A model generated the notes under the pieces. The model had not been told where the DNA came from. It searched no databases and was given only the letters and a program-made list of their open reading frames with translations. Made by a program: the position numbers and the translations under genes. From positions 1-64,000 of the forward strand of contig JAJYLT010000017.1 in the NCBI GenBank assembly GCA_021787565.1: a DNA stretch of 64,000 nt, given 5' to 3'. Source of the DNA: Acidobacteriota bacterium. GTDB lineage: Bacteria; Acidobacteriota; UBA4820; DSQY01. Of this stretch, positions 1 through 64,000 are shown piece after piece; the stretch's first letter is position 1, and each line of letters opens with the position of its first letter.

Positions 1-11
1 GTAAGGTCCCG

Positions 12-554
12 GTGAACCAATTCCAGCACCCCGGGAACTTCGTCCAGCAGCTCGGAGATCACTGCAAGTTCTCTCCCGGCTCGGCTCTTCGGGAAAACCT
101 CCTGGAAGCTTCGCTGTTTGATACTTTCTTTCTGAAGCCCAAAGGCTACGAGAACCAGGTAAGAGAATCACCATATGAAATGAGTCCATGGCTTATAGCC
201 GTTCGCTTGCGGGCGATGACGCTTGATCATCTGGCCCCCAAGGCCGGTTTTGAAAGGGAGAACGGGCGATGGCGCTATGTGGGGGGGCGGATGGGAGCAG
301 GCGAGGAGGCTCAGGTGATTTCGGGCGCAGGATGGACCGGGCTATTCGGTTGTGCCTACTCGGGGCGCTACCTTAAAGGCAGTGGGTACGCTGGCCTTGG
401 CGAGGAGCCAGATTGCACGGCCCTAATTACCGCGGGCACCAGGGCAGCATACATTGAATTTGACCGATCTGATGATGATGGCAGGGCATACGAACCGGCC
501 TATATATGGATTTTCTTAGCATCGTTCAAGTTCATACCTTGCGACGGCGGATAA
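12..554 (+). CDS. Hypothetical protein, start uncertain
   Basis: Open frame of 180 codons from a GTG. The frame stays open to the window edge, so the true start may lie outside. I do not recognise a family. The C-terminal half has aromatic/acidic stretches (EFDRSDDDGRAYEPAYIWIF) and no signal peptide or convincing membrane segment. Base composition looks less GC-rich than the following genes, which could mean a recent arrival. The frame ends just before a pair of GC-rich hairpins. No function can be assigned. Confidence 0.45.
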   Translation: MNQFQHPGNFVQQLGDHCKFSPGSALRENLLEASLFDTFFLKPKGYENQVRESPYEMSPWLIAVRLRAMTLDHLAPKAGFERENGRWRYVGGRMGAGEEAQVISGAGWTGLFGCAYSGRYLKGSGYAGLGEEPDCTALITAGTRAAYIEFDRSDDDGRAYEPAYIWIFLASFKFIPCDGG

Positions 555-570
555 TGCGTTGCAGCGGAAC

Positions 571-642
571 GAGTCCTGCGGGACTCAGTCCACAGGACGC
601 AATGCAAGCTCGATGGATGTTACCGCCCCGCCGAACGGGGCG
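571..642 (+). terminator. Two hairpins, possible terminator
   Basis: GAGTCC-TGCG-GGACTC (571-586) is followed by CGCCCCG-CCGAA-CGGGGCG (624-642), then a weakly T-rich TTGGCATT. The position between the stop at 554 and the next start at 673 suits a terminator for the upstream gene. The T tract is poor. Confidence 0.35.
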
Positions 643-672
643 TTGGCATTCGATCCACCTCAGGAGGCGCGG

Positions 673-1221
673 ATGTCGAAGGCACTGGTGCTGATCGATC
701 TTCAGAGGGATTACTTTGCCGGCGGGCGGATGGAGCTGGTGGGTGCTGAGGAGGCGGTGGAGCGCGCGGCGGCTCTGCTGAAGGCCTTCCGGGACGGGGC
801 GCTGCCGGTGGTGCACGTCCAGCACATCGCGGCGCGTGCGGGGGCCACCTTCTTTCTTCCTGGCACGGAGGGGGCGGAGATCCACCCGGCGGTGCGGCCG
901 CTGGCCGGGGAGCGGGTCGTCGTCAAGCACTTCCCCAATGCGTTCCGCGAGACGGACCTGCGGGCCGGCCTCGGCGCGCTGGGGGCCTCGGAGCTGGTCT
1001 TCGCGGGGATGATGACGCACATGTGCGTGGACACCACCGTGCGGGCCGCGGCGGACCTCGGCTTCGCGTGCTCCTTGGCTCACGACGCGTGCGCCACGCG
1101 CGATCTCGCCTTCGGGGCGAGCAAGGTGGCCGCCAGGGACGTGCAGACCGCCTACCTGGCGGCGCTCAGCGGCTCCTTCGCCGCCGTCCGGTCGGCCGCG
1201 GAGATCATTGCGGGGCTGTAA
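673..1221 (+). CDS. Isochorismatase-like cysteine hydrolase
   Basis: 182 aa, the normal size for this family. The catalytic triad is visible: Asp in LIDLQRDYF near the N-terminus, Lys in VVVKHFPNAF (about residue 85) and the nucleophile Cys in MMTHMCVDTT (about residue 120). The family includes nicotinamidases, isochorismatases and other amidohydrolases; the substrate cannot be told from sequence. The start at ATG 673 is chosen because AGGAGG lies just upstream and LVLIDLQ begins the fold. Expected to be cytoplasmic. The EFR1-type gene follows after 41 bp and may be co-transcribed. Confidence 0.85.
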   Translation: MSKALVLIDLQRDYFAGGRMELVGAEEAVERAAALLKAFRDGALPVVHVQHIAARAGATFFLPGTEGAEIHPAVRPLAGERVVVKHFPNAFRETDLRAGLGALGASELVFAGMMTHMCVDTTVRAAADLGFACSLAHDACATRDLAFGASKVAARDVQTAYLAALSGSFAAVRSAAEIIAGL

Positions 1222-1262
1222 AGCCCGGGGGGCGCGTGGGGTTTTTCTCCTCGGAGTGGAGC

Positions 1263-2087
1263 ATGAGGCCGATCCGTTCCATCACCGCCATGACCTTCAG
1301 CCCGACCGGGACCACGAGGCGCATCGTCTCCCGCATCGCAAAGGTGCTGTGCGAGAAGGCCTGCCGCGGCCGGGTGCCGGCGCACCGCGACTTCACGCTG
1401 CCGGGCGCGCGGAGCGAGGGGGCCTCCTTTCGAGAGGGAGAGGTGGTCGTCTTCGGCGTCCCCGTCTACGCGGGCCGCGTCCCCAAGGTCCTGTCGGAGT
1501 ACATGAAGACGGTGCGCGGCAACGGCGCGCTGGCCGTCGCGGTGGTGGTCTACGGCAACCGCGACTACGACGACGCCCTGCTCGAGCTCACCGACCTCCT
1601 CGACTCGCAGGGCTTCCTCGTCGCGGCGGCCGCCGCCTTCATCGGCGAACACTCCTACTCCAGGCTCATCGCCGAAGGCCGGCCGGACGAGGAGGACATG
1701 GCCCTGGCGGCGGAGTTCTCGGCCGGGGTGGCGAGGAAGATGGGGGGCGCCGTCCCGATGGCGAAGGCCGTCGCGAAGGGACACAGACCCTACCGGGAGC
1801 TGCCCGTGTCGAGGAACGAAAAGGGGGAGGCGATCGACCTCAGCGGCGCCAGGCCGCAAACGTCGCCGGCCTGCCGGGAGTGCGGGCAGTGCGTCGAGGT
1901 CTGCCCCATGGGCTCCATCGATCGCGAGGACGTGTCGGCCATCGTCGGGGAGTGCATTCGGTGCAACGCCTGCGTCAAGACCTGCCCCTCGGGGGCCAAG
2001 TACTTCGCCGACGGCGACTATCTCACCGTGAAGCGCTGGCTGGAGACCCACTGCGCCCAGAGGCGGACGCCGGAGTTCTTCCTGTGA
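1263..2087 (+). CDS. EFR1-type flavodoxin/ferredoxin fusion protein
   Basis: 274 aa. The N-terminus MTFSPTGTTRRIV matches the FMN phosphate-binding loop of flavodoxins. The middle (FGVPVYAGRVP, AVVVYGNRDYDDA) is also flavodoxin-like. The C-terminus carries two 4Fe-4S ferredoxin motifs, CRECGQCVEVCP and CIRCNACVKTCP. This is the domain order of EFR1-family ferrodoxins, presumed soluble electron carriers in anaerobes. ATG 1263 is chosen because it begins directly before the flavodoxin fold; longer upstream reading in this frame is a shadow of the previous gene. The electron donor and acceptor are unknown. Confidence 0.85.
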   Translation: MRPIRSITAMTFSPTGTTRRIVSRIAKVLCEKACRGRVPAHRDFTLPGARSEGASFREGEVVVFGVPVYAGRVPKVLSEYMKTVRGNGALAVAVVVYGNRDYDDALLELTDLLDSQGFLVAAAAAFIGEHSYSRLIAEGRPDEEDMALAAEFSAGVARKMGGAVPMAKAVAKGHRPYRELPVSRNEKGEAIDLSGARPQTSPACRECGQCVEVCPMGSIDREDVSAIVGECIRCNACVKTCPSGAKYFADGDYLTVKRWLETHCAQRRTPEFFL

Positions 2088-2324
2088 ACGCGCGCCTTCG
2101 CCCCTCGGCGCTGACCCGTCGGGATGGCCCCGGCGCGGGGAGGGGACCAAGGCTCCGGCGGTAGCCTCCCGGCGCACCGGCGCCCATGCGAGGGGCCGCC
2201 CATCGCCCCCCGGAGAGCGCGCTGGAGATTCACTCCTGCCCAGCGGTGGGCGTCACATGAATGATGCCCCGCCTGGAAGACCCCTTCCACCGCCGTTCTC
2301 CTCCATCCTTCCCGCGAAACTTGT

Positions 2325-2385
2325 CCCCGCAAAAGCGGGGAGCGTGAATCCAGCCCCGCTTCTGGATCCCCGATGCCTCGGGGAT
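2325..2385. repeat. Cluster of three short palindromes (REP-like)
   Basis: CCCCGC-AAAA-GCGGGG (2325-2340), ATCCAG...CTGGAT (2348-2367) and ATCCCCGA-TGCC-TCGGGGAT (2366-2385) lie back to back in the 530-bp gap between the EFR1-type gene and the sigma factor. They look like an extragenic palindromic unit. The rest of the gap (2088-2324 and 2386-2524) shows no convincing gene. Confidence 0.5.
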
Positions 2386-2524
2386 GGCGCCAGCGTGGAT
2401 TCGCGCGGCCGTCGGCTCCCCCTCGGCGCCGGCGGACGAAGGGCATCTCCCGGAATGCGGGCCGAGGCGATGGCCTCCGCCGGCAGGCGGTCCGAAGAGG
2501 GGCCGGAGGTCCGGGCGGAACGGT

Positions 2525-2554
2525 TGTGACAAAATGGCGCCGGTGCACCGTCTA
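2525..2554 (+). promoter_or_regulatory. Candidate ECF-type promoter of the sigma operon
   Basis: TGTGACA (2525-2531) and CGTCTA (2549-2554) are 17 bp apart and 64 bp upstream of the sigma factor start. The pair resembles ECF-sigma promoters (TGTCACA / CGTC type), suggesting autoregulation. Call made by pattern only. Confidence 0.35.
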
Positions 2555-2617
2555 TGAGGTGGGAGGAGAGGCCTCCTCCCGGTTGCCCTGGCAGAACCGA
2601 GAATGCGCGGGGGGGCG

Positions 2618-3145
2618 ATGTCCGACGAGAGGGTTCTGGCGGAGGCGCTGGCGGGAATCGCCCGGGGCGACAAGGAGGCGATGGCGGTGCTCTACGATGA
2701 AGCGTCACGCGATCTCTACGGCTTCGCGCTCTGGAAGACCGGCAGCCCGGACGACGCCTCGGACGTGGTGCAGGAGGTCTTCGTCCGGCTGGCGCGGACC
2801 CGGGCTCCGCTCGCCCGCGTGGCGAGGCCCAAGGCCTACCTCCTGGGCATGGCCCACCGGGCGGCGGTGGACCTCTTCCGCGTCCGGCGCCGGACGGAGC
2901 CCCTGGAGGAGGGCCTGCTCCTGGACGGCGGGCCGGGCCCGCGGGAGTGCCTGGCCGCCCGGGAGGCCTCCCTGGCCGTGGCGGCTCTCGCCCCCGAACA
3001 GCGCGAGATCGTCTACCTGCGCCACTTCTGCGACCTCTCCTTCGCCGAGATGGGCGCCGCGCTGGGGATCTCCCTCTTCACCGCGGCCAGCCGCTACCGG
3101 CTGGCCATCAGGCGCCTTCGCAAGGCGCTCGGGGTCGCGCCATGA
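2618..3145 (+). CDS. ECF-type RNA polymerase sigma factor
   Basis: 175 aa. Sigma region 2 is seen around residues 20-60 (LYGFALWKTGS then DDASDVVQEVFVRLARTRA). Region 4 lies near the C-terminus (LAPEQREIVYLRHFCDLSF followed by an HTH GAALGISLFTAASRYRLAIR). This is a two-domain extracytoplasmic-function sigma factor. ATG 2618 follows a run of G that can serve as RBS; ATG 2603, five codons upstream, is an alternative. The stop overlaps the start of the next gene (ATGA), so the pair should be translationally coupled, as is usual for a sigma/anti-sigma pair. Confidence 0.85.
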   Translation: MSDERVLAEALAGIARGDKEAMAVLYDEASRDLYGFALWKTGSPDDASDVVQEVFVRLARTRAPLARVARPKAYLLGMAHRAAVDLFRVRRRTEPLEEGLLLDGGPGPRECLAAREASLAVAALAPEQREIVYLRHFCDLSFAEMGAALGISLFTAASRYRLAIRRLRKALGVAP

Positions 3146-3519
3146 GCCGACGACAGTCTCCGCTGGCCCCCTTCTCGCCGCCGCCTCCCCCGCACGATCT
3201 CAGGGGCAGAGTCCTCGAAGCGGCGGAGGCCGCATGGGGAGGCGGGTCCGTCGAGGTCCCCGGGGCCAGGGCCCGCTTCACGCGCTGGGACTGGGCCTGG
3301 GCCGCCTGCCTGGCGCTCCTCCTGTTGGGCAACCTCCTCGTGGACGGCCGTTCGCGCAAGAGCGCCGTGCCGCCCGCGATGACCCGACAAGAGAAAGCCG
3401 AAATCGCCGAGCTGGCCCGCGTGGGCATCGTCCTTCCCGAGGACCAGCGCGCGCCCGAGCGGCCCCGGATTCAGCGGAACGTGGATGACCTTGGCGCCGC
3501 CGCGGGCGCCGACTTCTAG
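3142..3519 (+). CDS. Small membrane-anchored protein, putative anti-sigma factor
   Basis: 125 aa. A Pro-rich cytoplasmic N-terminus (about 1-50) is followed by one membrane segment (WAWAACLALLLLGNLLV, about 53-70) and an extracytoplasmic tail with an acidic C-terminus. It overlaps the sigma factor gene by 4 bp. Position and topology suit an anti-sigma factor, but the zinc-binding HxxxCxxC motif common in such proteins is absent, so the role is an inference from context only. Confidence 0.6.
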   Translation: MSRRQSPLAPFSPPPPPHDLRGRVLEAAEAAWGGGSVEVPGARARFTRWDWAWAACLALLLLGNLLVDGRSRKSAVPPAMTRQEKAEIAELARVGIVLPEDQRAPERPRIQRNVDDLGAAAGADF

Positions 3520-3530
3520 GGGGACAGAGA

Positions 3531-4799
3531 ATGTGGCAGAGAGCCTGGTTCCGTTGGTCGGTGCGCGTTCTGGCCCTGGTCCTCCTGGCGGCCCTCGCCG
3601 TCGGCTTCGCCCTGCGCTGGCGCGGCGAGAAGGCGCTGTGGGATGCCCGCAAGGAGTTCGTGGAGAAGGTGGGTCCCCTGGACCTGCGGGCCTACCGGCC
3701 CAAGCCCGTACCCGAGGAGGAGAACGGCGCCGTCTGGCTCCTGGCAGGCGCACGGGCCGTGGTGGTCTTCCCGTCGGAGCGCCCGGGGCTTCGGTCGCTC
3801 GCGGAGACCCCCTCCTCGCACTGGAGCCCGGAGGAAGGCCAACTCGCGGCGCGTCTTCTAGAGAGGAACGCGCCAGCTTTGACCCTGCTCCACCGCTCGT
3901 TGGGCATGAAGGCGTGCGACCTCAGCGATGCGGTCACCGGCAAGATTAAGGCGACTTACCGCCTCGATCTGCTCAGGGCGGCGCAGCTTCTCGACGCCGA
4001 CGGCCGGGACGCCCTGCGGCTGGACGACATGGATCGCCTCTTCGCGGACGCCGGGGCCCTCCGGCTTCTGGCCTCCGCGCAGGAGCGTGAGGACGAACTC
4101 ATCGACCCGTTGCTCGGGATCTATGCCGAGAGGCTCTCCCTCGCCGTCATCCGCGAGGCCGCCGGTCTCCCTTCACTTCGCCCTGGCGACATCGACCGGC
4201 TTTCTGCCCTCCTCCCGACCGTCGATCTCGCGGCCGCCCTGCATCGCGCGGTAGGGTATGAAGCGGCGGGCATGATGGACCGAATCGCGAACGGAACGGA
4301 GGCGGAGCACCTGGGAATCCAGTTGGGCCTCAGGGGGCACCTGGAGAACTGGCTCAGGGGAGACGCCGAGATCGCCCGGGCCCTTCGTGGTTGGGCCGCG
4401 TGGGCCGAGTCGATGAGCCAACCCTACGCGCGGCGGCTCGCCGCACCTCCTGCCCGGGAGTCGGTCTCTGATAACCCTTTTGTCTGGGACAGTCAGGGAA
4501 GGACGGCCGGCCGGGTGCAGGCGGCGATGGCCCTGCGGCAGATGACCGCCCTCGGGCTGGAGGTCCGCAAGGCAGGGCTGGAGCGGGGCGCGTATCCGGC
4601 GGATCTCTCGGCCTTCCCGGGCGCCGCGAGCCCCGACCCCTTCACCGGCAAGCCCGTGGCCTACACCCTTCACCCCGACGGCTCGGCCACCCTCTCTATC
4701 CCCGGCGGCGACGCCCTCTACGACAAGCTGTCCGCCGGCAAGGTCCCCACCATCGGCGCCACCTGGACCCTGCCCCCCGTGAGCGCCGAACGGCGGTAG
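3531..4799 (+). CDS. Hypothetical membrane-anchored protein, pseudopilin-like tail
   Basis: 422 aa. An N-terminal membrane anchor (VRVLALVLLAALAVGFAL, about 10-30) is followed by a long helical extracytoplasmic region. Near the C-terminus, RGAYPADLSAF and PDPFTGKPVAYTLHPDG resemble the short motifs in the C-terminal domains of type II pseudopilin-like proteins. The gene starts 11 bp after the putative anti-sigma factor and is probably the third gene of the operon. The function is unknown; a cell-envelope role is likely from the anchor. Confidence 0.6.
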   Translation: MWQRAWFRWSVRVLALVLLAALAVGFALRWRGEKALWDARKEFVEKVGPLDLRAYRPKPVPEEENGAVWLLAGARAVVVFPSERPGLRSLAETPSSHWSPEEGQLAARLLERNAPALTLLHRSLGMKACDLSDAVTGKIKATYRLDLLRAAQLLDADGRDALRLDDMDRLFADAGALRLLASAQEREDELIDPLLGIYAERLSLAVIREAAGLPSLRPGDIDRLSALLPTVDLAAALHRAVGYEAAGMMDRIANGTEAEHLGIQLGLRGHLENWLRGDAEIARALRGWAAWAESMSQPYARRLAAPPARESVSDNPFVWDSQGRTAGRVQAAMALRQMTALGLEVRKAGLERGAYPADLSAFPGAASPDPFTGKPVAYTLHPDGSATLSIPGGDALYDKLSAGKVPTIGATWTLPPVSAERR

Positions 4800-5337
4800 T
4801 CCTCGGCCCATCCGCGATCTCGGGAGCCCTGGAACAGGAAGGCGGCTCCAGTCACGGCTGTCCGGTTGTTTCTTGGCGTCGTGACTGCCGATGACTCATG
4901 GCCCTCCCAAACGCTTTCAGCCCGCACTCGTGCGGCTGGCCTTCCGGGGCGCCGCACGGGGGCGCTCCCCTGGGTACGCCAGGGTCGCTGCTCTTTCTTG
5001 CCCTTGCGGGGGTGGCCCTTTGGGCGAGGAAAACTCCCCGTTTCCCCGCACCTCTTCGACCGGCGCCGTCCCGGCGCCGAGGGCCCAAGGGGCTCGGCCC
5101 CCCGGGGATCTCCGGCGCGGCGCTCGGTTGGGCAAAACCCGCGGCGCTGGGCTGTTTTCGCGAGCAGGCCCCGGTTCTGAACGCCGCGGGCTCTGTCTTC
5201 GTCCCGCCCCTCGGCCGCGCCTGGCCACGACCTTCGAAGAATCGCGACCGGGCTCCCATTGCGCAAAGGAGTACAAAAGCGAAGAGGTGAAGAATCCAGT
5301 TCGGACGAACTTCCGCCATCGAAGGCCCCCCGCGCCC
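4800..5337. other. Intergenic gap, no gene seen
   Basis: Very GC-rich stretch with several overlapping frames open on both strands, none with family similarity, a good start site or reasonable composition. I see no RNA gene here. It lies between the sigma operon and the repeat array that received the prophage. Confidence 0.5.
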
Positions 5338-5348
5338 TCATCACCTAC
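5338..5348. repeat. Left part of octamer array with target duplication CCTAC
   Basis: TCATCACC (5338-5345) plus TAC. The last five bases, CCTAC (5344-5348), are repeated at 39182-39186 on the other side of the prophage. Joining both sides restores six tandem 8-bp units of the type T(C/A)(A/C)TCACC. Confidence 0.85.
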
Positions 5349-5556
5349 TGTGAGAGACCGGATGGAATGGGACTGGATGGAATGGGGGTGAGGAACGGAG
5401 CGGGGGGCTGGGAGGCATGTGGGGAGAGAGTTCGGCGGCGGCGGAGGCGGTCCTAAATGAAGTGAGACTCGAACAATGAGTGGGCGACAGTGCATGTACA
5501 TAGTCTCACATAGAATGGGACCACGGGAGGAGCGATTGGCGGCCTTTAGGGGGTGA
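5349..5556. repeat. Prophage left end with putative transposase-binding sites
   Basis: 208 bp without a gene. It carries a tandem 15-bp repeat GACCGGATGGAATGG / GACTGGATGGAATGG (5356-5370, 5371-5385). It also carries an inner site GTCTCACATAGAATGGGAC (5503-5521) that matches the inverted site at the right end (39157-39175) at 16 of 19 positions. This layout is expected of transposase-binding end sites. Confidence 0.65.
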
Positions 5557-6018
5557 TTACTCAGCATGGAAGCCGGACCATGTTGAATAACCGGCGAGCG
5601 CGCGGCCGGATTTGGAGTCAAAGATCTGCACGGGGAGCTCGCTGCCCTGCGCCATGCGCCAGGTGTAGAGGGTGAGGCAGACGCGCTCCTTGGCCTGCGC
5701 GTCAAGGCGAGCCCATAGGTCCAACGAGACCCAGTAGCGCGAGCCGTCCTCGCGCAGGAGGAGCCCGGAGATCCTAAACTGGCGCACGAGATCCGCGGCC
5801 GCCGCCGCGCCCAGCCCCGTCGCGCGCTCCGCGCGCTGAGCATCCCGGACGCCTCGAGGCTGAAACGGCCACAGCCTCGAGGCGTGGGCCGCGAGCAGGG
5901 CGATCACGAGCAGCGCGAAGAGCAGCCAGCCGACGATACTCGCCGCTCCGAGTGCGTGCTCCCCCCTCTCCCTCTCCCTCTGGCCGTGGCCGTGGTCCCC
6001 CATCGAATCCTCGAACAT
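5557..6018 (-). CDS. Hypothetical single-pass membrane protein of the prophage
   Basis: 153 aa, leftward, downstream of the repressor gene and probably co-transcribed with it. The N-terminus is charged, followed by one membrane segment (IVGWLLFALLVIALLAAHA, about 28-47) and a soluble C-terminal domain with YWVSLDLWARLDAQ. ATG at 6018 is preceded by GGGAGG at good spacing; the GTG at 6024 overlaps that site. Being expressed with the repressor, it is likely made in the lysogen, so superinfection exclusion or another lysogenic role is possible. No family is recognised. Confidence 0.6.
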   Translation of the reverse strand: MFEDSMGDHGHGQRERERGEHALGAASIVGWLLFALLVIALLAAHASRLWPFQPRGVRDAQRAERATGLGAAAAADLVRQFRISGLLLREDGSRYWVSLDLWARLDAQAKERVCLTLYTWRMAQGSELPVQIFDSKSGRALAGYSTWSGFHAE

Positions 6019-6037
6019 GGTCACCTCCCAACCTCTA

Positions 6038-6745
6038 TTATAGGGACGGGCACCACCAGATCACCCGGCCGACGACGGGTGGGTCCACCAAGCGGGGGAT
6101 ATGGATGGGCTCCAGCCCAGCCGCATCGTTCTCCGCATAGAGCACCCAGTCTCGCTTCCCCACCTCGAACCAACGGATTGATAACCGGTCCCCCAGGCGC
6201 ACGGCCACGGGGCGGCCACGCAGATCTTCAGCGGGGTGAAGTGCATCTGGATGGGTATCGATGACGACCAGGAAGTGGGTTTGGATCACCGGGGCCATAA
6301 TGTTCTCATTGAACCTGACCGCATAGCTGTGCTGAGGATGGGGGACCAGCGAACTCAAGACCTGCATCCCCTCTCTCTCCCGCGCCTCGCTCCATTCGAT
6401 GCTCTGCCCGGCAGGCAATAACCCTTCCACGACCGGGATCGTCACGAATGGGTAGGGCGCCTGAAAATCAGGCGTGGCCTCCGCGATCCGTCCTCCCACC
6501 ACAGGCTGGATCAGCATGGTGCCGTAGCCCGTGATGAGCCAATGGGCGTTCATGGCGTACCGAGCGCAGAGTGCCTCAATCGCCGCCACAGATAGCATAT
6601 TGCGCCCCGCCTCCACCACCGAGATGGAACCCTGCCTCTGTCCGATGGCCCGTGCGAGCTCCGCCGTCGTCGCGCCCAGAGACAATCGGAACCGCCTTAG
6701 CCGCTCACCAAACTGTTGGGTCAGCGTCTTATCCATGTTGGGCAT
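6038..6745 (-). CDS. Prophage repressor, XRE HTH plus S24-like domain
   Basis: 235 aa. An N-terminal XRE helix-turn-helix spans about residues 10-66 (TTAELARAIGQRQGSISVVE). The C-terminal half has the LexA/CI-type S24 fold (SYAVRFNENIMAPVIQTHF ... GRPVAVRLGDRLSIRWFEV). Where active family members have G-D-S-M-x-P this protein reads E-N-I-M-A-P, so the catalytic Ser is replaced by Ile. The Lys position reads Arg (LSIRW). It should dimerise and bind operators, but self-cleavage is not expected. It is divergent from the early gene at 6830, with the operator/promoter region between. Confidence 0.85.
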   Translation of the reverse strand: MPNMDKTLTQQFGERLRRFRLSLGATTAELARAIGQRQGSISVVEAGRNMLSVAAIEALCARYAMNAHWLITGYGTMLIQPVVGGRIAEATPDFQAPYPFVTIPVVEGLLPAGQSIEWSEAREREGMQVLSSLVPHPQHSYAVRFNENIMAPVIQTHFLVVIDTHPDALHPAEDLRGRPVAVRLGDRLSIRWFEVGKRDWVLYAENDAAGLEPIHIPRLVDPPVVGRVIWWCPSL

Positions 6746-6755
6746 GGCCCCCCGC

Positions 6756-6784
6756 TTGACAATAGGAAAGGTATAACCTATACT
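6756..6784 (+). promoter_or_regulatory. Early rightward promoter with embedded operator-like repeat
   Basis: TTGACA (6756-6761), a 17-bp spacer and TATACT (6779-6784) form a near-consensus sigma-70 promoter facing the early genes. Between and overlapping the boxes lie inverted repeats AGGT-ATA-ACCT (6769-6779) and ATAGG...CCTAT (6762-6781), where repressor binding would block RNA polymerase. Divergent from the repressor gene. Confidence 0.75.
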
Positions 6785-6829
6785 AACACCATCGAGCGCG
6801 CCATGGTGGCGCTATTAGCCGGAGGCCAA

Positions 6830-7087
6830 ATGGCCCCAAGGTTCTTGAAATTGCAGGTCCACACAGGGTTGAGCATCAAGAACTTCCGCCGCCGCGCATG
6901 CCTCGCCGCGCTGCGCGCCCAGGCCATGAACATGGCCACCTTCGCGGCGACCGTGGGTGTCTCCAGGCAGGCCGTCTCGCAGGTACTCAATGGGCACTGG
7001 CGCTCTAAGCGCATCGAGCTCGCCCTGGCGGCCCTGACGGGCTACCCGGTGGCGGTGCTCTTCCCGCCCGACGAGGCCGCGGCATGA
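6830..7087 (+). CDS. Small HTH regulator, Ner/Cro-like
   Basis: 85 aa. A helix-turn-helix is seen at about residues 34-62 (MATFAATVGVSRQAVSQVLN). It is the first gene from the strong early promoter, the position of ner in Mu, which shuts down early and repressor transcription. ATG 6830 is chosen for the GGAGG at 6821-6825; ATG 6803 is in frame but has no RBS. The C-terminus GYPVAVLFPPDE is common in phage HTH proteins. The Ner role is inferred from position. Confidence 0.7.
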   Translation: MAPRFLKLQVHTGLSIKNFRRRACLAALRAQAMNMATFAATVGVSRQAVSQVLNGHWRSKRIELALAALTGYPVAVLFPPDEAAA

Positions 7088-7122
7088 TGAGACCACTACT
7101 CCCCTCCTTTCCTTCATCCTCG

Positions 7123-7158
7123 GGCTCCCCGGACGCTTCCGGGGAGCCTCTCTTTTCC
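7123..7158 (+). terminator. Rho-independent-type terminator in early region
   Basis: GGCTCCCCGGA (7123-7133), loop CGCT, TCCGGGGAGCC (7138-7148), then TCTCTTTTCC. A perfect 11-bp stem follows the Ner-like gene. It may limit read-through into the transposition genes. A second palindrome, CGTCCGC-GCCA-GCGGACG (7213-7230), lies just before the next RBS. Confidence 0.75.
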
Positions 7159-7251
7159 ATTCTAGGGGCCGGAGGGGGCCGAGTCAATTAGCGGAATCAG
7201 GGGGTTAATCACCGTCCGCGCCAGCGGACGTTAGGGGAGGAGAGGGGAACC

Positions 7252-7704
7252 ATGAAGACACTGGACCAGGTCGTTGCCGCCACCATCCGCCGCTTCCGCG
7301 GAGGAGATGGCATTGAGGAGCTGGCGGATCACCTGGGCATCAAGCCAGGCATGCTCTACCGGCTCAGCAACCCGATGGACGAGGGCGCGCGCATCAATAG
7401 CAAGCACCTCATCCCGCTCATGGAAAAGACCAAGGACTACACCATCCTCAAGCACACGGCGGCCCGCCTGGGCTTCCTGTGCGTCCGCCTGCCGCGCGTG
7501 CGATCAGCCCGCCACGAGGACATGGCCGAGTACCAACGGCGCCAGGCGCAGGCCTTCGAGCGCCTGGCCGGCTTCTTTGCCGGCGCCCGATCGGCCGAGG
7601 AGACCCTCGAGGCGATCCGCCGCGAGATGGAGGCGGCCGCCGGGTTCGCCAAGGCGGTCGAGGCGCACGACACCCCCAGCCTCTTCGAGGACGAGCAGGC
7701 ATGA
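7252..7704 (+). CDS. Phage regulatory protein, CII-like
   Basis: 150 aa. The N-terminus (DGIEELADHLGIKPGMLYRL then NSKHLIPLMEKTKDYTILKH) resembles the P2-type CII-like regulatory family found in many transposable and temperate phages. The C-terminal half is a charged helix. The RBS is a GGAGAGGGG run before ATG 7252. It sits after the terminator hairpin at 7123 and directly upstream of the transposition operon, so control of that operon is likely. Its last codon overlaps the next start (ATGA). Confidence 0.7.
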   Translation: MKTLDQVVAATIRRFRGGDGIEELADHLGIKPGMLYRLSNPMDEGARINSKHLIPLMEKTKDYTILKHTAARLGFLCVRLPRVRSARHEDMAEYQRRQAQAFERLAGFFAGARSAEETLEAIRREMEAAAGFAKAVEAHDTPSLFEDEQA

Positions 7705-7955
7705 CCACCGCGTGCGCGTGGTGCGACTCCGTCCAGTCGGTGGACCTGGTGGCCCTGTGCCGCTCGGGCCTCTCCCCCGGCGTCTGCCCCGCGTGCATGC
7801 CCAGGGTCTTCGGCCGGCGGGCCTTCGAGGCCTATCTCGCCAAGACCCCGGGCGCCGCCTGCCAGCTTTGTGTAAATGGGGTCCAGTTGGAACGGCCAGT
7901 TGGGAATAAACGGGTAGGTCCCGTTCCGACTGAGACATGGGGGGCAAATGCCTGA
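7701..7955 (+). CDS. Small Cys-rich protein, zinc-finger-like
   Basis: 84 aa. Three CxxC pairs (CAWC, CPAC, CQLC) and a further Cys are spaced as in small zinc-binding proteins. It overlaps the CII-like gene by 4 bp and the transposase gene by 8 bp, so all three should be translationally coupled. The family is not recognised; a DNA- or RNA-binding accessory of transposition is possible by position. The C-terminal third has no Cys and looks disordered. Confidence 0.55.
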   Translation: MTTACAWCDSVQSVDLVALCRSGLSPGVCPACMPRVFGRRAFEAYLAKTPGAACQLCVNGVQLERPVGNKRVGPVPTETWGANA

Positions 7956-9987
7956 CAGTCAAGCCATTACACCAAGAATCGGCGCCGAAGAGGCCTGGCT
8001 CGACCTCGCTCCAGTTGGAACGCTGGAAGGTTGCACCCGGAGGAAAATACAGAAAAATATCTCCGAGGGAGTCTATCCCGAAGGGCTCATCCGCCAAGTC
8101 GTCGCCGCCGCCCCCGGCGGGTACAAGTGGCAGGTGCACGTCTCCGCCCTCTCGCCCGAGGCGCAGTCGCGCTACTGGGCGGACCGCACGGCGACGGTGG
8201 AGGACCGCATCGAGGCGATCCTCGCCCGGCAGACCGAGCCCCCGGCCGAGCCCACGCGCGATCAGGTTCTCTCCTCCTCCGGCAAGGAGCTGCGCAAGGC
8301 GGCCCACAAGGCCGCCCTGGTGGAGGAGTTCAAGGCGCTGGGGAGCAAGGCTGAGAAGGCCGCCTTCGCCGCCCGCCACCACCTCCCCCTATCCTCTCTA
8401 TATAGATGGTCGGGCACGTACGACGGGACGGCCGCCAGCCTGGTCCGACCCTTCGGCCTGAAGACCCTGACCCCCGAGCGTCAGACCGCCCGCCAGCTCG
8501 CGGTGGATCTCTACCTCCGCCCCGAGCGCCCCACCCCCGAGCAGGTCCTTCGCGCCCTCGCCGCCACCCTCGGCGAGGCCGCGCCCAGCCGGGCCACCCT
8601 CTATAGGTGGCTGTCGGACGAGGAGCTGCTCGGGGGCCGGGGCACGTCGGCCTACATCCGCCACGGCGAGAAGGTCTACCGCGACACAGCCGAGCCCGTG
8701 CGCCGGCGCGACTGGTCCCTCATCCCCGTGAATCACACCTGGGTGGGCGACCACCACCAGCTCGACCTGCTCTGCATCCTGCCCGGAGGCGCCATCGGGC
8801 GCCCCTGGCTCACCGCCTGGCAGGACGGCCACAGCCGGGCCATCGTCGGCCACACGATCAACGAGCAGCCCAACGCCACCGAGATCGGCCTCGCGCTCCG
8901 CAACGGGATCCTCCCCGAGGACGGCGAGCCCTTCCAGGGCGTCCCGGGCCAGCTCTACGTCGACAACGGCAAGGACTACCGGAGCAAGCTCCTCAACGGC
9001 GAGACGGTCCCCGTCTTCCGCCAGGAGCAGGCGGACCCCATCTGGGGCATGCTCGGGCACCTCGGCATCAAGACGCGCTTCTGCGAGCCCTACCACGGCA
9101 AGTCCAAGCCCATCGAGCGCTTCTTCGGCACCCTCGAAAAGGGCTGGATCTGCCTCATGAAGGGCTACTGCGGCCGCTCGCCCCAGCACCGCCCCGAGCA
9201 GCTCGCCGCCGACGTCAAGGCCACCCAGCTTTTCCTTGACTCGCAGGGTCGTCGCGGCGAGCGGCGCCTGCTGACCTGGTGGGAGATGGAGATCGAGGTG
9301 GGCGAGGCGATCCGCGCCTACAACCGCCGCCCGCACACCTCCCTGGGCTGGTCCGCCGGGCGCGGCTACGCCACGCCCATCGAGGCCTACGCCGCGGGCC
9401 TGCCCGCCTCGGTGCGGATCCCCTCGCGCGAGGTCCTCGACGTGCTGGTGCTCCCGTCCGCCGCGCGGCAGGTCCGCAACGACGGCATCCACGTCGCCCG
9501 CATGGCCTACTGGCACCCCGACCTGGCCCCGCACGTCGGCCAGGACGTGGAGGTCCGCTACAACCCGCGCGGCCGGCAGGAGATCCTCGTCCTGCGCAAG
9601 GGCGCCTTCGTGGCCTGGGCCCAGGCCCAGCCCGGCGCGGCCCCCTTCGCGGAGACCGAGGAGGAGCTGGACGAGCTGCGCGCCTTCCTCGCCGGCAACG
9701 CCCGCCTGCGCAAATCGTACCGCGAGCGCCGCGCCGCGCTTTTGGCCACCAACCCGCTCGCCGCCATGGTCCCCGGCACCCGCGAGCTCCAGGCCATGGG
9801 CACGGTCGTCCCCATGCCGCACGTCACCGGCTACGACCGCGCCGTCCGCCAGGCCGCCCGCGCCAAGCGCCGGGCCGAGCAGTCATCGGCTACACCTCCC
9901 ACGCCCGCCCAGGCGGCGGCCGTGGGTGATCTCGTCGTATGGGAGTTCCAGAAACAGAGGACAGAGGAAAGGAGGACCGAGAGATGA
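7948..9987 (+). CDS. MuA-like DDE transposase
   Basis: 679 aa, close to MuA (663 aa). An N-terminal HTH/Mu-type DNA-binding domain (about 1-60) and further helical end-binding domains (to about 230) precede an RNase H-like core. Core acidic residues are seen at VGDHHQLDLL (Asp), LYVDNGKDY (Asp) and SKPIERFFGTLEKG (Glu). A beta-barrel and a basic C-terminal tail, which in MuA contacts MuB, follow. It catalyses strand transfer of the prophage ends for integration and replicative transposition. The start overlaps the previous gene, and the stop overlaps the MuB-like start (ATGA). Confidence 0.95.
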   Translation: MPDSQAITPRIGAEEAWLDLAPVGTLEGCTRRKIQKNISEGVYPEGLIRQVVAAAPGGYKWQVHVSALSPEAQSRYWADRTATVEDRIEAILARQTEPPAEPTRDQVLSSSGKELRKAAHKAALVEEFKALGSKAEKAAFAARHHLPLSSLYRWSGTYDGTAASLVRPFGLKTLTPERQTARQLAVDLYLRPERPTPEQVLRALAATLGEAAPSRATLYRWLSDEELLGGRGTSAYIRHGEKVYRDTAEPVRRRDWSLIPVNHTWVGDHHQLDLLCILPGGAIGRPWLTAWQDGHSRAIVGHTINEQPNATEIGLALRNGILPEDGEPFQGVPGQLYVDNGKDYRSKLLNGETVPVFRQEQADPIWGMLGHLGIKTRFCEPYHGKSKPIERFFGTLEKGWICLMKGYCGRSPQHRPEQLAADVKATQLFLDSQGRRGERRLLTWWEMEIEVGEAIRAYNRRPHTSLGWSAGRGYATPIEAYAAGLPASVRIPSREVLDVLVLPSAARQVRNDGIHVARMAYWHPDLAPHVGQDVEVRYNPRGRQEILVLRKGAFVAWAQAQPGAAPFAETEEELDELRAFLAGNARLRKSYRERRAALLATNPLAAMVPGTRELQAMGTVVPMPHVTGYDRAVRQAARAKRRAEQSSATPPTPAQAAAVGDLVVWEFQKQRTEERRTER

Positions 9988-10901
9988 CGCACATGGTCGC
10001 AACCGACACCACGGGCACGGATCAGGGGCTCGTCGCCGAGCTCCGCGCGCTCATGGAGGCACGCGCCTGGGGCCAGCGGCGCGTCGCCGAACTGCTCGGC
10101 GTGAGCCAGACCACGCTCAGCCAGTGGCTCGGCGACAAGTACGGCGCCGCCGACGCCATGAACGCCCGCGTGGCCGAGTTCCTGCACGAGCGCAAGGAGG
10201 CGGGCGAGGGCGTCGTGCCCGCCGAGGGCTACACCCTCATCCAGGAGGTCTGCGCCCTATGCCAGGAGGACTGCAAGTTCGCGGTCGTCCAGGGCAACCC
10301 CGGCGTGGGCAAAACCAAGGCCCTCCAGCTCTACGCGCAGGAGCACGACGACGTGCTCTACGTGCGCGTGGACGTGACCACCACCATGAAGGTGCTCCTC
10401 GAGGAGCTCGTGGGCGAGGGCGCCGGCCTCACCAACGCCCAGCTCATGCGCGAGGCCCGCGCCCGCCTGAAGGGCGCCCTCATCATCGTGGACGAGGCCG
10501 ACCTGCTCGCCGTGCGCTCCCTCGAGGCCCTGCGCGCCATCTGGGGCGACGGCGGCTGGTGCGGCCTGGTGCTTGCCGGCACCCCCAAACTAGAGCGCCT
10601 CCTGCGCCGCGGCCCCCACGCCAGCGAGAACCTCGCCCAGCTCTACAGCCGGGTCGACTTCAACGTCGTCATCACCAACCCGAGCGTCAGCGACCTCGAC
10701 CAATACCTCGACCGGGCCGGGGTGCAGGACGCCGATGCCCGCCGGCTCATCACCGCCGCCGGCAACCGCGACAGCTTCAGGGCCGCGGCCAAGCTCTTGA
10801 GCCAGGCCCAGCGCGTGGCGCGCCTGAACGGCCAGGGCTCCGTCACCGGCGCCTCCGTGCGCGCCGCCTCCAAGCTCATCATGCGGCCCCACGCCGCCTA
10901 A
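9984..10901 (+). CDS. MuB-like transposition target ATPase
   Basis: 305 aa (MuB is 312). An N-terminal HTH (about 18-50, VAELLGVSQTTLSQWLGD) precedes an AAA+ core with Walker A GNPGVGKTK (about 108) and Walker B LIIVDEAD (about 170), then a small helical C-terminal domain. MuB-type ATPases coat target DNA, stimulate the transposase and give target immunity. ATG 9984 overlaps the transposase stop by 4 bp and follows AAAGGAGGAC. Confidence 0.93.
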   Translation: MTHMVATDTTGTDQGLVAELRALMEARAWGQRRVAELLGVSQTTLSQWLGDKYGAADAMNARVAEFLHERKEAGEGVVPAEGYTLIQEVCALCQEDCKFAVVQGNPGVGKTKALQLYAQEHDDVLYVRVDVTTTMKVLLEELVGEGAGLTNAQLMREARARLKGALIIVDEADLLAVRSLEALRAIWGDGGWCGLVLAGTPKLERLLRRGPHASENLAQLYSRVDFNVVITNPSVSDLDQYLDRAGVQDADARRLITAAGNRDSFRAAAKLLSQAQRVARLNGQGSVTGASVRAASKLIMRPHAA

Positions 10902-10916
10902 CCAGAGGAGATGCAG

Positions 10917-11165
10917 ATGGATCAGGACGCAGTGGTCAGGGATTACCGGAGCCAGGCGCTCGACGCCCTCAAGCGGGCCAGCGAGCTCTTCGTCATCGCG
11001 GATGCGACGGGCCGGGACGAGGATCTCCAGCAGGCCATGCTCGCCGCCGAGAACGCCGCGGGCCAGGCCCGCCACTACTTCTACGTTCGCAGCGAGGCGG
11101 CCGTCGCCGCCCTCGTCGGCCCTACCCACCGCCTGCGGCTCCCGCAGGCCAATCGGATCGCCTGA
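10917..11165 (+). CDS. Hypothetical early prophage protein, helical
   Basis: 82 aa, Ala-rich and mainly helical, no membrane segment. ATG 10917 is chosen because GAGGAG ends six bases upstream; ATG 10911 directly abuts that site. It lies between the MuB-like and Gam genes in the early operon. Not recognised. Confidence 0.6.
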   Translation: MDQDAVVRDYRSQALDALKRASELFVIADATGRDEDLQQAMLAAENAAGQARHYFYVRSEAAVAALVGPTHRLRLPQANRIA

Positions 11166-11177
11166 TAGGAGGACGTG

Positions 11178-11705
11178 ATGGCGAAGAACCCCCTCAGACT
11201 CACCGCCCAGGCTCACCGGGCGACCCCCCAGACCGCCGCAGAGGCCAGCAATGCCATGGGCGAGCTGGGCACGGCCATGGCCGAGCGAGCGCGGCTCCAG
11301 GCCGACCTGAACCAGGCCGTGGCCGCCGTGACCGCCCGCTACCAGCCCAAAATCCAGACCCTCGCCGGCCAGGTGAAGGACCTGGTGGGAGGGCTCCAGA
11401 CCTGGGCCGAAGCGAACAAGGACGACCTGACCGCCCAGGGCAAGCGGACGGTGAACCTCGGCACCGGCGAGGTGGGCTGGCGCCTCAACCCGCCCAAGGT
11501 CAAGGTGACCGGCCTTCAGAAGGTCATCGAGCTCCTCAAGGCCAAGGGGCTGGAGATGCTCGTGGCCGTCAAGGAGGACGTCAACAAGAAGGCGATCCTC
11601 GAAGAGCCCTCGCAGATCAAGGGCATCAAGGGGCTGGAGGTCGTCCAGGACGAGACCTTCTGGGCCAAGCCCGCCTCCGTGGATATGGAGGAGATCGCGT
11701 CATGA
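11178..11705 (+). CDS. Gam-like host-nuclease inhibitor
   Basis: 175 aa. It matches the Mu Gam family: a long N-terminal coiled-coil region with ARLQADLNQAVAAVTARYQP, then TVNLGTGEVGWRLNPPKVKV and a helix with KGLEMLVAVKEDVNKKAI, a pattern typical of Gam. The protein binds DNA ends like Ku and protects phage DNA from exonucleases during transposition. AGGAGG (11168-11173) supports ATG 11178. The stop overlaps the next start. Confidence 0.88.
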   Translation: MAKNPLRLTAQAHRATPQTAAEASNAMGELGTAMAERARLQADLNQAVAAVTARYQPKIQTLAGQVKDLVGGLQTWAEANKDDLTAQGKRTVNLGTGEVGWRLNPPKVKVTGLQKVIELLKAKGLEMLVAVKEDVNKKAILEEPSQIKGIKGLEVVQDETFWAKPASVDMEEIAS

Positions 11706-11707
11706 CC
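11689..11707. repeat. 19-bp direct repeat, copy 1
   Basis: AGGAGATCGCGTCATGACC, covering the RBS and start of the 72-aa gene. An identical copy lies at 12281-12299 over the start of the 45-aa gene. Confidence 0.9.
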
Positions 11708-11920
11708 ATCCGCGTCCGCATCAGCAACGAGGACCCGGCCGGCGGCGCGCAGGTCGTGCGCATCCTGCCGAGCTTTCCGCATGCCTCCATCCCCGAAGTG
11801 CGCCTCTCGGGCGGCCAATCCTTCTTCTTCCAACTCTACGAGGGGGCAGAGCTCCACATCACCGAGGCCGACCGGGAGCCCTCCTGCGACGGCCCCGCCG
11901 CGCCGAACGCCTTGGCTTAG
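11702..11920 (+). CDS. Hypothetical small early protein
   Basis: 72 aa, starting with MTIRVRISNEDP; beta-rich pattern (AQVVRILPSF, VRLSGGQSFFFQLYEGAEL). It overlaps the Gam stop (ATGA). Its RBS/start region is duplicated at the 45-aa gene 590 bp downstream, and both proteins begin MT-(I/L)-(R/K)-(V/I). They may be paralogous. Not recognised. Confidence 0.6.
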   Translation: MTIRVRISNEDPAGGAQVVRILPSFPHASIPEVRLSGGQSFFFQLYEGAELHITEADREPSCDGPAAPNALA

Positions 11921-11942
11921 TGGCCGGGGCTCGGAGGATGAA

Positions 11943-12278
11943 ATGGACGAACACGAAGGCAAGCCCGCAGAGGGTGACGGCACACAGGCCGCCCCGGTCC
12001 GCCATAGCCAGATGTTAGACGGACCGGCTCAAGACAACCTACTCGGGGCGCTGGCCATTGGGATACTTGGCAACATTTTGGCGCGATGTAATGACGGGGA
12101 GAGCGTGACCTTTACCGCCGATTGGGGAGGCCCCTCGTTGACCGTCGAAACAACCAAGCAGGGACATACCCATTGTGGGCTGTCTGAGGATGAGGGCGGC
12201 ACATTTGAGCTACTGGCGGAACAGCTCTATGGGGCGCTCACCGGAGGGCAGCATCTTAGTTTCGTCAAGTCAGTCTAA
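11943..12278 (+). CDS. Hypothetical protein between direct repeats
   Basis: 111 aa. GGAGG (11933-11937) lies five bases before ATG 11943. The sequence (SVTFTADWGGPSLTVETTKQ; FELLAEQLYGALTGG) suggests a small alpha/beta protein; no family recognised. Codon use is visibly less GC-biased than its neighbours (more T and A at third positions). It sits between the two copies of a 19-bp repeat, which suggests insertion into the early operon. Confidence 0.6.
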   Translation: MDEHEGKPAEGDGTQAAPVRHSQMLDGPAQDNLLGALAIGILGNILARCNDGESVTFTADWGGPSLTVETTKQGHTHCGLSEDEGGTFELLAEQLYGALTGGQHLSFVKSV

Positions 12279-12280
12279 CA

Positions 12281-12299
12281 AGGAGATCGCGTCATGACC
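12281..12299. repeat. 19-bp direct repeat, copy 2
   Basis: Identical to 11689-11707 and again placed over an RBS and ATG. Confidence 0.9.
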
Positions 12300-12431
12300 C
12301 TAAAGATCGTGAGCGACCCAGACAACCCCACGGGCTGGGCCGTCCAGGTGGAGACCGTGGGCGCCTACGAACCCAGCTCCGTTGATGGGCAGGAATACCA
12401 CATCAAGGAGGTACGAGCCCGCACCGAGTAA
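12294..12431 (+). CDS. Very small early protein, 45 aa
   Basis: 45 aa, starting MTLKIVSDPDNPTGWAVQV. AGGAG lies eight bases before the ATG, inside the duplicated 19-bp repeat. The reading is supported by the strong RBS shared with the 72-aa gene and a beta-strand-like pattern. Function unknown. Confidence 0.55.
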   Translation: MTLKIVSDPDNPTGWAVQVETVGAYEPSSVDGQEYHIKEVRARTE

Positions 12432-12505
12432 TAGGCCGAAACGGGCGGCGCCCAGCTAAGCCGCCGCCCGTCGCGCCGTCACGCGGCGCCTGATGAGGCC
12501 GGACG

Positions 12506-12922
12506 ATGAACGAGCAGAGAAGCCGAGGAGCTGAGGAGCAGAGGGGCCGGGGGGCTCAGACCAGCCCGCATGAGGCGCTGGGGCTGGCGATCCTGGCGGA
12601 GCTGGAGCTGGCGCGCGAGCCGATCCCGCGGCGGGAGCTGGTGCGCCGGTGCGGGCCGTTCGGCGTCAAGATCTCCACCGCCGAGCGCCGCGTGCGCGAG
12701 GCCCTCGACTGGCTCGTCATGCAGGGGCACCCAGTGATGAGCGACGGCTCTGGCTTCATTATGGCGCGCAATCCCGCGCAATTCGAGGCCGGGCTGCGCC
12801 TCCGCGAGAAGGCCGTCCAGGCGGAATCCCAGAAGCTCAAGCGATTGCGCGGCATGCTCCACCGCATGCGCTACCCGGTGCAATCCGCCGCGCAATCCCT
12901 CCCCTTTGAGGTGCGGCCATGA
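12506..12922 (+). CDS. Hypothetical protein, possible winged-helix
   Basis: 138 aa. After a Glu/Arg-rich start, the region about 22-75 (ALGLAILAELELAREPIPR ... RVREALDWLVMQGHPVMSD) looks like a winged-helix domain. A basic helix follows (QKLKRLRGMLHRMRYP). Phage proteins of this shape are often annotated only as HTH-like. Its stop overlaps the HNH gene start by 4 bp. Confidence 0.6.
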   Translation: MNEQRSRGAEEQRGRGAQTSPHEALGLAILAELELAREPIPRRELVRRCGPFGVKISTAERRVREALDWLVMQGHPVMSDGSGFIMARNPAQFEAGLRLREKAVQAESQKLKRLRGMLHRMRYPVQSAAQSLPFEVRP

Positions 12923-13281
12923 GCCCCGTGAACGATGCCTCGCTGTTCGGGCCGAACTGGGGCCGAATCTCCCTTTCCATCAAGGAGCGGGCGGCGTGGC
13001 GCTGCGAATGCCGGGGCGAGTGCGGCCAGGCCCATGAGGGCGGCCGCTGTCAACACCGGCAGGGCGACAGCCCCGAGGGCCGCCGCCGCCCGGTCATCCT
13101 CACGGTCCACCATATCAACGGGTTGCCGTGGGACCACCATCCCGGCAACCTCCTGGCCCTCTGTGAGGGTTGCCACAACCACATGGACATGCCCATGCGG
13201 CAGGCCCATGCGAAACAGACCCGGGAGCGCGGCAAGGGGCTGCGCCCATTGTTCGAGGTGATCCATGAGCATCAACCCTGA
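12919..13281 (+). CDS. HNH endonuclease-like protein
   Basis: 120 aa. Cys-rich N-terminal part (CECRGECG) followed by the HNH core LTVHHINGLPWDHHPGNL and ALCEGCHNHMD, with the His-His, Asn and His residues of the fold plus the structural CxxC. Freestanding HNH proteins are frequent in the early/middle region of transposable phages. It is separate from the terminase, so it may act in DNA processing or exclusion; this is not settled by sequence. It overlaps both neighbours by a few bases. Confidence 0.8.
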   Translation: MSPVNDASLFGPNWGRISLSIKERAAWRCECRGECGQAHEGGRCQHRQGDSPEGRRRPVILTVHHINGLPWDHHPGNLLALCEGCHNHMDMPMRQAHAKQTRERGKGLRPLFEVIHEHQP

Positions 13282-13486
13282 GACGGCCGGACGGCCGGAC
13301 CCGCCCGACCGCGAGGCGGTGCTCGCCGCCGAGGTGGAATCGCTCCTGCGGCGCGTGGCCAGCCTGGAGACGCGGCTGGAGGCGCTGGCGCGGGCCTACC
13401 GCAACCTCCCCACCGAGGTGAAGCTCGGCTACGGCCGCGTGGGCTACGAGGACTGCCACAAGATGGACCGGGAGTTCCACCCGTGA
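13265..13486 (+). CDS. Small coiled-coil protein
   Basis: 73 aa. A disordered acidic start is followed by a heptad-rich helix (LAAEVESLLRRVASLETRL, about 20-40). It overlaps the HNH gene by 17 bp and the RlpA-like gene by 4 bp (GTGA). Unknown role. Confidence 0.6.
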   Translation: MSINPETAGRPDPPDREAVLAAEVESLLRRVASLETRLEALARAYRNLPTEVKLGYGRVGYEDCHKMDREFHP

Positions 13487-14109
13487 CTGCCCCCCTGGAG
13501 GGCCTGTCGCGCGGCGCGCGCGGCTTTGCGGCCGTGGCCCTGCTGGCGCTCCCCCTGGCCCTGCGGCCGGGGGGCGCGCCCGTGGCGCCGCCGTGCCCTC
13601 CGGCGCTCTGGCAGGCCCCGGGGCGCCCCGCCGGGCTGGTGCTGGCCTCGTGGTACGGCCCGGGGTTCGCGGGGCGCCTGACGGCCTCCGGCGCGCCCTA
13701 CGACCCCTCCGCCATGACCTGCGCGCACCCCACCCTGCCGCTGGGCACCCGCGTGCGCGCCATCCGCCTGGACGACGGCCGCTCGGTCGAGCTCACCGTC
13801 ACCGACCGCGGCCCCTACTGCCAGGGCCGCGGCCTCGACGTCAGCCGCGCCGCCGCGCACGAGCTGGGCTTCGAGGGCCAGGGCCTCTGCGCCCTTCGCC
13901 TGGAGGTCATCCCGTCTGCCAGCATGGCTGGACCGGCGGTGCAAACATGGCCCATTTCTCCCAATACGGGTGATATGCCACAGACCTGTCAGCCCCCGCG
14001 AGGCGGAATTGAAAAAAAAATAGAAAGCAGACTGTCAACTTCTGCCCAACTCGGCAGCCATCTTTGCCCTCGTGGAAGGGGCGCAACCACAATCGGAGGC
14101 CGCGCATGA
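13483..14109 (+). CDS. RlpA-like double-psi beta-barrel protein
   Basis: 208 aa. A hydrophobic N-terminal segment (FAAVALLALPLAL, about 15-28) suggests export or membrane anchoring. The DPBB core spans about 53-145: LASWYGPGFAGRLTASG, MTCAHPTLPLGTRVRAI, and LTVTDRGPYCQGRGLDVSR with the Asp-Arg-Gly-Pro motif of RlpA transglycosylases. The last 60 residues are not part of the family, come from less GC-rich DNA and look disordered. RlpA cleaves denuded peptidoglycan at septa in bacteria. The GTG start overlaps the upstream stop. Confidence 0.85.
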   Translation: MTAPLEGLSRGARGFAAVALLALPLALRPGGAPVAPPCPPALWQAPGRPAGLVLASWYGPGFAGRLTASGAPYDPSAMTCAHPTLPLGTRVRAIRLDDGRSVELTVTDRGPYCQGRGLDVSRAAAHELGFEGQGLCALRLEVIPSASMAGPAVQTWPISPNTGDMPQTCQPPRGGIEKKIESRLSTSAQLGSHLCPRGRGATTIGGRA

Positions 14110-14528
14110 GCCTGACGCCTAGACAGGTGCGGATGCTGCACGTCGCCCGCTATAAGACCGCGACCAGCGAGGAGGACTACCGGGCGCTCCTGGGGCGCTA
14201 CGGCACCCCCGAGAGGCCCCTCACCTCCTCCCTCGACGCGCGCCTTCAGCCCGCCCACTACCACGAGATGATGAAGGTGTTTGGGTCGCTCGGCTTCACC
14301 CCCGCGCCCAGGCCCGCCACGCCCGCCGGCGGCTCGCCCGCCCAGGTGCGCGAGGTGGAGCGCCTCTGCCGCGAGCACCGGGTGGAGGAGAAGCGGCTAC
14401 GCGGCATCGTCCTGCACGTCACCGGCAAGGACGACCTGCGCTGGTGCGGCCGCCGCGACCTATCCAAGCTCATCCAGGCGCTTCGGCGCTGGCAATGGGA
14501 GGAGGAGGGGAACCATGCAGCACGGTGA
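14106..14528 (+). CDS. GemA-like regulatory protein (DUF1018)
   Basis: 140 aa. It fits the Mu GemA family: N-terminal RQVRMLHVARYKTATSEEDY and ALLGRYG, then a long variable middle, and C-terminal LRGIVLHVTGKDDLRWCGRR. In Mu, GemA affects host gene expression and DNA supercoiling, and the gene sits just before mor. The same position here is followed by an HTH gene. ATG 14106 overlaps the RlpA-like stop by 4 bp. Confidence 0.82.
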   Translation: MSLTPRQVRMLHVARYKTATSEEDYRALLGRYGTPERPLTSSLDARLQPAHYHEMMKVFGSLGFTPAPRPATPAGGSPAQVREVERLCREHRVEEKRLRGIVLHVTGKDDLRWCGRRDLSKLIQALRRWQWEEEGNHAAR

Positions 14529-14790
14529 CACCGTCGAGGCCGCCGGCACCGCCGGCGGGCCGGAAGCTGAGGAATCCCGCGTCCCGCTGCCCGAGGTCAT
14601 CGAGCGGTTCGCGCGCGGGGGCGAGTGGAAGCCCCGCGCCGTGGCCGAGATGGTCGGGTGGAACCGCATCACCGTCTATCGGCTGGTCACCGAGGGCAAG
14701 ATCAGCGCGGTGCGCCGGGGTCGCCGCCACATGCGCGTGCTAGGCGCCTCCGTCGCGCGGTACCTCGAAGGGTTGCAGGAGCTACAATAG
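14515..14790 (+). CDS. HTH (excisionase/MerR-like) protein, candidate middle/late activator
   Basis: 91 aa. The C-terminal 60 residues form an HTH_17-type winged helix (RAVAEMVGWNRITVYRLVTEG, shown here as RAVAEMVGWN plus RITVYRLVTE; then GKISAVRRGRRHMRV). The gene overlaps GemA by 14 bp and takes the position of mor in Mu. The first copy of a repeated promoter-like element begins 400 bp downstream. An activator role for late genes is an inference from position; it is not a Mor/C homologue that I can recognise. Confidence 0.6.
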   Translation: MQHGDTVEAAGTAGGPEAEESRVPLPEVIERFARGGEWKPRAVAEMVGWNRITVYRLVTEGKISAVRRGRRHMRVLGASVARYLEGLQELQ

Positions 14791-14836
14791 GCGCAGAGGC
14801 CCGCGCCGAGGGGCGCGGGATGCAGAGGAGGTGGTC

Positions 14837-15148
14837 ATGAGACATGGGATGACGGCGGTTGTGCTGGCGGCGGTGCTGGCGCTGGCGGTGGGCTGTGTGA
14901 CGGTGGGCACGCGGGTGGACCCCGGCCTGGCGGACCGGCTCACGGTGGGCGTCTCGACGCGGGCTGACGCGGTGGCCCTGCTGGGCCAGCCCACGACGGT
15001 CACGGACGACGCGGCCGTGACGGTGCTGGCATGGAGCTACGCGCACGGGAACGCGCTCGGCCACGCCCAGAGCGCGGCCATCGCGCTCACTTTCGACGCG
15101 CGGGGCATCCTCATCGACAAGACGCGCTCCCAGACGGATCTGCATTAG
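14837..15148 (+). CDS. Small lipoprotein, BamE/SmpA-like
   Basis: 103 aa. Signal peptide with lipobox (VLALAVGC, Cys at about 20). The mature part has GVSTRADAVALLGQPT, the pattern of the SmpA/OmlA (BamE) domain, and continues with FDARGILIDK typical of its last strand. A lipoprotein gene at the end of the middle operon may be a lysogenic-conversion gene or part of entry exclusion; nothing in the sequence decides this. AGGAGG supports ATG 14837. Confidence 0.75.
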   Translation: MRHGMTAVVLAAVLALAVGCVTVGTRVDPGLADRLTVGVSTRADAVALLGQPTTVTDDAAVTVLAWSYAHGNALGHAQSAAIALTFDARGILIDKTRSQTDLH

Positions 15149-15170
15149 GCGCCACCCCCCCGGCGCCTCG

Positions 15171-15200
15171 GGCGGGGCCTTCGGGCCCCGCCTTTTTGTT
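15171..15200 (+). terminator. Strong rho-independent terminator
   Basis: GGCGGGGCC (15171-15179), TTCG loop, GGCCCCGCC (15184-15192), then TTTTTGTT. It ends the early/middle transcript directly before the first late operon; the T tract merges into the repeated promoter-like element. Confidence 0.88.
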
Positions 15201-15266
15201 ACAGTTGTCGCCTTTGTAGTGGCAAAGTGGCTTCCCGCGCGTGAGGCTGTATACGAGGAGGCGTGT
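15194..15266 (+). promoter_or_regulatory. 73-bp repeated element, copy 1: candidate late promoter/leader
   Basis: Shares TTTTGTT(A/G)CAGTTGTC, TTTGTAGTGGCAAA, GCGCGTGAGGCTGTA and GGAGGCGTGTA with 19488-19561. Both copies end at a start codon (73 and 74 bp). There is no clear -35/-10 pair, which would suit activator-dependent transcription. It controls the terminase-portal-MuF genes if functional. Confidence 0.6.
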
Positions 15267-15791
15267 ATGCCGCGCAAGGGCAGGCACCCCAACCCGCCGA
15301 AGAAGACCGGCCCGACGCCCGCCGCGGCGCCCCGGCCGCGCGCCGACGTGGCCGAGCGCCTCCAGGCGCGGGACGCCTTCGTGCGCTCGGGCCGCTCCCT
15401 CAAGCAGATCGCTGAGGCGCACAACCGGGCCTGGGCGACGGTGCACGCCTGGAGCGCCGAGGAGGGCTGGGAGGACCAGCGCCGCGAGTTCCTCATGAGC
15501 GATTCGGGCCAGGCGGACATCCTCGGCCTGAAGGTGCGCGAGATTCTGATCAAGCTCCAGGAGGGCACGCGGGAGCTTAGCGGGGCCACGGCCAACACCA
15601 TCCTCATGGCGAAACGGGCCGAGCGCGAGATCCGCGGCGACAAATACAACTTCACCCAGCTCTTCGCCATTGTGCGGACCTTCCTGGTCCACCTGCGCGC
15701 GGCCGATGCGTCCCTCCTGCCCCTCCTGGAGCCCCACATAGAGAGCTTCCTCCAGGCGCAGAAGGAGGCCATGCTCCCGCGGGGGAAGTAG
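15267..15791 (+). CDS. Terminase small subunit (transposable phage type)
   Basis: 174 aa. A basic Pro-rich N-terminus is followed by an HTH (SLKQIAEAHNRAWATVHAWS, about 44-63) and a helical C-terminal half. It sits just before the large terminase gene, as in other transposable siphophages. It would recognise packaging sites on the host-flanked phage DNA. ATG 15267 lies at the end of the repeated element, with GAGGAGG eight bases upstream. Confidence 0.75.
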   Translation: MPRKGRHPNPPKKTGPTPAAAPRPRADVAERLQARDAFVRSGRSLKQIAEAHNRAWATVHAWSAEEGWEDQRREFLMSDSGQADILGLKVREILIKLQEGTRELSGATANTILMAKRAEREIRGDKYNFTQLFAIVRTFLVHLRAADASLLPLLEPHIESFLQAQKEAMLPRGK

Positions 15792-15792
15792 C

Positions 15793-17271
15793 ATGGCCCG
15801 CCTCTCGCCGAAGGAGTTCGAGTCCCACCTCGCGGAGACCATGCAGCTCTGCCGCGAGCAGGCCCAGCCCTTTGAGGCACGAGGACCCCAGGCCCGCGCG
15901 CGGCGCCTGGAGGCCTGCAAGGCCGATGTGCTGGCCTTCGGCAGGACCTACATGCCCCATTACTTCTACGACGCCTGGGCGCCCTTCCATGCCAAGATGG
16001 TGGCGGCGGCGCAGATCCACGAACAGCCGGTCTGCATCGGGGCCATGGCGGGCGCGGGGAAATCCTCCCTCATCACCATCCTCACGGCCCTGCACGCCAT
16101 CGTCTTCAGGGCCGACCCGTTCATCGTCGTGGGCTCCCTGACCGAGGACCTGGCCACGCAGTTCACGGCGCTCATCCGCATGGAACTGGAAGAGAACGAG
16201 CGCCTGCGCCAGGACTTCGGCGCGCTCAAGGGCGCGTGGAAGTGGGAGGACAAAGACTTCGCCACCAAGAGCGGCATCCGCGTGAAGGCCCGCGGCGTGG
16301 GCCAGCCCTTCAGGGGCCTGCGCTGGAGGCAGTATCGCCCGACGCTCGTGCTGCTGGATGACATCGAGGACGAGGAGCTGATGGCCAGTTCCCGCCGGGT
16401 GCAGAAGGCTTTGACCTGGCTGCTGGCCGTGGTCCTGCCCCGCATGGAGGCGCGGGGGTGGCGGCTCATCCTCTGCGGGAACGTGCTCAGCCGGTCGGGG
16501 GTCATCGGCACCCTGCTGTTCAACCCGGAGCACGCGGACTGGAAGCGCCTGATCTTCCCCGCCGAGACGGCCAAGGGCAAGCCGACCTGGCCGGAACGCT
16601 ACCCCGCCGTGGTGCTCAAGAGGCTCAAGGGCCTGCTGGGGTTCATCCGGTATTCCCGGGAATACCTCTGCGCGCCCATTGACGACACGCACATGTATCA
16701 GCCCGAGAAGACCCAGTTCTACCCCGTTTCGCGGGTGAAGGATTTGCGCGACGTGGTGGTGAGGATTGACCCCTCCGTGGTGGAGAGCCGCAAGGGCGAT
16801 TACAAGGCGATCGTGGGCGTCGGCCGCCTGCCCGAGGACCACCGCGAGTACGTCTGCGCGGTCTGGATCCGGCACGCCAGCGTGGACGCCATGATCGCGG
16901 CCTGCTACCGGATCTGGGAGGACGTGCATCCCAAGGTCTTCGTGCTGGAGAGCAACGGCTTCCAGCGCCTCTTGAAGCGCGACTTCGACGCGGCGGCGCG
17001 CACGCGGGGCTTCTCCCTGCCCATCAAGTTGAGCAATACCCGGGAGAACAAGGCCGTGCGCATCGAGCGCCAGGTGCCGCTGCACGATTCCGGCGATTTG
17101 CTCTTCTGCCGCGAGGAGGGCGACACCCCCCTCCTGCTGGAACAGCTCTACGAGTGGGAGCCCATGGGGTCGGCCAAGGACGACGGCCCCGACGCGCTCG
17201 CGGGGGTTCTCGAGGAGCGGCGCCAGCCGAGGCGGGCCCGGTTCCGCTCCCGCACGGGCCGGGCCGCGTGA
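15793..17271 (+). CDS. Terminase large subunit
   Basis: 492 aa. N-terminal ATPase with Walker A-like GAMAGAGKSS (about 88-97) and Walker B LVLLDDIEDEE (about 186). A C-terminal RNase H-like nuclease domain is indicated by RIDPSVVESRKGDYKAIVGV (about 320) and late Asp residues in SAKDDGPDALAG. This is the headful packaging motor, docked on the portal. It begins directly after the small subunit stop. Confidence 0.92.
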   Translation: MARLSPKEFESHLAETMQLCREQAQPFEARGPQARARRLEACKADVLAFGRTYMPHYFYDAWAPFHAKMVAAAQIHEQPVCIGAMAGAGKSSLITILTALHAIVFRADPFIVVGSLTEDLATQFTALIRMELEENERLRQDFGALKGAWKWEDKDFATKSGIRVKARGVGQPFRGLRWRQYRPTLVLLDDIEDEELMASSRRVQKALTWLLAVVLPRMEARGWRLILCGNVLSRSGVIGTLLFNPEHADWKRLIFPAETAKGKPTWPERYPAVVLKRLKGLLGFIRYSREYLCAPIDDTHMYQPEKTQFYPVSRVKDLRDVVVRIDPSVVESRKGDYKAIVGVGRLPEDHREYVCAVWIRHASVDAMIAACYRIWEDVHPKVFVLESNGFQRLLKRDFDAAARTRGFSLPIKLSNTRENKAVRIERQVPLHDSGDLLFCREEGDTPLLLEQLYEWEPMGSAKDDGPDALAGVLEERRQPRRARFRSRTGRAA

Positions 17272-17307
17272 TTGGAACCCTGATTGGACGCTGAGTAGGA
17301 GGCGACC

Positions 17308-18705
17308 ATGCCGGACGAGACGGACACCAGGAAGGGCCGCTTCCGCGTGCTGAAGGGCGGGAAGCGCGTCGTGGATCCCCGCACGGGGCAGGACGACGGC
17401 AAAACCGGAGTGGCCGTGGGCGGCTACACGCAGACCGTGGGCGACCCTCGCCGCTATGCCATGATGATGCACCTGGACGCCTGGTTCTCTGCGGCGATCG
17501 GGGCCATCTCGGACGGGGTGGGCGCGGCCGACGTCTTCCCGGTCTTCGAGGCCCCCGAGCCCGGCCAGGCGGCCGACGCCACAGTCATCGCCAGGCTGAC
17601 GGCCTTCATGGAGACCGACGACCGGGACTTCTCGACCCCCGGAGAGCGCCTGAGCGCCATGGCCAAGGACTACCGGCTCCAGGGCTACTGCGCCTTCGAG
17701 ATCGGGCGCGACTCGACCCGGAGGCCCGCGGCGTGGTACCACGTCCCGGCGGCCACCCTGCGGAGGCGCGAGCGGGACGGGATCTGGGAGCAGACCGACT
17801 ATCTCAACAAGGTGGTCCAGACCTTCGGGCCGTACCAGAAGGGCGGCCGGAAGGACGGCCTGCCGGAGCTGATGGTGATCCGGTCCTACGACCCGTGCGC
17901 CCTCTACCTCGGCTCGCCCGCCGGGGCGCCCCTGGCCGGCACCATCGACCGCATGAGCGCGCAGGACGCCTACAACACCAAGCTCCTGCGCAAGGGCGGC
18001 ATCCCGCCCTGGCTCCTCCTCCTGCGCGAGGCCCTGGACGAGGAGGACCTGCCGCGCCTCCAGGAGTGGTTCCGGCAGATCGAGACGGGCGAGGACGGCG
18101 ACCTGGTCGGGATCCTCGACGGCGTGGGCGAGGGCTCCGAGCTGAAGGCCCTGACGCAGGAGCAGGCCGACGCCTCCCACGTGGAGGGCGAGAAACTGCT
18201 CCGCGAGCGCATCCTGGCCTGGCTCAAGGTGCCCCCGACGAAGGTCTCGCTCTCGGCCTCCAACTATGCCACGGCCTACCAGGAGGATCAGACCTTCAAG
18301 TTCGGGGTGATCCAGCCCCTGCTGAGGATCATGCTCAAACGCCTCTCCGTCGTGGCGCAGGAGACCAGCGGGAGCCCGGCCTACCTCTACGCGTTCCGCC
18401 AGCAGACCCTGGAGGACTACCTCCAGCTCTGCCAGGCCGAGGAGATCCTCCTCCGCAACGCCGTCCACACCATCAACCAGGTGCTCGGGCGGCTCGGCCT
18501 GCCGGGCATCGGGCCGGAGGGCGACGTGCGCATCGCCTTCACCGCGCAGGGTCCCGTCCGGCTGGCGGACCTGGCCGCGGGGAACCAACCGGCCACGCCC
18601 GGCCGCCTGGTGGATACCCTCCTCTCGCTCCGGCGTGCCATCGAGGAGGCGCAGGAGGTGACGCATGTGCCAGTCGTGCCGCGCCACGATCCGCCGCAGG
18701 AGTGA
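17308..18705 (+). CDS. Portal protein (Mu gp29-like/DUF935 type)
   Basis: 465 aa. Layout and motifs of the DUF935/Mu gp29 portal family: DAWFSAAIGAISDGV near the N-terminus, a middle with DYRLQGYCAFEIGRD and AWYHVPAATLRRRERDG, then the long helix with LPRLQEWFRQIETGEDGDLV. It forms the dodecameric portal through which DNA enters the head. It follows the terminase and overlaps the MuF-like gene by 41 bp. Confidence 0.85.
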   Translation: MPDETDTRKGRFRVLKGGKRVVDPRTGQDDGKTGVAVGGYTQTVGDPRRYAMMMHLDAWFSAAIGAISDGVGAADVFPVFEAPEPGQAADATVIARLTAFMETDDRDFSTPGERLSAMAKDYRLQGYCAFEIGRDSTRRPAAWYHVPAATLRRRERDGIWEQTDYLNKVVQTFGPYQKGGRKDGLPELMVIRSYDPCALYLGSPAGAPLAGTIDRMSAQDAYNTKLLRKGGIPPWLLLLREALDEEDLPRLQEWFRQIETGEDGDLVGILDGVGEGSELKALTQEQADASHVEGEKLLRERILAWLKVPPTKVSLSASNYATAYQEDQTFKFGVIQPLLRIMLKRLSVVAQETSGSPAYLYAFRQQTLEDYLQLCQAEEILLRNAVHTINQVLGRLGLPGIGPEGDVRIAFTAQGPVRLADLAAGNQPATPGRLVDTLLSLRRAIEEAQEVTHVPVVPRHDPPQE

Positions 18706-19474
18706 GCTAGAGGAGCTCGACCGGCGGGTCGAGCAGGCGCTCTCCTGGCTGGGCCTGGTGCGGCCCGGCCGGGGCCGCGCCCAGGGTGGAGCGCCGAGGG
18801 AGCTGGTGGACGGGCTCGTCGTGGACCTTGACCGGCTCTGGGAGGAGCTGGCCAGGGACATCGAGGGCACGCTCCGGGAGGGGGGCGGCAAAACCGTCGT
18901 GGACCAGGGCGCCCTCCAATCACTGCTAATCGGCTTCCAATCTAGGCTTGAGGGGATTTGGACCGCCGCCGTCGCGGAGGCCGTGGCGGCGGGCGTGGCC
19001 CACGCGGGGAACCAGCTCGGCGCCGAAGTCACCTTCTCGGCCGTGGACCCTTCGCTCCTCTCCTCGCTCCAGAGCCAGGCCGTCACCCTCTGCGAGGCGA
19101 CGGCCGCGAAGATCCGGGGCGACGTGCAGGCGGCGCTCATAGAGAGCGTGCGGCTGGGCGAGAACCTCACGCAGACCATCGCCCGGCTCCAGTCCATCTC
19201 CAGCCTGACGGCCTATGACGCCGAGCGCATCGCCCGCACGGAGCTGGCGAGGGCGGCGAACGCCGGGCGCCTGCAAGGCTACCAGGGGCGGCTCACGCAC
19301 GTCACCTGGGTGCTCGGGCCGACCTATAAGGGCGGCTGCGCCTGCGGCGAGATGGCCGGGACCTACACCCTGGAGGAGGCCTCCGGGCTCTCGATCCCGC
19401 TCCACCCCAACTGCGACTGCCTGTGGAGGCCCGCCACCGAGGAGGAGGTGGCCGGCTACGAGGCCGCCGCCTGA
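18665..19474 (+). CDS. MuF/SPP1 gp7-like head morphogenesis protein
   Basis: 269 aa. The C-terminal domain carries the family signature AERIARTELARAANAGRLQG followed by Cys/His residues (GGCACGE, LHPNCDCLW) that can bind metal. The N-terminus is helical. MuF-like proteins are minor head components injected with or packaged near the portal. The start lies within the portal gene's end. Confidence 0.85.
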   Translation: MCQSCRATIRRRSELEELDRRVEQALSWLGLVRPGRGRAQGGAPRELVDGLVVDLDRLWEELARDIEGTLREGGGKTVVDQGALQSLLIGFQSRLEGIWTAAVAEAVAAGVAHAGNQLGAEVTFSAVDPSLLSSLQSQAVTLCEATAAKIRGDVQAALIESVRLGENLTQTIARLQSISSLTAYDAERIARTELARAANAGRLQGYQGRLTHVTWVLGPTYKGGCACGEMAGTYTLEEASGLSIPLHPNCDCLWRPATEEEVAGYEAAA

Positions 19475-19487
19475 CCACCCCCCCCGG

Positions 19488-19561
19488 TTTTGTTGCAGTT
19501 GTCACATTTGTAGTGGCAAAAGACCTTCGCGCGCGTGAGGCTGTAGGCGGGAGGCGTGTAC
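19488..19561 (+). promoter_or_regulatory. 73-bp repeated element, copy 2: candidate late promoter/leader
   Basis: Second copy of the element at 15194-15266; it keeps the spacing to the start codon (74 versus 73 bp). Here it precedes protease/scaffold/capsid. The core TTTGTAGTGGCAAA is at 19507-19520. Confidence 0.6.
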
Positions 19562-20851
19562 ATGCCCGACGACGCGCGCGCGAAGACGACGATGCTCAAG
19601 CCCGGCAAGCGCTTCTTCCCGTTTGTCCGGGACGACGCGCAGCACATGGTCTTCGGCCCCGCCACGAGCGAGGCCGTGGACAGTTTCGGCACCTCCTTCG
19701 CGCTGGATGCCACGCGCGAGGCCCTCGCCGAGTACGAGCAGTGGCGCACGCTGAGGGCCATGCACGACAACATCGCCGCGGGGACCGTGCCCGTCCTCGA
19801 GCTGGACGACGTCGCCCTGAACGTCGGCGCCTGCGTGGTGGACGTCAACCAGTGGGCCAAGGTCACGAGCGGCACCTACCGCGGCTTCTCCATCGGCTTC
19901 GACCCGCTGGACGGCCGGTACGAGATGCGCCTCGGCACCGAGGTCTTCGTCTTCACGAAGTACCGCCTCATCGAGATCTCCCTCGTGGACCGCCCCAGCA
20001 ACCCCGACTGCACCTTCACGCTCTACCGGGCGGCCTCGCCCTATCAGCTCGCCCCCAAGGAGGCCGGGTGGACCTTCGACTGGAAGTCGGACTTCGAGGC
20101 GATCCGGGCCAAGGGCGGGCCGGAGATGCTCGCGCAGGCCTTCGCCTGGTGCTCGCCCGACGCGGCCGAGGACCCCGCAGGCTACGCCCTGCCCGTGGCC
20201 CGGCTGGAGGCGGGAGGCGAGGGGCTCACGCTCAACCTCTACGCGCTCAAGGCGGCCGCCGCCGGGCTCAACGGGGCCCGCGACGGCCTGGCCGTCCCCG
20301 AGCCCGACCGCGAGGCGGTGCAGGCGCGCCTGGCGGCCCTCTTCGCGCTATACGACGAAACCCCGCCCGCGTTCACCCGCCGGGCACAGGAGGACACCAT
20401 GGACGAGAAGCAGATCGACGCGGCCGTGGAGAAGGGCCTGGTGGCCTTCTTCAAGCGGCTTCTCCCCGGCGGAAAAGAGCCGGGCGAGCAAAAGCCCCCC
20501 GAGAAGCCGGCCGCTCCGCCCGCCAAGGTCCGCATGGCCAAGGCGGATCACGAGCGGCTGACGGCGACGGCCGAGGCGCTCAAGGCGGGCATCACCGCCG
20601 AGAGCCCGGCCCAGGTGCGAGCCGCCGCCGACGCGGTGGACGCCCTGTTGGCGGCCGCCGAAGTGGAGGCGCCCGCGCCCGCGGCGCCCCCCGCTTCGAC
20701 CGAGACGGAGAGGCGCCTCCAGGCCCTGGAGGAGGAGAACACGGCCCTGAAGTCGGGCCTGGACCAGGCCCTGGCCGCCCGGAAGAGCCAGGAGACGGTG
20801 GAGGGCGGGAAGCCCTTCACGTCTCGGTACAACGGCGCGTTCTTCCACTGA
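19562..20851 (+). CDS. Prohead protease (XkdF/Mu I-like) with C-terminal scaffold
   Basis: 429 aa. The protease part (about 1-170) shows the XkdF/I-type pattern LRAMHDNIAAGTVPVLELDD with a candidate catalytic His, then TYRGFSIGFDPL and YRLIEISLVDRPSNPDCTF. The C-terminal part (from about residue 280) is a charged, Ala-rich helical scaffold. As in Mu gene I/Z, the scaffold portion has its own internal start (20399). ATG 19562 follows GGGAGG; GTG 19556 is an alternative. Expected role: scaffolded prohead assembly and maturation cleavage. Confidence 0.85.
   Translation: MPDDARAKTTMLKPGKRFFPFVRDDAQHMVFGPATSEAVDSFGTSFALDATREALAEYEQWRTLRAMHDNIAAGTVPVLELDDVALNVGACVVDVNQWAKVTSGTYRGFSIGFDPLDGRYEMRLGTEVFVFTKYRLIEISLVDRPSNPDCTFTLYRAASPYQLAPKEAGWTFDWKSDFEAIRAKGGPEMLAQAFAWCSPDAAEDPAGYALPVARLEAGGEGLTLNLYALKAAAAGLNGARDGLAVPEPDREAVQARLAALFALYDETPPAFTRRAQEDTMDEKQIDAAVEKGLVAFFKRLLPGGKEPGEQKPPEKPAAPPAKVRMAKADHERLTATAEALKAGITAESPAQVRAAADAVDALLAAAEVEAPAPAAPPASTETERRLQALEEENTALKSGLDQALAARKSQETVEGGKPFTSRYNGAFFH
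20399..20851 (+). CDS. Nested scaffold protein (Mu Z-like), internal start
   Basis: 150 aa, same frame and stop as the protease. ATG 20399 has a perfect AGGAGG (20388-20393) five bases upstream, and the following 19 bp context is shared with the capsid start. The protein is helical, Ala/Glu/Lys-rich, with a predicted coiled coil near the end (TERRLQALEEENTALKSGLD). Mu makes its scaffold Z in this way from within gene I. Very likely translated, but not proven. Confidence 0.75.
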   Translation: MDEKQIDAAVEKGLVAFFKRLLPGGKEPGEQKPPEKPAAPPAKVRMAKADHERLTATAEALKAGITAESPAQVRAAADAVDALLAAAEVEAPAPAAPPASTETERRLQALEEENTALKSGLDQALAARKSQETVEGGKPFTSRYNGAFFH

Positions 20852-20868
20852 GCGCCAGGGAGGACACC

Positions 20869-21837
20869 ATGGACGAGCTTCAGAGCAGAGTTGAGCGGGT
20901 GCTGGATGCCTATTTCAAGCGCTCCTCGATCGACCTCTCCACCGGCGGCAACGTGCAGGCCGAGGCCTTCGCCGAGTTCGTGAAGACCACGGGCGCCGAG
21001 GGCACCCCGCTCCTCAACAGCATCCGGGCCGCCGGCGGCTTCATCATCCGCAACGGCGACCCCATCCACATCTCCATGCTGGGCCTGGCCGCGCGGCAGC
21101 TCCAGAAGGCCACCAAGGCCACGGCCCCCGGCTCCGTCGTCAGCTTCACCACCGGCGACGCCTCGATCTCCACGACCGAGGTGATCTACCCGGTGGACCT
21201 GGACTACCAGGACTTCGAGGACGCCATCGGCAAGATGCCGAGCGAGCTGGGCCAGGAGGCGACCAACGCCTACCTCGACCAGGTCACGGGCGACCTCGTC
21301 ATGGCGGCCATCGCGCGCGACCTCCAGGACCTGCTCCTGAACGGCGACGCCGCGTCGCTCACCCCCTTCCTCAAGACCTTCGACGGGATCCTCAAGCTCG
21401 TCGCGGCCTCGGGGACCACCTACGCCCCCGGCATGGCGCAGACCGTCAAGGAGTTCCTGAACGGCCTCTATGCCGCCGCCGCCGCGAACCTGAAGGCGCA
21501 GAAGAGCCAGCTCGCCATCTGGCTGCCCTCCACGGACTTCGCGGACCTGTGGGACCTCTACGACCAGCGCTCCACGTCGCTGGGCGACGCGGCCCTGACG
21601 CAGGACCAGGAGGGCGGGCTCCGCTACCACGGGGTGCCCTGCTACGAGTGCGACCACCTGCCCGACCACAAGGCGCTCCTGGCGAAGAACAACTTCGCCT
21701 ATGTCGGCCTGCGCCGCGTCTGGAGCGTCGAGAAGCAGCGCCAGCCCCGCAAGCGGGTGCTGGAAATGACGGTGACCGCCCGCGTGGGCCATGCCGAGGT
21801 GCTGGACTACGTGGTGCTGGGCACCCGCACGGTGTAA
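20869..21837 (+). CDS. Major capsid protein
   Basis: 322 aa. It directly follows the protease/scaffold gene. An N-terminal helical segment is followed by an HK97-like fold pattern: loop EGTPLLNSIRAAGGFIIRNG, SFTTGDASISTTEVIYPVDL, and C-terminal LLAKNNFAYVGLRRVWSVEK and EMTVTARVGHAEVLDYVVLG. The RBS/start context GGAGGACACCATGGACGAG is the same as at the nested scaffold start. A long hairpin follows the stop. Confidence 0.85.
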   Translation: MDELQSRVERVLDAYFKRSSIDLSTGGNVQAEAFAEFVKTTGAEGTPLLNSIRAAGGFIIRNGDPIHISMLGLAARQLQKATKATAPGSVVSFTTGDASISTTEVIYPVDLDYQDFEDAIGKMPSELGQEATNAYLDQVTGDLVMAAIARDLQDLLLNGDAASLTPFLKTFDGILKLVAASGTTYAPGMAQTVKEFLNGLYAAAAANLKAQKSQLAIWLPSTDFADLWDLYDQRSTSLGDAALTQDQEGGLRYHGVPCYECDHLPDHKALLAKNNFAYVGLRRVWSVEKQRQPRKRVLEMTVTARVGHAEVLDYVVLGTRTV

Positions 21838-21857
21838 CGATCCCTTCCCTCTGCAAG

Positions 21858-21879
21858 CCGGGGGGCCCATGCCCCCCGG
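21858..21879 (+). terminator. Hairpin after the capsid gene, no T tract
   Basis: CCGGGGGGC-CCAT-GCCCCCCGG, 9-bp perfect stem 20 bp after the capsid stop. Lacking a T run, it may stabilise the capsid mRNA 3' end or attenuate rather than terminate. Confidence 0.5.
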
Positions 21880-21898
21880 CCCCTCTCGGGAGGTTCCG

Positions 21899-22105
21899 AT
21901 GGCGAAGGCGAAGAGCGGCGATACGGTGGCGATCCGGCTCGTGGCCCACGGCGAGAACAGCGCCGTGACGGGCGGGAAGACGCTCCGCAAGGGCGACACG
22001 GCGGATGTGGCTAAGGATGTGGCGGCCGCGGCGGTCCAGTCGGGCCGCTGGGAATTCGTCGAGGCCCCCAAAGCCAGTGAAGGCGGGGGCGGAGAGGGCG
22101 CGTAG
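21899..22105 (+). CDS. Small head-region protein (gp35-like position)
   Basis: 68 aa. Beta-rich start (SGDTVAIRLVAHGENSAV), then GKTLRKGDTADVAKDVAAAA and an acidic/Gly tail. Small proteins of this kind follow the capsid gene in Mu-like phages. AGG six bases before ATG 21899. Possible decoration or head-tail joining role; not certain. Confidence 0.6.
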   Translation: MAKAKSGDTVAIRLVAHGENSAVTGGKTLRKGDTADVAKDVAAAAVQSGRWEFVEAPKASEGGGGEGA

Positions 22106-22122
22106 CCCTCTCGCGCACGCAG

Positions 22123-22149
22123 AGGCCCCCAGGAGCGACGCGGGGGCCT
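22123..22149 (+). terminator. Weak hairpin in the gap before the connector genes
   Basis: AGGCCCCC (22123-22130) and GGGGGCCT (22142-22149) with an 11-base loop, followed by TTTCGG. Terminator-like but weak. Confidence 0.4.
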
Positions 22150-22240
22150 TTCGGCTAGGGAGGCGCCGGGGAAGGCGGTTCCGCCAAAACTAATCGGGCG
22201 CTAATCAGGAGTAATCACCCCTCGGGAGGAGATCGGGACC

Positions 22241-22798
22241 ATGGGATACGGGACGGTGGCCGAGTTGCAAAAAAGGCTGACCCGCGACGGTCTCTCCCCG
22301 CTGCCCGACGAGCCCACCTGCCAGGGCTACCTCGACGACGCCCAGGACCTCATCGACGGCTTCTGCCGCAGGGACTTCCTCGACCACCCCGACGACACGC
22401 TCACCCTCGAAGGCAAGGGGCTGGAGAGCCTGCTGATGTCCCACCCCCTGCGCTCCGTCTCGGCCGTCTCGGTGGACGGCCTCGACCTCACGGCCGACGA
22501 GCTCGCCGCCCTCACGGTGGTGCCCTACGGCGTGATCCGGGGCTACCGCTTCCCGCTGGGCTCGGTGGTGAAGATCACCTGCTCGTGGGGCTATGAGGAC
22601 GTGCCGGCGAGGATCCTGAAGGCCAGCATGACGCTCGCCTCCCGCATCGCCCGATACCGCGCCATCCGCGAGAAGCGGGCCCAGGGCCTGCGCTCGCAGA
22701 GCGTGGAGGGCGTCGCGGTGTCTCTGGATCCGGAGCAGATGGACGGAGATGTGGCGCGCCTGCTGGCGCTCTACGTCAAGCGGAGGGCCGCGCGATGA
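22241..22798 (+). CDS. Head-tail connector protein (DUF1320/gp36-like)
   Basis: 185 aa. Starts GYGTVAELQKRLTRDGL, then DDAQDLIDGFCRRDFL, a pattern of small helical head-tail adaptors, and later VVKITCSWGYEDVP and ASMTLASRIARYRAIREKRA. The position after the capsid and before the tail-completion genes fits the first connector ring. GGGAGGAG lies before ATG 22241. Confidence 0.75.
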   Translation: MGYGTVAELQKRLTRDGLSPLPDEPTCQGYLDDAQDLIDGFCRRDFLDHPDDTLTLEGKGLESLLMSHPLRSVSAVSVDGLDLTADELAALTVVPYGVIRGYRFPLGSVVKITCSWGYEDVPARILKASMTLASRIARYRAIREKRAQGLRSQSVEGVAVSLDPEQMDGDVARLLALYVKRRAAR

Positions 22799-23124
22799 TG
22801 ACCGCCGGCCTCTTCACCGACACCGCCCTCCTGCGCACCCGCACCCAGACGGGCGCCACGGCCCTGGGCGAGCCCGTCTACACCGACTCGGACCTCGCGC
22901 TCAAGGGCCTGCTGGTGCGCCGGCCCCGGCAGGTCGTGACCACGCTCGGGCTCGTGGCCGGCGTGAGCGCGGTCTACCTCACCGAGACCGCCCTCGCCGA
23001 GATCCCCGCCGGGGCCGTGCTCGTGGTCGGGGGGACCACCTACCGCAAGGTCACGCTCTCGCGCCGGAACGACCTCTGGGGCGACGCGGGGCTGACGCGG
23101 CTCATCCTCGAGGAGGGCCCCTGA
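22795..23124 (+). CDS. Head closure/stopper protein
   Basis: 109 aa, beta-rich (LLRTRTQTGATALGEPVYTD ... AVLVVGGTTYRKVTLSRRND). This is the size and pattern of head-closure proteins next to the adaptor. It overlaps the adaptor and the next gene by 4 and 1 bp. Confidence 0.65.
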   Translation: MMTAGLFTDTALLRTRTQTGATALGEPVYTDSDLALKGLLVRRPRQVVTTLGLVAGVSAVYLTETALAEIPAGAVLVVGGTTYRKVTLSRRNDLWGDAGLTRLILEEGP

Positions 23125-23630
23125 TGGCCGAAGACCGCACCGCCGCCGTCATCGCGCGCCTCAAGGCCGCCATCACGCGCCACGTGCTGGCCGCGGCCGA
23201 TAAGACCGCCCTCCAGATGGAGGCGGTGGCCGTCGACCGGGCGCCCAAGTCTCTCGGCCAGCTCGCCTCCAGGATCCACGGCTCGGCTCGGCAGGAGGGG
23301 GCGCTCATCCGGGCGCACCTCGAATGCGACAGCCCCTACGGCCGCTACCAGGAAGAGGGCACGGGCCCGGCCGTCGGGCACCAGCGGTACATGCCCCCGC
23401 CCGGCGCCTTGCGCCTCTGGGTCCAGCGCAGCCTGCGCCCCGCCGCCGTGAAGGGCGACGAGGCGCGCGTCATCGAGGCCGTCGAGAACTCCGTCCGCTG
23501 GGCGATCTATATGAAGGGCACCAAGGCCCATCCCTTCATGACGCCCGCCTCGGAGTCGGGCCGCAAGACCTGGAAGCGTGATCTCGCCGCCGCCTGCAAG
23601 GCCGGCGCGCGCGAGGTGGCCCGTGGGTAG
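23124..23630 (+). CDS. Tail completion protein, HK97 gp10-like
   Basis: 168 aa. It has the gp10-like pattern: N-terminal helix, then DSPYGRYQEEGTGPAVGHQR, and KGTKAHPFMTPASESGRKTW, close to the family's 'H.ip.P.l.pA...' ending. It acts at the head-tail interface. ATG 23124 overlaps the upstream stop. Confidence 0.82.
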   Translation: MAEDRTAAVIARLKAAITRHVLAAADKTALQMEAVAVDRAPKSLGQLASRIHGSARQEGALIRAHLECDSPYGRYQEEGTGPAVGHQRYMPPPGALRLWVQRSLRPAAVKGDEARVIEAVENSVRWAIYMKGTKAHPFMTPASESGRKTWKRDLAAACKAGAREVARG

Positions 23631-24015
23631 CGCCTCGGTCCTCTCCGCCCTGCGAGCCTGGCTGCTCGCCGACGCGGGCGTGGCCGCCGCCGTGGGCACG
23701 CGGGTGCACATCTCGCGGGCCGACGTGGCCGGCGTGGTGCCCGCCCTGGCCCTGGAGCTCGGGGGCGGCGCGGGCCAGCTCAACGTCGGCATGGACCAGG
23801 TGGACGTCCGCCTGGATGCCTGGTCATCCGCGAGCTGGGCCGAGGCGCTCGCCGCCCTCGACGCCGCCGCCGCCGCCTGCAAGGGCAAGACCCACGCCGA
23901 CGGCCTGGGGGCGCCCCTGCTCGCCGTCACCGCCGTCGGCGCCCCCACCCAGATCGGCGAGCAGGACTACTACCACGCGCAGATCACCGTGACCGTCATC
24001 GTCCGAGGAGGTTGA
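23623..24015 (+). CDS. Tail terminator protein (DUF3168-like)
   Basis: 130 aa. SASVLSALRAWLLADAGVAA followed by VGTRVHISRADVAGVVPALA and VDVRLDAWSSASWAEALAAL matches the DUF3168 tail-terminator family, which caps the tail tube. The GTG start overlaps the gp10-like gene by 8 bp and follows a GAGG. Confidence 0.78.
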   Translation: MGSASVLSALRAWLLADAGVAAAVGTRVHISRADVAGVVPALALELGGGAGQLNVGMDQVDVRLDAWSSASWAEALAALDAAAAACKGKTHADGLGAPLLAVTAVGAPTQIGEQDYYHAQITVTVIVRGG

Positions 24016-24016
24016 C

Positions 24017-24736
24017 ATGCGACTGTACAGGATCCTCTGCACCATTGTCATCATCGCCGCCCTGGCCCTGCTCCCCGTGAGCGCGGCCGCGGGCTACCGC
24101 ACCGAGCGGCCCCTCACGCTGTACCAGTTCAGCGCCACCGTGCTCGGCCCCGTCACGGCACCCACGGCGGCCACGGCGGCCCTTGTGGCCATGGCCGGGA
24201 ACGTCACCAGCGGGACGCACAGCTACAAGGTCTGCTACGTCACGGCGGCCGGGACCACCCTGCCGGGCGCGACGAGCAACGTGGTCACGACCGTCGAGGC
24301 CGACCATGGCCAGGTGACGGTGACCATCCCCACCAGCGCCCACCCCAGCGTGACGGCCAGGACGATTTACCGCACCGTGGCCGGCGATATGGGAGACTGG
24401 CTGCTCGTGGGGACGGTGGGGGACAACACCACCACCACCTACACCGACAACACCGCCGACGGCGCCCTGGGCGCGGCCGCGCCCGCGACCGCCACGGCCA
24501 CCGTGGCGGACACCACGCTGGCCGTGCCGCACGCCTACCCGGCCCTCTGCACGACGATCATCAACGCCGGCTCGGTCGCCGTCTACTTCAACATCACGGG
24601 CGCGGCCGTGAACACCTCGACGGACCTCTATGTGGCGGCGAGCTCGACCCTTGTGGTGCCTCCCGTCCCCTGGAAAACCATGAAACTGCGCGCCGCGAAC
24701 GAGTCCGCCGCGGTGCGGGTGCAGATCGGGTACTGA
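24017..24736 (+). CDS. Secreted protein 1 of 4, beta-sandwich-like
   Basis: 239 aa. Clear Sec signal peptide (RILCTIVIIAALALLPVSA, cleavage near AAAG). The mature part is Thr/Val/Ala-rich with fibronectin/Ig-like strand patterns (SYKVCYVTAAGTTLPGATSN; ARTIYRTVAGDMGDWLLVG) and a second domain (YPALCTTIINAGSVAVYFNI). It is the first of four consecutive signal-peptide genes inside the late operon. Phage virion proteins normally lack signal peptides, so an extracytoplasmic product is the simplest reading. GAGGAGG precedes it. Confidence 0.65.
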   Translation: MRLYRILCTIVIIAALALLPVSAAAGYRTERPLTLYQFSATVLGPVTAPTAATAALVAMAGNVTSGTHSYKVCYVTAAGTTLPGATSNVVTTVEADHGQVTVTIPTSAHPSVTARTIYRTVAGDMGDWLLVGTVGDNTTTTYTDNTADGALGAAAPATATATVADTTLAVPHAYPALCTTIINAGSVAVYFNITGAAVNTSTDLYVAASSTLVVPPVPWKTMKLRAANESAAVRVQIGY

Positions 24737-24737
24737 C

Positions 24738-26033
24738 ATGAGGCGGGCGGCGCGGCTGGCCATCTGGATATGCGCTCTGACCTGGGCCTTCGCGGCCCAG
24801 GCCGCGCTGCCCTTCGTGACGGTGACCTACCGCGCCACTCTGCCCTCCGGCGGCTATCCCGCCGCCCTCTCGGCCACCGCCGAGGTGACCTGGATGAGCG
24901 TGTCCGACCCGGCCCTCGTCAACCGCCCCGTCAAGGCGGCCTACGACCCGGCCACCGGCACCGCCACCTGGAGCCTGCCCGCGAGCTGCCAGGCCCGCTT
25001 CCGCTGCCCCAGCACCGGACTGGACGAGGTCTACAGCATCGGCGCCGCCGATATGGTGCTCAACGCGCTGGTCCCCGTCAGCGCGCCGGCCGTGCAGCCC
25101 GCCTGGGCGTCGCTCTTCGAGCCCGCGATCTCGGGCGACGGCGTAAGCACCGACTATTGGGGCGGCGACAAGCTCTTCCACCCCCTTCCGCCGTCCGTCT
25201 CCCTCAGCGCCAGCAACGCCTGGACGGCGCCTCAGGAGTTCGACGGGGGGTTTGTGGCGGGAGGCGCGGGCGCGACGGATGTCGCCCCGATGGATGGCAC
25301 GGTGAGCGCGCCCTCGGCCTATCCGCTGGCAGTCACGCACACCTCCGGCGGGAACCTGTATCTGGCCGGCGGCCTCGGCACGGTGACGATCGCCATCGCG
25401 GACTACACCCAGCTTGCCGATTCCAGCGTCTACCTCACGCTCAATCTTGGGCTGCCTGACGCGATCACCTATACGCTGACGGAGGGCATACAGTTCTCGG
25501 CTGTGACGGACGATGGGACCACGGCCGCCGCCCTGGCTACGGCCATCAACGCCTGGTGCCCCGGTCTGTATGCCATGGCCTCGGGCGCCCTGGTGGGTCT
25601 CCAGAAAACGGCCGGGACGGTGAGCGTCTCGATTGCCACCACGTCTGCCTCCTACGTCGTGGCTGCCGCCCCCACTGGGAATGGATACCTCGTCGGACCC
25701 TGGCACAGCACGGGCTCCCTGAGCCTCGACGGGACGACCCAGGCGATCGCCTATCCTCACACCCACGTAGCGGGCGAGATCGCGCTCTCCGTTGCCAGGG
25801 AGACATTCGTGGACGTGACCAGCGGGACCTCCCTGTGGTCCCCGGCACTTATCGGCGGCGTGCCGGGGCAGATTGTGATCCTCACCTTCGAGGACGCCTT
25901 TTTCACCTTGACAGACGGCGGCCCGGCGGGGGCCTACAACCTCAACGGCAATTTCACAAGCACCACAGGGGCAACCCTGGTGCTGATCTACACGGGCACG
26001 CAGTGGCGCGAGATCTCGCGCAGCCTGAACTAG
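24738..26033 (+). CDS. Secreted protein 2 of 4, fibre-like
   Basis: 431 aa. Signal peptide (ARLAIWICALTWAFAAQA). The mature protein has several domains: a beta-rich N-terminus, then SASNAWTAPQEFDGG and PLAVTHTSGGNLYLAGG, reminiscent of tail fibre repeats, and a C-terminal DGGPAGAYNLNGNFTSTTG. A fibre-like protein that carries an export signal is odd. It lies one base after the previous stop. Confidence 0.6.
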   Translation: MRRAARLAIWICALTWAFAAQAALPFVTVTYRATLPSGGYPAALSATAEVTWMSVSDPALVNRPVKAAYDPATGTATWSLPASCQARFRCPSTGLDEVYSIGAADMVLNALVPVSAPAVQPAWASLFEPAISGDGVSTDYWGGDKLFHPLPPSVSLSASNAWTAPQEFDGGFVAGGAGATDVAPMDGTVSAPSAYPLAVTHTSGGNLYLAGGLGTVTIAIADYTQLADSSVYLTLNLGLPDAITYTLTEGIQFSAVTDDGTTAAALATAINAWCPGLYAMASGALVGLQKTAGTVSVSIATTSASYVVAAAPTGNGYLVGPWHSTGSLSLDGTTQAIAYPHTHVAGEIALSVARETFVDVTSGTSLWSPALIGGVPGQIVILTFEDAFFTLTDGGPAGAYNLNGNFTSTTGATLVLIYTGTQWREISRSLN

Positions 26034-26041
26034 GAGGGACG

Positions 26042-26647
26042 ATGAAGCGCATCCTTGTAGCCCTGCTCATTCTCGCGGCCCTCCCGGCCGCCGCCCAGAC
26101 CGTGAGCCTCACCGTCACGAAGTCGGGCTCTGATGTGGTGCTGACGTGGACCGGGGGCACCGGCCCCTACGTGATCGCGGAGTCGCGGCACCCGAGCATG
26201 AGCGTGCGGGCGCAGCTCGTCGGGACGACCAGCGGCACGACGATCACGGACACGGGAGGCGCGGCCGTGATGTCCCGGCTCATCTTCTATGTCGTCTCGG
26301 ACTCCACGGCGCCGACGGTGGCCGTCACCGGTGTCTCGCCCAATTTCTCGCGCTCCCATCCGTTCGTCTGCGCGTCCGGAACCTCGGCGTCTGCCACAAG
26401 CACCGTCACGGCCGTCTACTGCAATAGCATCCTGGCCACGGGCACGACCACATGGACAACCTGCAATCCCGGCTACGGAGTGCCCATTGCCGTGCCCTTC
26501 GATCAACCCGCCGGGCTCGGGCGCCTACTCCTCCAGGCCGCCTGCAAGGACTCCAACGACAACTGGGGTTTTTCCTGGCTCCTCGGCACCTGGATCGGCA
26601 CGCTCGGCACCCGTGACCCCGTGCTCCCGCGAGGCGTCGGCCGATGA
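26042..26647 (+). CDS. Secreted protein 3 of 4
   Basis: 201 aa. Signal peptide MKRILVALLILAALPAAAQ with a typical AxA site. The mature part begins with an Ig/fibronectin-like strand pattern (VSLTVTKSGSDVVLTWTGG) and has four to five Cys in its second half (FVCASGT, VYCNSI, TTCNPGYG, QAACKDS), which would form disulfides outside the cytoplasm. AGGAGGGAC before ATG 26042. Confidence 0.62.
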   Translation: MKRILVALLILAALPAAAQTVSLTVTKSGSDVVLTWTGGTGPYVIAESRHPSMSVRAQLVGTTSGTTITDTGGAAVMSRLIFYVVSDSTAPTVAVTGVSPNFSRSHPFVCASGTSASATSTVTAVYCNSILATGTTTWTTCNPGYGVPIAVPFDQPAGLGRLLLQAACKDSNDNWGFSWLLGTWIGTLGTRDPVLPRGVGR

Positions 26648-27222
26648 GGCGCGCACTACTGGGCCTCGTGCTGGTGGGGCTGTCGCTCCCGGCGCTCGCC
26701 GTCCGGGTGAGCCACCGCTGGCTCCTGCCGGTGGATCAGGAGGGGCACCAGGAGGCGACGGTGGTCGTCTACCAGGCGGGCAACCCGGCCGTCTGGTTCC
26801 CGACCGTCGGCACCGACGAGGCCACGGGGCAGTGGGCCTGGTCGCTCTCCATCGACATCAGCCCGGCCGCCGCCAAGGGGACCTGGGTCATCGCGGGGCA
26901 GGATCTCGGGTGGGTGGCCGCCGAGCGGTTCTCGTGGAGCGATCCCACCGGGCCGCTCCATTGGGTGCCCTTCCCGGCCCCCGTCGGGCGCACCGGCGGC
27001 CTCTATTTCCCTCTGCCCGCGCTCGATCCTGGGGTGGTGGACCATTACGAGGTGTTGGTCAACGGCCACGCCTACCCGGTAAAGCCCGGCTCCGGAGACA
27101 TCAAGGACGTGCCTTTCCGGGAGGGTTGCCGGGTCCGCATGCGGGCGATCCTCATCGGCCACCCCGCCCAGGATCTGCTCTCGCCCATCGTGGCGGTGGG
27201 CATTGACCGGGGCGCGACGTGA
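26644..27222 (+). CDS. Secreted protein 4 of 4
   Basis: 192 aa. Signal peptide MRRALLGLVLVGLSLPALA. The mature part is beta-rich with many Trp (HRWLLPVDQEG, GQWAWSLSIDI, RFSWSDPTGPLHWVPF). No family is recognised. It overlaps the previous gene by 4 bp and the 57-aa gene by 4 bp, so all are one translational unit. Confidence 0.62.
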   Translation: MRRALLGLVLVGLSLPALAVRVSHRWLLPVDQEGHQEATVVVYQAGNPAVWFPTVGTDEATGQWAWSLSIDISPAAAKGTWVIAGQDLGWVAAERFSWSDPTGPLHWVPFPAPVGRTGGLYFPLPALDPGVVDHYEVLVNGHAYPVKPGSGDIKDVPFREGCRVRMRAILIGHPAQDLLSPIVAVGIDRGAT

Positions 27223-27392
27223 GCCGCCCGCGCACCGGCATGATGGCGATTTTGGCCGCCATGGAGGGGAGCCAATCGCCGGAACTGCCCCGAGAGGCCG
27301 AGGGGCCCGGAGACGAGACGGCGCTCACCGAGGCCGAGCTGGCCAGGATGGCCGCGCTGGAAGGGGATGAGGGCGGAGATGATGGGGACTGA
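27219..27392 (+). CDS. Very small acidic protein, 57 aa
   Basis: A GTG start overlaps the preceding stop (GTGA), in keeping with the neighbours. Starts MSRPRTGMMAILAAMEGSQ and ends in an Asp/Gly/Glu-rich tail. In transposable and lambdoid phages, small acidic proteins of this type occur near tail/lysis genes. Function unknown. Confidence 0.5.
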   Translation: MSRPRTGMMAILAAMEGSQSPELPREAEGPGDETALTEAELARMAALEGDEGGDDGD

Positions 27393-27402
27393 GGGAGGCG
27401 CC

Positions 27403-27726
27403 ATGACCGAGCGACGCAAGGAGACGATCTTCAAGGCCCTCTTACTCGTGGTCTGCGGGGCGACGGGGGCCGGCGGGTCGTGGACGGCCATCCAGGTGAG
27501 CCAGGCCCAGATGGAGGTCCGCGTGCAGGCGGTGGAGCGCGGGCAGGGCGAACTCCGGGGCGAGATCTACGCCCTGCGGCAGATCGCCGTGTCGCGCGAG
27601 GAGAACGGCCGCCTCGACGCGGCCCAGGACCAGCGCATCTCGGACATCATGGCCCGGCTTGACAACATCCAGAAGAGCCAGGAGGAGACGCTCCGACTGC
27701 TGGTGCAGCTTCAGGGGAGGCGGTAG
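27403..27726 (+). CDS. Membrane-anchored coiled-coil protein, lysis region
   Basis: 107 aa. An N-terminal membrane segment (FKALLLVVCGATGAGGSW, about 10-28) is followed by a long coiled coil to the end (EVRVQAVERGQGELRGEIYA ... ARLDNIQKSQEETLRLLVQL). The topology is like antiholin/holin-associated or spanin-like proteins. It lies three bases before the endolysin gene. GGGAGG supports ATG 27403. Confidence 0.6.
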   Translation: MTERRKETIFKALLLVVCGATGAGGSWTAIQVSQAQMEVRVQAVERGQGELRGEIYALRQIAVSREENGRLDAAQDQRISDIMARLDNIQKSQEETLRLLVQLQGRR

Positions 27727-27729
27727 GCC

Positions 27730-28206
27730 ATGACTCCGACCGGGTTTGTGCGGTGGCTGCTGGAGGACGCCCTGACGATTCAGCGGCGCATGGGGCTGAG
27801 CGCGAAGTTCATGATCGCGCAGGCGGCCCTCGAAACGGGCTGGGGCGCGCGCATCGTGACGGACGATGAATCGGGCGCTTGCTCCAACAACCTCTTCAAT
27901 ATCAAGGCCGGGAAAAGCTGGCTGGGCGCCGTGGCGCGCTGTTGGACGCACGAGTTTATCGACGGCGAGCGCCAGCAGGTGCAGGCCGAATTCCGGGCCT
28001 ATGCCTTCCCGAAGGAATCCTTCGAGGATTATGCCCGGCTCGTCTCGCTCAACCCCCGCTACGCGCAGGCGTGGGCGGTGCGCGCCGACCTGCCCGCCTT
28101 CGCCCGCGCCCTCCAGGCGGCGGGCTATGCGACCGATCCCCAATATGCGGAGAAGATCCTCTCCATCGCCGGCAACCTGGTCCAGAAAGGTTTCGAGGAG
28201 GCATGA
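27730..28206 (+). CDS. Endolysin, glucosaminidase (FlgJ-like) domain
   Basis: 158 aa. Glucosaminidase/muramidase fold: MGLSAKFMIAQAALETGWGA with the catalytic Glu of the ALETGWG motif, NNLFNIKAGKSWLG, and FRAYAFPKESFEDYARLVSL, then YATDPQYAEKILSIA. It cleaves peptidoglycan glycan strands. No signal peptide is present, so it needs a holin. It lies among small membrane proteins of the lysis cassette. Confidence 0.9.
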   Translation: MTPTGFVRWLLEDALTIQRRMGLSAKFMIAQAALETGWGARIVTDDESGACSNNLFNIKAGKSWLGAVARCWTHEFIDGERQQVQAEFRAYAFPKESFEDYARLVSLNPRYAQAWAVRADLPAFARALQAAGYATDPQYAEKILSIAGNLVQKGFEEA

Positions 28207-28207
28207 C

Positions 28208-28435
28208 ATGAACAAGCCGCATTGGACGGCCAGCTCGACGGTGTGGGGCATGGGGGCGACGGCGCTGGGATGCCTGGCGGTGGCGGTGCTGGGGCACCGC
28301 TTCCCCGAGTGGATCTCGCCGGGGCTCACCGAGGCGGCCGAGGGCGCGGCCATCGCGGCGCTCACCGCCGTCGGCCTGCGGTTCCGCACCCTCTCTCTCA
28401 AGCGTTCGGACGGCCCAGAGGCCGAAGGAGGTTGA
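28208..28435 (+). CDS. Small membrane protein, candidate holin
   Basis: 75 aa. Two hydrophobic segments (STVWGMGATALGCLAVAVLG, about 10-29; EGAAIAALTAVGLRF, about 44-58) and a basic C-terminus are typical of small class II holins. It starts one base after the endolysin stop region. Assignment by size, topology and position. Confidence 0.6.
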   Translation: MNKPHWTASSTVWGMGATALGCLAVAVLGHRFPEWISPGLTEAAEGAAIAALTAVGLRFRTLSLKRSDGPEAEGG

Positions 28436-28437
28436 CC

Positions 28438-28722
28438 ATGTTGTCCAAGTTCTTGCAGGTGTTCACGGTGCTCGGCTCGCTCATCCCCTCGCTGCTCGCC
28501 TTCATGAAGTCGCTGGAGGATTCGGGGGCGGCGGGGAAGGACAAGAAGGCCGCGGCGCTGACCTTCCTGGAGACGCTGCTCGGCGGCGCCTCGGGCTGGG
28601 TCAAGGAGCTGAGCGCGGACACGATCGCGCTCTGCGTCCAGGTGGCCGACCACGTCATCGACGCGGCCGTGGCGGCCTACAACGCCATCGGCATCTTCAC
28701 GCACAAGGCGCCGAAGGCCTGA
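28438..28722 (+). CDS. Small lysis-region protein with amphipathic helices
   Basis: 94 aa. An N-terminal hydrophobic stretch (FLQVFTVLGSLIPSLLAFM) is followed by helical segments (AALTFLETLLGGASGWVKEL; VADHVIDAAVAAYNAIGIF). Possibly a second holin/antiholin; not recognised. GGAGGTTGACC precedes ATG 28438. Confidence 0.5.
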   Translation: MLSKFLQVFTVLGSLIPSLLAFMKSLEDSGAAGKDKKAAALTFLETLLGGASGWVKELSADTIALCVQVADHVIDAAVAAYNAIGIFTHKAPKA

Positions 28723-28723
28723 C

Positions 28724-28993
28724 ATGTGGGACCTTCTGGCGGTCGTGGTGAAGCTTGTCCTCTCGCTCTTCGGCATCGGCGTTAAGCCGAGCAAGGAGGA
28801 GCGGCATGAGGGCGCGGCCCGCGAGCTCGGCCGCCAGGAGGTGCGCACCGAGGCGGCGGAACAGGCGGTCGAGGCGCAGAGCGCGGCGCTCGACCTGGAA
28901 TCCCGGATGCAGGAGGCCCAGGCGGACGTCATCAGCCACCAACCTCCTCTGGAGACACCCCATGAAGGCACGGACCTCTTTCACCAGGAATAG
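28724..28993 (+). CDS. Inner-membrane spanin-like protein (Rz-like)
   Basis: 89 aa. An N-terminal membrane anchor (LLAVVVKLVLSLFGIGV, about 4-20) is followed by a charged coiled coil (EAAEQAVEAQSAALDLESRM). The next gene, an outer lipoprotein, overlaps it by 32 bp in another frame, the typical Rz/Rz1 arrangement. Spanins fuse inner and outer membranes in the last step of lysis of Gram-negative hosts. Confidence 0.6.
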   Translation: MWDLLAVVVKLVLSLFGIGVKPSKEERHEGAARELGRQEVRTEAAEQAVEAQSAALDLESRMQEAQADVISHQPPLETPHEGTDLFHQE

Positions 28994-29390
28994 CCTCAGC
29001 GGCGGCCCCTGCATCCGGGGCAATCACGGGCGGGGGCGCGCGCCCGGCTCGGGGCCCGGTCTCATGGAGACCGTGCTGTATGCCCTTGCCGGGGCGGCCA
29101 TGGCGCTCGGTATCGTCTTCGTCCTCTTCTCGGCAGCCGGCTGTGCGCCCCAGCGGTCCCCGGCCGCCATCGCGGTCTGTCCGCCCATCCCGGTGCCCGC
29201 GGCGCCCGCGGCGCCCCGCGTGACCCTCCCCGCCCCCGACGCGGCGGGGAACTACTGCCTGAGCCAGGCCCAGGTCAACGAGCTGGCGAAGGGCATCAGA
29301 GACCTGCAAGTCTACGCGGCGCAGATGGATGCGGCCGTGAAGGCCTACAACGAGTCAGCCAAGGCACAGGCCGGAACGGCCGGGAGGTAA
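28962..29390 (+). CDS. Outer-membrane spanin-like lipoprotein (Rz1-like)
   Basis: 142 aa from ATG 28962 (GGAG seven bases upstream); ATG 29064 would give a shorter form starting at METVLYALAGAAMAL. A lipobox is seen (VLFSAAGC), followed by a Pro-rich mature start (PPIPVPAAPAAPRVTLPAP), as in Rz1. The C-terminus is helical. It overlaps the Rz-like gene. The long region before the lipobox is unusual and favours the internal start for the lipoprotein. Confidence 0.58.
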   Translation: MKARTSFTRNSLSGGPCIRGNHGRGRAPGSGPGLMETVLYALAGAAMALGIVFVLFSAAGCAPQRSPAAIAVCPPIPVPAAPAAPRVTLPAPDAAGNYCLSQAQVNELAKGIRDLQVYAAQMDAAVKAYNESAKAQAGTAGR

Positions 29391-29393
29391 CCC

Positions 29394-29759
29394 ATGGCAC
29401 GCACAGCAGTACCGGTTCAGACGCAGCCGGGTCGCGCGGGAGCGGCGGGAGCCGCCCCGGTCGCCCTCAACGCCCTCGACGGCCACATCCTGGCCGGCGG
29501 GGTGACCAACTTCTACTTCGAGGTCGTCAACACGGACGGGGCCAACCCGGTCACGGTGACGGCGGTGCGGGCGGCCTGCCCGACCTGCGGCGCCACGGTC
29601 GACCTCGCCGGGAAGGGCGCGGTGACGGTGAACGCCGGCGCCACCGGGTTCCTGGGCCCGCTACCAGCGAACCTCTACGGCCAGGGCACCGACCACACGG
29701 ACGTCTACCTGGACGTGACCGGAACGGGCACGGGCACCATCAAGGCCTATAAGGCCTGA
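29394..29759 (+). CDS. Hypothetical virion protein, Gly/Thr-rich beta protein
   Basis: 121 aa. Beta-rich (HILAGGVTNFYFEVVNTDGA; VTVTAVRAACPTCGATVDLA; TGFLGPLPANLYGQGTDHTD). The pattern resembles small decoration or tail-associated beta-sandwich proteins. It lies directly before the tail tube gene. No family recognised. Confidence 0.55.
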   Translation: MARTAVPVQTQPGRAGAAGAAPVALNALDGHILAGGVTNFYFEVVNTDGANPVTVTAVRAACPTCGATVDLAGKGAVTVNAGATGFLGPLPANLYGQGTDHTDVYLDVTGTGTGTIKAYKA

Positions 29760-29769
29760 GGAGGACACC

Positions 29770-30318
29770 ATGGGCACTGCTGCAAACATCCAGCTCGGCA
29801 TCGGCGACCTGTCCATCAAGACCTACGCCGCCGGGGCCTACGGCGCGGGCTTCGCGGCCGTGGGCTTCCACACGGACAAGGGGGCCGTCTTCAACTACAA
29901 GGGCGACCTGCTCAAGGTCAAGAGCGGCAACGGCCTGGGCATTGTCAAGGTCTTCGTGACGGGCGAGGAGGCCAGCCTGGAGGCGGCCATCCTCGAATTC
30001 ACCGCGCTGAATATCGCGCGCGCGCTCGGCCTCGCCGACACCGGCGTGACCGACGACGCGGTCAACAAGATCAAGAGCTTCTACATCGGCGGGAACACCG
30101 TCAACAACTATTTCAGCGCGCAGTTCAAGGTGCCCTTCGACGTGGCTGGCCTCTACGGCCAGCTCACCATCTTCAAGGGCCGGTTCGCGGGCGAGCTGAA
30201 GCTGGAGATGGCGCCCTCCAAGCCCATCGAGACGGCCGTCTCCATCGAGTGCATGGCCGACGACGCCGTGGGCGTGACCAACGGCAAGCTCGCCATGCTG
30301 GAGTTCAACTACCTGTAG
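29770..30318 (+). CDS. Major tail tube protein
   Basis: 182 aa. Position (before the frameshifted chaperone gene and tape measure), size and beta-rich pattern (LSIKTYAAGAYGAGFAAVGF; FNYKGDLLKVKSGNGLGIVK; FSAQFKVPFDVAGLYGQLTI) identify the tube subunit. AGGAGGACACC precedes ATG 29770, the same RBS as scaffold and capsid. A long hairpin follows. Confidence 0.75.
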   Translation: MGTAANIQLGIGDLSIKTYAAGAYGAGFAAVGFHTDKGAVFNYKGDLLKVKSGNGLGIVKVFVTGEEASLEAAILEFTALNIARALGLADTGVTDDAVNKIKSFYIGGNTVNNYFSAQFKVPFDVAGLYGQLTIFKGRFAGELKLEMAPSKPIETAVSIECMADDAVGVTNGKLAMLEFNYL

Positions 30319-30337
30319 CCTTCCTCCCGAGGGCGAA

Positions 30338-30367
30338 ACGGAGGGCGGGCCCCGCCCGCCCCTCCGT
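30338..30367 (+). terminator. Long hairpin after the tail tube gene, no T tract
   Basis: ACGGAGGGCGGGC (30338-30350), loop CCC, GCCCGCCCCTCCGT (30354-30367): a 13-bp stem with one bulged C. Probably an attenuator or mRNA stabiliser that raises tube expression over the downstream tail genes. Confidence 0.55.
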
Positions 30368-30409
30368 CGGAGCATGGGGTGCTCCCCGATGAGCCCGGAG
30401 GTGATGAGG

Positions 30410-30778
30410 ATGAAGCGCTATCAGATTGGAGACCGGACGTACAGGCTGGATGAGCTGGTGCTGGACCAGGAGGAGGCGCTGACGGAGCTGCTCGAACCGC
30501 TCTACTCGGCTGGCGAGACCACGGCCAAGGGGCTGGTGGACGGGCTCCTCAGGCAGAAGCTCCTGCGCAAGGCGCTGGCCGTGGTGCTGGTGCCCGAGGG
30601 CGAGACCGTCGAGGCCATGGACCGCGAGGCCGTGGCCGCGCACCTCGGGGCGCACCTGACCGTGAGCCAGCAGGCCCAGGTGATCCGGGATTTTTTCGAG
30701 GTCAACGCCGCGGCGATCGCCGCCCTCAAGGCGCTGGTGCCGGGGGCGGCGGTGCCGAAGGGGGTCTCGATCAACTGA
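30410..30778 (+). CDS. Tail assembly chaperone, short form (G-like)
   Basis: 122 aa. Small alpha-helical protein between the tail tube and tape measure genes, where tail chaperones lie. ATG 30410 is chosen because GGAGG (30397-30401) has suitable spacing; ATG 30404 is too close. Near the end the codons TTT TTC preceded by T form a canonical slippery heptamer. The normal stop lies at 30776-30778. Confidence 0.75.
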   Translation: MKRYQIGDRTYRLDELVLDQEEALTELLEPLYSAGETTAKGLVDGLLRQKLLRKALAVVLVPEGETVEAMDREAVAAHLGAHLTVSQQAQVIRDFFEVNAAAIAALKALVPGAAVPKGVSIN

Positions 30779-31104
30779 TCGTCTACCTCGCGCGGGGCGA
30801 CGTGCGGCGGCACCGGTGGATCCGCTACCACGTCACCCTCCGCGAGGCGGTGCTCTACGCCGCGGAGCTGGTGCGGCGGGAGCGGCTCGATGAGTTCAGG
30901 CGCCAGAAGCTATATGAGGTGATCAATGGGTCGCTGGGCGGTGAGTTCAAGGCCGATCAAAGCCTCCTCGAAGAGCCTTCAAAGGGCGATTCGGGGCCGC
31001 CGTCGGGCCGGCAGAAACTGCGGAACTGGGTGCGGCTGGCGGAACTGATGGGGGCGGACGTCCCCGCGAGCGTGAGGGCCCTGGCCAATGGCCGAGACGA
31101 TTGA
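30410..31104 (+). CDS. Tail assembly chaperone, -1 frameshifted long form (GT-like)
   Basis: A -1 shift at T-TTT-TTC (30691-30697) enters a frame that stays open to 31104 and adds the domain GDVRRHRWIRYHVTLREAVL ... RQKLYEVINGSLGGEFKADQ. The downstream frame has no RBS (only GTG 30802), which favours the shift. A second possible slip is the GGGGG run at 30760-30764 near the end of the short form. Expected product about 231 aa. Long and short forms normally coat the tape measure protein in a fixed ratio. Confidence 0.65.
30691..30697 (+). promoter_or_regulatory. Slippery heptamer T TTT TTC
   Basis: In the zero frame the codons read GAT TTT TTC GAG. Slipping back one base keeps Phe-tRNA pairing on both codons. 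It joins the G-like frame to the T-like frame. Confidence 0.65.
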
Positions 31105-34069
31105 CACCCTGCAAGTAGACCTCACCGCCAACCTGGCGCCGCTCTTCGCGGCGCTGGATTCCGGGCTGAAGCAGGTCCGCGACAAGGTGCAGGCCTTTAA
31201 GGACGGCAAGGTCGAGGTGACGGCGAGCGCCGACAAGATGCTCGGCCAGCTCGGCGAGGCGAAGGCCAAGGCGGGCGCCTGGAAGCGCGAGACCGACTCG
31301 GTCTCCGTCGTCCAGCCCTCGGTCAACTCGGGCGGCTTCATCCAGGGGTTGAGCGATCTGCGCTCCAAGGCGGAGAGCGTGGCGCGGGCGCTGGGCAACG
31401 TCTTCTTCGCGGCGGCCGGCTTCCGCGAGATCATCAGCGTCTTCGGGGAATGGGTGAAGGCCAGCGGCGACCAGGAGGTCGCCCTGGCGCGCCTGCGGTC
31501 GGCCCTCTCCGCCTCGGGCGCGGCGGGCATTTCGGCCTTCGAGCCGCTCAAGGCCCAGGCCGAGGAGCTGGCGACGCGCTATGGCCAGTTCGGGGACGAG
31601 GCGATCCAGAGCGGCCAGGCCGTTCTGGCCTCCTTCAAACTGACCGGGGCGCAGATCGAGGCCCTCACGCCCGTCCTGCTCGATGCGGCCACGGGGCTCA
31701 CCAAGATGGGCGAGGGCGAGGTGAGCCTGGAGGAGGTGGCCATGCTCGTGGGCAAGGCCCTCAACGGCCATGCCGAGGCCCTCCAGCGGCTCGGGATCCA
31801 GGTGGACCTGGCGCGCTACAAGCTGGACCCGCTGGGCGCCACCATGGACGCGCTCAACCGCCGCTTCCAAGGCCTCACCGCCGCCGTCGCCGGCACCGAC
31901 CAGGGCAAATTGAAGAGCCTCGCCGAGCGGTGGGGCGAGATCGAGAAGGCCCTCGGCAACATGGTCAAGGCGGTGCTTCTGCCGCTCATTGAAGCCCTCA
32001 AGCCGGTGATGAACGCCTTCCTCGCCCTTCCCGAGCCGGTGCAGAGGGCGGCCGTGGTGATCGGGATCGCCGCCGTCGCCATGCGGGCGATGAACGTGAC
32101 GCTGGTCGAGGTGGCGGCGCGACTGCTGGTCTTCGTGGACACCCTGGGCGCCGGTGCCGTGGCGGCGGTCTCCCGCCTCGCGGCGGCCCTCGCCACCCTC
32201 AACTGGGCGCAGATGACCGGCGGGATCGCCGCGGCCACGCAGTCGCTGGCCGCCTTCGCCAACGGCATGGGCATGGCCGGGAAGGCCATCCTGACCGTGG
32301 GCGCGTTCTGGGCCGGCTGGCAGATCGGGCGCTGGATCTCGGACGTGACGGGCCTCACGGCGGCCACCTCCAGGGCGGCCGAGGCGGACCGCACCTGGTC
32401 GGACGCGGAGATCGAGCGCTTCGCCGCCCAGCTCCGCGCCAAGACGGGCCTCGACCTGAGCGCCGCGGCCATGCGGATCTGGATCACACTGAGCGCCGAG
32501 ATGCGCCAGAAGCTCATGGACGAGGCCAGGGCCACGGGCGACCTCATGATCACCGTGGAGGACCTGACGCGCGCCATGCAGGCCCAGAGCGCCGAGCAGG
32601 CGGCCCTTGCGCGCCAGTCCCTCTGGTCGGACGAGAAGCGCCAGCTCGCCGATTTCCTGTCCTACTACCGCTCCTCGCGCGCCTCGCAGATCGCCACAGA
32701 CATCGCGGCGGCCGAGGCCAGGGTGCAGGCCGCCGCCAAGGGCTCCAAGGAGGAGGAGGCGGCCCAGCAGGAGCTGACCCAGCTCCTGAGGCAGGCGGCG
32801 CAGGAGAAGGTGAGGCAGGAGGAGGGCGCGGCCTCCCGGGCGCAGGCGGCCTGGAAGGCCTCTTTCGACGCGCAGAAGGCCAAGGTGCTGGAGCTCGTCA
32901 AGACCATCTCGGAACAGGCGGCGCAGGCGCGGGCGAAGTGGGCCGACCTCGCGCAGTCCATGGCCGGGGACCTGCTCAAGGCGATGGACCCCACCGAATA
33001 TGAGCGGTCGCAGGTCCGCATCCAGGCGGCGGACAACGAGCGGGCGGCCAGGGCGACCCTTCAGGGCCAGGCCCTCGCCGACGCCCTGGTGCAGATCGAG
33101 CGGTGGAAGGCCGAGCAGATCGGGGCGATCAACGACAAGGCGCTCCAGGACGAGGCAGAGAAGCAGAAGCAGGCACTGGATAAGGAGCGGGAGCAGGCCC
33201 TACGCGCCCACCAGCAGGCCATGCAGCGCCTTCGCCAGCAGGTGCAGGCGATCCTGGACCCGATGCAGGCCATGGTGGAGAGGGCCTACCAGAGCATGAG
33301 CGTGGCGGCGGCCGTGTGGGCCGAGCGCGTGGCCTCCATGATGCAGCCCCTCCAGCAGGCCATCTACTCCTTCCTGACGGGCATGAAGGTCAACTGGAGC
33401 AACGTCTTGCGGCAGATGATCGCGCAGTTCGTGATGCAGTTCGTGAGCAAGTTTTTGGCCTGGGTGGCCGAGATGGTGGTGGCCTGGATCACGGGCGAGA
33501 CGAGCAAATCGTCCGCCAGCGCCGTCGGGGCCGCGGAGCAGGTGGCGGCGGCCACGGTGGTGAGGACCGCCAACGCGGGCGTGGCGGCAAGCGCCATGAG
33601 CGTGACCATCGCCGAAATCTTCGCGGCGCACGCCTGGATCCCCTATGTGGGCGTGGCGATCGCGGCCGCCTTTTCTGCCGTCGCCTTGGGCATCTGGGCG
33701 GGGCTGAGTGGTGCCGCGACCGGCATTGCAATGGCCGGGGCGGCCATGGCGACGGGCGGCCTGGTGGACCGGCCGACGTGGACGCTCTCGGGCGAGGCCG
33801 GACCGGAGCTGTTCGCGCCGGTCAGCGGCTTCCAGGCGGTGGTCGGCTCGCTGCTCGCCGACACGGTGGCCACCACGCGCATGGCCGCCATCGGCGTGGG
33901 CAACGAGATGCGCGGGGGCGCGGGCGGGCCGGGCTCGGCCTTCACGTGGGAGCCCCACTACCATGGCTTCGCATTCGTGGACAGCGGCAACCGCGGCTAC
34001 ATGCGCGCGGCGGCCCGCAAGATGACCAAGGCCCTGAGCGATCAGGCGCGGCAGAGGCTGGGGAGGTAG
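31088..34069 (+). CDS. Tape measure protein
   Basis: 993 aa. Long helical protein with coiled coils (about 450-620 and 680-760), hydrophobic segments (PYVGVAIAAAFSAVALGIW near 860) and the typical tape measure ending GGLVDRPTWTLSGEAGPELF. Its length would give a tail of roughly 150 nm at 1.5 A per residue. The start overlaps the chaperone long form by 17 bp. It sets tail length and helps DNA entry. Confidence 0.92.
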   Translation: MAETIDTLQVDLTANLAPLFAALDSGLKQVRDKVQAFKDGKVEVTASADKMLGQLGEAKAKAGAWKRETDSVSVVQPSVNSGGFIQGLSDLRSKAESVARALGNVFFAAAGFREIISVFGEWVKASGDQEVALARLRSALSASGAAGISAFEPLKAQAEELATRYGQFGDEAIQSGQAVLASFKLTGAQIEALTPVLLDAATGLTKMGEGEVSLEEVAMLVGKALNGHAEALQRLGIQVDLARYKLDPLGATMDALNRRFQGLTAAVAGTDQGKLKSLAERWGEIEKALGNMVKAVLLPLIEALKPVMNAFLALPEPVQRAAVVIGIAAVAMRAMNVTLVEVAARLLVFVDTLGAGAVAAVSRLAAALATLNWAQMTGGIAAATQSLAAFANGMGMAGKAILTVGAFWAGWQIGRWISDVTGLTAATSRAAEADRTWSDAEIERFAAQLRAKTGLDLSAAAMRIWITLSAEMRQKLMDEARATGDLMITVEDLTRAMQAQSAEQAALARQSLWSDEKRQLADFLSYYRSSRASQIATDIAAAEARVQAAAKGSKEEEAAQQELTQLLRQAAQEKVRQEEGAASRAQAAWKASFDAQKAKVLELVKTISEQAAQARAKWADLAQSMAGDLLKAMDPTEYERSQVRIQAADNERAARATLQGQALADALVQIERWKAEQIGAINDKALQDEAEKQKQALDKEREQALRAHQQAMQRLRQQVQAILDPMQAMVERAYQSMSVAAAVWAERVASMMQPLQQAIYSFLTGMKVNWSNVLRQMIAQFVMQFVSKFLAWVAEMVVAWITGETSKSSASAVGAAEQVAAATVVRTANAGVAASAMSVTIAEIFAAHAWIPYVGVAIAAAFSAVALGIWAGLSGAATGIAMAGAAMATGGLVDRPTWTLSGEAGPELFAPVSGFQAVVGSLLADTVATTRMAAIGVGNEMRGGAGGPGSAFTWEPHYHGFAFVDSGNRGYMRAAARKMTKALSDQARQRLGR

Positions 34070-34072
34070 GCC

Positions 34073-34486
34073 GTGACGATGTGGCGCCATACCATCGCCT
34101 GGACGGGCAGCACCTCGGGCACCATGCCCGATGCGGTCTCCGTCGTGCCCACCTACACCCTGAGCGAGGCCATCTTCAAGACCAAGGCGGGCGATCGCCG
34201 CCGCAGGCGCCGGGGCATCTGGGCCGGGTGCAAGATCCACTGGGTGCTCTCGCCGGAGGAGGTGGCCACGCTCGACAGCCTGCTCGCGGCCGAGAATGCC
34301 GACAGCGACGCCACGCCCTTCACGCTCACGCTCGACGGCACGACCTACCGCCGGGCGGGGCTCTCGAAGGACCCGGACATGAAGCCGAGCAAAGACACGA
34401 ACAGCTCGCTGGACGTGCAGCTCGAATTCGAGTTCTACGGGCGCGAGGCCGGCTTCGACGCGCCGGCCCATATGGGGGCGGCCTAG
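34073..34486 (+). CDS. Distal tail-region protein
   Basis: 137 aa from GTG 34073 (ATG 34079 also possible; GGGAGG upstream). Has IWAGCKIHWVLSPEEVATLD, then TPFTLTLDGTTYRRAGL and SSLDVQLEFEFYGREAGF, a beta-rich pattern as in small distal-tail components. It lies between the tape measure and the giant tail protein. Family not certain. Confidence 0.6.
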   Translation: MTMWRHTIAWTGSTSGTMPDAVSVVPTYTLSEAIFKTKAGDRRRRRRGIWAGCKIHWVLSPEEVATLDSLLAAENADSDATPFTLTLDGTTYRRAGLSKDPDMKPSKDTNSSLDVQLEFEFYGREAGFDAPAHMGAA

Positions 34487-34506
34487 GGCTCGCCTCCGGG
34501 GGTCTG

Positions 34507-37500
34507 ATGAGCTATAGCCTCCAGCTCCGCCTGAAGGACGGCACCTACCAGGATGCGGACCTCTCGGAGACCGACGCCGGGAACCTGGCCCAGCAGTACG
34601 AGGACGACCAGCGCCAGGCCACCTTCGACGACCTCTCCCTGACGCTGGACGACACGGACGGCGCCTGGATCGCCCTCTTCAGCCAGGCCGCCCTTCCGCC
34701 CACCGACCAATACCCCGCCAAGTTCGGCTTCCGGCTCCTCCAGGACGGCGTCCCCTTCTGGGAGGGCGACCTGGACTACACGAGCGTCGAGCACGACGAC
34801 GAATCGGCCACCACGCAGGTGCGCGTGACGGACGCCCTCTCGCGCCTATCCCTGCATAATGCCGAGACCCTGAAGCGCGATTACTCGGCCATCGTGATCG
34901 TGGAGGGCGTGAAGCATACCAAGGTGCTCGCGGTGAATTCGGTGCTGGCGGCGGACGGCTCGCCGCTGGTGGCCGGGGACGTCCTCCAGCTCGGCCACAT
35001 GAAGCCCCAGCAGGGCGGCGGGGTGAACCTCTTCAAACAGGAGCTCACGGTGGTGTCGGTGGACACCGGGGCCAACACCATCACCTTCAAACAGCCGCTC
35101 AAGGCGCATTACGTGCCCGGCGACGCGATCATCGTGGAGGACCCCTGGTACAAGGGGGTGACCGCGCAATGGGCGCTGGAGGCCCTCCTGGACAAGGTGC
35201 CGGGGTTCGACGACCCGGCCCACCGGGTGATCGACTACGACGGGGTGACCTGGTCGGACGTCATCGACGTGCTGGACCTCGGCAACAAGGACGTGGGCGC
35301 GGGCGTGCAGCTCGTGGCCGACTGGGTGAACGCCCAGGTGTCCTCCGCCTGCAACGTCATCATCATCCGGGGCCGCGAGCGGGTGAGCGACCCAGCCCCG
35401 GTGAAGGCCCTGGACGACCTGGTGGGCGAGGCCACCCAGCTCCAGCCCGTGGGGGCGGACCGCTACGACTACGTGAAGATCACGGGGCGGGACAAGCACT
35501 GGGCGCGGAGGGGCGTGAACCTCTTCGCGGGCAACGCCCTGAGCCTCGAATTCCCCTTCAGCTCCGACCGCGCCCGCCTTCAGCAGGTGGCCGACCGCTA
35601 CTACGACTATTGGGGCCGGTACAGAGAGATGTACGTGGACACGCCGGTGGCCGACGACGGCATGGCCTATACCCTGGGCAAGCGGGTGAGCCTGGGCGGC
35701 ATCATCTATAAGACCGTGAAGGCGAGCCAGGACCTGGAGGACAACGGCGAGCTCTCGCTCGACCTCATGGGCGAGAGCGGCATCCTGCCGGATCCCGGTG
35801 CCTACGACCAGGACGACATCGTCGATGAGGATGAGGACCCGCCCGAGCCGGTGGACTTCGTCTGCACGCATAATTACTCGGACACCTTCAATGCCCTCTT
35901 CCCGAGGCTGGAGCACCGCCGCCTCGTGGCGAGCTGGGAGCAGGTGGGCACGGGCGACGGGGGCAAGGCGATCCTCGGGTGGGTGGGTTATCGCCTGCTC
36001 GAATTCCGCTGGCGCTACCCCTACGACGAGGGCCTCGTCTCGCGCGTGTGGCGCTTCTACATCACGGTCTGGGCCGACGGCAAGGACCGGGACAACGCCC
36101 ACTACCACTTCTCGGCCGAGCCCATCCTCCAGCCCGACGGCTGGTACTACGCGAGGGGCCGGGTGCGGGCGGGGAAGCTCTGGTGGGCCGACGTGGTGGC
36201 CGTGACCGAGGCGCTGAAGGAGGGGATCCCGAGCAACGAAAACTCCTCCTCCTCCTCGGACGACACGGTGCCGGGCACGGACATCAGCGAATGGGACTAC
36301 ACGCGCCCCGGAACGCCCGCCGGCGTCAAGAAGCTCAAGGGCATCTCGACCAAGAGCAAGAAGTTCTACGAGATCACGCTCAATACCGACGAGACCGGCA
36401 CGGGGAGTGAGCACGACAACACCCGGCTCAAGCGGGCCCTGCTCGCCGAGGTCGAGCCCCTAGTGGCGCCCATCGGCACCCCCGCCCTCGCCCCGGTGCA
36501 GCTCACGGGGACGGTGGCCGTGGTGGCCGGGGCGGTGGACGTGGTGGGCACGGGCACCCTCTTCACCCAGGAGGTGGACGAGGGCGACGCGATTATGATC
36601 GCCTCGGCCACCCCCGACGAGACCACGCCCACCTATGGCGTCCTGCGGGTGCTCGATGACACGCACCTGGAGATCGACGACACCTGGGGCGGCGCCACGG
36701 GCTCCTTCAACCTCTATAATGGGTGGCCCGATACCAACCCCGCCTGGGTGCAGGCCCCGAGCAAGGTCATCAAGGGCATCGCCGCGAGGCGAGGGAAGGT
36801 GCGGGTGGTGATCCACAAGGAGGATGACGAGGTCATCGACGTGCGGTTCCGCGTCTGCGACCGCGTCGCCCGCCGCAGCCCCTGGGCCGTCGAGGGCGCC
36901 GAGACGCCCATGCAGGCCCTCGTGCTCAGGCTGTCGCGGACCTTTAGCCTCGCCAATTCGGGCATCTACTCCTACGATCCCTCCACGAGCGCGTGGGCGC
37001 CGACCAACCCGCCGGGGGTCTATCATATCAAGACGGATTATCCCGCCTGGCCCGTGGGGGCGCGGTTCATCTATGGGCAGGCGGGGCAGTTCCTGCTCCA
37101 GCTCTGGAGGCGCAGCCCCGACCAGGCGACCTGTCTCTCCGTCAGCATGGACAAGTCGGGGACTTGGGCATTATGCGTGCTGCCAGCGGGCTATCTGATC
37201 AACGGCGTCGGAGAGCGTTTCGTCGACATCAGCGAGGCGGGGAACGGCAAGACGATCTACGTGGTGGCCAGGGATTCGGGCGGTGCCTATCACTGCCTGA
37301 GGTCCCCGGACGCCGGGGCGACCTGGCATATCGGAGCGACGGACGTCCATTTCTATAACGCGAGCTACCCGGTGGCCAGCCCGGCCGACGCTATGACCGT
37401 CTATGTGACGAGAGTCGTCAACCTCGTTAATTGCCTCTTTAAGTCCGAGGACGGGGGCGATAACTTCACGCAGATGGCCAGCTTCCCCGATACCACGCAA

Positions 37501-38982
37501 CTCCCCTGCATTCTGGCCATGCCCCAGTCGGCGGGGTCGCTGATCGTGCTCGAAGTCAACCCGCCCCTTATGTGGCGGACCGGAGACGGCGGCGCTACCT
37601 ATTCGGCCGATATACGGCCTATAAGCGCCACCTATTCCTTGAGCCCCCGCCCCATTCTGGCGCGTGATCCGAGCGACCCCGAGACGATCTACACCGCCGG
37701 CAGGCTCTTTGACTCGCACTCCGCCCTTGTGGGTTGGTGGTTCGCCGTCAGCCACAAGGGCATGGCCACCGTCTCGGCGGACTGGACCGTCTATACCTAT
37801 ACGGACCATACCTACTATCCGATGCAGATAATCGTGGATCCCCTGAACCCCCTAAACATCTACATCTCCGTGCCCGGCGCGCCCTTCGTCCTCATCTCGA
37901 ACGACGGCGGGGTGACATGGACCGAGGCGACCGGATTCCCCGGCGGAGATGATGGGATCTATGACCCCGACCAGGGCCTCTGCGTCTTCGGCGAGATCGG
38001 CGCCCCTCCGCAGGACCGCGTGCCCATCTACGCGCTCGGATATAACGGCGCCCAGCACACCCGGTCGCTGTGGGACTCGACGGACGACGGGGACTCGTGG
38101 GCCCGGTACTGGCAGGATGCGAGCATCACCATGACCGGGCCATGGGCGGCGATCGCCCGGGAGCCTGACGACACCACCGGGCAGACGATCTATAGGGGCA
38201 TGGAGGGCGTCGGCGTGAAGGTGTCATCCAACAAAGGAGAGGATTCCGACAACTGGCTGACGCTCGGGAGTAAGTGGAGGAAGATCCTGGTTCCGCCCTC
38301 GTCCAGCTATGGCTACGTGGTGGACAATCCCGGATCACTATTCCGCACGGCTACCCGGAAGAACACCCCTCCGATCCTATGGCAGAAAATCGCCCCGCCC
38401 GGAGTGACCGCGGCGTCCGCCTGCTACGATCCGAGCGATCCGAAGACGCTGCACCTCTTGGGTGACGACGGGTTGGTGTATACCACCCTCGACGCAACAG
38501 CCATAACGCCCGCATGGGACGCTGGCCAGCCGACAGGCTTCACTACCAGCAACGCGCAGGAGATCATCTGCCCGGCGTCCGGCGTCCTCTGGGTGGTCGG
38601 CAAGCGCGAGGTGATCGATGGGACCTCGACGGTGATCCGCCACAGCGTCGATGGCGCTGCGACCTTCACCAACCCCACCGATCCCAACGTGGGCATCACT
38701 TCGCTGGACATCGGCCAGGTGTTTGTCACGGCCTCCGGCGCTCTCATCGTGCTCTCCAGCAACGGAACGCCCGGTCTCTGGCGCAGCCCCGATGCCGGCG
38801 TTACCTGGACCAACCCCTACATGGGAGTCAAGTGCTACGGCGTCGCGCCCATGCCAGACGACGCAGGGTCGCTGGTGCTCGGCTGCGACGGCGTGATCCA
38901 GCTCAGCAGCGATGACGGCGTGACTTGGGTTGCGGGCGGATCTACTGGAGACGTGAACAAGAAGTTCTTGGCGGTCTGCTAG
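34507..38982 (+). CDS. Giant tail tip/receptor-binding protein with Asp-box propeller
   Basis: 1491 aa. The N-terminal 450 residues have hub-like beta domains (SLTLDDTDGAWIALFSQAAL; GVPFWEGDLDYTSVEHDDES). The C-terminal half contains several Asp-box (BNR) motifs of type S-x-D-x-G-x-T-W: SPDAGATW, SEDGGDNF, SNDGGVTW, STDDGDSW, SPDAGVTW, SSDDGVTW. These are the marks of sialidase-like beta-propellers, so the protein probably binds or degrades a host surface glycan. It is the last gene of the prophage and carries no signal peptide. Confidence 0.8.
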   Translation: MSYSLQLRLKDGTYQDADLSETDAGNLAQQYEDDQRQATFDDLSLTLDDTDGAWIALFSQAALPPTDQYPAKFGFRLLQDGVPFWEGDLDYTSVEHDDESATTQVRVTDALSRLSLHNAETLKRDYSAIVIVEGVKHTKVLAVNSVLAADGSPLVAGDVLQLGHMKPQQGGGVNLFKQELTVVSVDTGANTITFKQPLKAHYVPGDAIIVEDPWYKGVTAQWALEALLDKVPGFDDPAHRVIDYDGVTWSDVIDVLDLGNKDVGAGVQLVADWVNAQVSSACNVIIIRGRERVSDPAPVKALDDLVGEATQLQPVGADRYDYVKITGRDKHWARRGVNLFAGNALSLEFPFSSDRARLQQVADRYYDYWGRYREMYVDTPVADDGMAYTLGKRVSLGGIIYKTVKASQDLEDNGELSLDLMGESGILPDPGAYDQDDIVDEDEDPPEPVDFVCTHNYSDTFNALFPRLEHRRLVASWEQVGTGDGGKAILGWVGYRLLEFRWRYPYDEGLVSRVWRFYITVWADGKDRDNAHYHFSAEPILQPDGWYYARGRVRAGKLWWADVVAVTEALKEGIPSNENSSSSSDDTVPGTDISEWDYTRPGTPAGVKKLKGISTKSKKFYEITLNTDETGTGSEHDNTRLKRALLAEVEPLVAPIGTPALAPVQLTGTVAVVAGAVDVVGTGTLFTQEVDEGDAIMIASATPDETTPTYGVLRVLDDTHLEIDDTWGGATGSFNLYNGWPDTNPAWVQAPSKVIKGIAARRGKVRVVIHKEDDEVIDVRFRVCDRVARRSPWAVEGAETPMQALVLRLSRTFSLANSGIYSYDPSTSAWAPTNPPGVYHIKTDYPAWPVGARFIYGQAGQFLLQLWRRSPDQATCLSVSMDKSGTWALCVLPAGYLINGVGERFVDISEAGNGKTIYVVARDSGGAYHCLRSPDAGATWHIGATDVHFYNASYPVASPADAMTVYVTRVVNLVNCLFKSEDGGDNFTQMASFPDTTQLPCILAMPQSAGSLIVLEVNPPLMWRTGDGGATYSADIRPISATYSLSPRPILARDPSDPETIYTAGRLFDSHSALVGWWFAVSHKGMATVSADWTVYTYTDHTYYPMQIIVDPLNPLNIYISVPGAPFVLISNDGGVTWTEATGFPGGDDGIYDPDQGLCVFGEIGAPPQDRVPIYALGYNGAQHTRSLWDSTDDGDSWARYWQDASITMTGPWAAIAREPDDTTGQTIYRGMEGVGVKVSSNKGEDSDNWLTLGSKWRKILVPPSSSYGYVVDNPGSLFRTATRKNTPPILWQKIAPPGVTAASACYDPSDPKTLHLLGDDGLVYTTLDATAITPAWDAGQPTGFTTSNAQEIICPASGVLWVVGKREVIDGTSTVIRHSVDGAATFTNPTDPNVGITSLDIGQVFVTASGALIVLSSNGTPGLWRSPDAGVTWTNPYMGVKCYGVAPMPDDAGSLVLGCDGVIQLSSDDGVTWVAGGSTGDVNKKFLAVC

Positions 38983-38986
38983 TCTT

Positions 38987-39028
38987 AGGTGCCTCTTCGA
39001 GGCGCCTTTAAAGGGCCTTCAACGGCCC
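38987..39028 (+). terminator. Double hairpin ending the late operon
   Basis: AGGTGCCT-CTTCG-AGGCGCCT (38987-39007) followed by TTTAAA, then GGGCC-TTCAAC-GGCCC (39013-39028). Four bases after the last prophage stop. Confidence 0.7.
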
Positions 39029-39181
39029 CAGAAAACATGGTTGAGGATGGCCTCAACCCCCGACCGAGCCAAAACAAGCGGGCCTTGCGCCCGCGAAGTG
39101 TATTCTGCCGGGTCAAATCCCGCCGCGATTCTGAGTCCCAAACCATACGAGACAAAGTCTCATTCCGTGTGAGACGAGACA
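39029..39181. repeat. Prophage right end with inverted transposase site
   Basis: No gene. GTCTCATTCCGTGTGAGAC (39157-39175) is itself an imperfect palindrome and is the inverted counterpart (16 of 19) of 5503-5521. A further related GAGTCCCAAACCATACGAGAC lies just inside; split here as GAGTCCCA and ATACGAGAC. The element ends at ...GAGACA (39181). Confidence 0.65.
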
Positions 39182-39223
39182 CCTACTCACCTCATCACCT
39201 CATCACCTACTCACCTACTCACC
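39182..39223. repeat. Right part of octamer array, starting with CCTAC
   Basis: CCTAC (39182-39186) is the second copy of the target duplication. It is followed by TCACC, two TCATCACC and two TACTCACC units. No coding potential; 39224-39262 is a short spacer before the SEC-C gene's 3' end. Confidence 0.85.
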
Positions 39224-39262
39224 CTTCCCCCTCCGTGGTGCATGCCCTTCAACGTTCCGCGT

Positions 39263-40030
<768 letters not shown>

Positions 40031-40192
40031 GGCTTCTCCTCTGACTTGGAAAGTGTACCAGAGGCGCCCGTCTTTTGACTTCGGACGGCTTTTGGGGCCA
40101 AGCTCGCAACGTGAGTAGCGTGGCAAGGGCGGTAGCACCAAAATGACGGGACGGCGGCCGCCCTGCGGGCGGCGACTTTTCAGGAGGAACGC

Positions 40193-40444
40193 ATGCACAT
40201 CATCTGGACGCTGCTGATCGGTCTACTGGCGGGAATCGTGGCGAAGATCATCACGCCGGGCAAGGATCCCGGTGGGTGCATCGTCACGATGCTCCTGGGT
40301 ATCGCGGGGGCGTTTCTGGCCACCTACCTCGGCCAGATGATCGGCTGGTACAAGGCGGGACAGGGCGCCGGGTTCATCGGCGCAGTCGTGGGCGCCGTCA
40401 TCCTGCTGGTCGCCTACCACATCCTCCGGAAGATCATGTCCTGA
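40193..40444 (+). CDS. GlsB/YeaQ/YmgE-type small membrane protein
   Basis: 83 aa with three hydrophobic segments and the family pattern LIGLLAGIVAKIITPGKDPG, then GCIVTMLLGIAGAFLATYLG. These are stress-associated inner-membrane proteins of unknown mechanism. AGGAGG (40182-40187) supports ATG 40193. Confidence 0.88.
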   Translation: MHIIWTLLIGLLAGIVAKIITPGKDPGGCIVTMLLGIAGAFLATYLGQMIGWYKAGQGAGFIGAVVGAVILLVAYHILRKIMS

Positions 40445-40647
40445 GTCGGCGATCGGGGGGGTTGCGGGAACTGCGAGGAGGAGCCGGGAAACTTGTGAAG
40501 CGCCGGTATCACGGGCGCTCCATCCGAGCAAGCATTCCCGATCCCGCTGGCCGGGCCCGTCCCGAATCGGATTCCAGGCTGGCTTCACTCGCTTGAATGG
40601 CGAGGTGGGGCCCTTTCAGACACCGTGGTCCCGCCGGAGCGGAGGAC

Positions 40648-41016
40648 TCAGCCCCCCCGCGCGGCCTTGCTGACGAGCTTGGCGAGCTCCTTCATCTTGA
40701 AGGGCTTGGCGATGAACTGGAAGGCGCCGAGGGCCTGGGCCTCGTGGCTGGTCTCGATGGTGGCGTAGCCGGTGATGACGATGACCTGGGTGGAGGGGGC
40801 CTTCTCCTTGATGAAGCGGAGCAGGTCCATGCCCGAGGGGCCCTTCATCTTCATGTCCGTCACCAGGACGTGGAAGCTTCTCTCCTTGAGGCGCTCGAGG
40901 GCCCTCTCGCTCTCCGTGAAGATCTCCACCTCGAACCCCTCGCGCTCCAGGACGGGCTTGAGGCGGTCTCCCACGATCGGTTCGTCGTCCAGCACCAACA
41001 CGCTCTTCTCGGCCAT
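40648..41016 (-). CDS. Single-domain response regulator
   Basis: 122 aa, receiver domain only. Acidic pair in LVLDDEP, phosphoacceptor Asp in LVTDMKMKGPSG (about 53), Thr in VITGYAT and Lys in IAKPFKM. There is no output domain, so it probably acts through protein contact or as a phosphorelay partner. It follows the histidine kinase gene by 26 bp on the same strand. Confidence 0.92.
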   Translation of the reverse strand: MAEKSVLVLDDEPIVGDRLKPVLEREGFEVEIFTESERALERLKERSFHVLVTDMKMKGPSGMDLLRFIKEKAPSTQVIVITGYATIETSHEAQALGAFQFIAKPFKMKELAKLVSKAARGG

Positions 41017-41042
41017 GGTTCACCCCCCCTATGGTCCTACTC

Positions 41043-42593
41043 TTAGGCTTCCGCCGGCCCGCGGTCAAGGCGCGGGCCTTCCGCTCCCGTCTTCTCGCCG
41101 TTTGCGAGCGGCAGGCAGACGTGGAAGGTGGTGCCCTTCCCCCGCTCGCTGGTCACCTCGATCGTTCCGCCGTGCTTCTGGATGATGCTGTAGCAGATGG
41201 AAAGGCCGAGCCCCGTCCCCTTGCCAGGCTCCTTGGTCGTGAAGAAGGGGTCGAAGGCGTGGGGCATGTGCTCCGGCGGGATGCCGATGCCCTCGTCGCG
41301 GACCTCCACGCACAGTCGGCCCAAGCCCTTCTCCGCCATAACCTCCACCGTCAGCGGCCCGCCCCCCGGCATGGCCTGGACGGCGTTCAGGAAGAGGTTG
41401 AGGAACACCTGCCGGAGCTGGTTGGCCGCTCCCCGCACCAGCGGCAGGCCGGGCGGCGCCCTCAGCTCGAAGCGGACGTCGTTCAGGACCATCTCGTTCT
41501 GGGCGATGCGGCGGGTGGCTTCGATCACCTCCAAAATGTCCACGGGCACGAGATCGGGCCGCTCGTCGCGGGTGAAGTCCAGGAGGCTCTTGACGATCTC
41601 CCCCGCCCGCTCGGTCTCGAAGTAGATGTCCTGCAGCAGCCTCCACTTCTCCTCGTCGCTGAGGGCCTTGAAGTCCTCCATGAGGGCCTCTGTGGTGATG
41701 GCGACGTTGTTGAGCGGGTTGTTGAGCTCGTGGGCGATGCCCGAGGTGATGGTGCCCATGGCCGTGAGCTTGCCGGCCTGGATGAGCTTCTCCTGGTTGG
41801 TTTGGAACTCGGCCAGCATCTGGTTGACGGCCAGGGCGAGCTCGGAGAACTCGTCTCGGTAGGCCCGGGCGGGCCTGATGAGGCTGAAGTCGCCCTGGGC
41901 GATACGCCGCGTGTAGGCCTGGAAGCGCCGCATGGGGTCCATCAGGGCCCGCGTGAAGAAGAAGGTGATGAGGAGGAAGAAGCCCAGCAGGACGGCCAGC
42001 ATGGTGCCGAAAAGCATCTCGGAGCTGCGCAGCAGACGCGCCACGGAACTGCGCTCCCGGTGGACGAGGTCGCGGCCCCGGAAGGCGATCTCGGCCTCCA
42101 GCGCCTGGGCCGCGGCCATCTCGCGGCCACGCTCCTGAACGTCGACGGCGGATTCCAGCCGCCCCAGGAGGCTCCGGTAGTCCGCCAGCCTGGAGAGCAG
42201 CTTCGAGTAGGCCTCGGCCTCGCGCGGGCTGCGCCGCTGTCCCGCGTCGGCCGCGAGGAGCGCCTCGGCCTCCTCGACCCGCGCTCTGGCGTCGCGCAGG
42301 GCCTCCACCGAGCTGCCCTCCTGGCGCTCCAGGAGCTGGACCCGGAGGGACCGGCTGTAGAGCATCTCCAGGGCCTCCAGGAGGTCAAGCTGGCCGCGCA
42401 CCTGGCGGATCCGCGTCAGGGCCACGAGGCCGAAGAGGCCGCAGAGGATGAAGCAGAGCAGCAGGCTGAAGATCAGGCGGTGGCGGATGGGGATGGAGGG
42501 CCTGGAGAGGATCGCCCGCTGAGCCCCCTCCAGCTCCCGCTGTAGAGGAGGACTGTGGCTGGTGCGGCGGTTGGCCACTGGCGGGTCGCTCAT
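41043..42593 (-). CDS. Membrane sensor histidine kinase
   Basis: 516 aa. Two membrane segments (about 40-60, LIFSLLLCFILCGLFGLVAL; about 188-212, TMLAVLLGFFLLITFFF) enclose a helical periplasmic sensor. A HAMP domain, the HisKA box with GIAHELNNPLNN (phospho-His, about 290), and an ATPase domain with N box NLFLNAVQAM and G boxes DEGIGIP and GTGLGLS follow. It resembles NtrB-type nitrogen/C4-dicarboxylate kinases in its catalytic core. Its partner is most likely the adjacent single-domain regulator. Confidence 0.92.
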   Translation of the reverse strand: MSDPPVANRRTSHSPPLQRELEGAQRAILSRPSIPIRHRLIFSLLLCFILCGLFGLVALTRIRQVRGQLDLLEALEMLYSRSLRVQLLERQEGSSVEALRDARARVEEAEALLAADAGQRRSPREAEAYSKLLSRLADYRSLLGRLESAVDVQERGREMAAAQALEAEIAFRGRDLVHRERSSVARLLRSSEMLFGTMLAVLLGFFLLITFFFTRALMDPMRRFQAYTRRIAQGDFSLIRPARAYRDEFSELALAVNQMLAEFQTNQEKLIQAGKLTAMGTITSGIAHELNNPLNNVAITTEALMEDFKALSDEEKWRLLQDIYFETERAGEIVKSLLDFTRDERPDLVPVDILEVIEATRRIAQNEMVLNDVRFELRAPPGLPLVRGAANQLRQVFLNLFLNAVQAMPGGGPLTVEVMAEKGLGRLCVEVRDEGIGIPPEHMPHAFDPFFTTKEPGKGTGLGLSICYSIIQKHGGTIEVTSERGKGTTFHVCLPLANGEKTGAEGPRLDRGPAEA

Positions 42594-42724
42594 GGTCCCC
42601 CCGGTCAGGCGGCGGCCGCCGAGTCCCCTCCCGAGAGATCCGGCCGCGCCCGTGTGCAGGCTTCATCCGTAGTATACGGCCCGCCGGGATCGGGGACAAT
42701 CGGGCGGGGATGGGGAAGTGGGAA

Positions 42725-42749
42725 GTGAGGAGTGAGGAGTGAGGAGTGA
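42725..42749. repeat. Heptanucleotide repeat (GTGAGGA)3
   Basis: Three perfect GTGAGGA units and a partial fourth, in the gap 42594-42954 between divergent genes. Related repeats occur at 62770-62869 and, as an 8-bp variant, at the prophage target site. Confidence 0.85.
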
Positions 42750-42954
42750 ATGCATGAGATCGCCGCGCCTCGGCGATGGATCCCCTTTTTCTTCCTTCTG
42801 GCCTCTGCTTTCGTCTCGCGTCGCCTGGCGGCGAACTCCCCCGGTCCCCGAGCAGGCTAGACAACTGCCCCCCTCCGACGTCTTTATCAGAGAGAAGCGT
42901 CGCCGCTGGTTCCGGAGCGACGCGGCCCACGCGTATTCCAGAAAGGGGGCTCAT

Positions 42955-44691
42955 GTGAAGACAAGGTGGATCCTCGCGCTCGTCATGGGATGGCTGCTTG
43001 CACTTCTGGCCTCCGCGTCGCCGCTTCATGCCGGCTCGACGCCCGCGGAGCCCATTTGGCCGAGGGGAGAGGAGCTCGGCCGGAACGGGGACTTCTCGCA
43101 GGTGAAAAATGGAACGCCCGAAGGATGGACACTCTCCGTGCGAGACACGGATAGCATTCCCGCCCGCTGGGGCGACTATGGTATGGGGGGGGCCAAGGGA
43201 ATACTCCTCGTCGCTCAGAAAGATCGATGGTGCGGGATCGGACAGACGCTGACCCATTTCGCCCCCGGCGTTCCCGTCGTCGTAACAGCCTGGATCCGCA
43301 TGGACCACTTCAAAGGCAACTGTTTCGTGTGGGCCCGCTGTGCAGGAAAGGACGATGTGTCCGTTGTCGGCCCCCACTCGCAGCAAACCTCCCTTATGGC
43401 GGGCTATGACCTGTCGGGCACCTCCGCTTGGTCGCCGGTCACGGTGACGGTCACGCCCAATCAGCAGGCCGCTCGTGTGATGTTCGGCGTTCGGGCCATC
43501 GGTGCCGGGACCATCCGCGTTTCGCAGCTTCGGGCCCGAGCCAGCATTCAGGATCTCGGCCCGGGCCTCTACCAGGCGGAGGGGCGCTATCGGGGGGTGG
43601 TGCGTCGGGACCACGAGGGGCAGGAGATCCTCGTGCCCATGCCCCTCCTCTGGTACTTGCAGATCCCCGTGAGCTTCCGCCTTTGGAGCGAGCCGGAGGG
43701 CTGGGTCCGCTCCGTGACGCTCAAGCCGCTCGCGCAGGGAGGAATGGTCGCGGACGTCCAACTCCGCGGCGGCACGCAGGGACAGTTCTTCGGCCTCTTC
43801 TGGAGCGGCGATGTCCTGATCTCACCCTCCGCCTCTTCGCCCATACCTCCGGACATTACTCTGCCGCTGAAAGAGATCCCCGCGGAGGCCCGACCCTGGA
43901 CGCGCGCCACGTGGTGCTGCGACTTCGATAACCCAGAGCTGGCCAAGGCGGCACGGGCGATTCGGGAGAAGGCCGGGAATTCCGCTGCGGCCGTCATCGC
44001 GCAGACGCTCGATTTCATGGAGAGGACAAACCGCAGCGCGAAGGCGCCGTTGACCTGCCAGCGGGCCTCCAACGCCCTCACGCAGGCGGGCTTCTGCACC
44101 GCCAACGCCAACCTGGGCGCGGCGCTCCTGCGCGCTCAGGGGATCCCCGCGCGCATCGTGGCTTGCTATCCCACCTGGGCCGTTCCACTTCAGACCCATT
44201 ACATCGTGGAGTATTGGCTGCCCGGCACGGGGTGGCGCCTGATGGAAACCACCTACAATCAAGACGATCTCGCCCCGTCGAAGCAGGTCGGGATGGCGCT
44301 CGTCACCCCCGAGGATGAAGGCCAAGAGGAGGCCGGCCGAAGGGCTAGCGCCGGTTGCGGCGTGCCCTACCTGTCCCTCACCGAATACCCGGGGATCCAC
44401 GGGCACCAAACTCCGCCGATCGAGCTCGATCAGGACCTCTTCCCCGGGCATCCCTACTGCGACCACGAGGCCGCTGTGCTCGCCCTTTATGGCAGCGTAG
44501 ACCCGCACTGGGAGAGGGCCGAGGCGGTGCTCGCCAAACGCTGGTCGGAGCGGACCGGCGCCGTGATCCGAGGAAAGGCCGGGCTGGATAGCCTGGCCGC
44601 TCCGCCGGGCCTCGATCGCGCCGTCAGCCTCTCCGACGTCCTGGAGGCCCTCGGAGTCGCCCCGGTCACCCCAGGCGGCGCGGCGAAGTAG
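42955..44691 (+). CDS. Exported transglutaminase-like protein
   Basis: 578 aa from GTG 42955 (AAAGGGGG upstream), which starts a signal peptide (TRWILALVMGWLLALLASA). The first 300 residues contain a carbohydrate-binding-like beta domain (LGRNGDFSQVKNGTPEGWTL). The C-terminal part has the transglutaminase core: Cys in LTQAGFCTANANLGAALL, His in PLQTHYIVEYW, and an acidic residue in WRLMETTYN where Asp is usual. It is probably a periplasmic or surface protease/cross-linker; the substrate is unknown. Confidence 0.8.
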   Translation: MKTRWILALVMGWLLALLASASPLHAGSTPAEPIWPRGEELGRNGDFSQVKNGTPEGWTLSVRDTDSIPARWGDYGMGGAKGILLVAQKDRWCGIGQTLTHFAPGVPVVVTAWIRMDHFKGNCFVWARCAGKDDVSVVGPHSQQTSLMAGYDLSGTSAWSPVTVTVTPNQQAARVMFGVRAIGAGTIRVSQLRARASIQDLGPGLYQAEGRYRGVVRRDHEGQEILVPMPLLWYLQIPVSFRLWSEPEGWVRSVTLKPLAQGGMVADVQLRGGTQGQFFGLFWSGDVLISPSASSPIPPDITLPLKEIPAEARPWTRATWCCDFDNPELAKAARAIREKAGNSAAAVIAQTLDFMERTNRSAKAPLTCQRASNALTQAGFCTANANLGAALLRAQGIPARIVACYPTWAVPLQTHYIVEYWLPGTGWRLMETTYNQDDLAPSKQVGMALVTPEDEGQEEAGRRASAGCGVPYLSLTEYPGIHGHQTPPIELDQDLFPGHPYCDHEAAVLALYGSVDPHWERAEAVLAKRWSERTGAVIRGKAGLDSLAAPPGLDRAVSLSDVLEALGVAPVTPGGAAK

Positions 44692-44728
44692 GAGACCTCA
44701 CGTTCTGGCGAGGGGCGGACGCCGAAAT

Positions 44729-44781
44729 AGTGTTGTGTCCCTGCCAAGGCTTTCCGATGCGGTCTCCAGGGACACAACACT
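44729..44781. repeat. Palindromic element A, 15-bp arms
   Basis: AGTGTTGTGTCCCTG (44729-44743) and CAGGGACACAACACT (44767-44781), perfect arms around a 23-base loop. Related to element B. Confidence 0.85.
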
Positions 44782-44868
44782 TCCCCAGGGGCTGCCGCCC
44801 CTAGGGCGCCCGCCTGCGGCGGGCTGTAACCCCGCAAGCGCGGGGAAGCCTCTTCCCCGCACCCCTTT

Positions 44869-44920
44869 GTGTGCTGTCCGCCACGGCATCCAGTGTCATG
44901 GTTTTGCAGGGACAGCACAC
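44869..44920. repeat. Palindromic element B, 11-bp arms
   Basis: GTGTGCTGTCC (44869-44879) and GGACAGCACAC (44910-44920). The right arms read CAGGGACACAACAC (A) and CAGGGACAGCACAC (B), so both are copies of one repeat family. Between them lies a GC-rich stretch with CCCCGC-AAGC-GCGGGG. The rest of the gap to 45146 shows no gene. Confidence 0.8.
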
Positions 44921-45146
44921 CAGGTGTCCGCCCCTCTTGCCCTTTCCATGGTTTCCAGGGGTATGTGGACCTGCTATCCCAGCCTTTCATTTCATCCCTC
45001 GCGCATCGCCAGGCAGGCCCCCGATTCGAGCGGAAAGGCAAAGGTGATACCATCACGGGAGATCGGGCCAGCCCGGGCCGCCGGCGAGCCGCCGGGTAGG
45101 CGCCTGGCGCGATGGGCCCCGACTTCCTGTGAAACGGAGCACGAGG

Positions 45147-45944
45147 ATGCGGAATCGAAGCGTACGGGTTCGTGGGATGGGGCCGTGGCGGGCTGTCCTC
45201 CTGTCCACCCTACTGCTGGCCCTGGTGGCGACGGGGAGCGGAGCGGCGAAGGAGAGCCCCATCACGGTGTTCGCCGCGGCGAGCACGACGGACGTGCTCC
45301 AGCGCCTGGGCGGGCAGTTCGAGCGGGACGGCGGCGCGCCCGTGCGCTTCAGCTTCGCCTCCTCGTCCCTGCTGGCCCGCCAGATCGAGGAGGGGGCTCC
45401 GGCGGACCTCTTCGTCTCGGCCGACGAGCAGTGGATGGACTACCTTCAGCAGCGCTCCCTCATCCAGACGGCCACGCGCCGGGACCTGCTCGCCAACATG
45501 CTGGTGCTGGTGGCGCCCAAGGGGCGCGGCTTCCCCGTGAAGATGGAGCGCGGCTTTGACCTGCCGGGCGCCTTCAAGGGCCGCCTCGCCGTGGGCGATC
45601 CCGCGCATGTGCCGGCGGGCATCTACGCCAAGGAGGCCCTCCAGCATTTCGGCTGGTGGGAGGCGCTGAAGGGGCGGCTCGACTCGGCGGACAACGTGAG
45701 GGCGGCCCTGCGCCTCGTCGAAATGGGCGAGGCCGACGCCGGCATCGTTTACGCCACCGACGCCATGGCCAGCTCCAAGGTGGTCGTGCTGGCCGAGTTC
45801 CCCTCCGGTTCGCACGCCCCCATCGTCTACCCCGCGGCGCTCTGCCGGGGCGCTCGGCCCGGGGCCGCGGCCTTCCTGGCCTTCATCGGATCGGCGAAGG
45901 CCGCTCCCGCCTGGCGCGAGGCGGGGTTCCGTCTGGCGGACTGA
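45147..45944 (+). CDS. modA: Molybdate ABC transporter, substrate-binding protein
   Basis: 265 aa. Signal peptide (VLLSTLLLALVATGSGA), then the ModA pattern ITVFAAASTTDVLQRLGGQF, FSFASSSLLARQIEEGAPAD, DLFVSADEQWMDYL and AVGDPAHVPAGIYAKEAL. It binds molybdate/tungstate in the periplasm. ATG 45147 gives a normal signal peptide; GTG 45129 and ATG 45177 are alternatives. First gene of modABC. Confidence 0.92.
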   Translation: MRNRSVRVRGMGPWRAVLLSTLLLALVATGSGAAKESPITVFAAASTTDVLQRLGGQFERDGGAPVRFSFASSSLLARQIEEGAPADLFVSADEQWMDYLQQRSLIQTATRRDLLANMLVLVAPKGRGFPVKMERGFDLPGAFKGRLAVGDPAHVPAGIYAKEALQHFGWWEALKGRLDSADNVRAALRLVEMGEADAGIVYATDAMASSKVVVLAEFPSGSHAPIVYPAALCRGARPGAAAFLAFIGSAKAAPAWREAGFRLAD

Positions 45945-45947
45945 GGC

Positions 45948-46655
45948 GTGGCTCCGGTGCTCTCGCACGCCGAGTGGACGGCCCTGCTCCTCTCCGTGAG
46001 GGTGGGCCTGCTGAGCGTGGTGGTCGAGGCCCCCTTCGCCCTGGGGGTGGCCTGGCTCCTGGCCCGCCGGCGCTTCCTGGGCAAGACGGCGCTGGACGCC
46101 CTGGTCCACCTTCCCCTCGTGCTTCCTCCCGTGGTCACCGGCTACCTGCTCCTGATCCTGCTGGGGAGGAGGGGGCTCATCGGCGGCTTTCTCTACCACC
46201 ACTTCGGCCTGAGCGTGGCCTTCACCTGGAAGGCCGCCGTCCTCGCCTCGGCCGCCATGGGCTTCCCGCTCATGGTGCGGGCCATTCGGCTGGCCATCGA
46301 GCTCATCGACCGGAGGCTGGAAGAGGCCGCGCAGACGCTCGGCGCGGCCCCCTCTCAGGTCTTCGTGAGGGTCGTGCTTCCCCTGGCGGCCCCCGGGGTC
46401 CTCACGGGATTCGTGCTGGCCTTCGCCCGCAGCCTCGGAGAGTTCGGCGCCACCCTCACCTTCGCGGGGAACATCGAGGGCCAGTCGCGCACCCTGCCCG
46501 TGGCCATCTACACCTTTCTCCAGCTCCCCTCGGGGGACGCGGCGGCGGAGCGGCTCGTGATCCTCTCCGTGGTCCTCAGCCTGGGGGCCCTGGCCGCCTC
46601 GGAGCTGCTGGCCCGGGCGGTCAAGCGCCGGCTGGGAGGGGACGGCCGTGCTTGA
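45948..46655 (+). CDS. modB: Molybdate ABC transporter, permease
   Basis: 235 aa, five to six membrane segments, with the permease EAA-type loop (EAAQTLGAAPSQVFVRVVLP) and GFVLAFARSLGEFGATLTFA typical of ModB. GTG start three bases after modA. The last codons overlap modC. Confidence 0.94.
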   Translation: MAPVLSHAEWTALLLSVRVGLLSVVVEAPFALGVAWLLARRRFLGKTALDALVHLPLVLPPVVTGYLLLILLGRRGLIGGFLYHHFGLSVAFTWKAAVLASAAMGFPLMVRAIRLAIELIDRRLEEAAQTLGAAPSQVFVRVVLPLAAPGVLTGFVLAFARSLGEFGATLTFAGNIEGQSRTLPVAIYTFLQLPSGDAAAERLVILSVVLSLGALAASELLARAVKRRLGGDGRA

Positions 46656-47772
46656 GCTGGAGGTCGGTCTGCGGCGCGGGGGCTTCACCCTCGACGTGAC
46701 GGCCTCGCTGGAGGGGCCGGCCACGGCGCTGTTTGGCCCCTCGGGCGCCGGCAAGTCCACCCTCCTCGGCGTGGTGGCGGGCCTCGTGCGGCCCGGCCGC
46801 GGCCGCGTGGTGCTGGACGGGGAGGTGCTGGACGACGCCGGGCGCGGCGTGCACGTGCCGACGCACCGGCGGCGGGTGGGAGTGGTCTTCCAGGACGGCC
46901 GGCTCTTCCCGCACCTGAGCGCGGGGGAGAACCTCCGCTTCCCGGAGCGGTTCGTGCCGCCGGCCCGGCGCCGCTTCCAGGCCGAAGAGGTGGTCCGGTG
47001 GCTGGCGCTGGAGCCGCTCCTGAAGCGCTCCGTCCGGAGCCTCTCGGGCGGGGAGGCCCAGCGGGTGGCCCTGGGCCGGGCGCTCCTCGCCTCGCCCCGG
47101 CTGCTCCTCATGGACGAGCCGCTCTCGGCCCTGGACAAGGGGCTCCGCGGCGAGATCCTGCCGCTCCTCCACGGGGCGCTCCAGGCCTCGGGCCTGCCCG
47201 TCGTCTACGTGAGCCACGACCTGGCCGAGGCGCTCCAGATCAGCCGGGAGATGCTCCTGCTGAAGGGGGGGAGGATTGCGGGGCGGGGCCCCTTCCTCGA
47301 CCTGCTGGAGATTCCCGAGGCGCTCGACCTCTTCCGCGACCAGGGCCTCCTCAACGTCGTCGCGGCAAGGGTGGCGGGCCACCGCGCCGAAGACGCCGTC
47401 ACCCTCATCGAGCCCCTGACGGGCGGGTCCGGAGGGGTGAGCTTCAAGTCGGCCCTCTCCCCGGGGCATCCGGCCGGCCGCGAGATCCGGGTGGCGCTGC
47501 GGCCCGAGGACGTGGCGCTGGCGCTGGCCCCCGTGGCGGGGACCTCCATCCAGAACCAGGTGCCCGGGACCATCCGGCGCGTGGTGCAGGGCGAGCGCAG
47601 GACGCTCGTGGTCATCGACGCGGGCCTCACGCTGCTCGCCGACGTCACCCGCCAGTCGGAGCACGAGCTCGATCTCCGAGCGGGCCGGCCGGTCTGGTGC
47701 CTCTTCAAGGCCCAGGCGCTCCGGATCCTCGATGCCGCCGCTTCCGGGCCCGCTGACGGGACGAATTCGTAG
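46648..47772 (+). CDS. modC: Molybdate ABC transporter, ATPase
   Basis: 374 aa. Walker A GPSGAGKST, Q-loop VFQDGRLFPHL, signature LSGGEAQRVALGRALL, Walker B LLLMDEPLSALD, switch His in YVSHDLAEAL. The C-terminal extension ends in a Mop/TOBE molybdate-binding domain (TSIQNQVPGTIRRVV). GTG start overlaps modB by 8 bp. Complete modABC set. Confidence 0.95.
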   Translation: MLELEVGLRRGGFTLDVTASLEGPATALFGPSGAGKSTLLGVVAGLVRPGRGRVVLDGEVLDDAGRGVHVPTHRRRVGVVFQDGRLFPHLSAGENLRFPERFVPPARRRFQAEEVVRWLALEPLLKRSVRSLSGGEAQRVALGRALLASPRLLLMDEPLSALDKGLRGEILPLLHGALQASGLPVVYVSHDLAEALQISREMLLLKGGRIAGRGPFLDLLEIPEALDLFRDQGLLNVVAARVAGHRAEDAVTLIEPLTGGSGGVSFKSALSPGHPAGREIRVALRPEDVALALAPVAGTSIQNQVPGTIRRVVQGERRTLVVIDAGLTLLADVTRQSEHELDLRAGRPVWCLFKAQALRILDAAASGPADGTNS

Positions 47773-48084
47773 CCGGCCGGCTCCGCGTGAAGTCCCCGAG
47801 GATGGGCGGGAACGCCTCGGGGATCTCCTGGAATTGGTCACGAGGTTGAGGAGCACTACTGGAGGCCGTGGGGTTCGCCGATGACGCGGGGAAGCCCCGG
47901 TTCGAACTGGGTCTCGCACCGCGCTTCCTCCGTGAGCAGGGTGTTCTGGACCATCGCGTCCGGGTTGCAAGTGTGATTTCCCGGAGGCCGGACCATGCCT
48001 CCACCCAGGGAATGATCGCAGCACGGTGCCATGCGGGGTCAAGGCGCGAAACGGCAGCAAGTGGCCATCGACAGGAGAGCCGGC
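47773..48084. other. Gap between modC and porin, no gene seen
   Basis: 312 bp. No ORF with a credible start or composition, no clear terminator with a T tract, and no recognisable promoter. Confidence 0.5.
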
Positions 48085-49425
48085 ATGAAAAAGTGTTCGA
48101 AGCGGATGGGAGTTGGGCAATGGCTGGTGTCTGCGGTTCTGGTGCTGTCAGTCCTTCCGGCGTGGGGACAATCTGCGGATGCGAGCATCGAAGAGTTGAA
48201 ACGCGAGCTTCAACAGGCGCAGGAGGTCTTAAAGAGCCAGCAGGCCGTCATCGAGGCGCTTCAGAAGAGGGCGGACGAGCTGGAGGCCAAGCAGGGCCGG
48301 GTCCCGATCGGGCCGGCCGGAGCCCAATCGCCGGAGCCTCTGCTGGCTGAGACCGCGACGAAGTCCGGCTCTCCGCCCCTCTCCGTTTCCTGGAAAGACG
48401 GAAAGACGACCTTTCGCTTCGCCCAGGCGGAGTTCTACCTCTCCAACCGCATCCAGTACCGCTGGACCGGCGATACCTTCGACGATCCACGGCTCCGGGA
48501 CACGGGGACCTTCGCCGTGCGCCGCATGAAGACCCAGATCATCGGATGGGCCTACACCAAGGACCTGACCTTCCGGATCCAGGTGGACTGGGCCAACGCC
48601 AATACCTCCCTCGGCGTCCTGGATGACGCCTGGGTCCAGTACGACTTCACCCACGGGCACAAGTGGTTCCTGCTTCGCGCGGGGCAGGGCAAGACGCCCT
48701 TCGGCCGCCAGAGCATCGCCCCGACGGCCACCGACATGTTCGCCGACCGCTCCTTCGTCTCGACGACCTTCTGCCCGATCCGCGACGTGGGCCTCACGGC
48801 CACCGGGCAGTTCGGCCCCAGCTCCGTGAAGGATCTCGTCGAGTACAGCGTGGGCGTGTACAACGGCGGGGGCCGCAGCGTCTACACCAACGCGGACGGC
48901 AAGTATCAGACCGACTTCCGCCTGATGGTGAGCCCGTGGGGAAGCGCGGGCTACGACGAGGCGAACCCGGACGGAGCGCCCGCCCCGAAGCTCTCGCTCG
49001 GCATCGATTACGAGCACAACGACCAGCGCGTGAGGGATCCCAAGACCAACGCGTACAAGTCGGGCCTCGAATACGCCACCGCGGGCTACGACCTCATGTT
49101 CAAGTACCGCTGGTTCACGGCCTACGGTGAGTACTTCGACCGGCACAGCCACGACGTCAAGGACGCGGCTGCCGATTCCAACGGCTACAACGCCCAGGTG
49201 GGATTTCTCCTCATCCCCAGGAGGCTAGAGCTGGTTCTGGGACGGTGGGGCTACGACCCGAACGCGGACCGGCCGGACGACCGGCAGACGCAGACGGGCG
49301 TCGGCGTGAACTGGTACTTCCAGGGCTTCAACAACAAGCTCCAGACCGACTACCGCCGCATCGAGAGCAAAGCCTCGCGGTACCGCTCCTACGAATTCCG
49401 GCTCCAGTACCAACTGGTCTTCTGA
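48085..49425 (+). CDS. Outer-membrane porin, OprO/OprP-like
   Basis: 446 aa. Signal peptide (LVSAVLVLSVLPAWGQS), then a short trimerising coiled coil (SIEELKRELQQAQEVLKSQQ), then a beta-barrel with the O/P-porin pattern FRFAQAEFYLSNRIQYRWTG, WVQYDFTHGHKWFLLRAGQG and GFLLIPRRLELVLGRWGYDP. It ends FRLQYQLVF with the terminal Phe needed for outer-membrane insertion. O/P porins take up anions such as phosphate. It lies between modABC and chrA, so an oxyanion channel is plausible. Confidence 0.85.
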   Translation: MKKCSKRMGVGQWLVSAVLVLSVLPAWGQSADASIEELKRELQQAQEVLKSQQAVIEALQKRADELEAKQGRVPIGPAGAQSPEPLLAETATKSGSPPLSVSWKDGKTTFRFAQAEFYLSNRIQYRWTGDTFDDPRLRDTGTFAVRRMKTQIIGWAYTKDLTFRIQVDWANANTSLGVLDDAWVQYDFTHGHKWFLLRAGQGKTPFGRQSIAPTATDMFADRSFVSTTFCPIRDVGLTATGQFGPSSVKDLVEYSVGVYNGGGRSVYTNADGKYQTDFRLMVSPWGSAGYDEANPDGAPAPKLSLGIDYEHNDQRVRDPKTNAYKSGLEYATAGYDLMFKYRWFTAYGEYFDRHSHDVKDAAADSNGYNAQVGFLLIPRRLELVLGRWGYDPNADRPDDRQTQTGVGVNWYFQGFNNKLQTDYRRIESKASRYRSYEFRLQYQLVF

Positions 49426-49473
49426 GCCGAGAACCCCCTCCGAGGAAGTCGGCCCTCTGAACCTTCGGGCCAC

Positions 49474-50646
49474 TCACCGGAAGAAGACGGCCGCCACGGC
49501 GAGCGCGGCGAGGATCACCCAGACGGGGTTGACCTTGAAGCGGAGGGCGGCCAGCGCGAGAAGGGCCATGGCCAGGGTGGGTCTGTCGAGGAGAGAGGCC
49601 CTGCCCACCTGCCAGAGCACCATGAAGAGCATGGCGATGAAGGCGGCGAGCAGGCCTCTCACGCAGGCTCCCACGAGGGCATACCGCCGGATCCGCTCGA
49701 ACTGGGGAGCCAGCACCACCATCAAGAGGGACGAGGGGATGAACACGCACGCGGTGGCGAAGAAGGCCCCCGCGACCCCGCCGAGGCGGTAGCCGATGAA
49801 GGTGGCCGTGACGATCACGGGGCCGGGCGTGATCTGGCCGAGGGCGAGACCGTCGATGAACTCCTTCGCCGTGAGCCAGCCGTGCGAGGAGACCACCTGC
49901 TGGTACATGAGGGCGACGGCCGTGTAGCCGCCGCCGAAGGCCAGCAGGTTCACCTTCACCATGGTGGTCCCCAGCGCGGGGAAGAGGGGCCAGGCCTTCC
50001 CCGATGCGACCACCAGGGCCGCGAAGAAGAGTCCGATGGCCGTCGCCCACGCCGCCGATCGCCAGAGTCCGCGATTCCCGGAATGGGAGCTGGTTGGAGC
50101 CGGCGCCGCGCGCCACCGCCAAGGTGGACCGCCGATCAGGAGGGCCCCCACGGCGGCCGAGCCGAACAGGACCAGCAGCGTGTTCTGCCGCGTGAAAAAG
50201 GCGGCCGCGGCCGCGGAGGCGATGAGCAGCCCCCTCCAATCCTTCAGGGCGGTCTGGGTCATGGAGAGGATGGACTCGGCCACGATGCCCACGACCACGG
50301 CGCCCAACCCCTTGAAGACGGCCGCCACGAGGGGCACGGAGCCGAAGCGGAAGTAGGCGGCGGAAAGGGCCAGCATGAGACCGAAGGCGGGAAGCACGTA
50401 GGCCGTCAGGGCGAGGGCCTCTCCCAGCCCCCCGTACATCCTCCACCCGATGTGGGCGGCCGTCTGAACCGCGATGGGGCCCGGGATGGTCTGACAGAAG
50501 GCGAGGGACTCTTGGAATTCCTCCTCGGAGAGCCAGCGTCTTTTCAGGACGATCACCTGCCGGATCTGGGCTACGATGGCCGGCCCGCCATAGGAGGTCA
50601 ATCCGATCAGGAAGAATGTGAGCGCCAGGTTTCTTCGGGTGGCCAC
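49474..50646 (-). CDS. chrA: ChrA-type chromate/oxyanion transporter
   Basis: 390 aa, the length of two-domain ChrA proteins, with about ten membrane segments. Repeated half-motifs: FFLIGLTSYGGPAIVAQIRQ with CQTIPGPIAVQTAAHIGW in the first half, and KVNLLAFGGGYTAVALMYQ with GLALGQITPGPVIVTATFIG in the second. ChrA exports chromate, an analogue of sulfate. GTG 50646 is chosen as start because it begins the first domain; the frame extends further upstream without a family match. Convergent with the porin. Confidence 0.9.
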   Translation of the reverse strand: MATRRNLALTFFLIGLTSYGGPAIVAQIRQVIVLKRRWLSEEEFQESLAFCQTIPGPIAVQTAAHIGWRMYGGLGEALALTAYVLPAFGLMLALSAAYFRFGSVPLVAAVFKGLGAVVVGIVAESILSMTQTALKDWRGLLIASAAAAAFFTRQNTLLVLFGSAAVGALLIGGPPWRWRAAPAPTSSHSGNRGLWRSAAWATAIGLFFAALVVASGKAWPLFPALGTTMVKVNLLAFGGGYTAVALMYQQVVSSHGWLTAKEFIDGLALGQITPGPVIVTATFIGYRLGGVAGAFFATACVFIPSSLLMVVLAPQFERIRRYALVGACVRGLLAAFIAMLFMVLWQVGRASLLDRPTLAMALLALAALRFKVNPVWVILAALAVAAVFFR

Positions 50647-51200
50647 GCCCCCTTCCCCCCTCGTGCGGCCGCAGCCCCAGCGGCCGACCCGAGTGTATGG
50701 AGACGACGCCCGGCCGTCAAGGAACGGGGTCGGTTCAGAACGACGGTGTGAACCGCGATGTATCATAATGAATCGATCAGTGCCTGTGCCGTATAATCCA
50801 CGGTCCGAAGGTATGTCGTAATTGCTTGACTGATAAGGGATAAGATTGGAACACGAGAACGGAGAGAACCACCGGGAAGCACCTCTTTGTGACATATCAC
50901 CCAAGTTGCCCTGCTGAGCCCCCCATGCGTTGACCCCAGAAAAAGCGGGGGGCTACATTGAGGGTGGCTCTGGCGGGACTTTGGGCTACGCTCAAAACCC
51001 AAAGCAAATCAGGACGATGGCCCCCGACATCCGGGACGCGGTCCCTGGGGGGGGCAAAAGACAGGGGGCTCGCCCCCGAAGGAGAGGTACACACTCTTGA
51101 GAGGCGGGGGAACCGGTGGCGGAAAGGGCCAAGGGCCGCCGGGACCGGAAATGCGGAACATGGATTGGCCTTTTGGACGTCGTATCTAGGAGGTGACCTG
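50647..51200. other. Long aprB upstream region
   Basis: 554 bp without a credible gene. A TATAAT (50792-50797) lacks a good -35. CTTTGGG...CCCAAAG forms an inverted repeat at about 50980-51005, and several GGGGG/CCCCC runs follow. A long structured leader for aprB is possible; no known riboswitch is recognised. AGGAGGTGA lies before the aprB ATG. Confidence 0.4.
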
Positions 51201-51641
51201 ATGCCGAGTTATGTGAACCCCGAGAAGTGCGACGGGTGCAAAGCGCTGGACAAGACCGCTTGCCAGTACATTTGCCCCAACGACCTGATGGTCCTGGACA
51301 AGGAAAAGATGAAGGCCTTCAACCAGGACGTCATGATGTGCTGGGAATGCTACAACTGCGTGAAGATCTGCCCGACCCAGGCGATCGAAATCCGTGGCTA
51401 CGCGGACTTCGTTCCCATGGGCGCCCAGGTGACGCCCCTGCGCTCCACCGACTCCATCATGTGGACCGTCAAGTTCCGCAACGGCATGCTCAAGCGTTTC
51501 AAGTTCCCCATCCGGACTACGGCTGAAGGCTCTGCGGCTCCAGGCGGCGGCTTTGAAACCAAGGGGGACATCAACAGCACGGCCCTCTTCACTGAACCCG
51601 CTTCGACCGGCATGGCCGAAGTGTTCACGCTGAACAAGTAA
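51201..51641 (+). CDS. aprB: Adenylylsulfate reductase, beta subunit
   Basis: 146 aa. Two 4Fe-4S clusters: CDGCKALDKTACQYICP and CWECYNCVKICP. The C-terminal part VGAQVTPLRSTDSIMWTVKF is written here as in the sequence MGAQVTPLRSTDSIMWTVKF, and the tail wraps around AprA. It carries electrons from QmoABC to the FAD of AprA. AGGAGGTGA gives an excellent RBS. aprA follows after 15 bp. Confidence 0.97.
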   Translation: MPSYVNPEKCDGCKALDKTACQYICPNDLMVLDKEKMKAFNQDVMMCWECYNCVKICPTQAIEIRGYADFVPMGAQVTPLRSTDSIMWTVKFRNGMLKRFKFPIRTTAEGSAAPGGGFETKGDINSTALFTEPASTGMAEVFTLNK

Positions 51642-51656
51642 AGGGGGAGAGTAGAG

Positions 51657-53552
51657 ATGGCCAACTTTGAAAACGTTGTCGTCGAGACCGACCTGCTGAT
51701 CCTCGGGGGCGGTATGTCCGCCTGCGGGGCCTCGGTGGAGGCCGCCTATTGGGCCAAACAGAACGGCCTGAAGGTGACCCTCGTGGACAAGGCCGCCATG
51801 GATCGCTCCGGCGCCGTGGCCATGGGCCTGTCCGCCATCAACCAGTACGTGGGCCTGAAAGACGGGAAGAACTCCGTCAAGGACTACGTCGATTACGTGC
51901 GCAACGACCTCATGGGCGTGACCCGCGAGGACCTGGTGGCCAACATCGCCAGGCACGTGGACTCCACCGTGCACCTCTTTGAGAAGTGGGGCCTGCCCAT
52001 CTGGAAGGACGAGCAGGGCTCCTACGTCCACGAGGGCCGCTGGCAGCTCATGATCAACGGCGAGTCCTACAAGGTCATCGTGGCCGAGGCCGCCAAGAAC
52101 GCGCTGCTTCAGAGCGGCGTGGGCCAGATCTTCGAGCGCATCTTCATCGTCGGGCCCATCCTGGACGGAGACCGCATCGCCGGGGCCGTGGGCTTCTCGG
52201 TGCGCGAGAACAAGTTCTACACCTTCAAGGCCAAGGCCGTTCTGACCTCCATGGGCGGCGCGGTCCACGTCTTCAAACCCCGGAGCGCCGGCGAGGGCCT
52301 CGGCCGCGCCTGGTATCCGCCGTGGAACTCCGGCTCCTCCGCCTACTTCACCCTGAAGGCCGGCGCCGAGATGACCTGCCAGGAGGTTCGCTTCATCCCG
52401 GTCCGCTTCAAGGACGCCTACGGCCCCGTGGGTGCCTGGTTCCTGCTCTTCAAGTCCCGCGCCACCAACGCCATGGGCGGCGAGTACATGGTGGAGCGCA
52501 AGTCCGAGCTGGAGAACTGGGGTCCCTACGGCCGCGTGAAGCCCATCCCCGCCAACCTGCGCAACTACCTCGGCATGCTCGACGTGATGGAGGGCAAGGG
52601 CCCGATCTTCATGCGCACCGAGGAGGCCATCCAGAAGATCGCCAACGAGTACAAGGACGACGAGAAGGCCTACAAGAAGAAGATGAAGGAACTCGAGTCC
52701 GAGGCGTGGGAGGACTTCCTCGACATGACCATCTCCCAGGCCATCCTCTGGGCCGCCAGCAACGTGCAGCCAGAGGAGAAGTCCTCCGAGATCGCGGCCG
52801 CCGAGCCCTACTTCATCGGCTCCCACTCCGGTGCCTCCGGCGCCTGGGTGAGTGGCCCCGCCGATCTCCAGACCGCCGGTACCAAGAACGACTACTTCTG
52901 GGGCTACGACAACATGTCGACGGTGAAGGGCCTCTTCTGCGCGGGCGACGCCTCCGGCGCCTCCAGCCACAAGTTCTCCTCCGGCTCACACGCCGAGGGG
53001 CGCATCGCCGCCAAGGCCGCCGTCAAGTTCATCCTCGAGAACAACACCATGCCGAAGGTGGACCAGGCCGCGGTGGATACCCTGAAGGCCGAGATTCTCA
53101 AGCCCATGGAAACCTACGAAGCCTTCAAGAACGCCACCACGGACGCCGAGGTCAACCCCAACTACATCAAGCCCAAGATGTTCATGTTCCGCCTCCAGAA
53201 GATCATGGACGAGTACGCCGGCGGCGTGACCTCCAACTTCACCGTCAACAAGGCGCAGCTCGAAAGGGCGCTGGAACTCCTGGGCCTCCTCAAGGAGGAC
53301 TCGGAGAAGCTGGGCGCGTCCAACCTGCACGAGCTCATGCGTTGCTGGGAGAACGTCCAGCGCATGTGGCAGGCCGAGGCCCACGTCCGCACCATGCTCT
53401 TCCGCGAAGAGACCCGTTGGCCGGGCTACTATTTGCGCGCCGACAAACCCAAGATCGACGAGCAGAACTGGCTCTGCTTCGCCAACTGCAAGTACGATCC
53501 CAAGAACGGCAACTGGGAAATGATCAAACGCCCGATCCATCACATTTTCTAG
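51657..53552 (+). CDS. aprA: Adenylylsulfate reductase, alpha subunit
   Basis: 631 aa, normal for AprA. FAD-binding N-terminus [20 protein letters not shown], substrate region [20 protein letters not shown], and C-terminal FAD contact [14 protein letters not shown]. It reduces APS to sulfite and AMP in the cytoplasm. A terminator-like hairpin follows, which would let aprBA be expressed above the downstream genes. Confidence 0.98.
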
Positions 53553-53568
53553 GATCGGGATCGAAGGG

Positions 53569-53603
53569 AGGTCCCCGCGGGGGGGCGGGGACCTCTCTCT
53601 TTT
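53569..53603 (+). terminator. Rho-independent-type hairpin after aprA
   Basis: AGGTCCCCGC (53569-53578), loop of G, GCGGGGACCT (53585-53594), then CTCTCTTTT. A perfect 10-bp stem. Likely partial termination between aprBA and the qmo genes. Confidence 0.8.
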
Positions 53604-53619
53604 CAAGGCGGATGCTGCC

Positions 53620-53907
53620 ATGCAGTCAGAGTCGGATGTCCGATGCCCCCACTGCCAGGGAACCATGGTGAAATGGGCCAACCCCAGCCTCGGCTCCTGG
53701 GGCGGCGCGTTCCAGTTTGTCTGCTTCAACGACGAGTGCCCCTACTTCGTGAGGGGCTGGGCCTGGATGCGGGATCACTACAACGTGTCCGCCTCCTACC
53801 GCCACCGCCTGGATCCGAGCACCGGGGAGACGGGCCCTCTGCCCGTCTGGTCGAGAGAAGCCCTGCGCAGCAGCATCCTGACCGAAGAGGGAACCCCCCA
53901 TGAGTGA
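53620..53907 (+). CDS. Small zinc-ribbon-like protein between apr and qmo
   Basis: 95 aa. Two Cys pairs, CPHCQG and CFNDECPYF (CxxC and CxxxxC), suit a zinc or iron ribbon ([20 protein letters not shown]). The rest is a charged tail. It overlaps the YkgJ gene by 8 bp and sits inside the apr-qmo cluster, so a role in APS reduction or its assembly is plausible. I do not recognise a named family. Confidence 0.65.
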
Positions 53908-54736
53908 AAACGGCGTTACCCGAGAGAAGATACTGAAAGACTATCCCCGCATGGGGCCCGACGACCACTTCACCTTCGAGTGTCGGCCGGGCGTCTGCTG
54001 CTTTACCCGTTGTTGCCAGGACGTCTCCATCGTGCTGACCCCCTACGACGTCCTCAGATTGACGCGCGCCCTGCGCATGGATTCCTCAGAATTTCTGGAG
54101 AAGTACACGCTGAGCGGCTTCACCGAGAAGCCGAGATTTCCGGTGGTCCTCCTGAAGATGCAGGGGGAGAAGAAGCGGTGCCCCTTCGTCGGCGAAGAAG
54201 GGTGTAAGGTCTACGGGAACCGCCCGTGGGCGTGCCGCATGTATCCCCTGGGCGCCGCGGAGCCGCAGAACCCCAATCCCGACGAGCACGGCTTCCACTT
54301 CCTGATCCGCGAGGAGCTCTGCAAGGGCCACGGCGAAGGCCGGAGCTGGTCCGTGCGCGAGTGGGTCTCGGACCAGGGCATCGAGGAGTACGACATGATG
54401 GGCGCCTCCTTCAAGGCGCTCATGCTCCACCCGGAATGGACCAAGAAGGGCGAGGCGCTCACGCCGGCCCAGCTGGACATGCTCTACATGGCCTGCTATG
54501 ACCTGGACCGGTTCCGCCGCTTCGTCTTCGAGAGCCGGTTCCTCGAGTATTTCGACGTCGATGAGGCCAGGGTCGAGGCCCTGCAAACCGACGACGAGGA
54601 GCTGCTGGACTTCGCCATGCAGTGGCTCCGGTTCAGCCTGTTCGGCGATAAGACCATGAGGGTCCGCCATTCGGTCATGGAGGCCAGGCAGGGGGCCGCC
54701 GGGGCGGAAGAACCCGCGGCTCCCCCGGCCCGTTGA
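53900..54736 (+). CDS. YkgJ-family cysteine cluster protein
   Basis: 278 aa. Cys pattern of the YkgJ family: [20 protein letters not shown], then [20 protein letters not shown] and ACRMYP, thought to bind Zn or Fe. The C-terminal half is helical. Overlaps the previous gene and lies 24 bp before qmoA. Perhaps a metal-binding assembly factor for the Fe-S enzymes around it; this is inferred from context. Confidence 0.8.
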
Positions 54737-54760
54737 GCCTTCGGAGAGGCAGGGAAAGGC

Positions 54761-56041
54761 ATGATGCAACCAGTGACTGAGAGTCCCAACGGCAAAGGGA
54801 TCCTGGTGATCGGAGGGGGGATCGCGGGCATGACCGCCGCCATCGAGGCGGCGGAGACCGGCTGCGACGTCGTCCTCGTGGAGAAGGCTCCCTACCTGGG
54901 CGGCCGCGTCTCCCGGATCAACCAGTACTTCCCCAAGCTCTGTCCGCCGACCTGCGGGCTGGAGATCAACTTCAAGCGCATCAAGAACAACGCCCGGATC
55001 ACGGTGCTCAGCCAGGCCGAGGTGGCGGAGGTGACGGGCACGCCCGGCGATTACCGGGTCACGGTCAAGGTCTCCCCCAGGTTCGTGACCGATGCCTGCA
55101 CCCTCTGCGGCCAGTGCGCCGAGGTCTGCCCGGCCGAGCGGCCCGACGAGTACAACATGGGGCTCGGCACCACCAAGGCCGCCTACCTGCCCTACGCCAT
55201 GGCCTTCCCGGCGGCCTATGCCATCGACCGGGCGGCCTGCAAGGAGGGCTGCACCGCCTGCGCCGAGGCCTGCGCCTACGGTGCCGTGGACCTGGCGCAG
55301 GAGCCGGAGGAGAAGGTCTTCGAGGTGGCCAGCGTGGTGGCCGCCACGGGCTGGACGCCGTACGACGCCAACAAGATCGACAACCTCGGGTTCGGCCGGT
55401 ACCCCAACGTGGTGACCAACGTCATCATGGAGCGGCTCGCCGCGCCCAACGGGCCCACGGCCGGCAAGATTCTCAGACCCTCGGACCAGGCCCAGCCCAA
55501 GTCCGTGGCCTTCGTGCAGTGCGCGGGCTCGAGGGACGAGAACCACCTGCCCTACTGCTCGGCCGTCTGCTGCGCCGCCTCCCTCAAGCAGGCCACCTAC
55601 GTCAAGGCCATGGACCCGGCCGCCGAGGCCGTCATCTTCTACATCGACATCCGCACGCCTGGACGCCTCGAGGACTTCCGCACGAAGGTGGTGGAGGAGC
55701 AGGGCGTGGAGCTCGTGAAGGGCAAGGTCGCCAAGGTGGAGGAAGACCCGGTGACCCACGACCTGCTGGTCACCGCCGAGGACGTGCTGGGCGGCAGGAA
55801 GGTCACCCGGCGCTTCCACATGGTGGTCCTGGCCACGGGCATCGTTCCCAATACCGACGGCCTGCCCGCCGGCTTCACCCTGGACGAGTTCCGTTTCATC
55901 GCGGCCCCCGAGGGCAAGACGGGCCTCTACGGGGCCGGCTGCGTGCGGCGGCCCGAGGAGGTCTCCGCCACGGTCCAGGACGCCACCGGTGCCGCCTTGA
56001 AGGCTTACCAGTGTGTCGTAAGGAGCGCCCACCATGGATAA
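54761..56041 (+). CDS. qmoA: Quinone-interacting oxidoreductase subunit QmoA
   Basis: 426 aa. HdrA-like flavoprotein: FAD motif VIGGGIAGMTAAIEAAE (about 16-32), 4Fe-4S motifs CTLCGQCAEVCPAERP (about 113) and CKEGCTACAEACAYGA (about 160), and the HdrA-type CAGSRDENHLPYCSAVCC (about 252). QmoABC moves electrons from menaquinol to AprBA. The stop overlaps qmoB by 8 bp. Confidence 0.95.
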   Translation: MMQPVTESPNGKGILVIGGGIAGMTAAIEAAETGCDVVLVEKAPYLGGRVSRINQYFPKLCPPTCGLEINFKRIKNNARITVLSQAEVAEVTGTPGDYRVTVKVSPRFVTDACTLCGQCAEVCPAERPDEYNMGLGTTKAAYLPYAMAFPAAYAIDRAACKEGCTACAEACAYGAVDLAQEPEEKVFEVASVVAATGWTPYDANKIDNLGFGRYPNVVTNVIMERLAAPNGPTAGKILRPSDQAQPKSVAFVQCAGSRDENHLPYCSAVCCAASLKQATYVKAMDPAAEAVIFYIDIRTPGRLEDFRTKVVEEQGVELVKGKVAKVEEDPVTHDLLVTAEDVLGGRKVTRRFHMVVLATGIVPNTDGLPAGFTLDEFRFIAAPEGKTGLYGAGCVRRPEEVSATVQDATGAALKAYQCVVRSAHHG

Positions 56042-58292
56042 GAAACTCGGCGTCTACCTCTGCAGTGGCTGCTCCCTCGGCGAATCGCTGGACATGGAGA
56101 AGCTCGTCAAGGTGGCCCAGAAGGAGTACAAGGCCCCCGTCTGCCGGGTGCACCCCTTCCTCTGCGGCGCCGAAGGCGTGGCGCAGATCCGCAAGGATCT
56201 GGAAGAGGGGACCGTCAACACGGCGGTCATCGCCGGCTGCTCCCCTCGCGTGAAGACGGCCGCCTTCTCCTTCGACCCCGCGACCGTTATCATGGAACGC
56301 GTCAACCTCCGCGAGCACGTGGCGTGGTGCCAGAAGCCCAAGGACGAGGACACGCAGATGATGGCGGAGGACTACCTCCGCATGGGCATCGTCAAGGCCC
56401 AGAAGAGCGAGCCCCTGGCGCCGGTCTCCGAGGCCATCTCCAAGACCATCCTGGTGGTGGGCGGCGGCGTGGCGGGCATGACGGCGGCCCTGGAATCGGC
56501 GGCGGCGGGCTACGAGGTGACCCTCGTGGAGAAACAGGCCCAGCTCGGCGGCTTCGTGGGCACGCTGAAGAGCCGCTTCCCTCAGACACCGCCCTACACG
56601 GAACTCTCGGCCGACGGCATGGCCGAGAAGATCCAGGCGGTCACCTACCATCCGAAGATCACCGTCCTGACCTCGGCCAAGATCGTCAAGACGGAGGGCC
56701 AACCGGGCATGTTCGACGTGAGAGTGGAGGTGGAGGGCGGCTCGAAGTCCATCCGGGTCGGCTCCATCATCATGGCGACGGGCTGGAAGCCTTACGACGC
56801 CACCAAGCTGGGCCACCTCGGCTACGGGCTGAGCCCTGACGTCGTCACCAACGTGGAGTTCGAGCGCATGGCGGCATCGGGCGCCATCGCCCGCCCCTCG
56901 GACGGCAAGCCGCCCCAGAGCGTGCTCTTCATCCAGTGCGCTGGGTCGAGGGACAAGGAGCACCTGCCCTACTGTTCCTCGGTCTGCTGCATGGCCACCC
57001 TCAAGCACGCCGAGTACCTCCACGCGCAGAACGCCGATGCCAAGGCCTACATCATCTACAAGGACATGCGCACCCCGGGCCAGTACGAGAAGTACTACGC
57101 CAAGGCCCAGAACCACCCCGCCACCTTCCTCACCAAGGGTGAGGTGGCCTCGGTCCGCGAGGGCGAGGGCGGATCTCTCGTCGTCGAGGTGAAGGACACC
57201 CTCCTCGGCGGGGCCGTCCAGATCCCGGCGGACATGGTGGTGCTGGCCACGGGCATGGTCCCCAACTCGGCGGACGGCGAGGCCATCCGGCAGCTCCACG
57301 ACGCCGAGGCCAAGGTGCTCCGCAACGAATCGGACACGCAACGCCAAGAGGCGGAAAAGAAGGTCGCCGAACTCAAACAGCACGAGGGCACGGAGATCCT
57401 CCACCTGACCTACCGGCAGGGCCCCGATCTTCCCGTTCTGCGCTACGGCTTCCCCGACTCCCATTTCGTCTGCTTCCCCTACGAGACCCGGCGGACGGGG
57501 ATTTATGCGGCCGGTACGGTGCGGGCCCCGATGGACTCCTCCCACGCGGCGGAGGACGCCCTGGGGGCCGCCATGAAGGCCATCCAGTCGGTGGAGCTGG
57601 CCTCCAAGGGCCAGGCCGTCCACCCGAGGGCCGGGGACCTCTCCTTCCCCGAGTTCTTCCTCCAGCGCTGCACGCAGTGCAAGCGGTGCACGGAGGAGTG
57701 CCCCTTCGGCACGCTGGACGAGGACGCCAAGGGGACGCCCAAGCCCAACCCCTATCGCTGCCGGCGGTGCGGTATCTGCATGGGCGCCTGCCCGGAGCGC
57801 ATCATCTCCTTCAAGAACTACTCGGTGGACATGATCGCCTCCATGATCAAGGCCATCGAGGTGCCCGAGGAGGACGAGGAGAAGCCCCGCGTGCTCGTCT
57901 TCATGTGCGAGAACGACGCCTATCCGGCTCTCGACATCGCCGGCATGAACCACGCCCAGTACGATCCGAGCGTGAGGATCATCCCGTTGCGGTGCCTGGG
58001 CTCCATGAACATCGTCTGGATCGCCGACGCCCTCTCGGGGGGCATCGACGGCATCATGCTCATCGGCTGCAAGTACGGAGATGACTACCAGTGCCACTTC
58101 GCCAAGGGCTCGGAGCTGGCCAACCGGAGGCTGGAGAACGTGAAGGAGACCCTCACGCGCCTCCAGCTCGAGTCCGAGCGGATCCAGGTGACCCAACTGG
58201 CCATCAACGAGTATGGTAAGCTCCCCGTGCTCATCAACGACTTCATGGACCGGATCCGGGAGATGGGACCGAACCCGTACAAGGGGTTCTGA
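56034..58292 (+). CDS. qmoB: Quinone-interacting oxidoreductase subunit QmoB
   Basis: 752 aa. N-terminal Cys motif CSGCSLG, FAD motif VVGGGVAGMTAALES (about 140), CAGSRDKEHLPYCSSVCC (about 301), two 4Fe-4S motifs CTQCKRCTEECP (about 546) and CRRCGICMGACP (about 576), and a C-terminal MvhD-like domain from about 620 (VLVFMCENDAYPALDIAGMN). This is the HdrA-MvhD fusion expected of QmoB. Confidence 0.96.
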   Translation: MDKKLGVYLCSGCSLGESLDMEKLVKVAQKEYKAPVCRVHPFLCGAEGVAQIRKDLEEGTVNTAVIAGCSPRVKTAAFSFDPATVIMERVNLREHVAWCQKPKDEDTQMMAEDYLRMGIVKAQKSEPLAPVSEAISKTILVVGGGVAGMTAALESAAAGYEVTLVEKQAQLGGFVGTLKSRFPQTPPYTELSADGMAEKIQAVTYHPKITVLTSAKIVKTEGQPGMFDVRVEVEGGSKSIRVGSIIMATGWKPYDATKLGHLGYGLSPDVVTNVEFERMAASGAIARPSDGKPPQSVLFIQCAGSRDKEHLPYCSSVCCMATLKHAEYLHAQNADAKAYIIYKDMRTPGQYEKYYAKAQNHPATFLTKGEVASVREGEGGSLVVEVKDTLLGGAVQIPADMVVLATGMVPNSADGEAIRQLHDAEAKVLRNESDTQRQEAEKKVAELKQHEGTEILHLTYRQGPDLPVLRYGFPDSHFVCFPYETRRTGIYAAGTVRAPMDSSHAAEDALGAAMKAIQSVELASKGQAVHPRAGDLSFPEFFLQRCTQCKRCTEECPFGTLDEDAKGTPKPNPYRCRRCGICMGACPERIISFKNYSVDMIASMIKAIEVPEEDEEKPRVLVFMCENDAYPALDIAGMNHAQYDPSVRIIPLRCLGSMNIVWIADALSGGIDGIMLIGCKYGDDYQCHFAKGSELANRRLENVKETLTRLQLESERIQVTQLAINEYGKLPVLINDFMDRIREMGPNPYKGF

Positions 58293-58417
58293 CGAGGGGA
58301 AAACGGTAGGAGCGCTCTCCTGCGCGCGATGGACACGGCGCATCGGCCTCTGGAGAGGCCTCCTACGTGGAAGGCACCGCGGAAGCGCTTGATGCGGAGC
58401 GCAAGAGGAAGCAAGCG

Positions 58418-59524
58418 ATGGCTGAGGCGATGACGATCCGGCCCGACGTGGGGTTCATCAAGGACGTGTTGAAGTCGGGAGGCGGCGACCTCAAGAAGTG
58501 CTACCAGTGCGCCACCTGCTCCGTGGTCTGCAATCTCTCCCCGGAGCAGTCGCCCTTCCCGCGCAAGCAGATGATCGAGGCCCAGTGGGGACTCAAGGAC
58601 CGGCTGCTCGCCGATCCGGCCATCTGGCTCTGCCACAACTGCGGCGACTGCACCAGCCGATGTCCGCGGGGCGCCAAGCCCGGCGAGGTGATGGGAGCGC
58701 TCCGCAATCAGGCCATCCAGCATTTCGCCGCGCCGGGGTTCCTGGGCCGCGCCGTGTCCAGCCCCAAGACGTGGCCGCTGCTCTTCGTGCCCGGAGCCTT
58801 GGTGTTCGGCGCGCTGGCCCTCTGGGCGCCGAAGGAGGTCACGGAGCCTCGGGAGTTCGCCAACGTCTTTCCGCTGCACGTGCTCGAGCCCCTGTTCTTC
58901 CTGATCTCGGGCCTGGTGCTCTTGGCCTTCGCCGTGGGCCTGGCCCGGTTCGTGAAGGCGCTTCGGAGTGCGGGGGCCAACGGCGCCATCCTGGCCGGGC
59001 TCATTCCGGCGTTCGTCGAGATCCTGGCGCACAAGCGCTTCAAGGAGTGCGGCAAGGAGAAGAACCGCTACTGGGGGCACCTTCTCACCCTCTGGGGTTT
59101 CGCGGGCCTGGCCTTCATGGGCACGGTGGTGGGCATAGGGAGCATGGTGGGCATCATGCACACGCCGCTTCCCTTCTGGGACCCCGCCATGCCCGTGGAA
59201 TCGATCCTGAAGCTCTTCGCCAACGCGTGCGCGGCGGTGATCCTGGTGGGAGGCCTAATCCTGCTCGGTGACCGGGTCCTGAACGAGGAGAAGCGGAGGA
59301 CCACCACCTACTTCGACTGGTTCTTCCTGCTCACCATCGTGGGCGTGGTCTTCACGGGCATCCTCTCCGAGGTGCTCAGGCTCGGCGAGGCCGTGACGGC
59401 CATGTACGCCATCTATTTCGTGCACCTCGTGCTGATCTTCGCGCTGTTCGTCTACGCGCCCTACTCCAAGTTCGCGCACATGCTCTACCGAACCGTGGCC
59501 ATGGCGGCCATGGGAAAGAGGTAG
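58418..59524 (+). CDS. qmoC: Quinone-interacting oxidoreductase subunit QmoC
   Basis: 368 aa. HdrC-like N-terminus with CYQCATCSVVC (about 28) and CHNCGDCTSRCP (about 72), then five to six membrane segments of a cytochrome b-like domain (from about 125) with His residues that can bind heme. It is the membrane and quinone-contact subunit. ATG 58418 is chosen for the upstream GAGGAAG; an upstream GTG at 58367 is in frame. The last Cys of the first motif is followed by Asn, not Pro. Confidence 0.94.
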   Translation: MAEAMTIRPDVGFIKDVLKSGGGDLKKCYQCATCSVVCNLSPEQSPFPRKQMIEAQWGLKDRLLADPAIWLCHNCGDCTSRCPRGAKPGEVMGALRNQAIQHFAAPGFLGRAVSSPKTWPLLFVPGALVFGALALWAPKEVTEPREFANVFPLHVLEPLFFLISGLVLLAFAVGLARFVKALRSAGANGAILAGLIPAFVEILAHKRFKECGKEKNRYWGHLLTLWGFAGLAFMGTVVGIGSMVGIMHTPLPFWDPAMPVESILKLFANACAAVILVGGLILLGDRVLNEEKRRTTTYFDWFFLLTIVGVVFTGILSEVLRLGEAVTAMYAIYFVHLVLIFALFVYAPYSKFAHMLYRTVAMAAMGKR

Positions 59525-59665
59525 AGACAGAGACGGGGAAACAGAGACAAGGGGAGTCAGAGCAGGGAACGGGGAGAGGACGAAACCAAGGTCACAGGAA
59601 AGGGCCGAGGCCAAGGACTCGATGAGGGGGGCCGGACGCCGCAGGCCATGACAGGAGGACAGAAT

Positions 59666-60844
59666 ATGGCGGATGAAAAGGTTCAAACCAAGCTCTTGGA
59701 CGAGCTCGAGAAGGGGCCCTGGCCGAGTTTCGTGAAGGAAATCAAGAAGGCCAGGAAGGTTTCCCCCGTCTGCGACGACCTCCTCGGGCAGCTCGAGCTC
59801 TCCTACGAGGAGAAGGTCGGCCACTGGAAGCACGGAGGCATCGTCGGCGTCATGGGATACGGCGGCGGCGTCATCGGCCGCTACAGCGACCTGCCCGAGA
59901 AGTTCCCGAACGTGGCGCACTTCCACACCATGCGCATCAACCAACCTTCGGGCTGGTTCTACACGAGCAACGCGCTCAGGACCCTCTGCGACATCTGGGA
60001 CCGCCACGGCTCCGGCCTCACCAACATGCACGGCTCCACGGGCGACATCGTCTTCCTGGGCACCAAGACCGACGAGCTGGAGCCCTGCTTCAAAGAGCTG
60101 ACCGAGGCCGGCTTCGACTTGGGCGGTTCGGGCTCCTGCATGCGGACGCCCTCGGCCTGCGTGGGCAAGGCGCGCTGCGAGTGGGCCTGCTACGACACGA
60201 TGAAGATGTGCAACGACATCACCCACCAGTACCAGGACGAGCTGCACCGCCCGCCCTTTCCCTACAAGTTCAAGTTCAAGTTCTCCGGCTGCCCCAACGA
60301 CTGCGTGGCCTCCATCGCCCGCGCCGACCTGTCGGTGATCGGCACGTGGAAGGACGACATCCAGCAGAACGACGCCGAGGTGGCCGCCTACGCCGCCAAG
60401 GGCCTGGACGTCCAGGACGACGTCTGCGGCCGCTGCCCCACCAAGTGCATGAAGTGGGACGGCAAGAAGCTGACCATCAACAACCGCGAGTGCGTACGCT
60501 GCATGCACTGCATCAACGCCATGCCCAAGGCCCTGGCCCCCGGCAAGGAACGCGGGGCCACCCTGCTCATCGGAGCCAAGGCCCCCATCGTCCAGGGCGC
60601 CCTGCTCTCCTCCGTGCTCGTGCCCTTCGTCCCCGCGGACGAGCTGATGGACACCATCAAGGAGCTGATCTCCCGCGTGTGGGACTTCTGGGATGAGTAC
60701 GGCAAGAACCGCGAGCGAGTCGGCGAGCTCATCCAGCGCGTCGGTATGGGCAACTTCCTGGATGCCATCGGGCTCGATCCGGTGCCCGAGATGATCACGG
60801 CGCCGAGGGACAACCCGTACATCTACTTCAAGGACGAGGCGTAG
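59666..60844 (+). CDS. dsrA: Dissimilatory sulfite reductase, alpha subunit
   Basis: 392 aa. Siroheme/Fe-S region with [20 protein letters not shown] (about 157-176) and [17 protein letters not shown] (about 207), then a ferredoxin domain [11 protein letters not shown] (about 254) and CVRCMHC (about 276). With DsrB it reduces sulfite. ATG 59666 follows AGGAGG (59653-59658); ATG 59648 lies before that site. Confidence 0.97.
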
Positions 60845-60863
60845 TCGGGCCGTGGTTGAAGAT

Positions 60864-60887
60864 GGCGCCCCCACGAAAGCGGGCGCC
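60864..60887 (+). promoter_or_regulatory. Hairpin between dsrA and dsrB
   Basis: GGCGCCC-CCACGAAAGC-GGGCGCC, then TTGAG. A 7-bp stem without a T tract in the 63-bp dsrA-dsrB gap; may affect mRNA stability or subunit ratio. Confidence 0.4.
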
Positions 60888-60907
60888 TTGAGATAAGGAG
60901 TCGAACG

Positions 60908-61990
60908 ATGGCAGCAGAACCTGTTAAGAGGATTACGGATATCGGGCCGCCGAACTTCGAGAAGTTCCTCCATCCGGTCATCAAGAAGAACTACGGCCTG
61001 TGGAAGTACCACGACAACCTGGCCCCCGGCGTGCTCTGCCACGTGGCCGAGTCGGGAGACAAGATCTTCACCGTGCGCGCCGCGTCCCCGAGGCTTCTGA
61101 GCACGACCACCATCCGGCAGTTCGCGGACCTGGCCGAGAAGTACTGCGGCGGCTACCTGCGCTTCACCAGCCGGAACAACGTGGAGTTCCTGCTGGACAA
61201 CCAGGCGAACATCGAGCCTCTGAAGAAGGAGCTCCTGGCCCTCGGGTTCCCCGTCGGCGGCACCAACAATGCCATCAGCAACATCGTCCACACGCAGGGC
61301 TGGGTGCACTGCCACTCCTCCGCCACGGACGCCTCCGGCATCGTCAAGAGCGTCATGGACGCCCTCTGCGACCGCTTCACCCACGAGGACCTGCCGGCCA
61401 AGCTCCGCATCGCGCTGGCGTGCTGCCTCAACATGTGCGGCGCCGTCCACTGCTCGGACATCGCCATCCTGGGCGTCCACCGCAAGCCCCCGAAGATCAA
61501 GCACGACATCCTGCCCAAGGTCTGCGAGGTCCCGACCCTCATCGCCTCCTGCCCCACGGGCGCCATCCGCCCGGCGACGGTGGACGGCAAGCAGTCGGTG
61601 GAGGTGGTGGAAGAGCAGTGCATGTTCTGCGCCAACTGCTACACGGTCTGCCCCGCCATGCCGCTGAACGACCCCGAGAACGACGGCATCTCCATCTGGG
61701 TCGGCGGCAAGGTGAGCAACGCCCGCAGCGCGCCCAAGTTCTCCAAGCTCGCCATCCCCTTCATCCCCAACGAGCCGCCGCGGTGGCCGGGGGTGGTGGA
61801 CGCCGTGGTCAACATCGTCGAGGTCTATGCCAAGAACGCCAAGAAGTTCGAGCGCATGGGCGAGTGGATCGAGAGGATCGGATGGCCGAAGTTCTTCGAG
61901 CTGACCGGCATCCCCTTCACCAAGTACCACATCGACGATTTCCGCCTGGCCGGGACGACCTACGCCCGGTCCACGCACATCCGTTTCTAG
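60908..61990 (+). CDS. dsrB: Dissimilatory sulfite reductase, beta subunit
   Basis: 360 aa. Siroheme-coupled cluster [18 protein letters not shown] (about 176), and a ferredoxin domain with [14 protein letters not shown] and [17 protein letters not shown] (about 238). N-terminal [20 protein letters not shown] is typical. It forms the alpha2beta2 enzyme with DsrA. AAGGAG precedes ATG 60908. Confidence 0.97.
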
Positions 61991-61999
61991 GAGGCTGAC

Positions 62000-62248
62000 A
62001 TGGCCGTTACGACGGAACAGCTCGCCGAAGAGATGTACCAGATGGTGAAAGAGACCATGGGGAAGAAAAACCTCAAGGCCGGAGACCTCACCAAGGCCAT
62101 GATCGCCAAGTACGGAGAGGGCGAGATCAACAAGGACGACTGCAAGCACGCCATCCGCATCCTGATGGATTCGGGGCGCTGCGTCTACAGCTATTTCGGC
62201 GGCAGCTTCATCACCCTGCCCCACAAGGAAGGCTCCGCGCCCGAATGA
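62000..62248 (+). CDS. dsrD: DsrD, sulfite reductase activator
   Basis: 82 aa winged-helix protein: EEMYQMVKETMGKKNLKAGD and MIAKYGEGEINKDDCKHAIR, ending YFGGSFITLPHKEGSAPE. DsrD activates DsrAB and is a marker of the reductive direction. It starts 9 bp after dsrB with AGGAGG. Confidence 0.93.
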   Translation: MAVTTEQLAEEMYQMVKETMGKKNLKAGDLTKAMIAKYGEGEINKDDCKHAIRILMDSGRCVYSYFGGSFITLPHKEGSAPE

Positions 62249-62264
62249 GGCCGGCTTGAGCGAG

Positions 62265-62289
62265 GGCGGCGGGGCCGTGCCCCGCCGCC
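62265..62289 (+). terminator. GC-rich hairpin after dsrD
   Basis: GGCGGCGGGGC-CGT-GCCCCGCCGCC, 11-bp perfect stem with no T tract. It could reduce read-through from dsrABD. Confidence 0.55.
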
Positions 62290-62329
62290 TCCCTCGATGG
62301 GTGGATGGAAGGAACGATCGGAGGCCAGG

Positions 62330-62764
62330 ATGACCCAGAAAGCGGCAGAGAACCTCGATGAGCTGTTGAGCACGCTGAAGCGATGGCAGGATATCGAGAG
62401 CGCGGCGGTCTCCCAGACCTCGGCCATCATGGAGAAGACGAAGAACCCCCTGATCAGGCTCGTCATGGAGATCATCCGGCAGGACTCGGCGATGCACAAG
62501 CGGGTCCAGCAGGTGATCATCGACAGCCTGGAGAAGGAGGCCTTCACGCTGACGCCCGAAGAGCTGGCGGACGTGTGGGACATGATCGAAGAGCACGCGA
62601 AGATGGAGAAGGAGACCATCGAGCTGGCCGAAAAGGCGCGCCGCAACTGCCGCCTCTTCGTGCAGCGCCACCTCCTGACCTATCTCATCGAGGACGAGCA
62701 GAAGCACGACCGTCTCCTGTCGCAGCTCGAGGACTTCAAGCGGAAGATCTATCCGTACGCGTAA
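62330..62764 (+). CDS. Helical E/H-rich protein, ferritin-like fold candidate
   Basis: 144 aa, all-helical. Glu/His residues are spaced as in four-helix metal-binding proteins: RQDSAMHKRVQQVI, MIEEHAKMEKETIELAEKAR and YLIEDEQKHDRLLSQLEDFK. GGAGG lies five bases before ATG 62330; an ATG-like start upstream reads through the RBS. It lies between dsrD and the DsrL-type gene, so a role with the dsr system is possible. No iron site is proven. Confidence 0.6.
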   Translation: MTQKAAENLDELLSTLKRWQDIESAAVSQTSAIMEKTKNPLIRLVMEIIRQDSAMHKRVQQVIIDSLEKEAFTLTPEELADVWDMIEEHAKMEKETIELAEKARRNCRLFVQRHLLTYLIEDEQKHDRLLSQLEDFKRKIYPYA

Positions 62765-62769
62765 GGACA

Positions 62770-62869
62770 GTGAGGAGTGAGGAGAAAAGGTCAAGATGAC
62801 GAGAGCAGACGTCAACCGCAGGGTGACGGGGCGCTTTCGCTCCTCACTCCTCACATCCCACTCCTCACC
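62770..62869. repeat. Inverted heptad repeats GTGAGGA ... TCCTCAC
   Basis: GTGAGGAGTGAGGAG (62770-62784) and its exact reverse complement CTCCTCACTCCTCAC (62840-62854), with a further CTCCTCACC at 62861-62869. The 121-bp gap before the last gene is largely made of these. The same heptad occurs at 42725. Confidence 0.85.
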
Positions 62870-62885
62870 ATGAAAGGATAGGGCC

Positions 62886-64000
62886 ATGGGTCTATTCAAG
62901 GAGCAAAAGAAGCCGGTCATCAAGGCGGGACCGACCTCCGGCGGTGAGATCAGCCCCCTCAGGCCGAAGTACATCGAGAAGACGCCGCCCTGCATCGGGA
63001 ACTGCCCGAGCGGCACCAACATCCGCGGGGTGCTCACCACCATCGCCCAGGCCGAGGCCTACGGACGGACCAACGAGCAGGCCTACGAGATCGCCTGGCG
63101 AATGATCCTTGAGAACAACCCCTTCCCGGCGACGTGCGGGCGGGTGTGCCCCCATCCCTGCGAGGCCGGCTGCAACCGGACCGAGAAGGAGGGGCCCGTG
63201 GCCATCAACGCTATCGAGCGGTTCCTCGGCGACTTCGCGCTTGACAAGAGCCTGAAGCCGACCAAGCTGACCGAAGAGAAGCATCCCGAGAAGGTGGCGG
63301 TGGTCGGGGCCGGCCCGGCCGGGCTCTCCTGCGCCTACCACCTGGCCCGGCGCGGCTATTCGGTGACGGTCTTCGAGGCCTTCAGCGAAGCGGGCGGCAT
63401 GTTGCGCTACGGCATCCCCAAGTACCGCCTGCCGCGCGAGGTGCTGGATGCGGAGATCCAGAGGATCCTGGGCCTCGGCGTCGAGCTCAAGTGCAATTTC
63501 GTGATCGGCAAGGACCTCTCCCTGGATGAGCTCCACAAGCAGTACCAGGCCGTCTTCGTGGGGATCGGCGCGCACAGGGGCATCAAGCTCCGCGTGCCGG
63601 GCGAGGATGCTCCGAACGTCTTCACCGGCACCGAGTTTCTCAACAGGGTCAACAGCGGCGAAGAGGTGAAGGTGGGGGGCAGGGTCATCGTCATCGGGGG
63701 CGGCGACACGGCCATCGACGCGGCCCGCATCAGCAAGCGCCTCGGCGCCGAGGTAACCATCCTCTACCGCCGGACCCGCGCCGAGATGCCGGCCATCGCG
63801 CCGGAGATCGACGGCGCCCTCGAGGAGGGGGTGAAGATCGAATACCTCGCGGCGCCCGTGGAGATCCTCGTGAAGGACGGCGCGGCCGTGGGCATGAAGT
63901 GCATCCGCATGGAGCTCGGCGAGCCCGACGCCTCCGGTCGCAGGCGGCCCGTTCCCAAGGAGGGCTCGGAGTTCGAGCTGGAGGCGACGGCCATCGTGGC
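62886..64000 (+). CDS. dsrL: DsrL-type NAD(P)H flavoprotein, 3' end outside window
   Basis: 371 residues are visible and the frame is open at the window end. N-terminal 4Fe-4S region with PPCIGNCPSGTNIRG (about 37-50) and CGRVCPHPCEAGCNR (about 84-98), FAD motif VAVVGAGPAGLSCAYHLARR (about 137), and NAD(P) motif VIVIGGGDTAIDAARI (about 267). This is the glutamate-synthase small-subunit-like fold of DsrL. DsrL links NAD(P)H and DsrAB; the position downstream of dsrABD supports it. An NfnB-like or other GltD-like enzyme cannot be excluded, because the DsrL-specific C-terminus is not visible. Confidence 0.65.
   Translation, partial: MGLFKEQKKPVIKAGPTSGGEISPLRPKYIEKTPPCIGNCPSGTNIRGVLTTIAQAEAYGRTNEQAYEIAWRMILENNPFPATCGRVCPHPCEAGCNRTEKEGPVAINAIERFLGDFALDKSLKPTKLTEEKHPEKVAVVGAGPAGLSCAYHLARRGYSVTVFEAFSEAGGMLRYGIPKYRLPREVLDAEIQRILGLGVELKCNFVIGKDLSLDELHKQYQAVFVGIGAHRGIKLRVPGEDAPNVFTGTEFLNRVNSGEEVKVGGRVIVIGGGDTAIDAARISKRLGAEVTILYRRTRAEMPAIAPEIDGALEEGVKIEYLAAPVEILVKDGAAVGMKCIRMELGEPDASGRRRPVPKEGSEFELEATAIV

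Follow-up and report, generated by a model that had tools for sequence, protein, structure and literature searches.

Mu-like phages are the classic example of insertion that is nearly random. Phage Mu duplicates 5 bp of its target and phage B3 6 bp (PMC8705779), and insertion hotspots at repeated extragenic elements (BIME/VNTR) have been described for Ab30 and 2P1 (PMC5977238). Transposable siphophages are known in the Rhodobacteraceae (RcapMu, vB_ThpS-P1 and vB_PeaS-P1; PMC5488378) and in Shewanella (PMC8541194). The sequence-only reading of the DNA studied here, which knew such phages from Pseudomonas, was thus true but incomplete on that point, and the new host range that it proposed is a weaker claim than stated, because Rhodobacteraceae and Shewanella already harbor them; only the host phylum looks new. 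The literature searched yielded no earlier paper that deals with Mu-like prophages in Acidobacteriota. In the window (the whole stretch of 64,000 nucleotides that was analysed), we put at roughly 0.7 the probability that a complete Mu-type, siphophage-like prophage lies in a pre-existing octamer array and that the MuA/MuB pair of its sub-lineage would prefer such arrays as targets.

The window host is an acidobacterium from a class that is small within Acidobacteriota (13 genomes), and among the genes next to the prophage are aprA, a qmo set and dsrB, which bears out the earlier description of a sulfur-metabolising (dsr/apr) host. Read directly from the sequence, the prophage spans 5349-39181 (33,833 bp, + strand) between TGT...ACA termini, and the same kind of ends is found in a relative in another genus (genome G004, see below). 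At the left junction, TCATCACCTAC gives way to TGTGAGAGACC, the first prophage base being 5349, and the host flank at 5338-5348 (+) is an array remnant, TCATCACC TAC. At the right junction, GAGACGAGACA is followed by CCTACTCACCTCATCACC (a flank also given as CCTACTCACC), the last prophage base being 39181. CCTAC is present twice, at 5344-5348 and at 39182-39186, as a 5-bp target duplication, and its right copy with the rest of the host octamer array occupies 39182-39223 (+). Joining host positions 1-5348 to 39187 onward yields TCATCACC TACTCACC TCATCACC TCATCACC TACTCACC TACTCACC, six perfect 8-bp units, and the proposed restoration of the array was indeed exact to the base. Two-unit matches (TMMTCACCTMMTCACC, at most one mismatch) occur in the window only at 39184-39223, where shuffles expect none. 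Judged by the window only, the duplication might take in one or two further bases, since the terminal CA of the phage coincides with the array; the flanks of the G004 relative, GCTTAC and ACTTAC, set it at 5 bp. GAGAC/GTCTC motifs in the left end region (5349-5515, +) and, by motif search, at the right end (39130-39181, +) are predicted to be transposase-binding sites, the motif GTCTCGTATG being common to the ends. TG...CA ends combined with such repeated putative transposase sites are in line with a Mu-type element.

Genes of the prophage were called from PHROGs and Pfam profile matches, and their order is that of a Mu-type phage. On the - strand, a 155-aa ORF at the left edge (5557-6024) matches no family, and a repressor with HTH and S24 peptidase domains (6038-6745, profile matches) is divergent from the genes that follow, all on the + strand. 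These begin with a CII-like/Ner-like regulator (7252-7704, phrog_101), an adjacent pair formed by a MuA-type DDE transposase (7948-9987, phrog_310, 4e-95) and a MuB-type targeting ATPase with an N-terminal HTH (9984-10901, phrog_296, 1e-55), and, by profile match, the Gam end-protection protein (11175-11705) and an HNH endonuclease (12919-13281). A double-psi beta-barrel (RlpA-like) lytic transglycosylase (13483-14109, profile match) sits in this early/middle region, apart from the endolysin, and is followed by a phage-conserved phrog_286 protein (14064-14528). The head genes comprise a probable small terminase or DNA-binding protein (15219-15791, weak match), the large terminase (15793-17271, profile match and relatives), the portal (17308-18705) and a MuF-like head morphogenesis protein (18665-19474; both by profile match), a prohead protease/scaffold (19556-20851, Peptidase_S78), the major capsid protein (20869-21837, 28% identical to siphophage capsids) and a head-tail adaptor (22241-22798, profile match). 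Downstream of the tail completion gene and ahead of the lysis genes lie phage ORFs, about 2.5 kb in all (24738-27222), that match no family; the endolysin (27730-28206, profile match) is followed by spanin-like ORFs (28724-29390, weak). Gam, MuF, portal and terminase within 33,833 bp agree with a Mu-type genome of about 33-40 kb, and all module genes are open, with no sign of decay. An Rfam search gave no match, and the left 8 kb showed no DNA similarity to known phages. The proposal of a complete Mu-type prophage with these limits is upheld by its termini, by the target duplication, by the genes it carries and by a related prophage whose ends are of the same kind.

The siphophage part of that proposal stands on gene content, a long-tail module devoid of sheath, with a candidate tube and weak tail homology. 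The module, all on the + strand, consists of a tail terminator/completion protein (23578-24015, Tail_completion_gp17), a tail tube candidate (29770-30318; position, a weak Ig-domain phrog and 60-73% conservation in relatives), two overlapping frames (30374-31104, conservation), the tape measure protein (31088-34069, profile match) and a 1497-aa tail tip/fibre protein (34489-38982, weak match). The overlapping frames probably encode the G/GT tail chaperones through a programmed -1 frameshift, in G004 as well, since the similarity to G004 in the second frame (30802-31104) extends ahead of that frame's first start codon (LDQLIVYLARGDV / LDDLIVRLAQGDV). PHROGs and Pfam matched nothing in the prophage to a sheath or a baseplate, whereas a second Mu-like phage of the family (G004:C5, see below) has a plain set of both. 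For the tube candidate, the predicted structure had a pLDDT of 29, a PDB profile search returned nothing meaningful, and no homologues for a deeper alignment were found in viral contigs. The tail completion protein, tube candidate, chaperone frames and tape measure, together with the lack of sheath or baseplate matches, make the phage probably siphophage-like, as known here from genes and not from microscopy.

A second insertion of the same sub-lineage was found in G004 after the targeting hypothesis had been formed, and serves as an independent test of it. This relative (G004:C3:36245-68465, 32,221 bp), whose MuA, MuB and TerL are 68%, 73% and 73% identical to those of the window prophage, sits in the same kind of array, with octamer units on both sides and CTTAC duplicated (CCTACTTGCCTACTTACCTACTCACCTACTCACCTACTCACTTACTCGCTTAC followed by TGTAACGTCTCG on the left, GAGACGATACA by CTTACTCACTTACTCACCTACTCACCTACTCACCTTC on the right). 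Its chromosomal place is unrelated, the right neighbour being a metallo-hydrolase-like gene (read by eye), where the window prophage has a SEC-C gene. CCTAC and CTTAC nevertheless fall in an identical register of the unit (C-Y-T-A-C), both phages lie in one direction relative to the array strand, and their ends have the GTCTCGTATG motif in common. Across nine family genomes, the junction ACA + CYTMMTCACYTMMTCAC is confined to these two sites. Further TerL kin were found in G007 (65%), which belongs to the window's family, as does G004, and in IMG/VR fragments (L002, 83-84%; L107, 59%). A MuA search of 396 genomes of the phylum gave strong matches only in the window genome (G000), G004 and G007, with a weak one in G122, and the same search of IMG/VR gave no further members. 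Right-end pattern matches numbered eight, and the two inspected (L102, L104) are not phage ends; junction-pattern matches were unrelated repeats.

The array unit is T(AC or CA)TCACC, repeated. On pattern searches, on which all array counts rest, arrays of three units cover about 680 bp at 23 loci in the window genome (0.020%) and about 396 bp in G004 (0.013%). Arrays are scattered over most family genomes (G000, G001, G002, G004, G005 and G007); none was found by this search in genus g3. Those inspected are intergenic, and integration there need not disrupt host genes, which would be spared because the arrays lie between them. An orthologous empty site, looked for via the left and right neighbour genes in G001, G002 and G005, was not found: in G001, of the window genus, the contig ends inside the left neighbour gene, in G005 this gene is followed by another gene and no array, and G002 likewise has other neighbours and no array.

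Both resolved insertions of this MuA/MuB sub-lineage (2/2) thus lie within arrays, which suggests, from n=2, that this virus lineage seeks arrays out rather than landing anywhere; beyond serving to mark the prophage ends, the array is probably a preferred target. A stronger version, in which the transposase or targeting ATPase would recognise one host repeat family with its register and direction, making the phage effectively site-directed into scattered 'safe harbour' arrays, is tentative and falls somewhat short of even odds in our judgment. Against a preference of either kind, only two insertions are resolved, surviving lysogens are a selected set enriched in safe intergenic sites, and known Mu-like phages usually insert broadly.

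Less likely than the site-directed version, and on balance doubtful, is that arrays are hotspots for any transposing element, owing to their DNA structure or to a host factor that binds them. Such a general attraction would be in line with the preference of P. aeruginosa phages Ab30 and 2P1 for BIME/VNTR neighbourhoods (PMC5977238) and with two other Mu-like elements. One is G004:C5, a myophage of Mu-like type (its translated ORFs include, as recognised by eye, sheath and baseplate proteins); about 190 bp separate its left end from a degenerate array. The other is a distant Mu-like phage on IMG/VR contig 3300042991_001366 (L048 1893-2030), whose start appears to be separated from a GTGAGTAG octamer array by about 24 bp; an array pattern search of IMG/VR had returned five contigs, this one alone being close to a Mu-like phage. 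These elements are however near arrays and not in them, the left end of the IMG/VR phage being placed from motif spacing, and two others, G007:C58 and G005:C257, have no array nearby. The contig of G005:C257 is without an array. G007:C58 (JAKAJA010000001.1, Acidobacteria bacterium WY3.bin59) belongs to the overall lineage of the window phage (TerL 65%, MuB 49% and tube candidate 60% identical; about 34.9 kb between TGT ends), but its MuA is only 37% identical, its ends differ (GCGCA..AAAGATT), and its flanks (30 and 9 bp) are not arrays and hold no matching 5-bp duplication. Since none of these three family elements with other transposases (G007:C58, G004:C5, G005:C257) lies inside an array, the in-array position tracks the MuA/MuB sub-lineage; proximity to arrays may be more general.

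Two of these elements deserve a separate mention. G004:C5 (L223 ~2057 to L224 ~19610) has paired CTTGGTTTTGCC sites, and a direct repeat of 8 bp, TGTTCCAA, where 5-6 bp would be usual, stands on both sides of its inferred ends, TGAAGGCTTGCT / TGTAAGCTTTCA. The contig of G007:C58 (L012/L013) is a single Mu-like phage genome between short stretches of host DNA that do not match, a hint, in one low-coverage assembly, of packaged or actively transposing copies.

It is unlikelier again that this is an ordinary broad-target Mu-like prophage, with both array insertions due to coincidence and to the survivorship of harmless intergenic lysogens. Low specificity is general in Mu-type phages (PMC8705779), and the other Mu-like elements lying about 190 and 24 bp outside an array are also intergenic. 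The odds that the second insertion would fall in an array are nevertheless about 1e-4 under uniform insertion, and about 1e-3 if only intergenic DNA, assumed to be 10% of the genome, is available; on that assumption, the array share of intergenic DNA is still only about 0.1-0.2%, yet both events lie inside arrays in the same register and strand, and including register and strand lowers the odds another 16-fold. Survivorship plays a part but can hardly account for both insertions being in arrays. That the array instead arose once the phage was in place, expanding at the phage ends through, for instance, slippage from the duplication, is very improbable: the window left flank retains just about 1.4 units, as this would allow, but long arrays stand on both sides of the element in G004 and arrays occur at many phage-free places.

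From a mechanistic point of view, the junctions show that MuA cut, with a 5-bp stagger, an octamer array that the host already carried and joined the TGT...ACA ends to it, leaving CCTAC duplicated, and that the G004 relative inserted likewise into another array, in matching register and direction. The preference of the sub-lineage for arrays is the inferred step. MuB (with its N-terminal HTH and 73% conservation between the two phages) or MuA may recognise the repeat itself or the shape of its DNA. Alternatively, MuA/MuB may follow a host protein that binds the arrays. If true, this would offer a natural system for the study of target choice by an AAA+ ATPase of the MuB/TnsC type and of how an obligately transposing virus can spare its host at lysogeny, and would give a use to the otherwise unexplained 8-bp arrays of these acidobacterial genomes. 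The prophage also extends the transposable phages by a lineage from a class of acidobacteria that bears apr/dsr genes.

Known phages are distant from this one (MuA 24-31% identical; TerL at most 32% among the matches listed). Like Escherichia phage Mu, a transposable myophage, it has the MuA/MuB/Gam order, TG...CA ends, a 5-bp duplication, a repressor divergent from the early operon, MuF and a protease. It differs from Mu in a MuA only about 24% identical over half its length, in structural genes of other origin, in a sheathless tail module and in a clustered target. The Rhodobacteraceae phages RcapMu, RC1, vB_ThpS-P1 and vB_PeaS-P1 are also Mu-like and have siphovirus morphology (PMC5488378), but their hosts are Alphaproteobacteria, and vB_ThpS-P1 and vB_PeaS-P1 are without Gam, which is present here. 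With Pseudomonas phages B3, D3112, Ab30 and 2P1 it shares Mu-type transposition genes and, judging by gene content, probably a non-contractile tail; the duplication is 5 bp and not the 6 bp of B3, and neither the tape measure nor the tube candidate had a tblastn match, B3 and D3112 tails included, in 50,697 phage records. The hotspots of Ab30 account for about 5% of its insertions and lie 55-61 bp from a palindrome, outside any octamer array; Ab30 and 2P1 are thus a milder precedent for the array preference proposed here.
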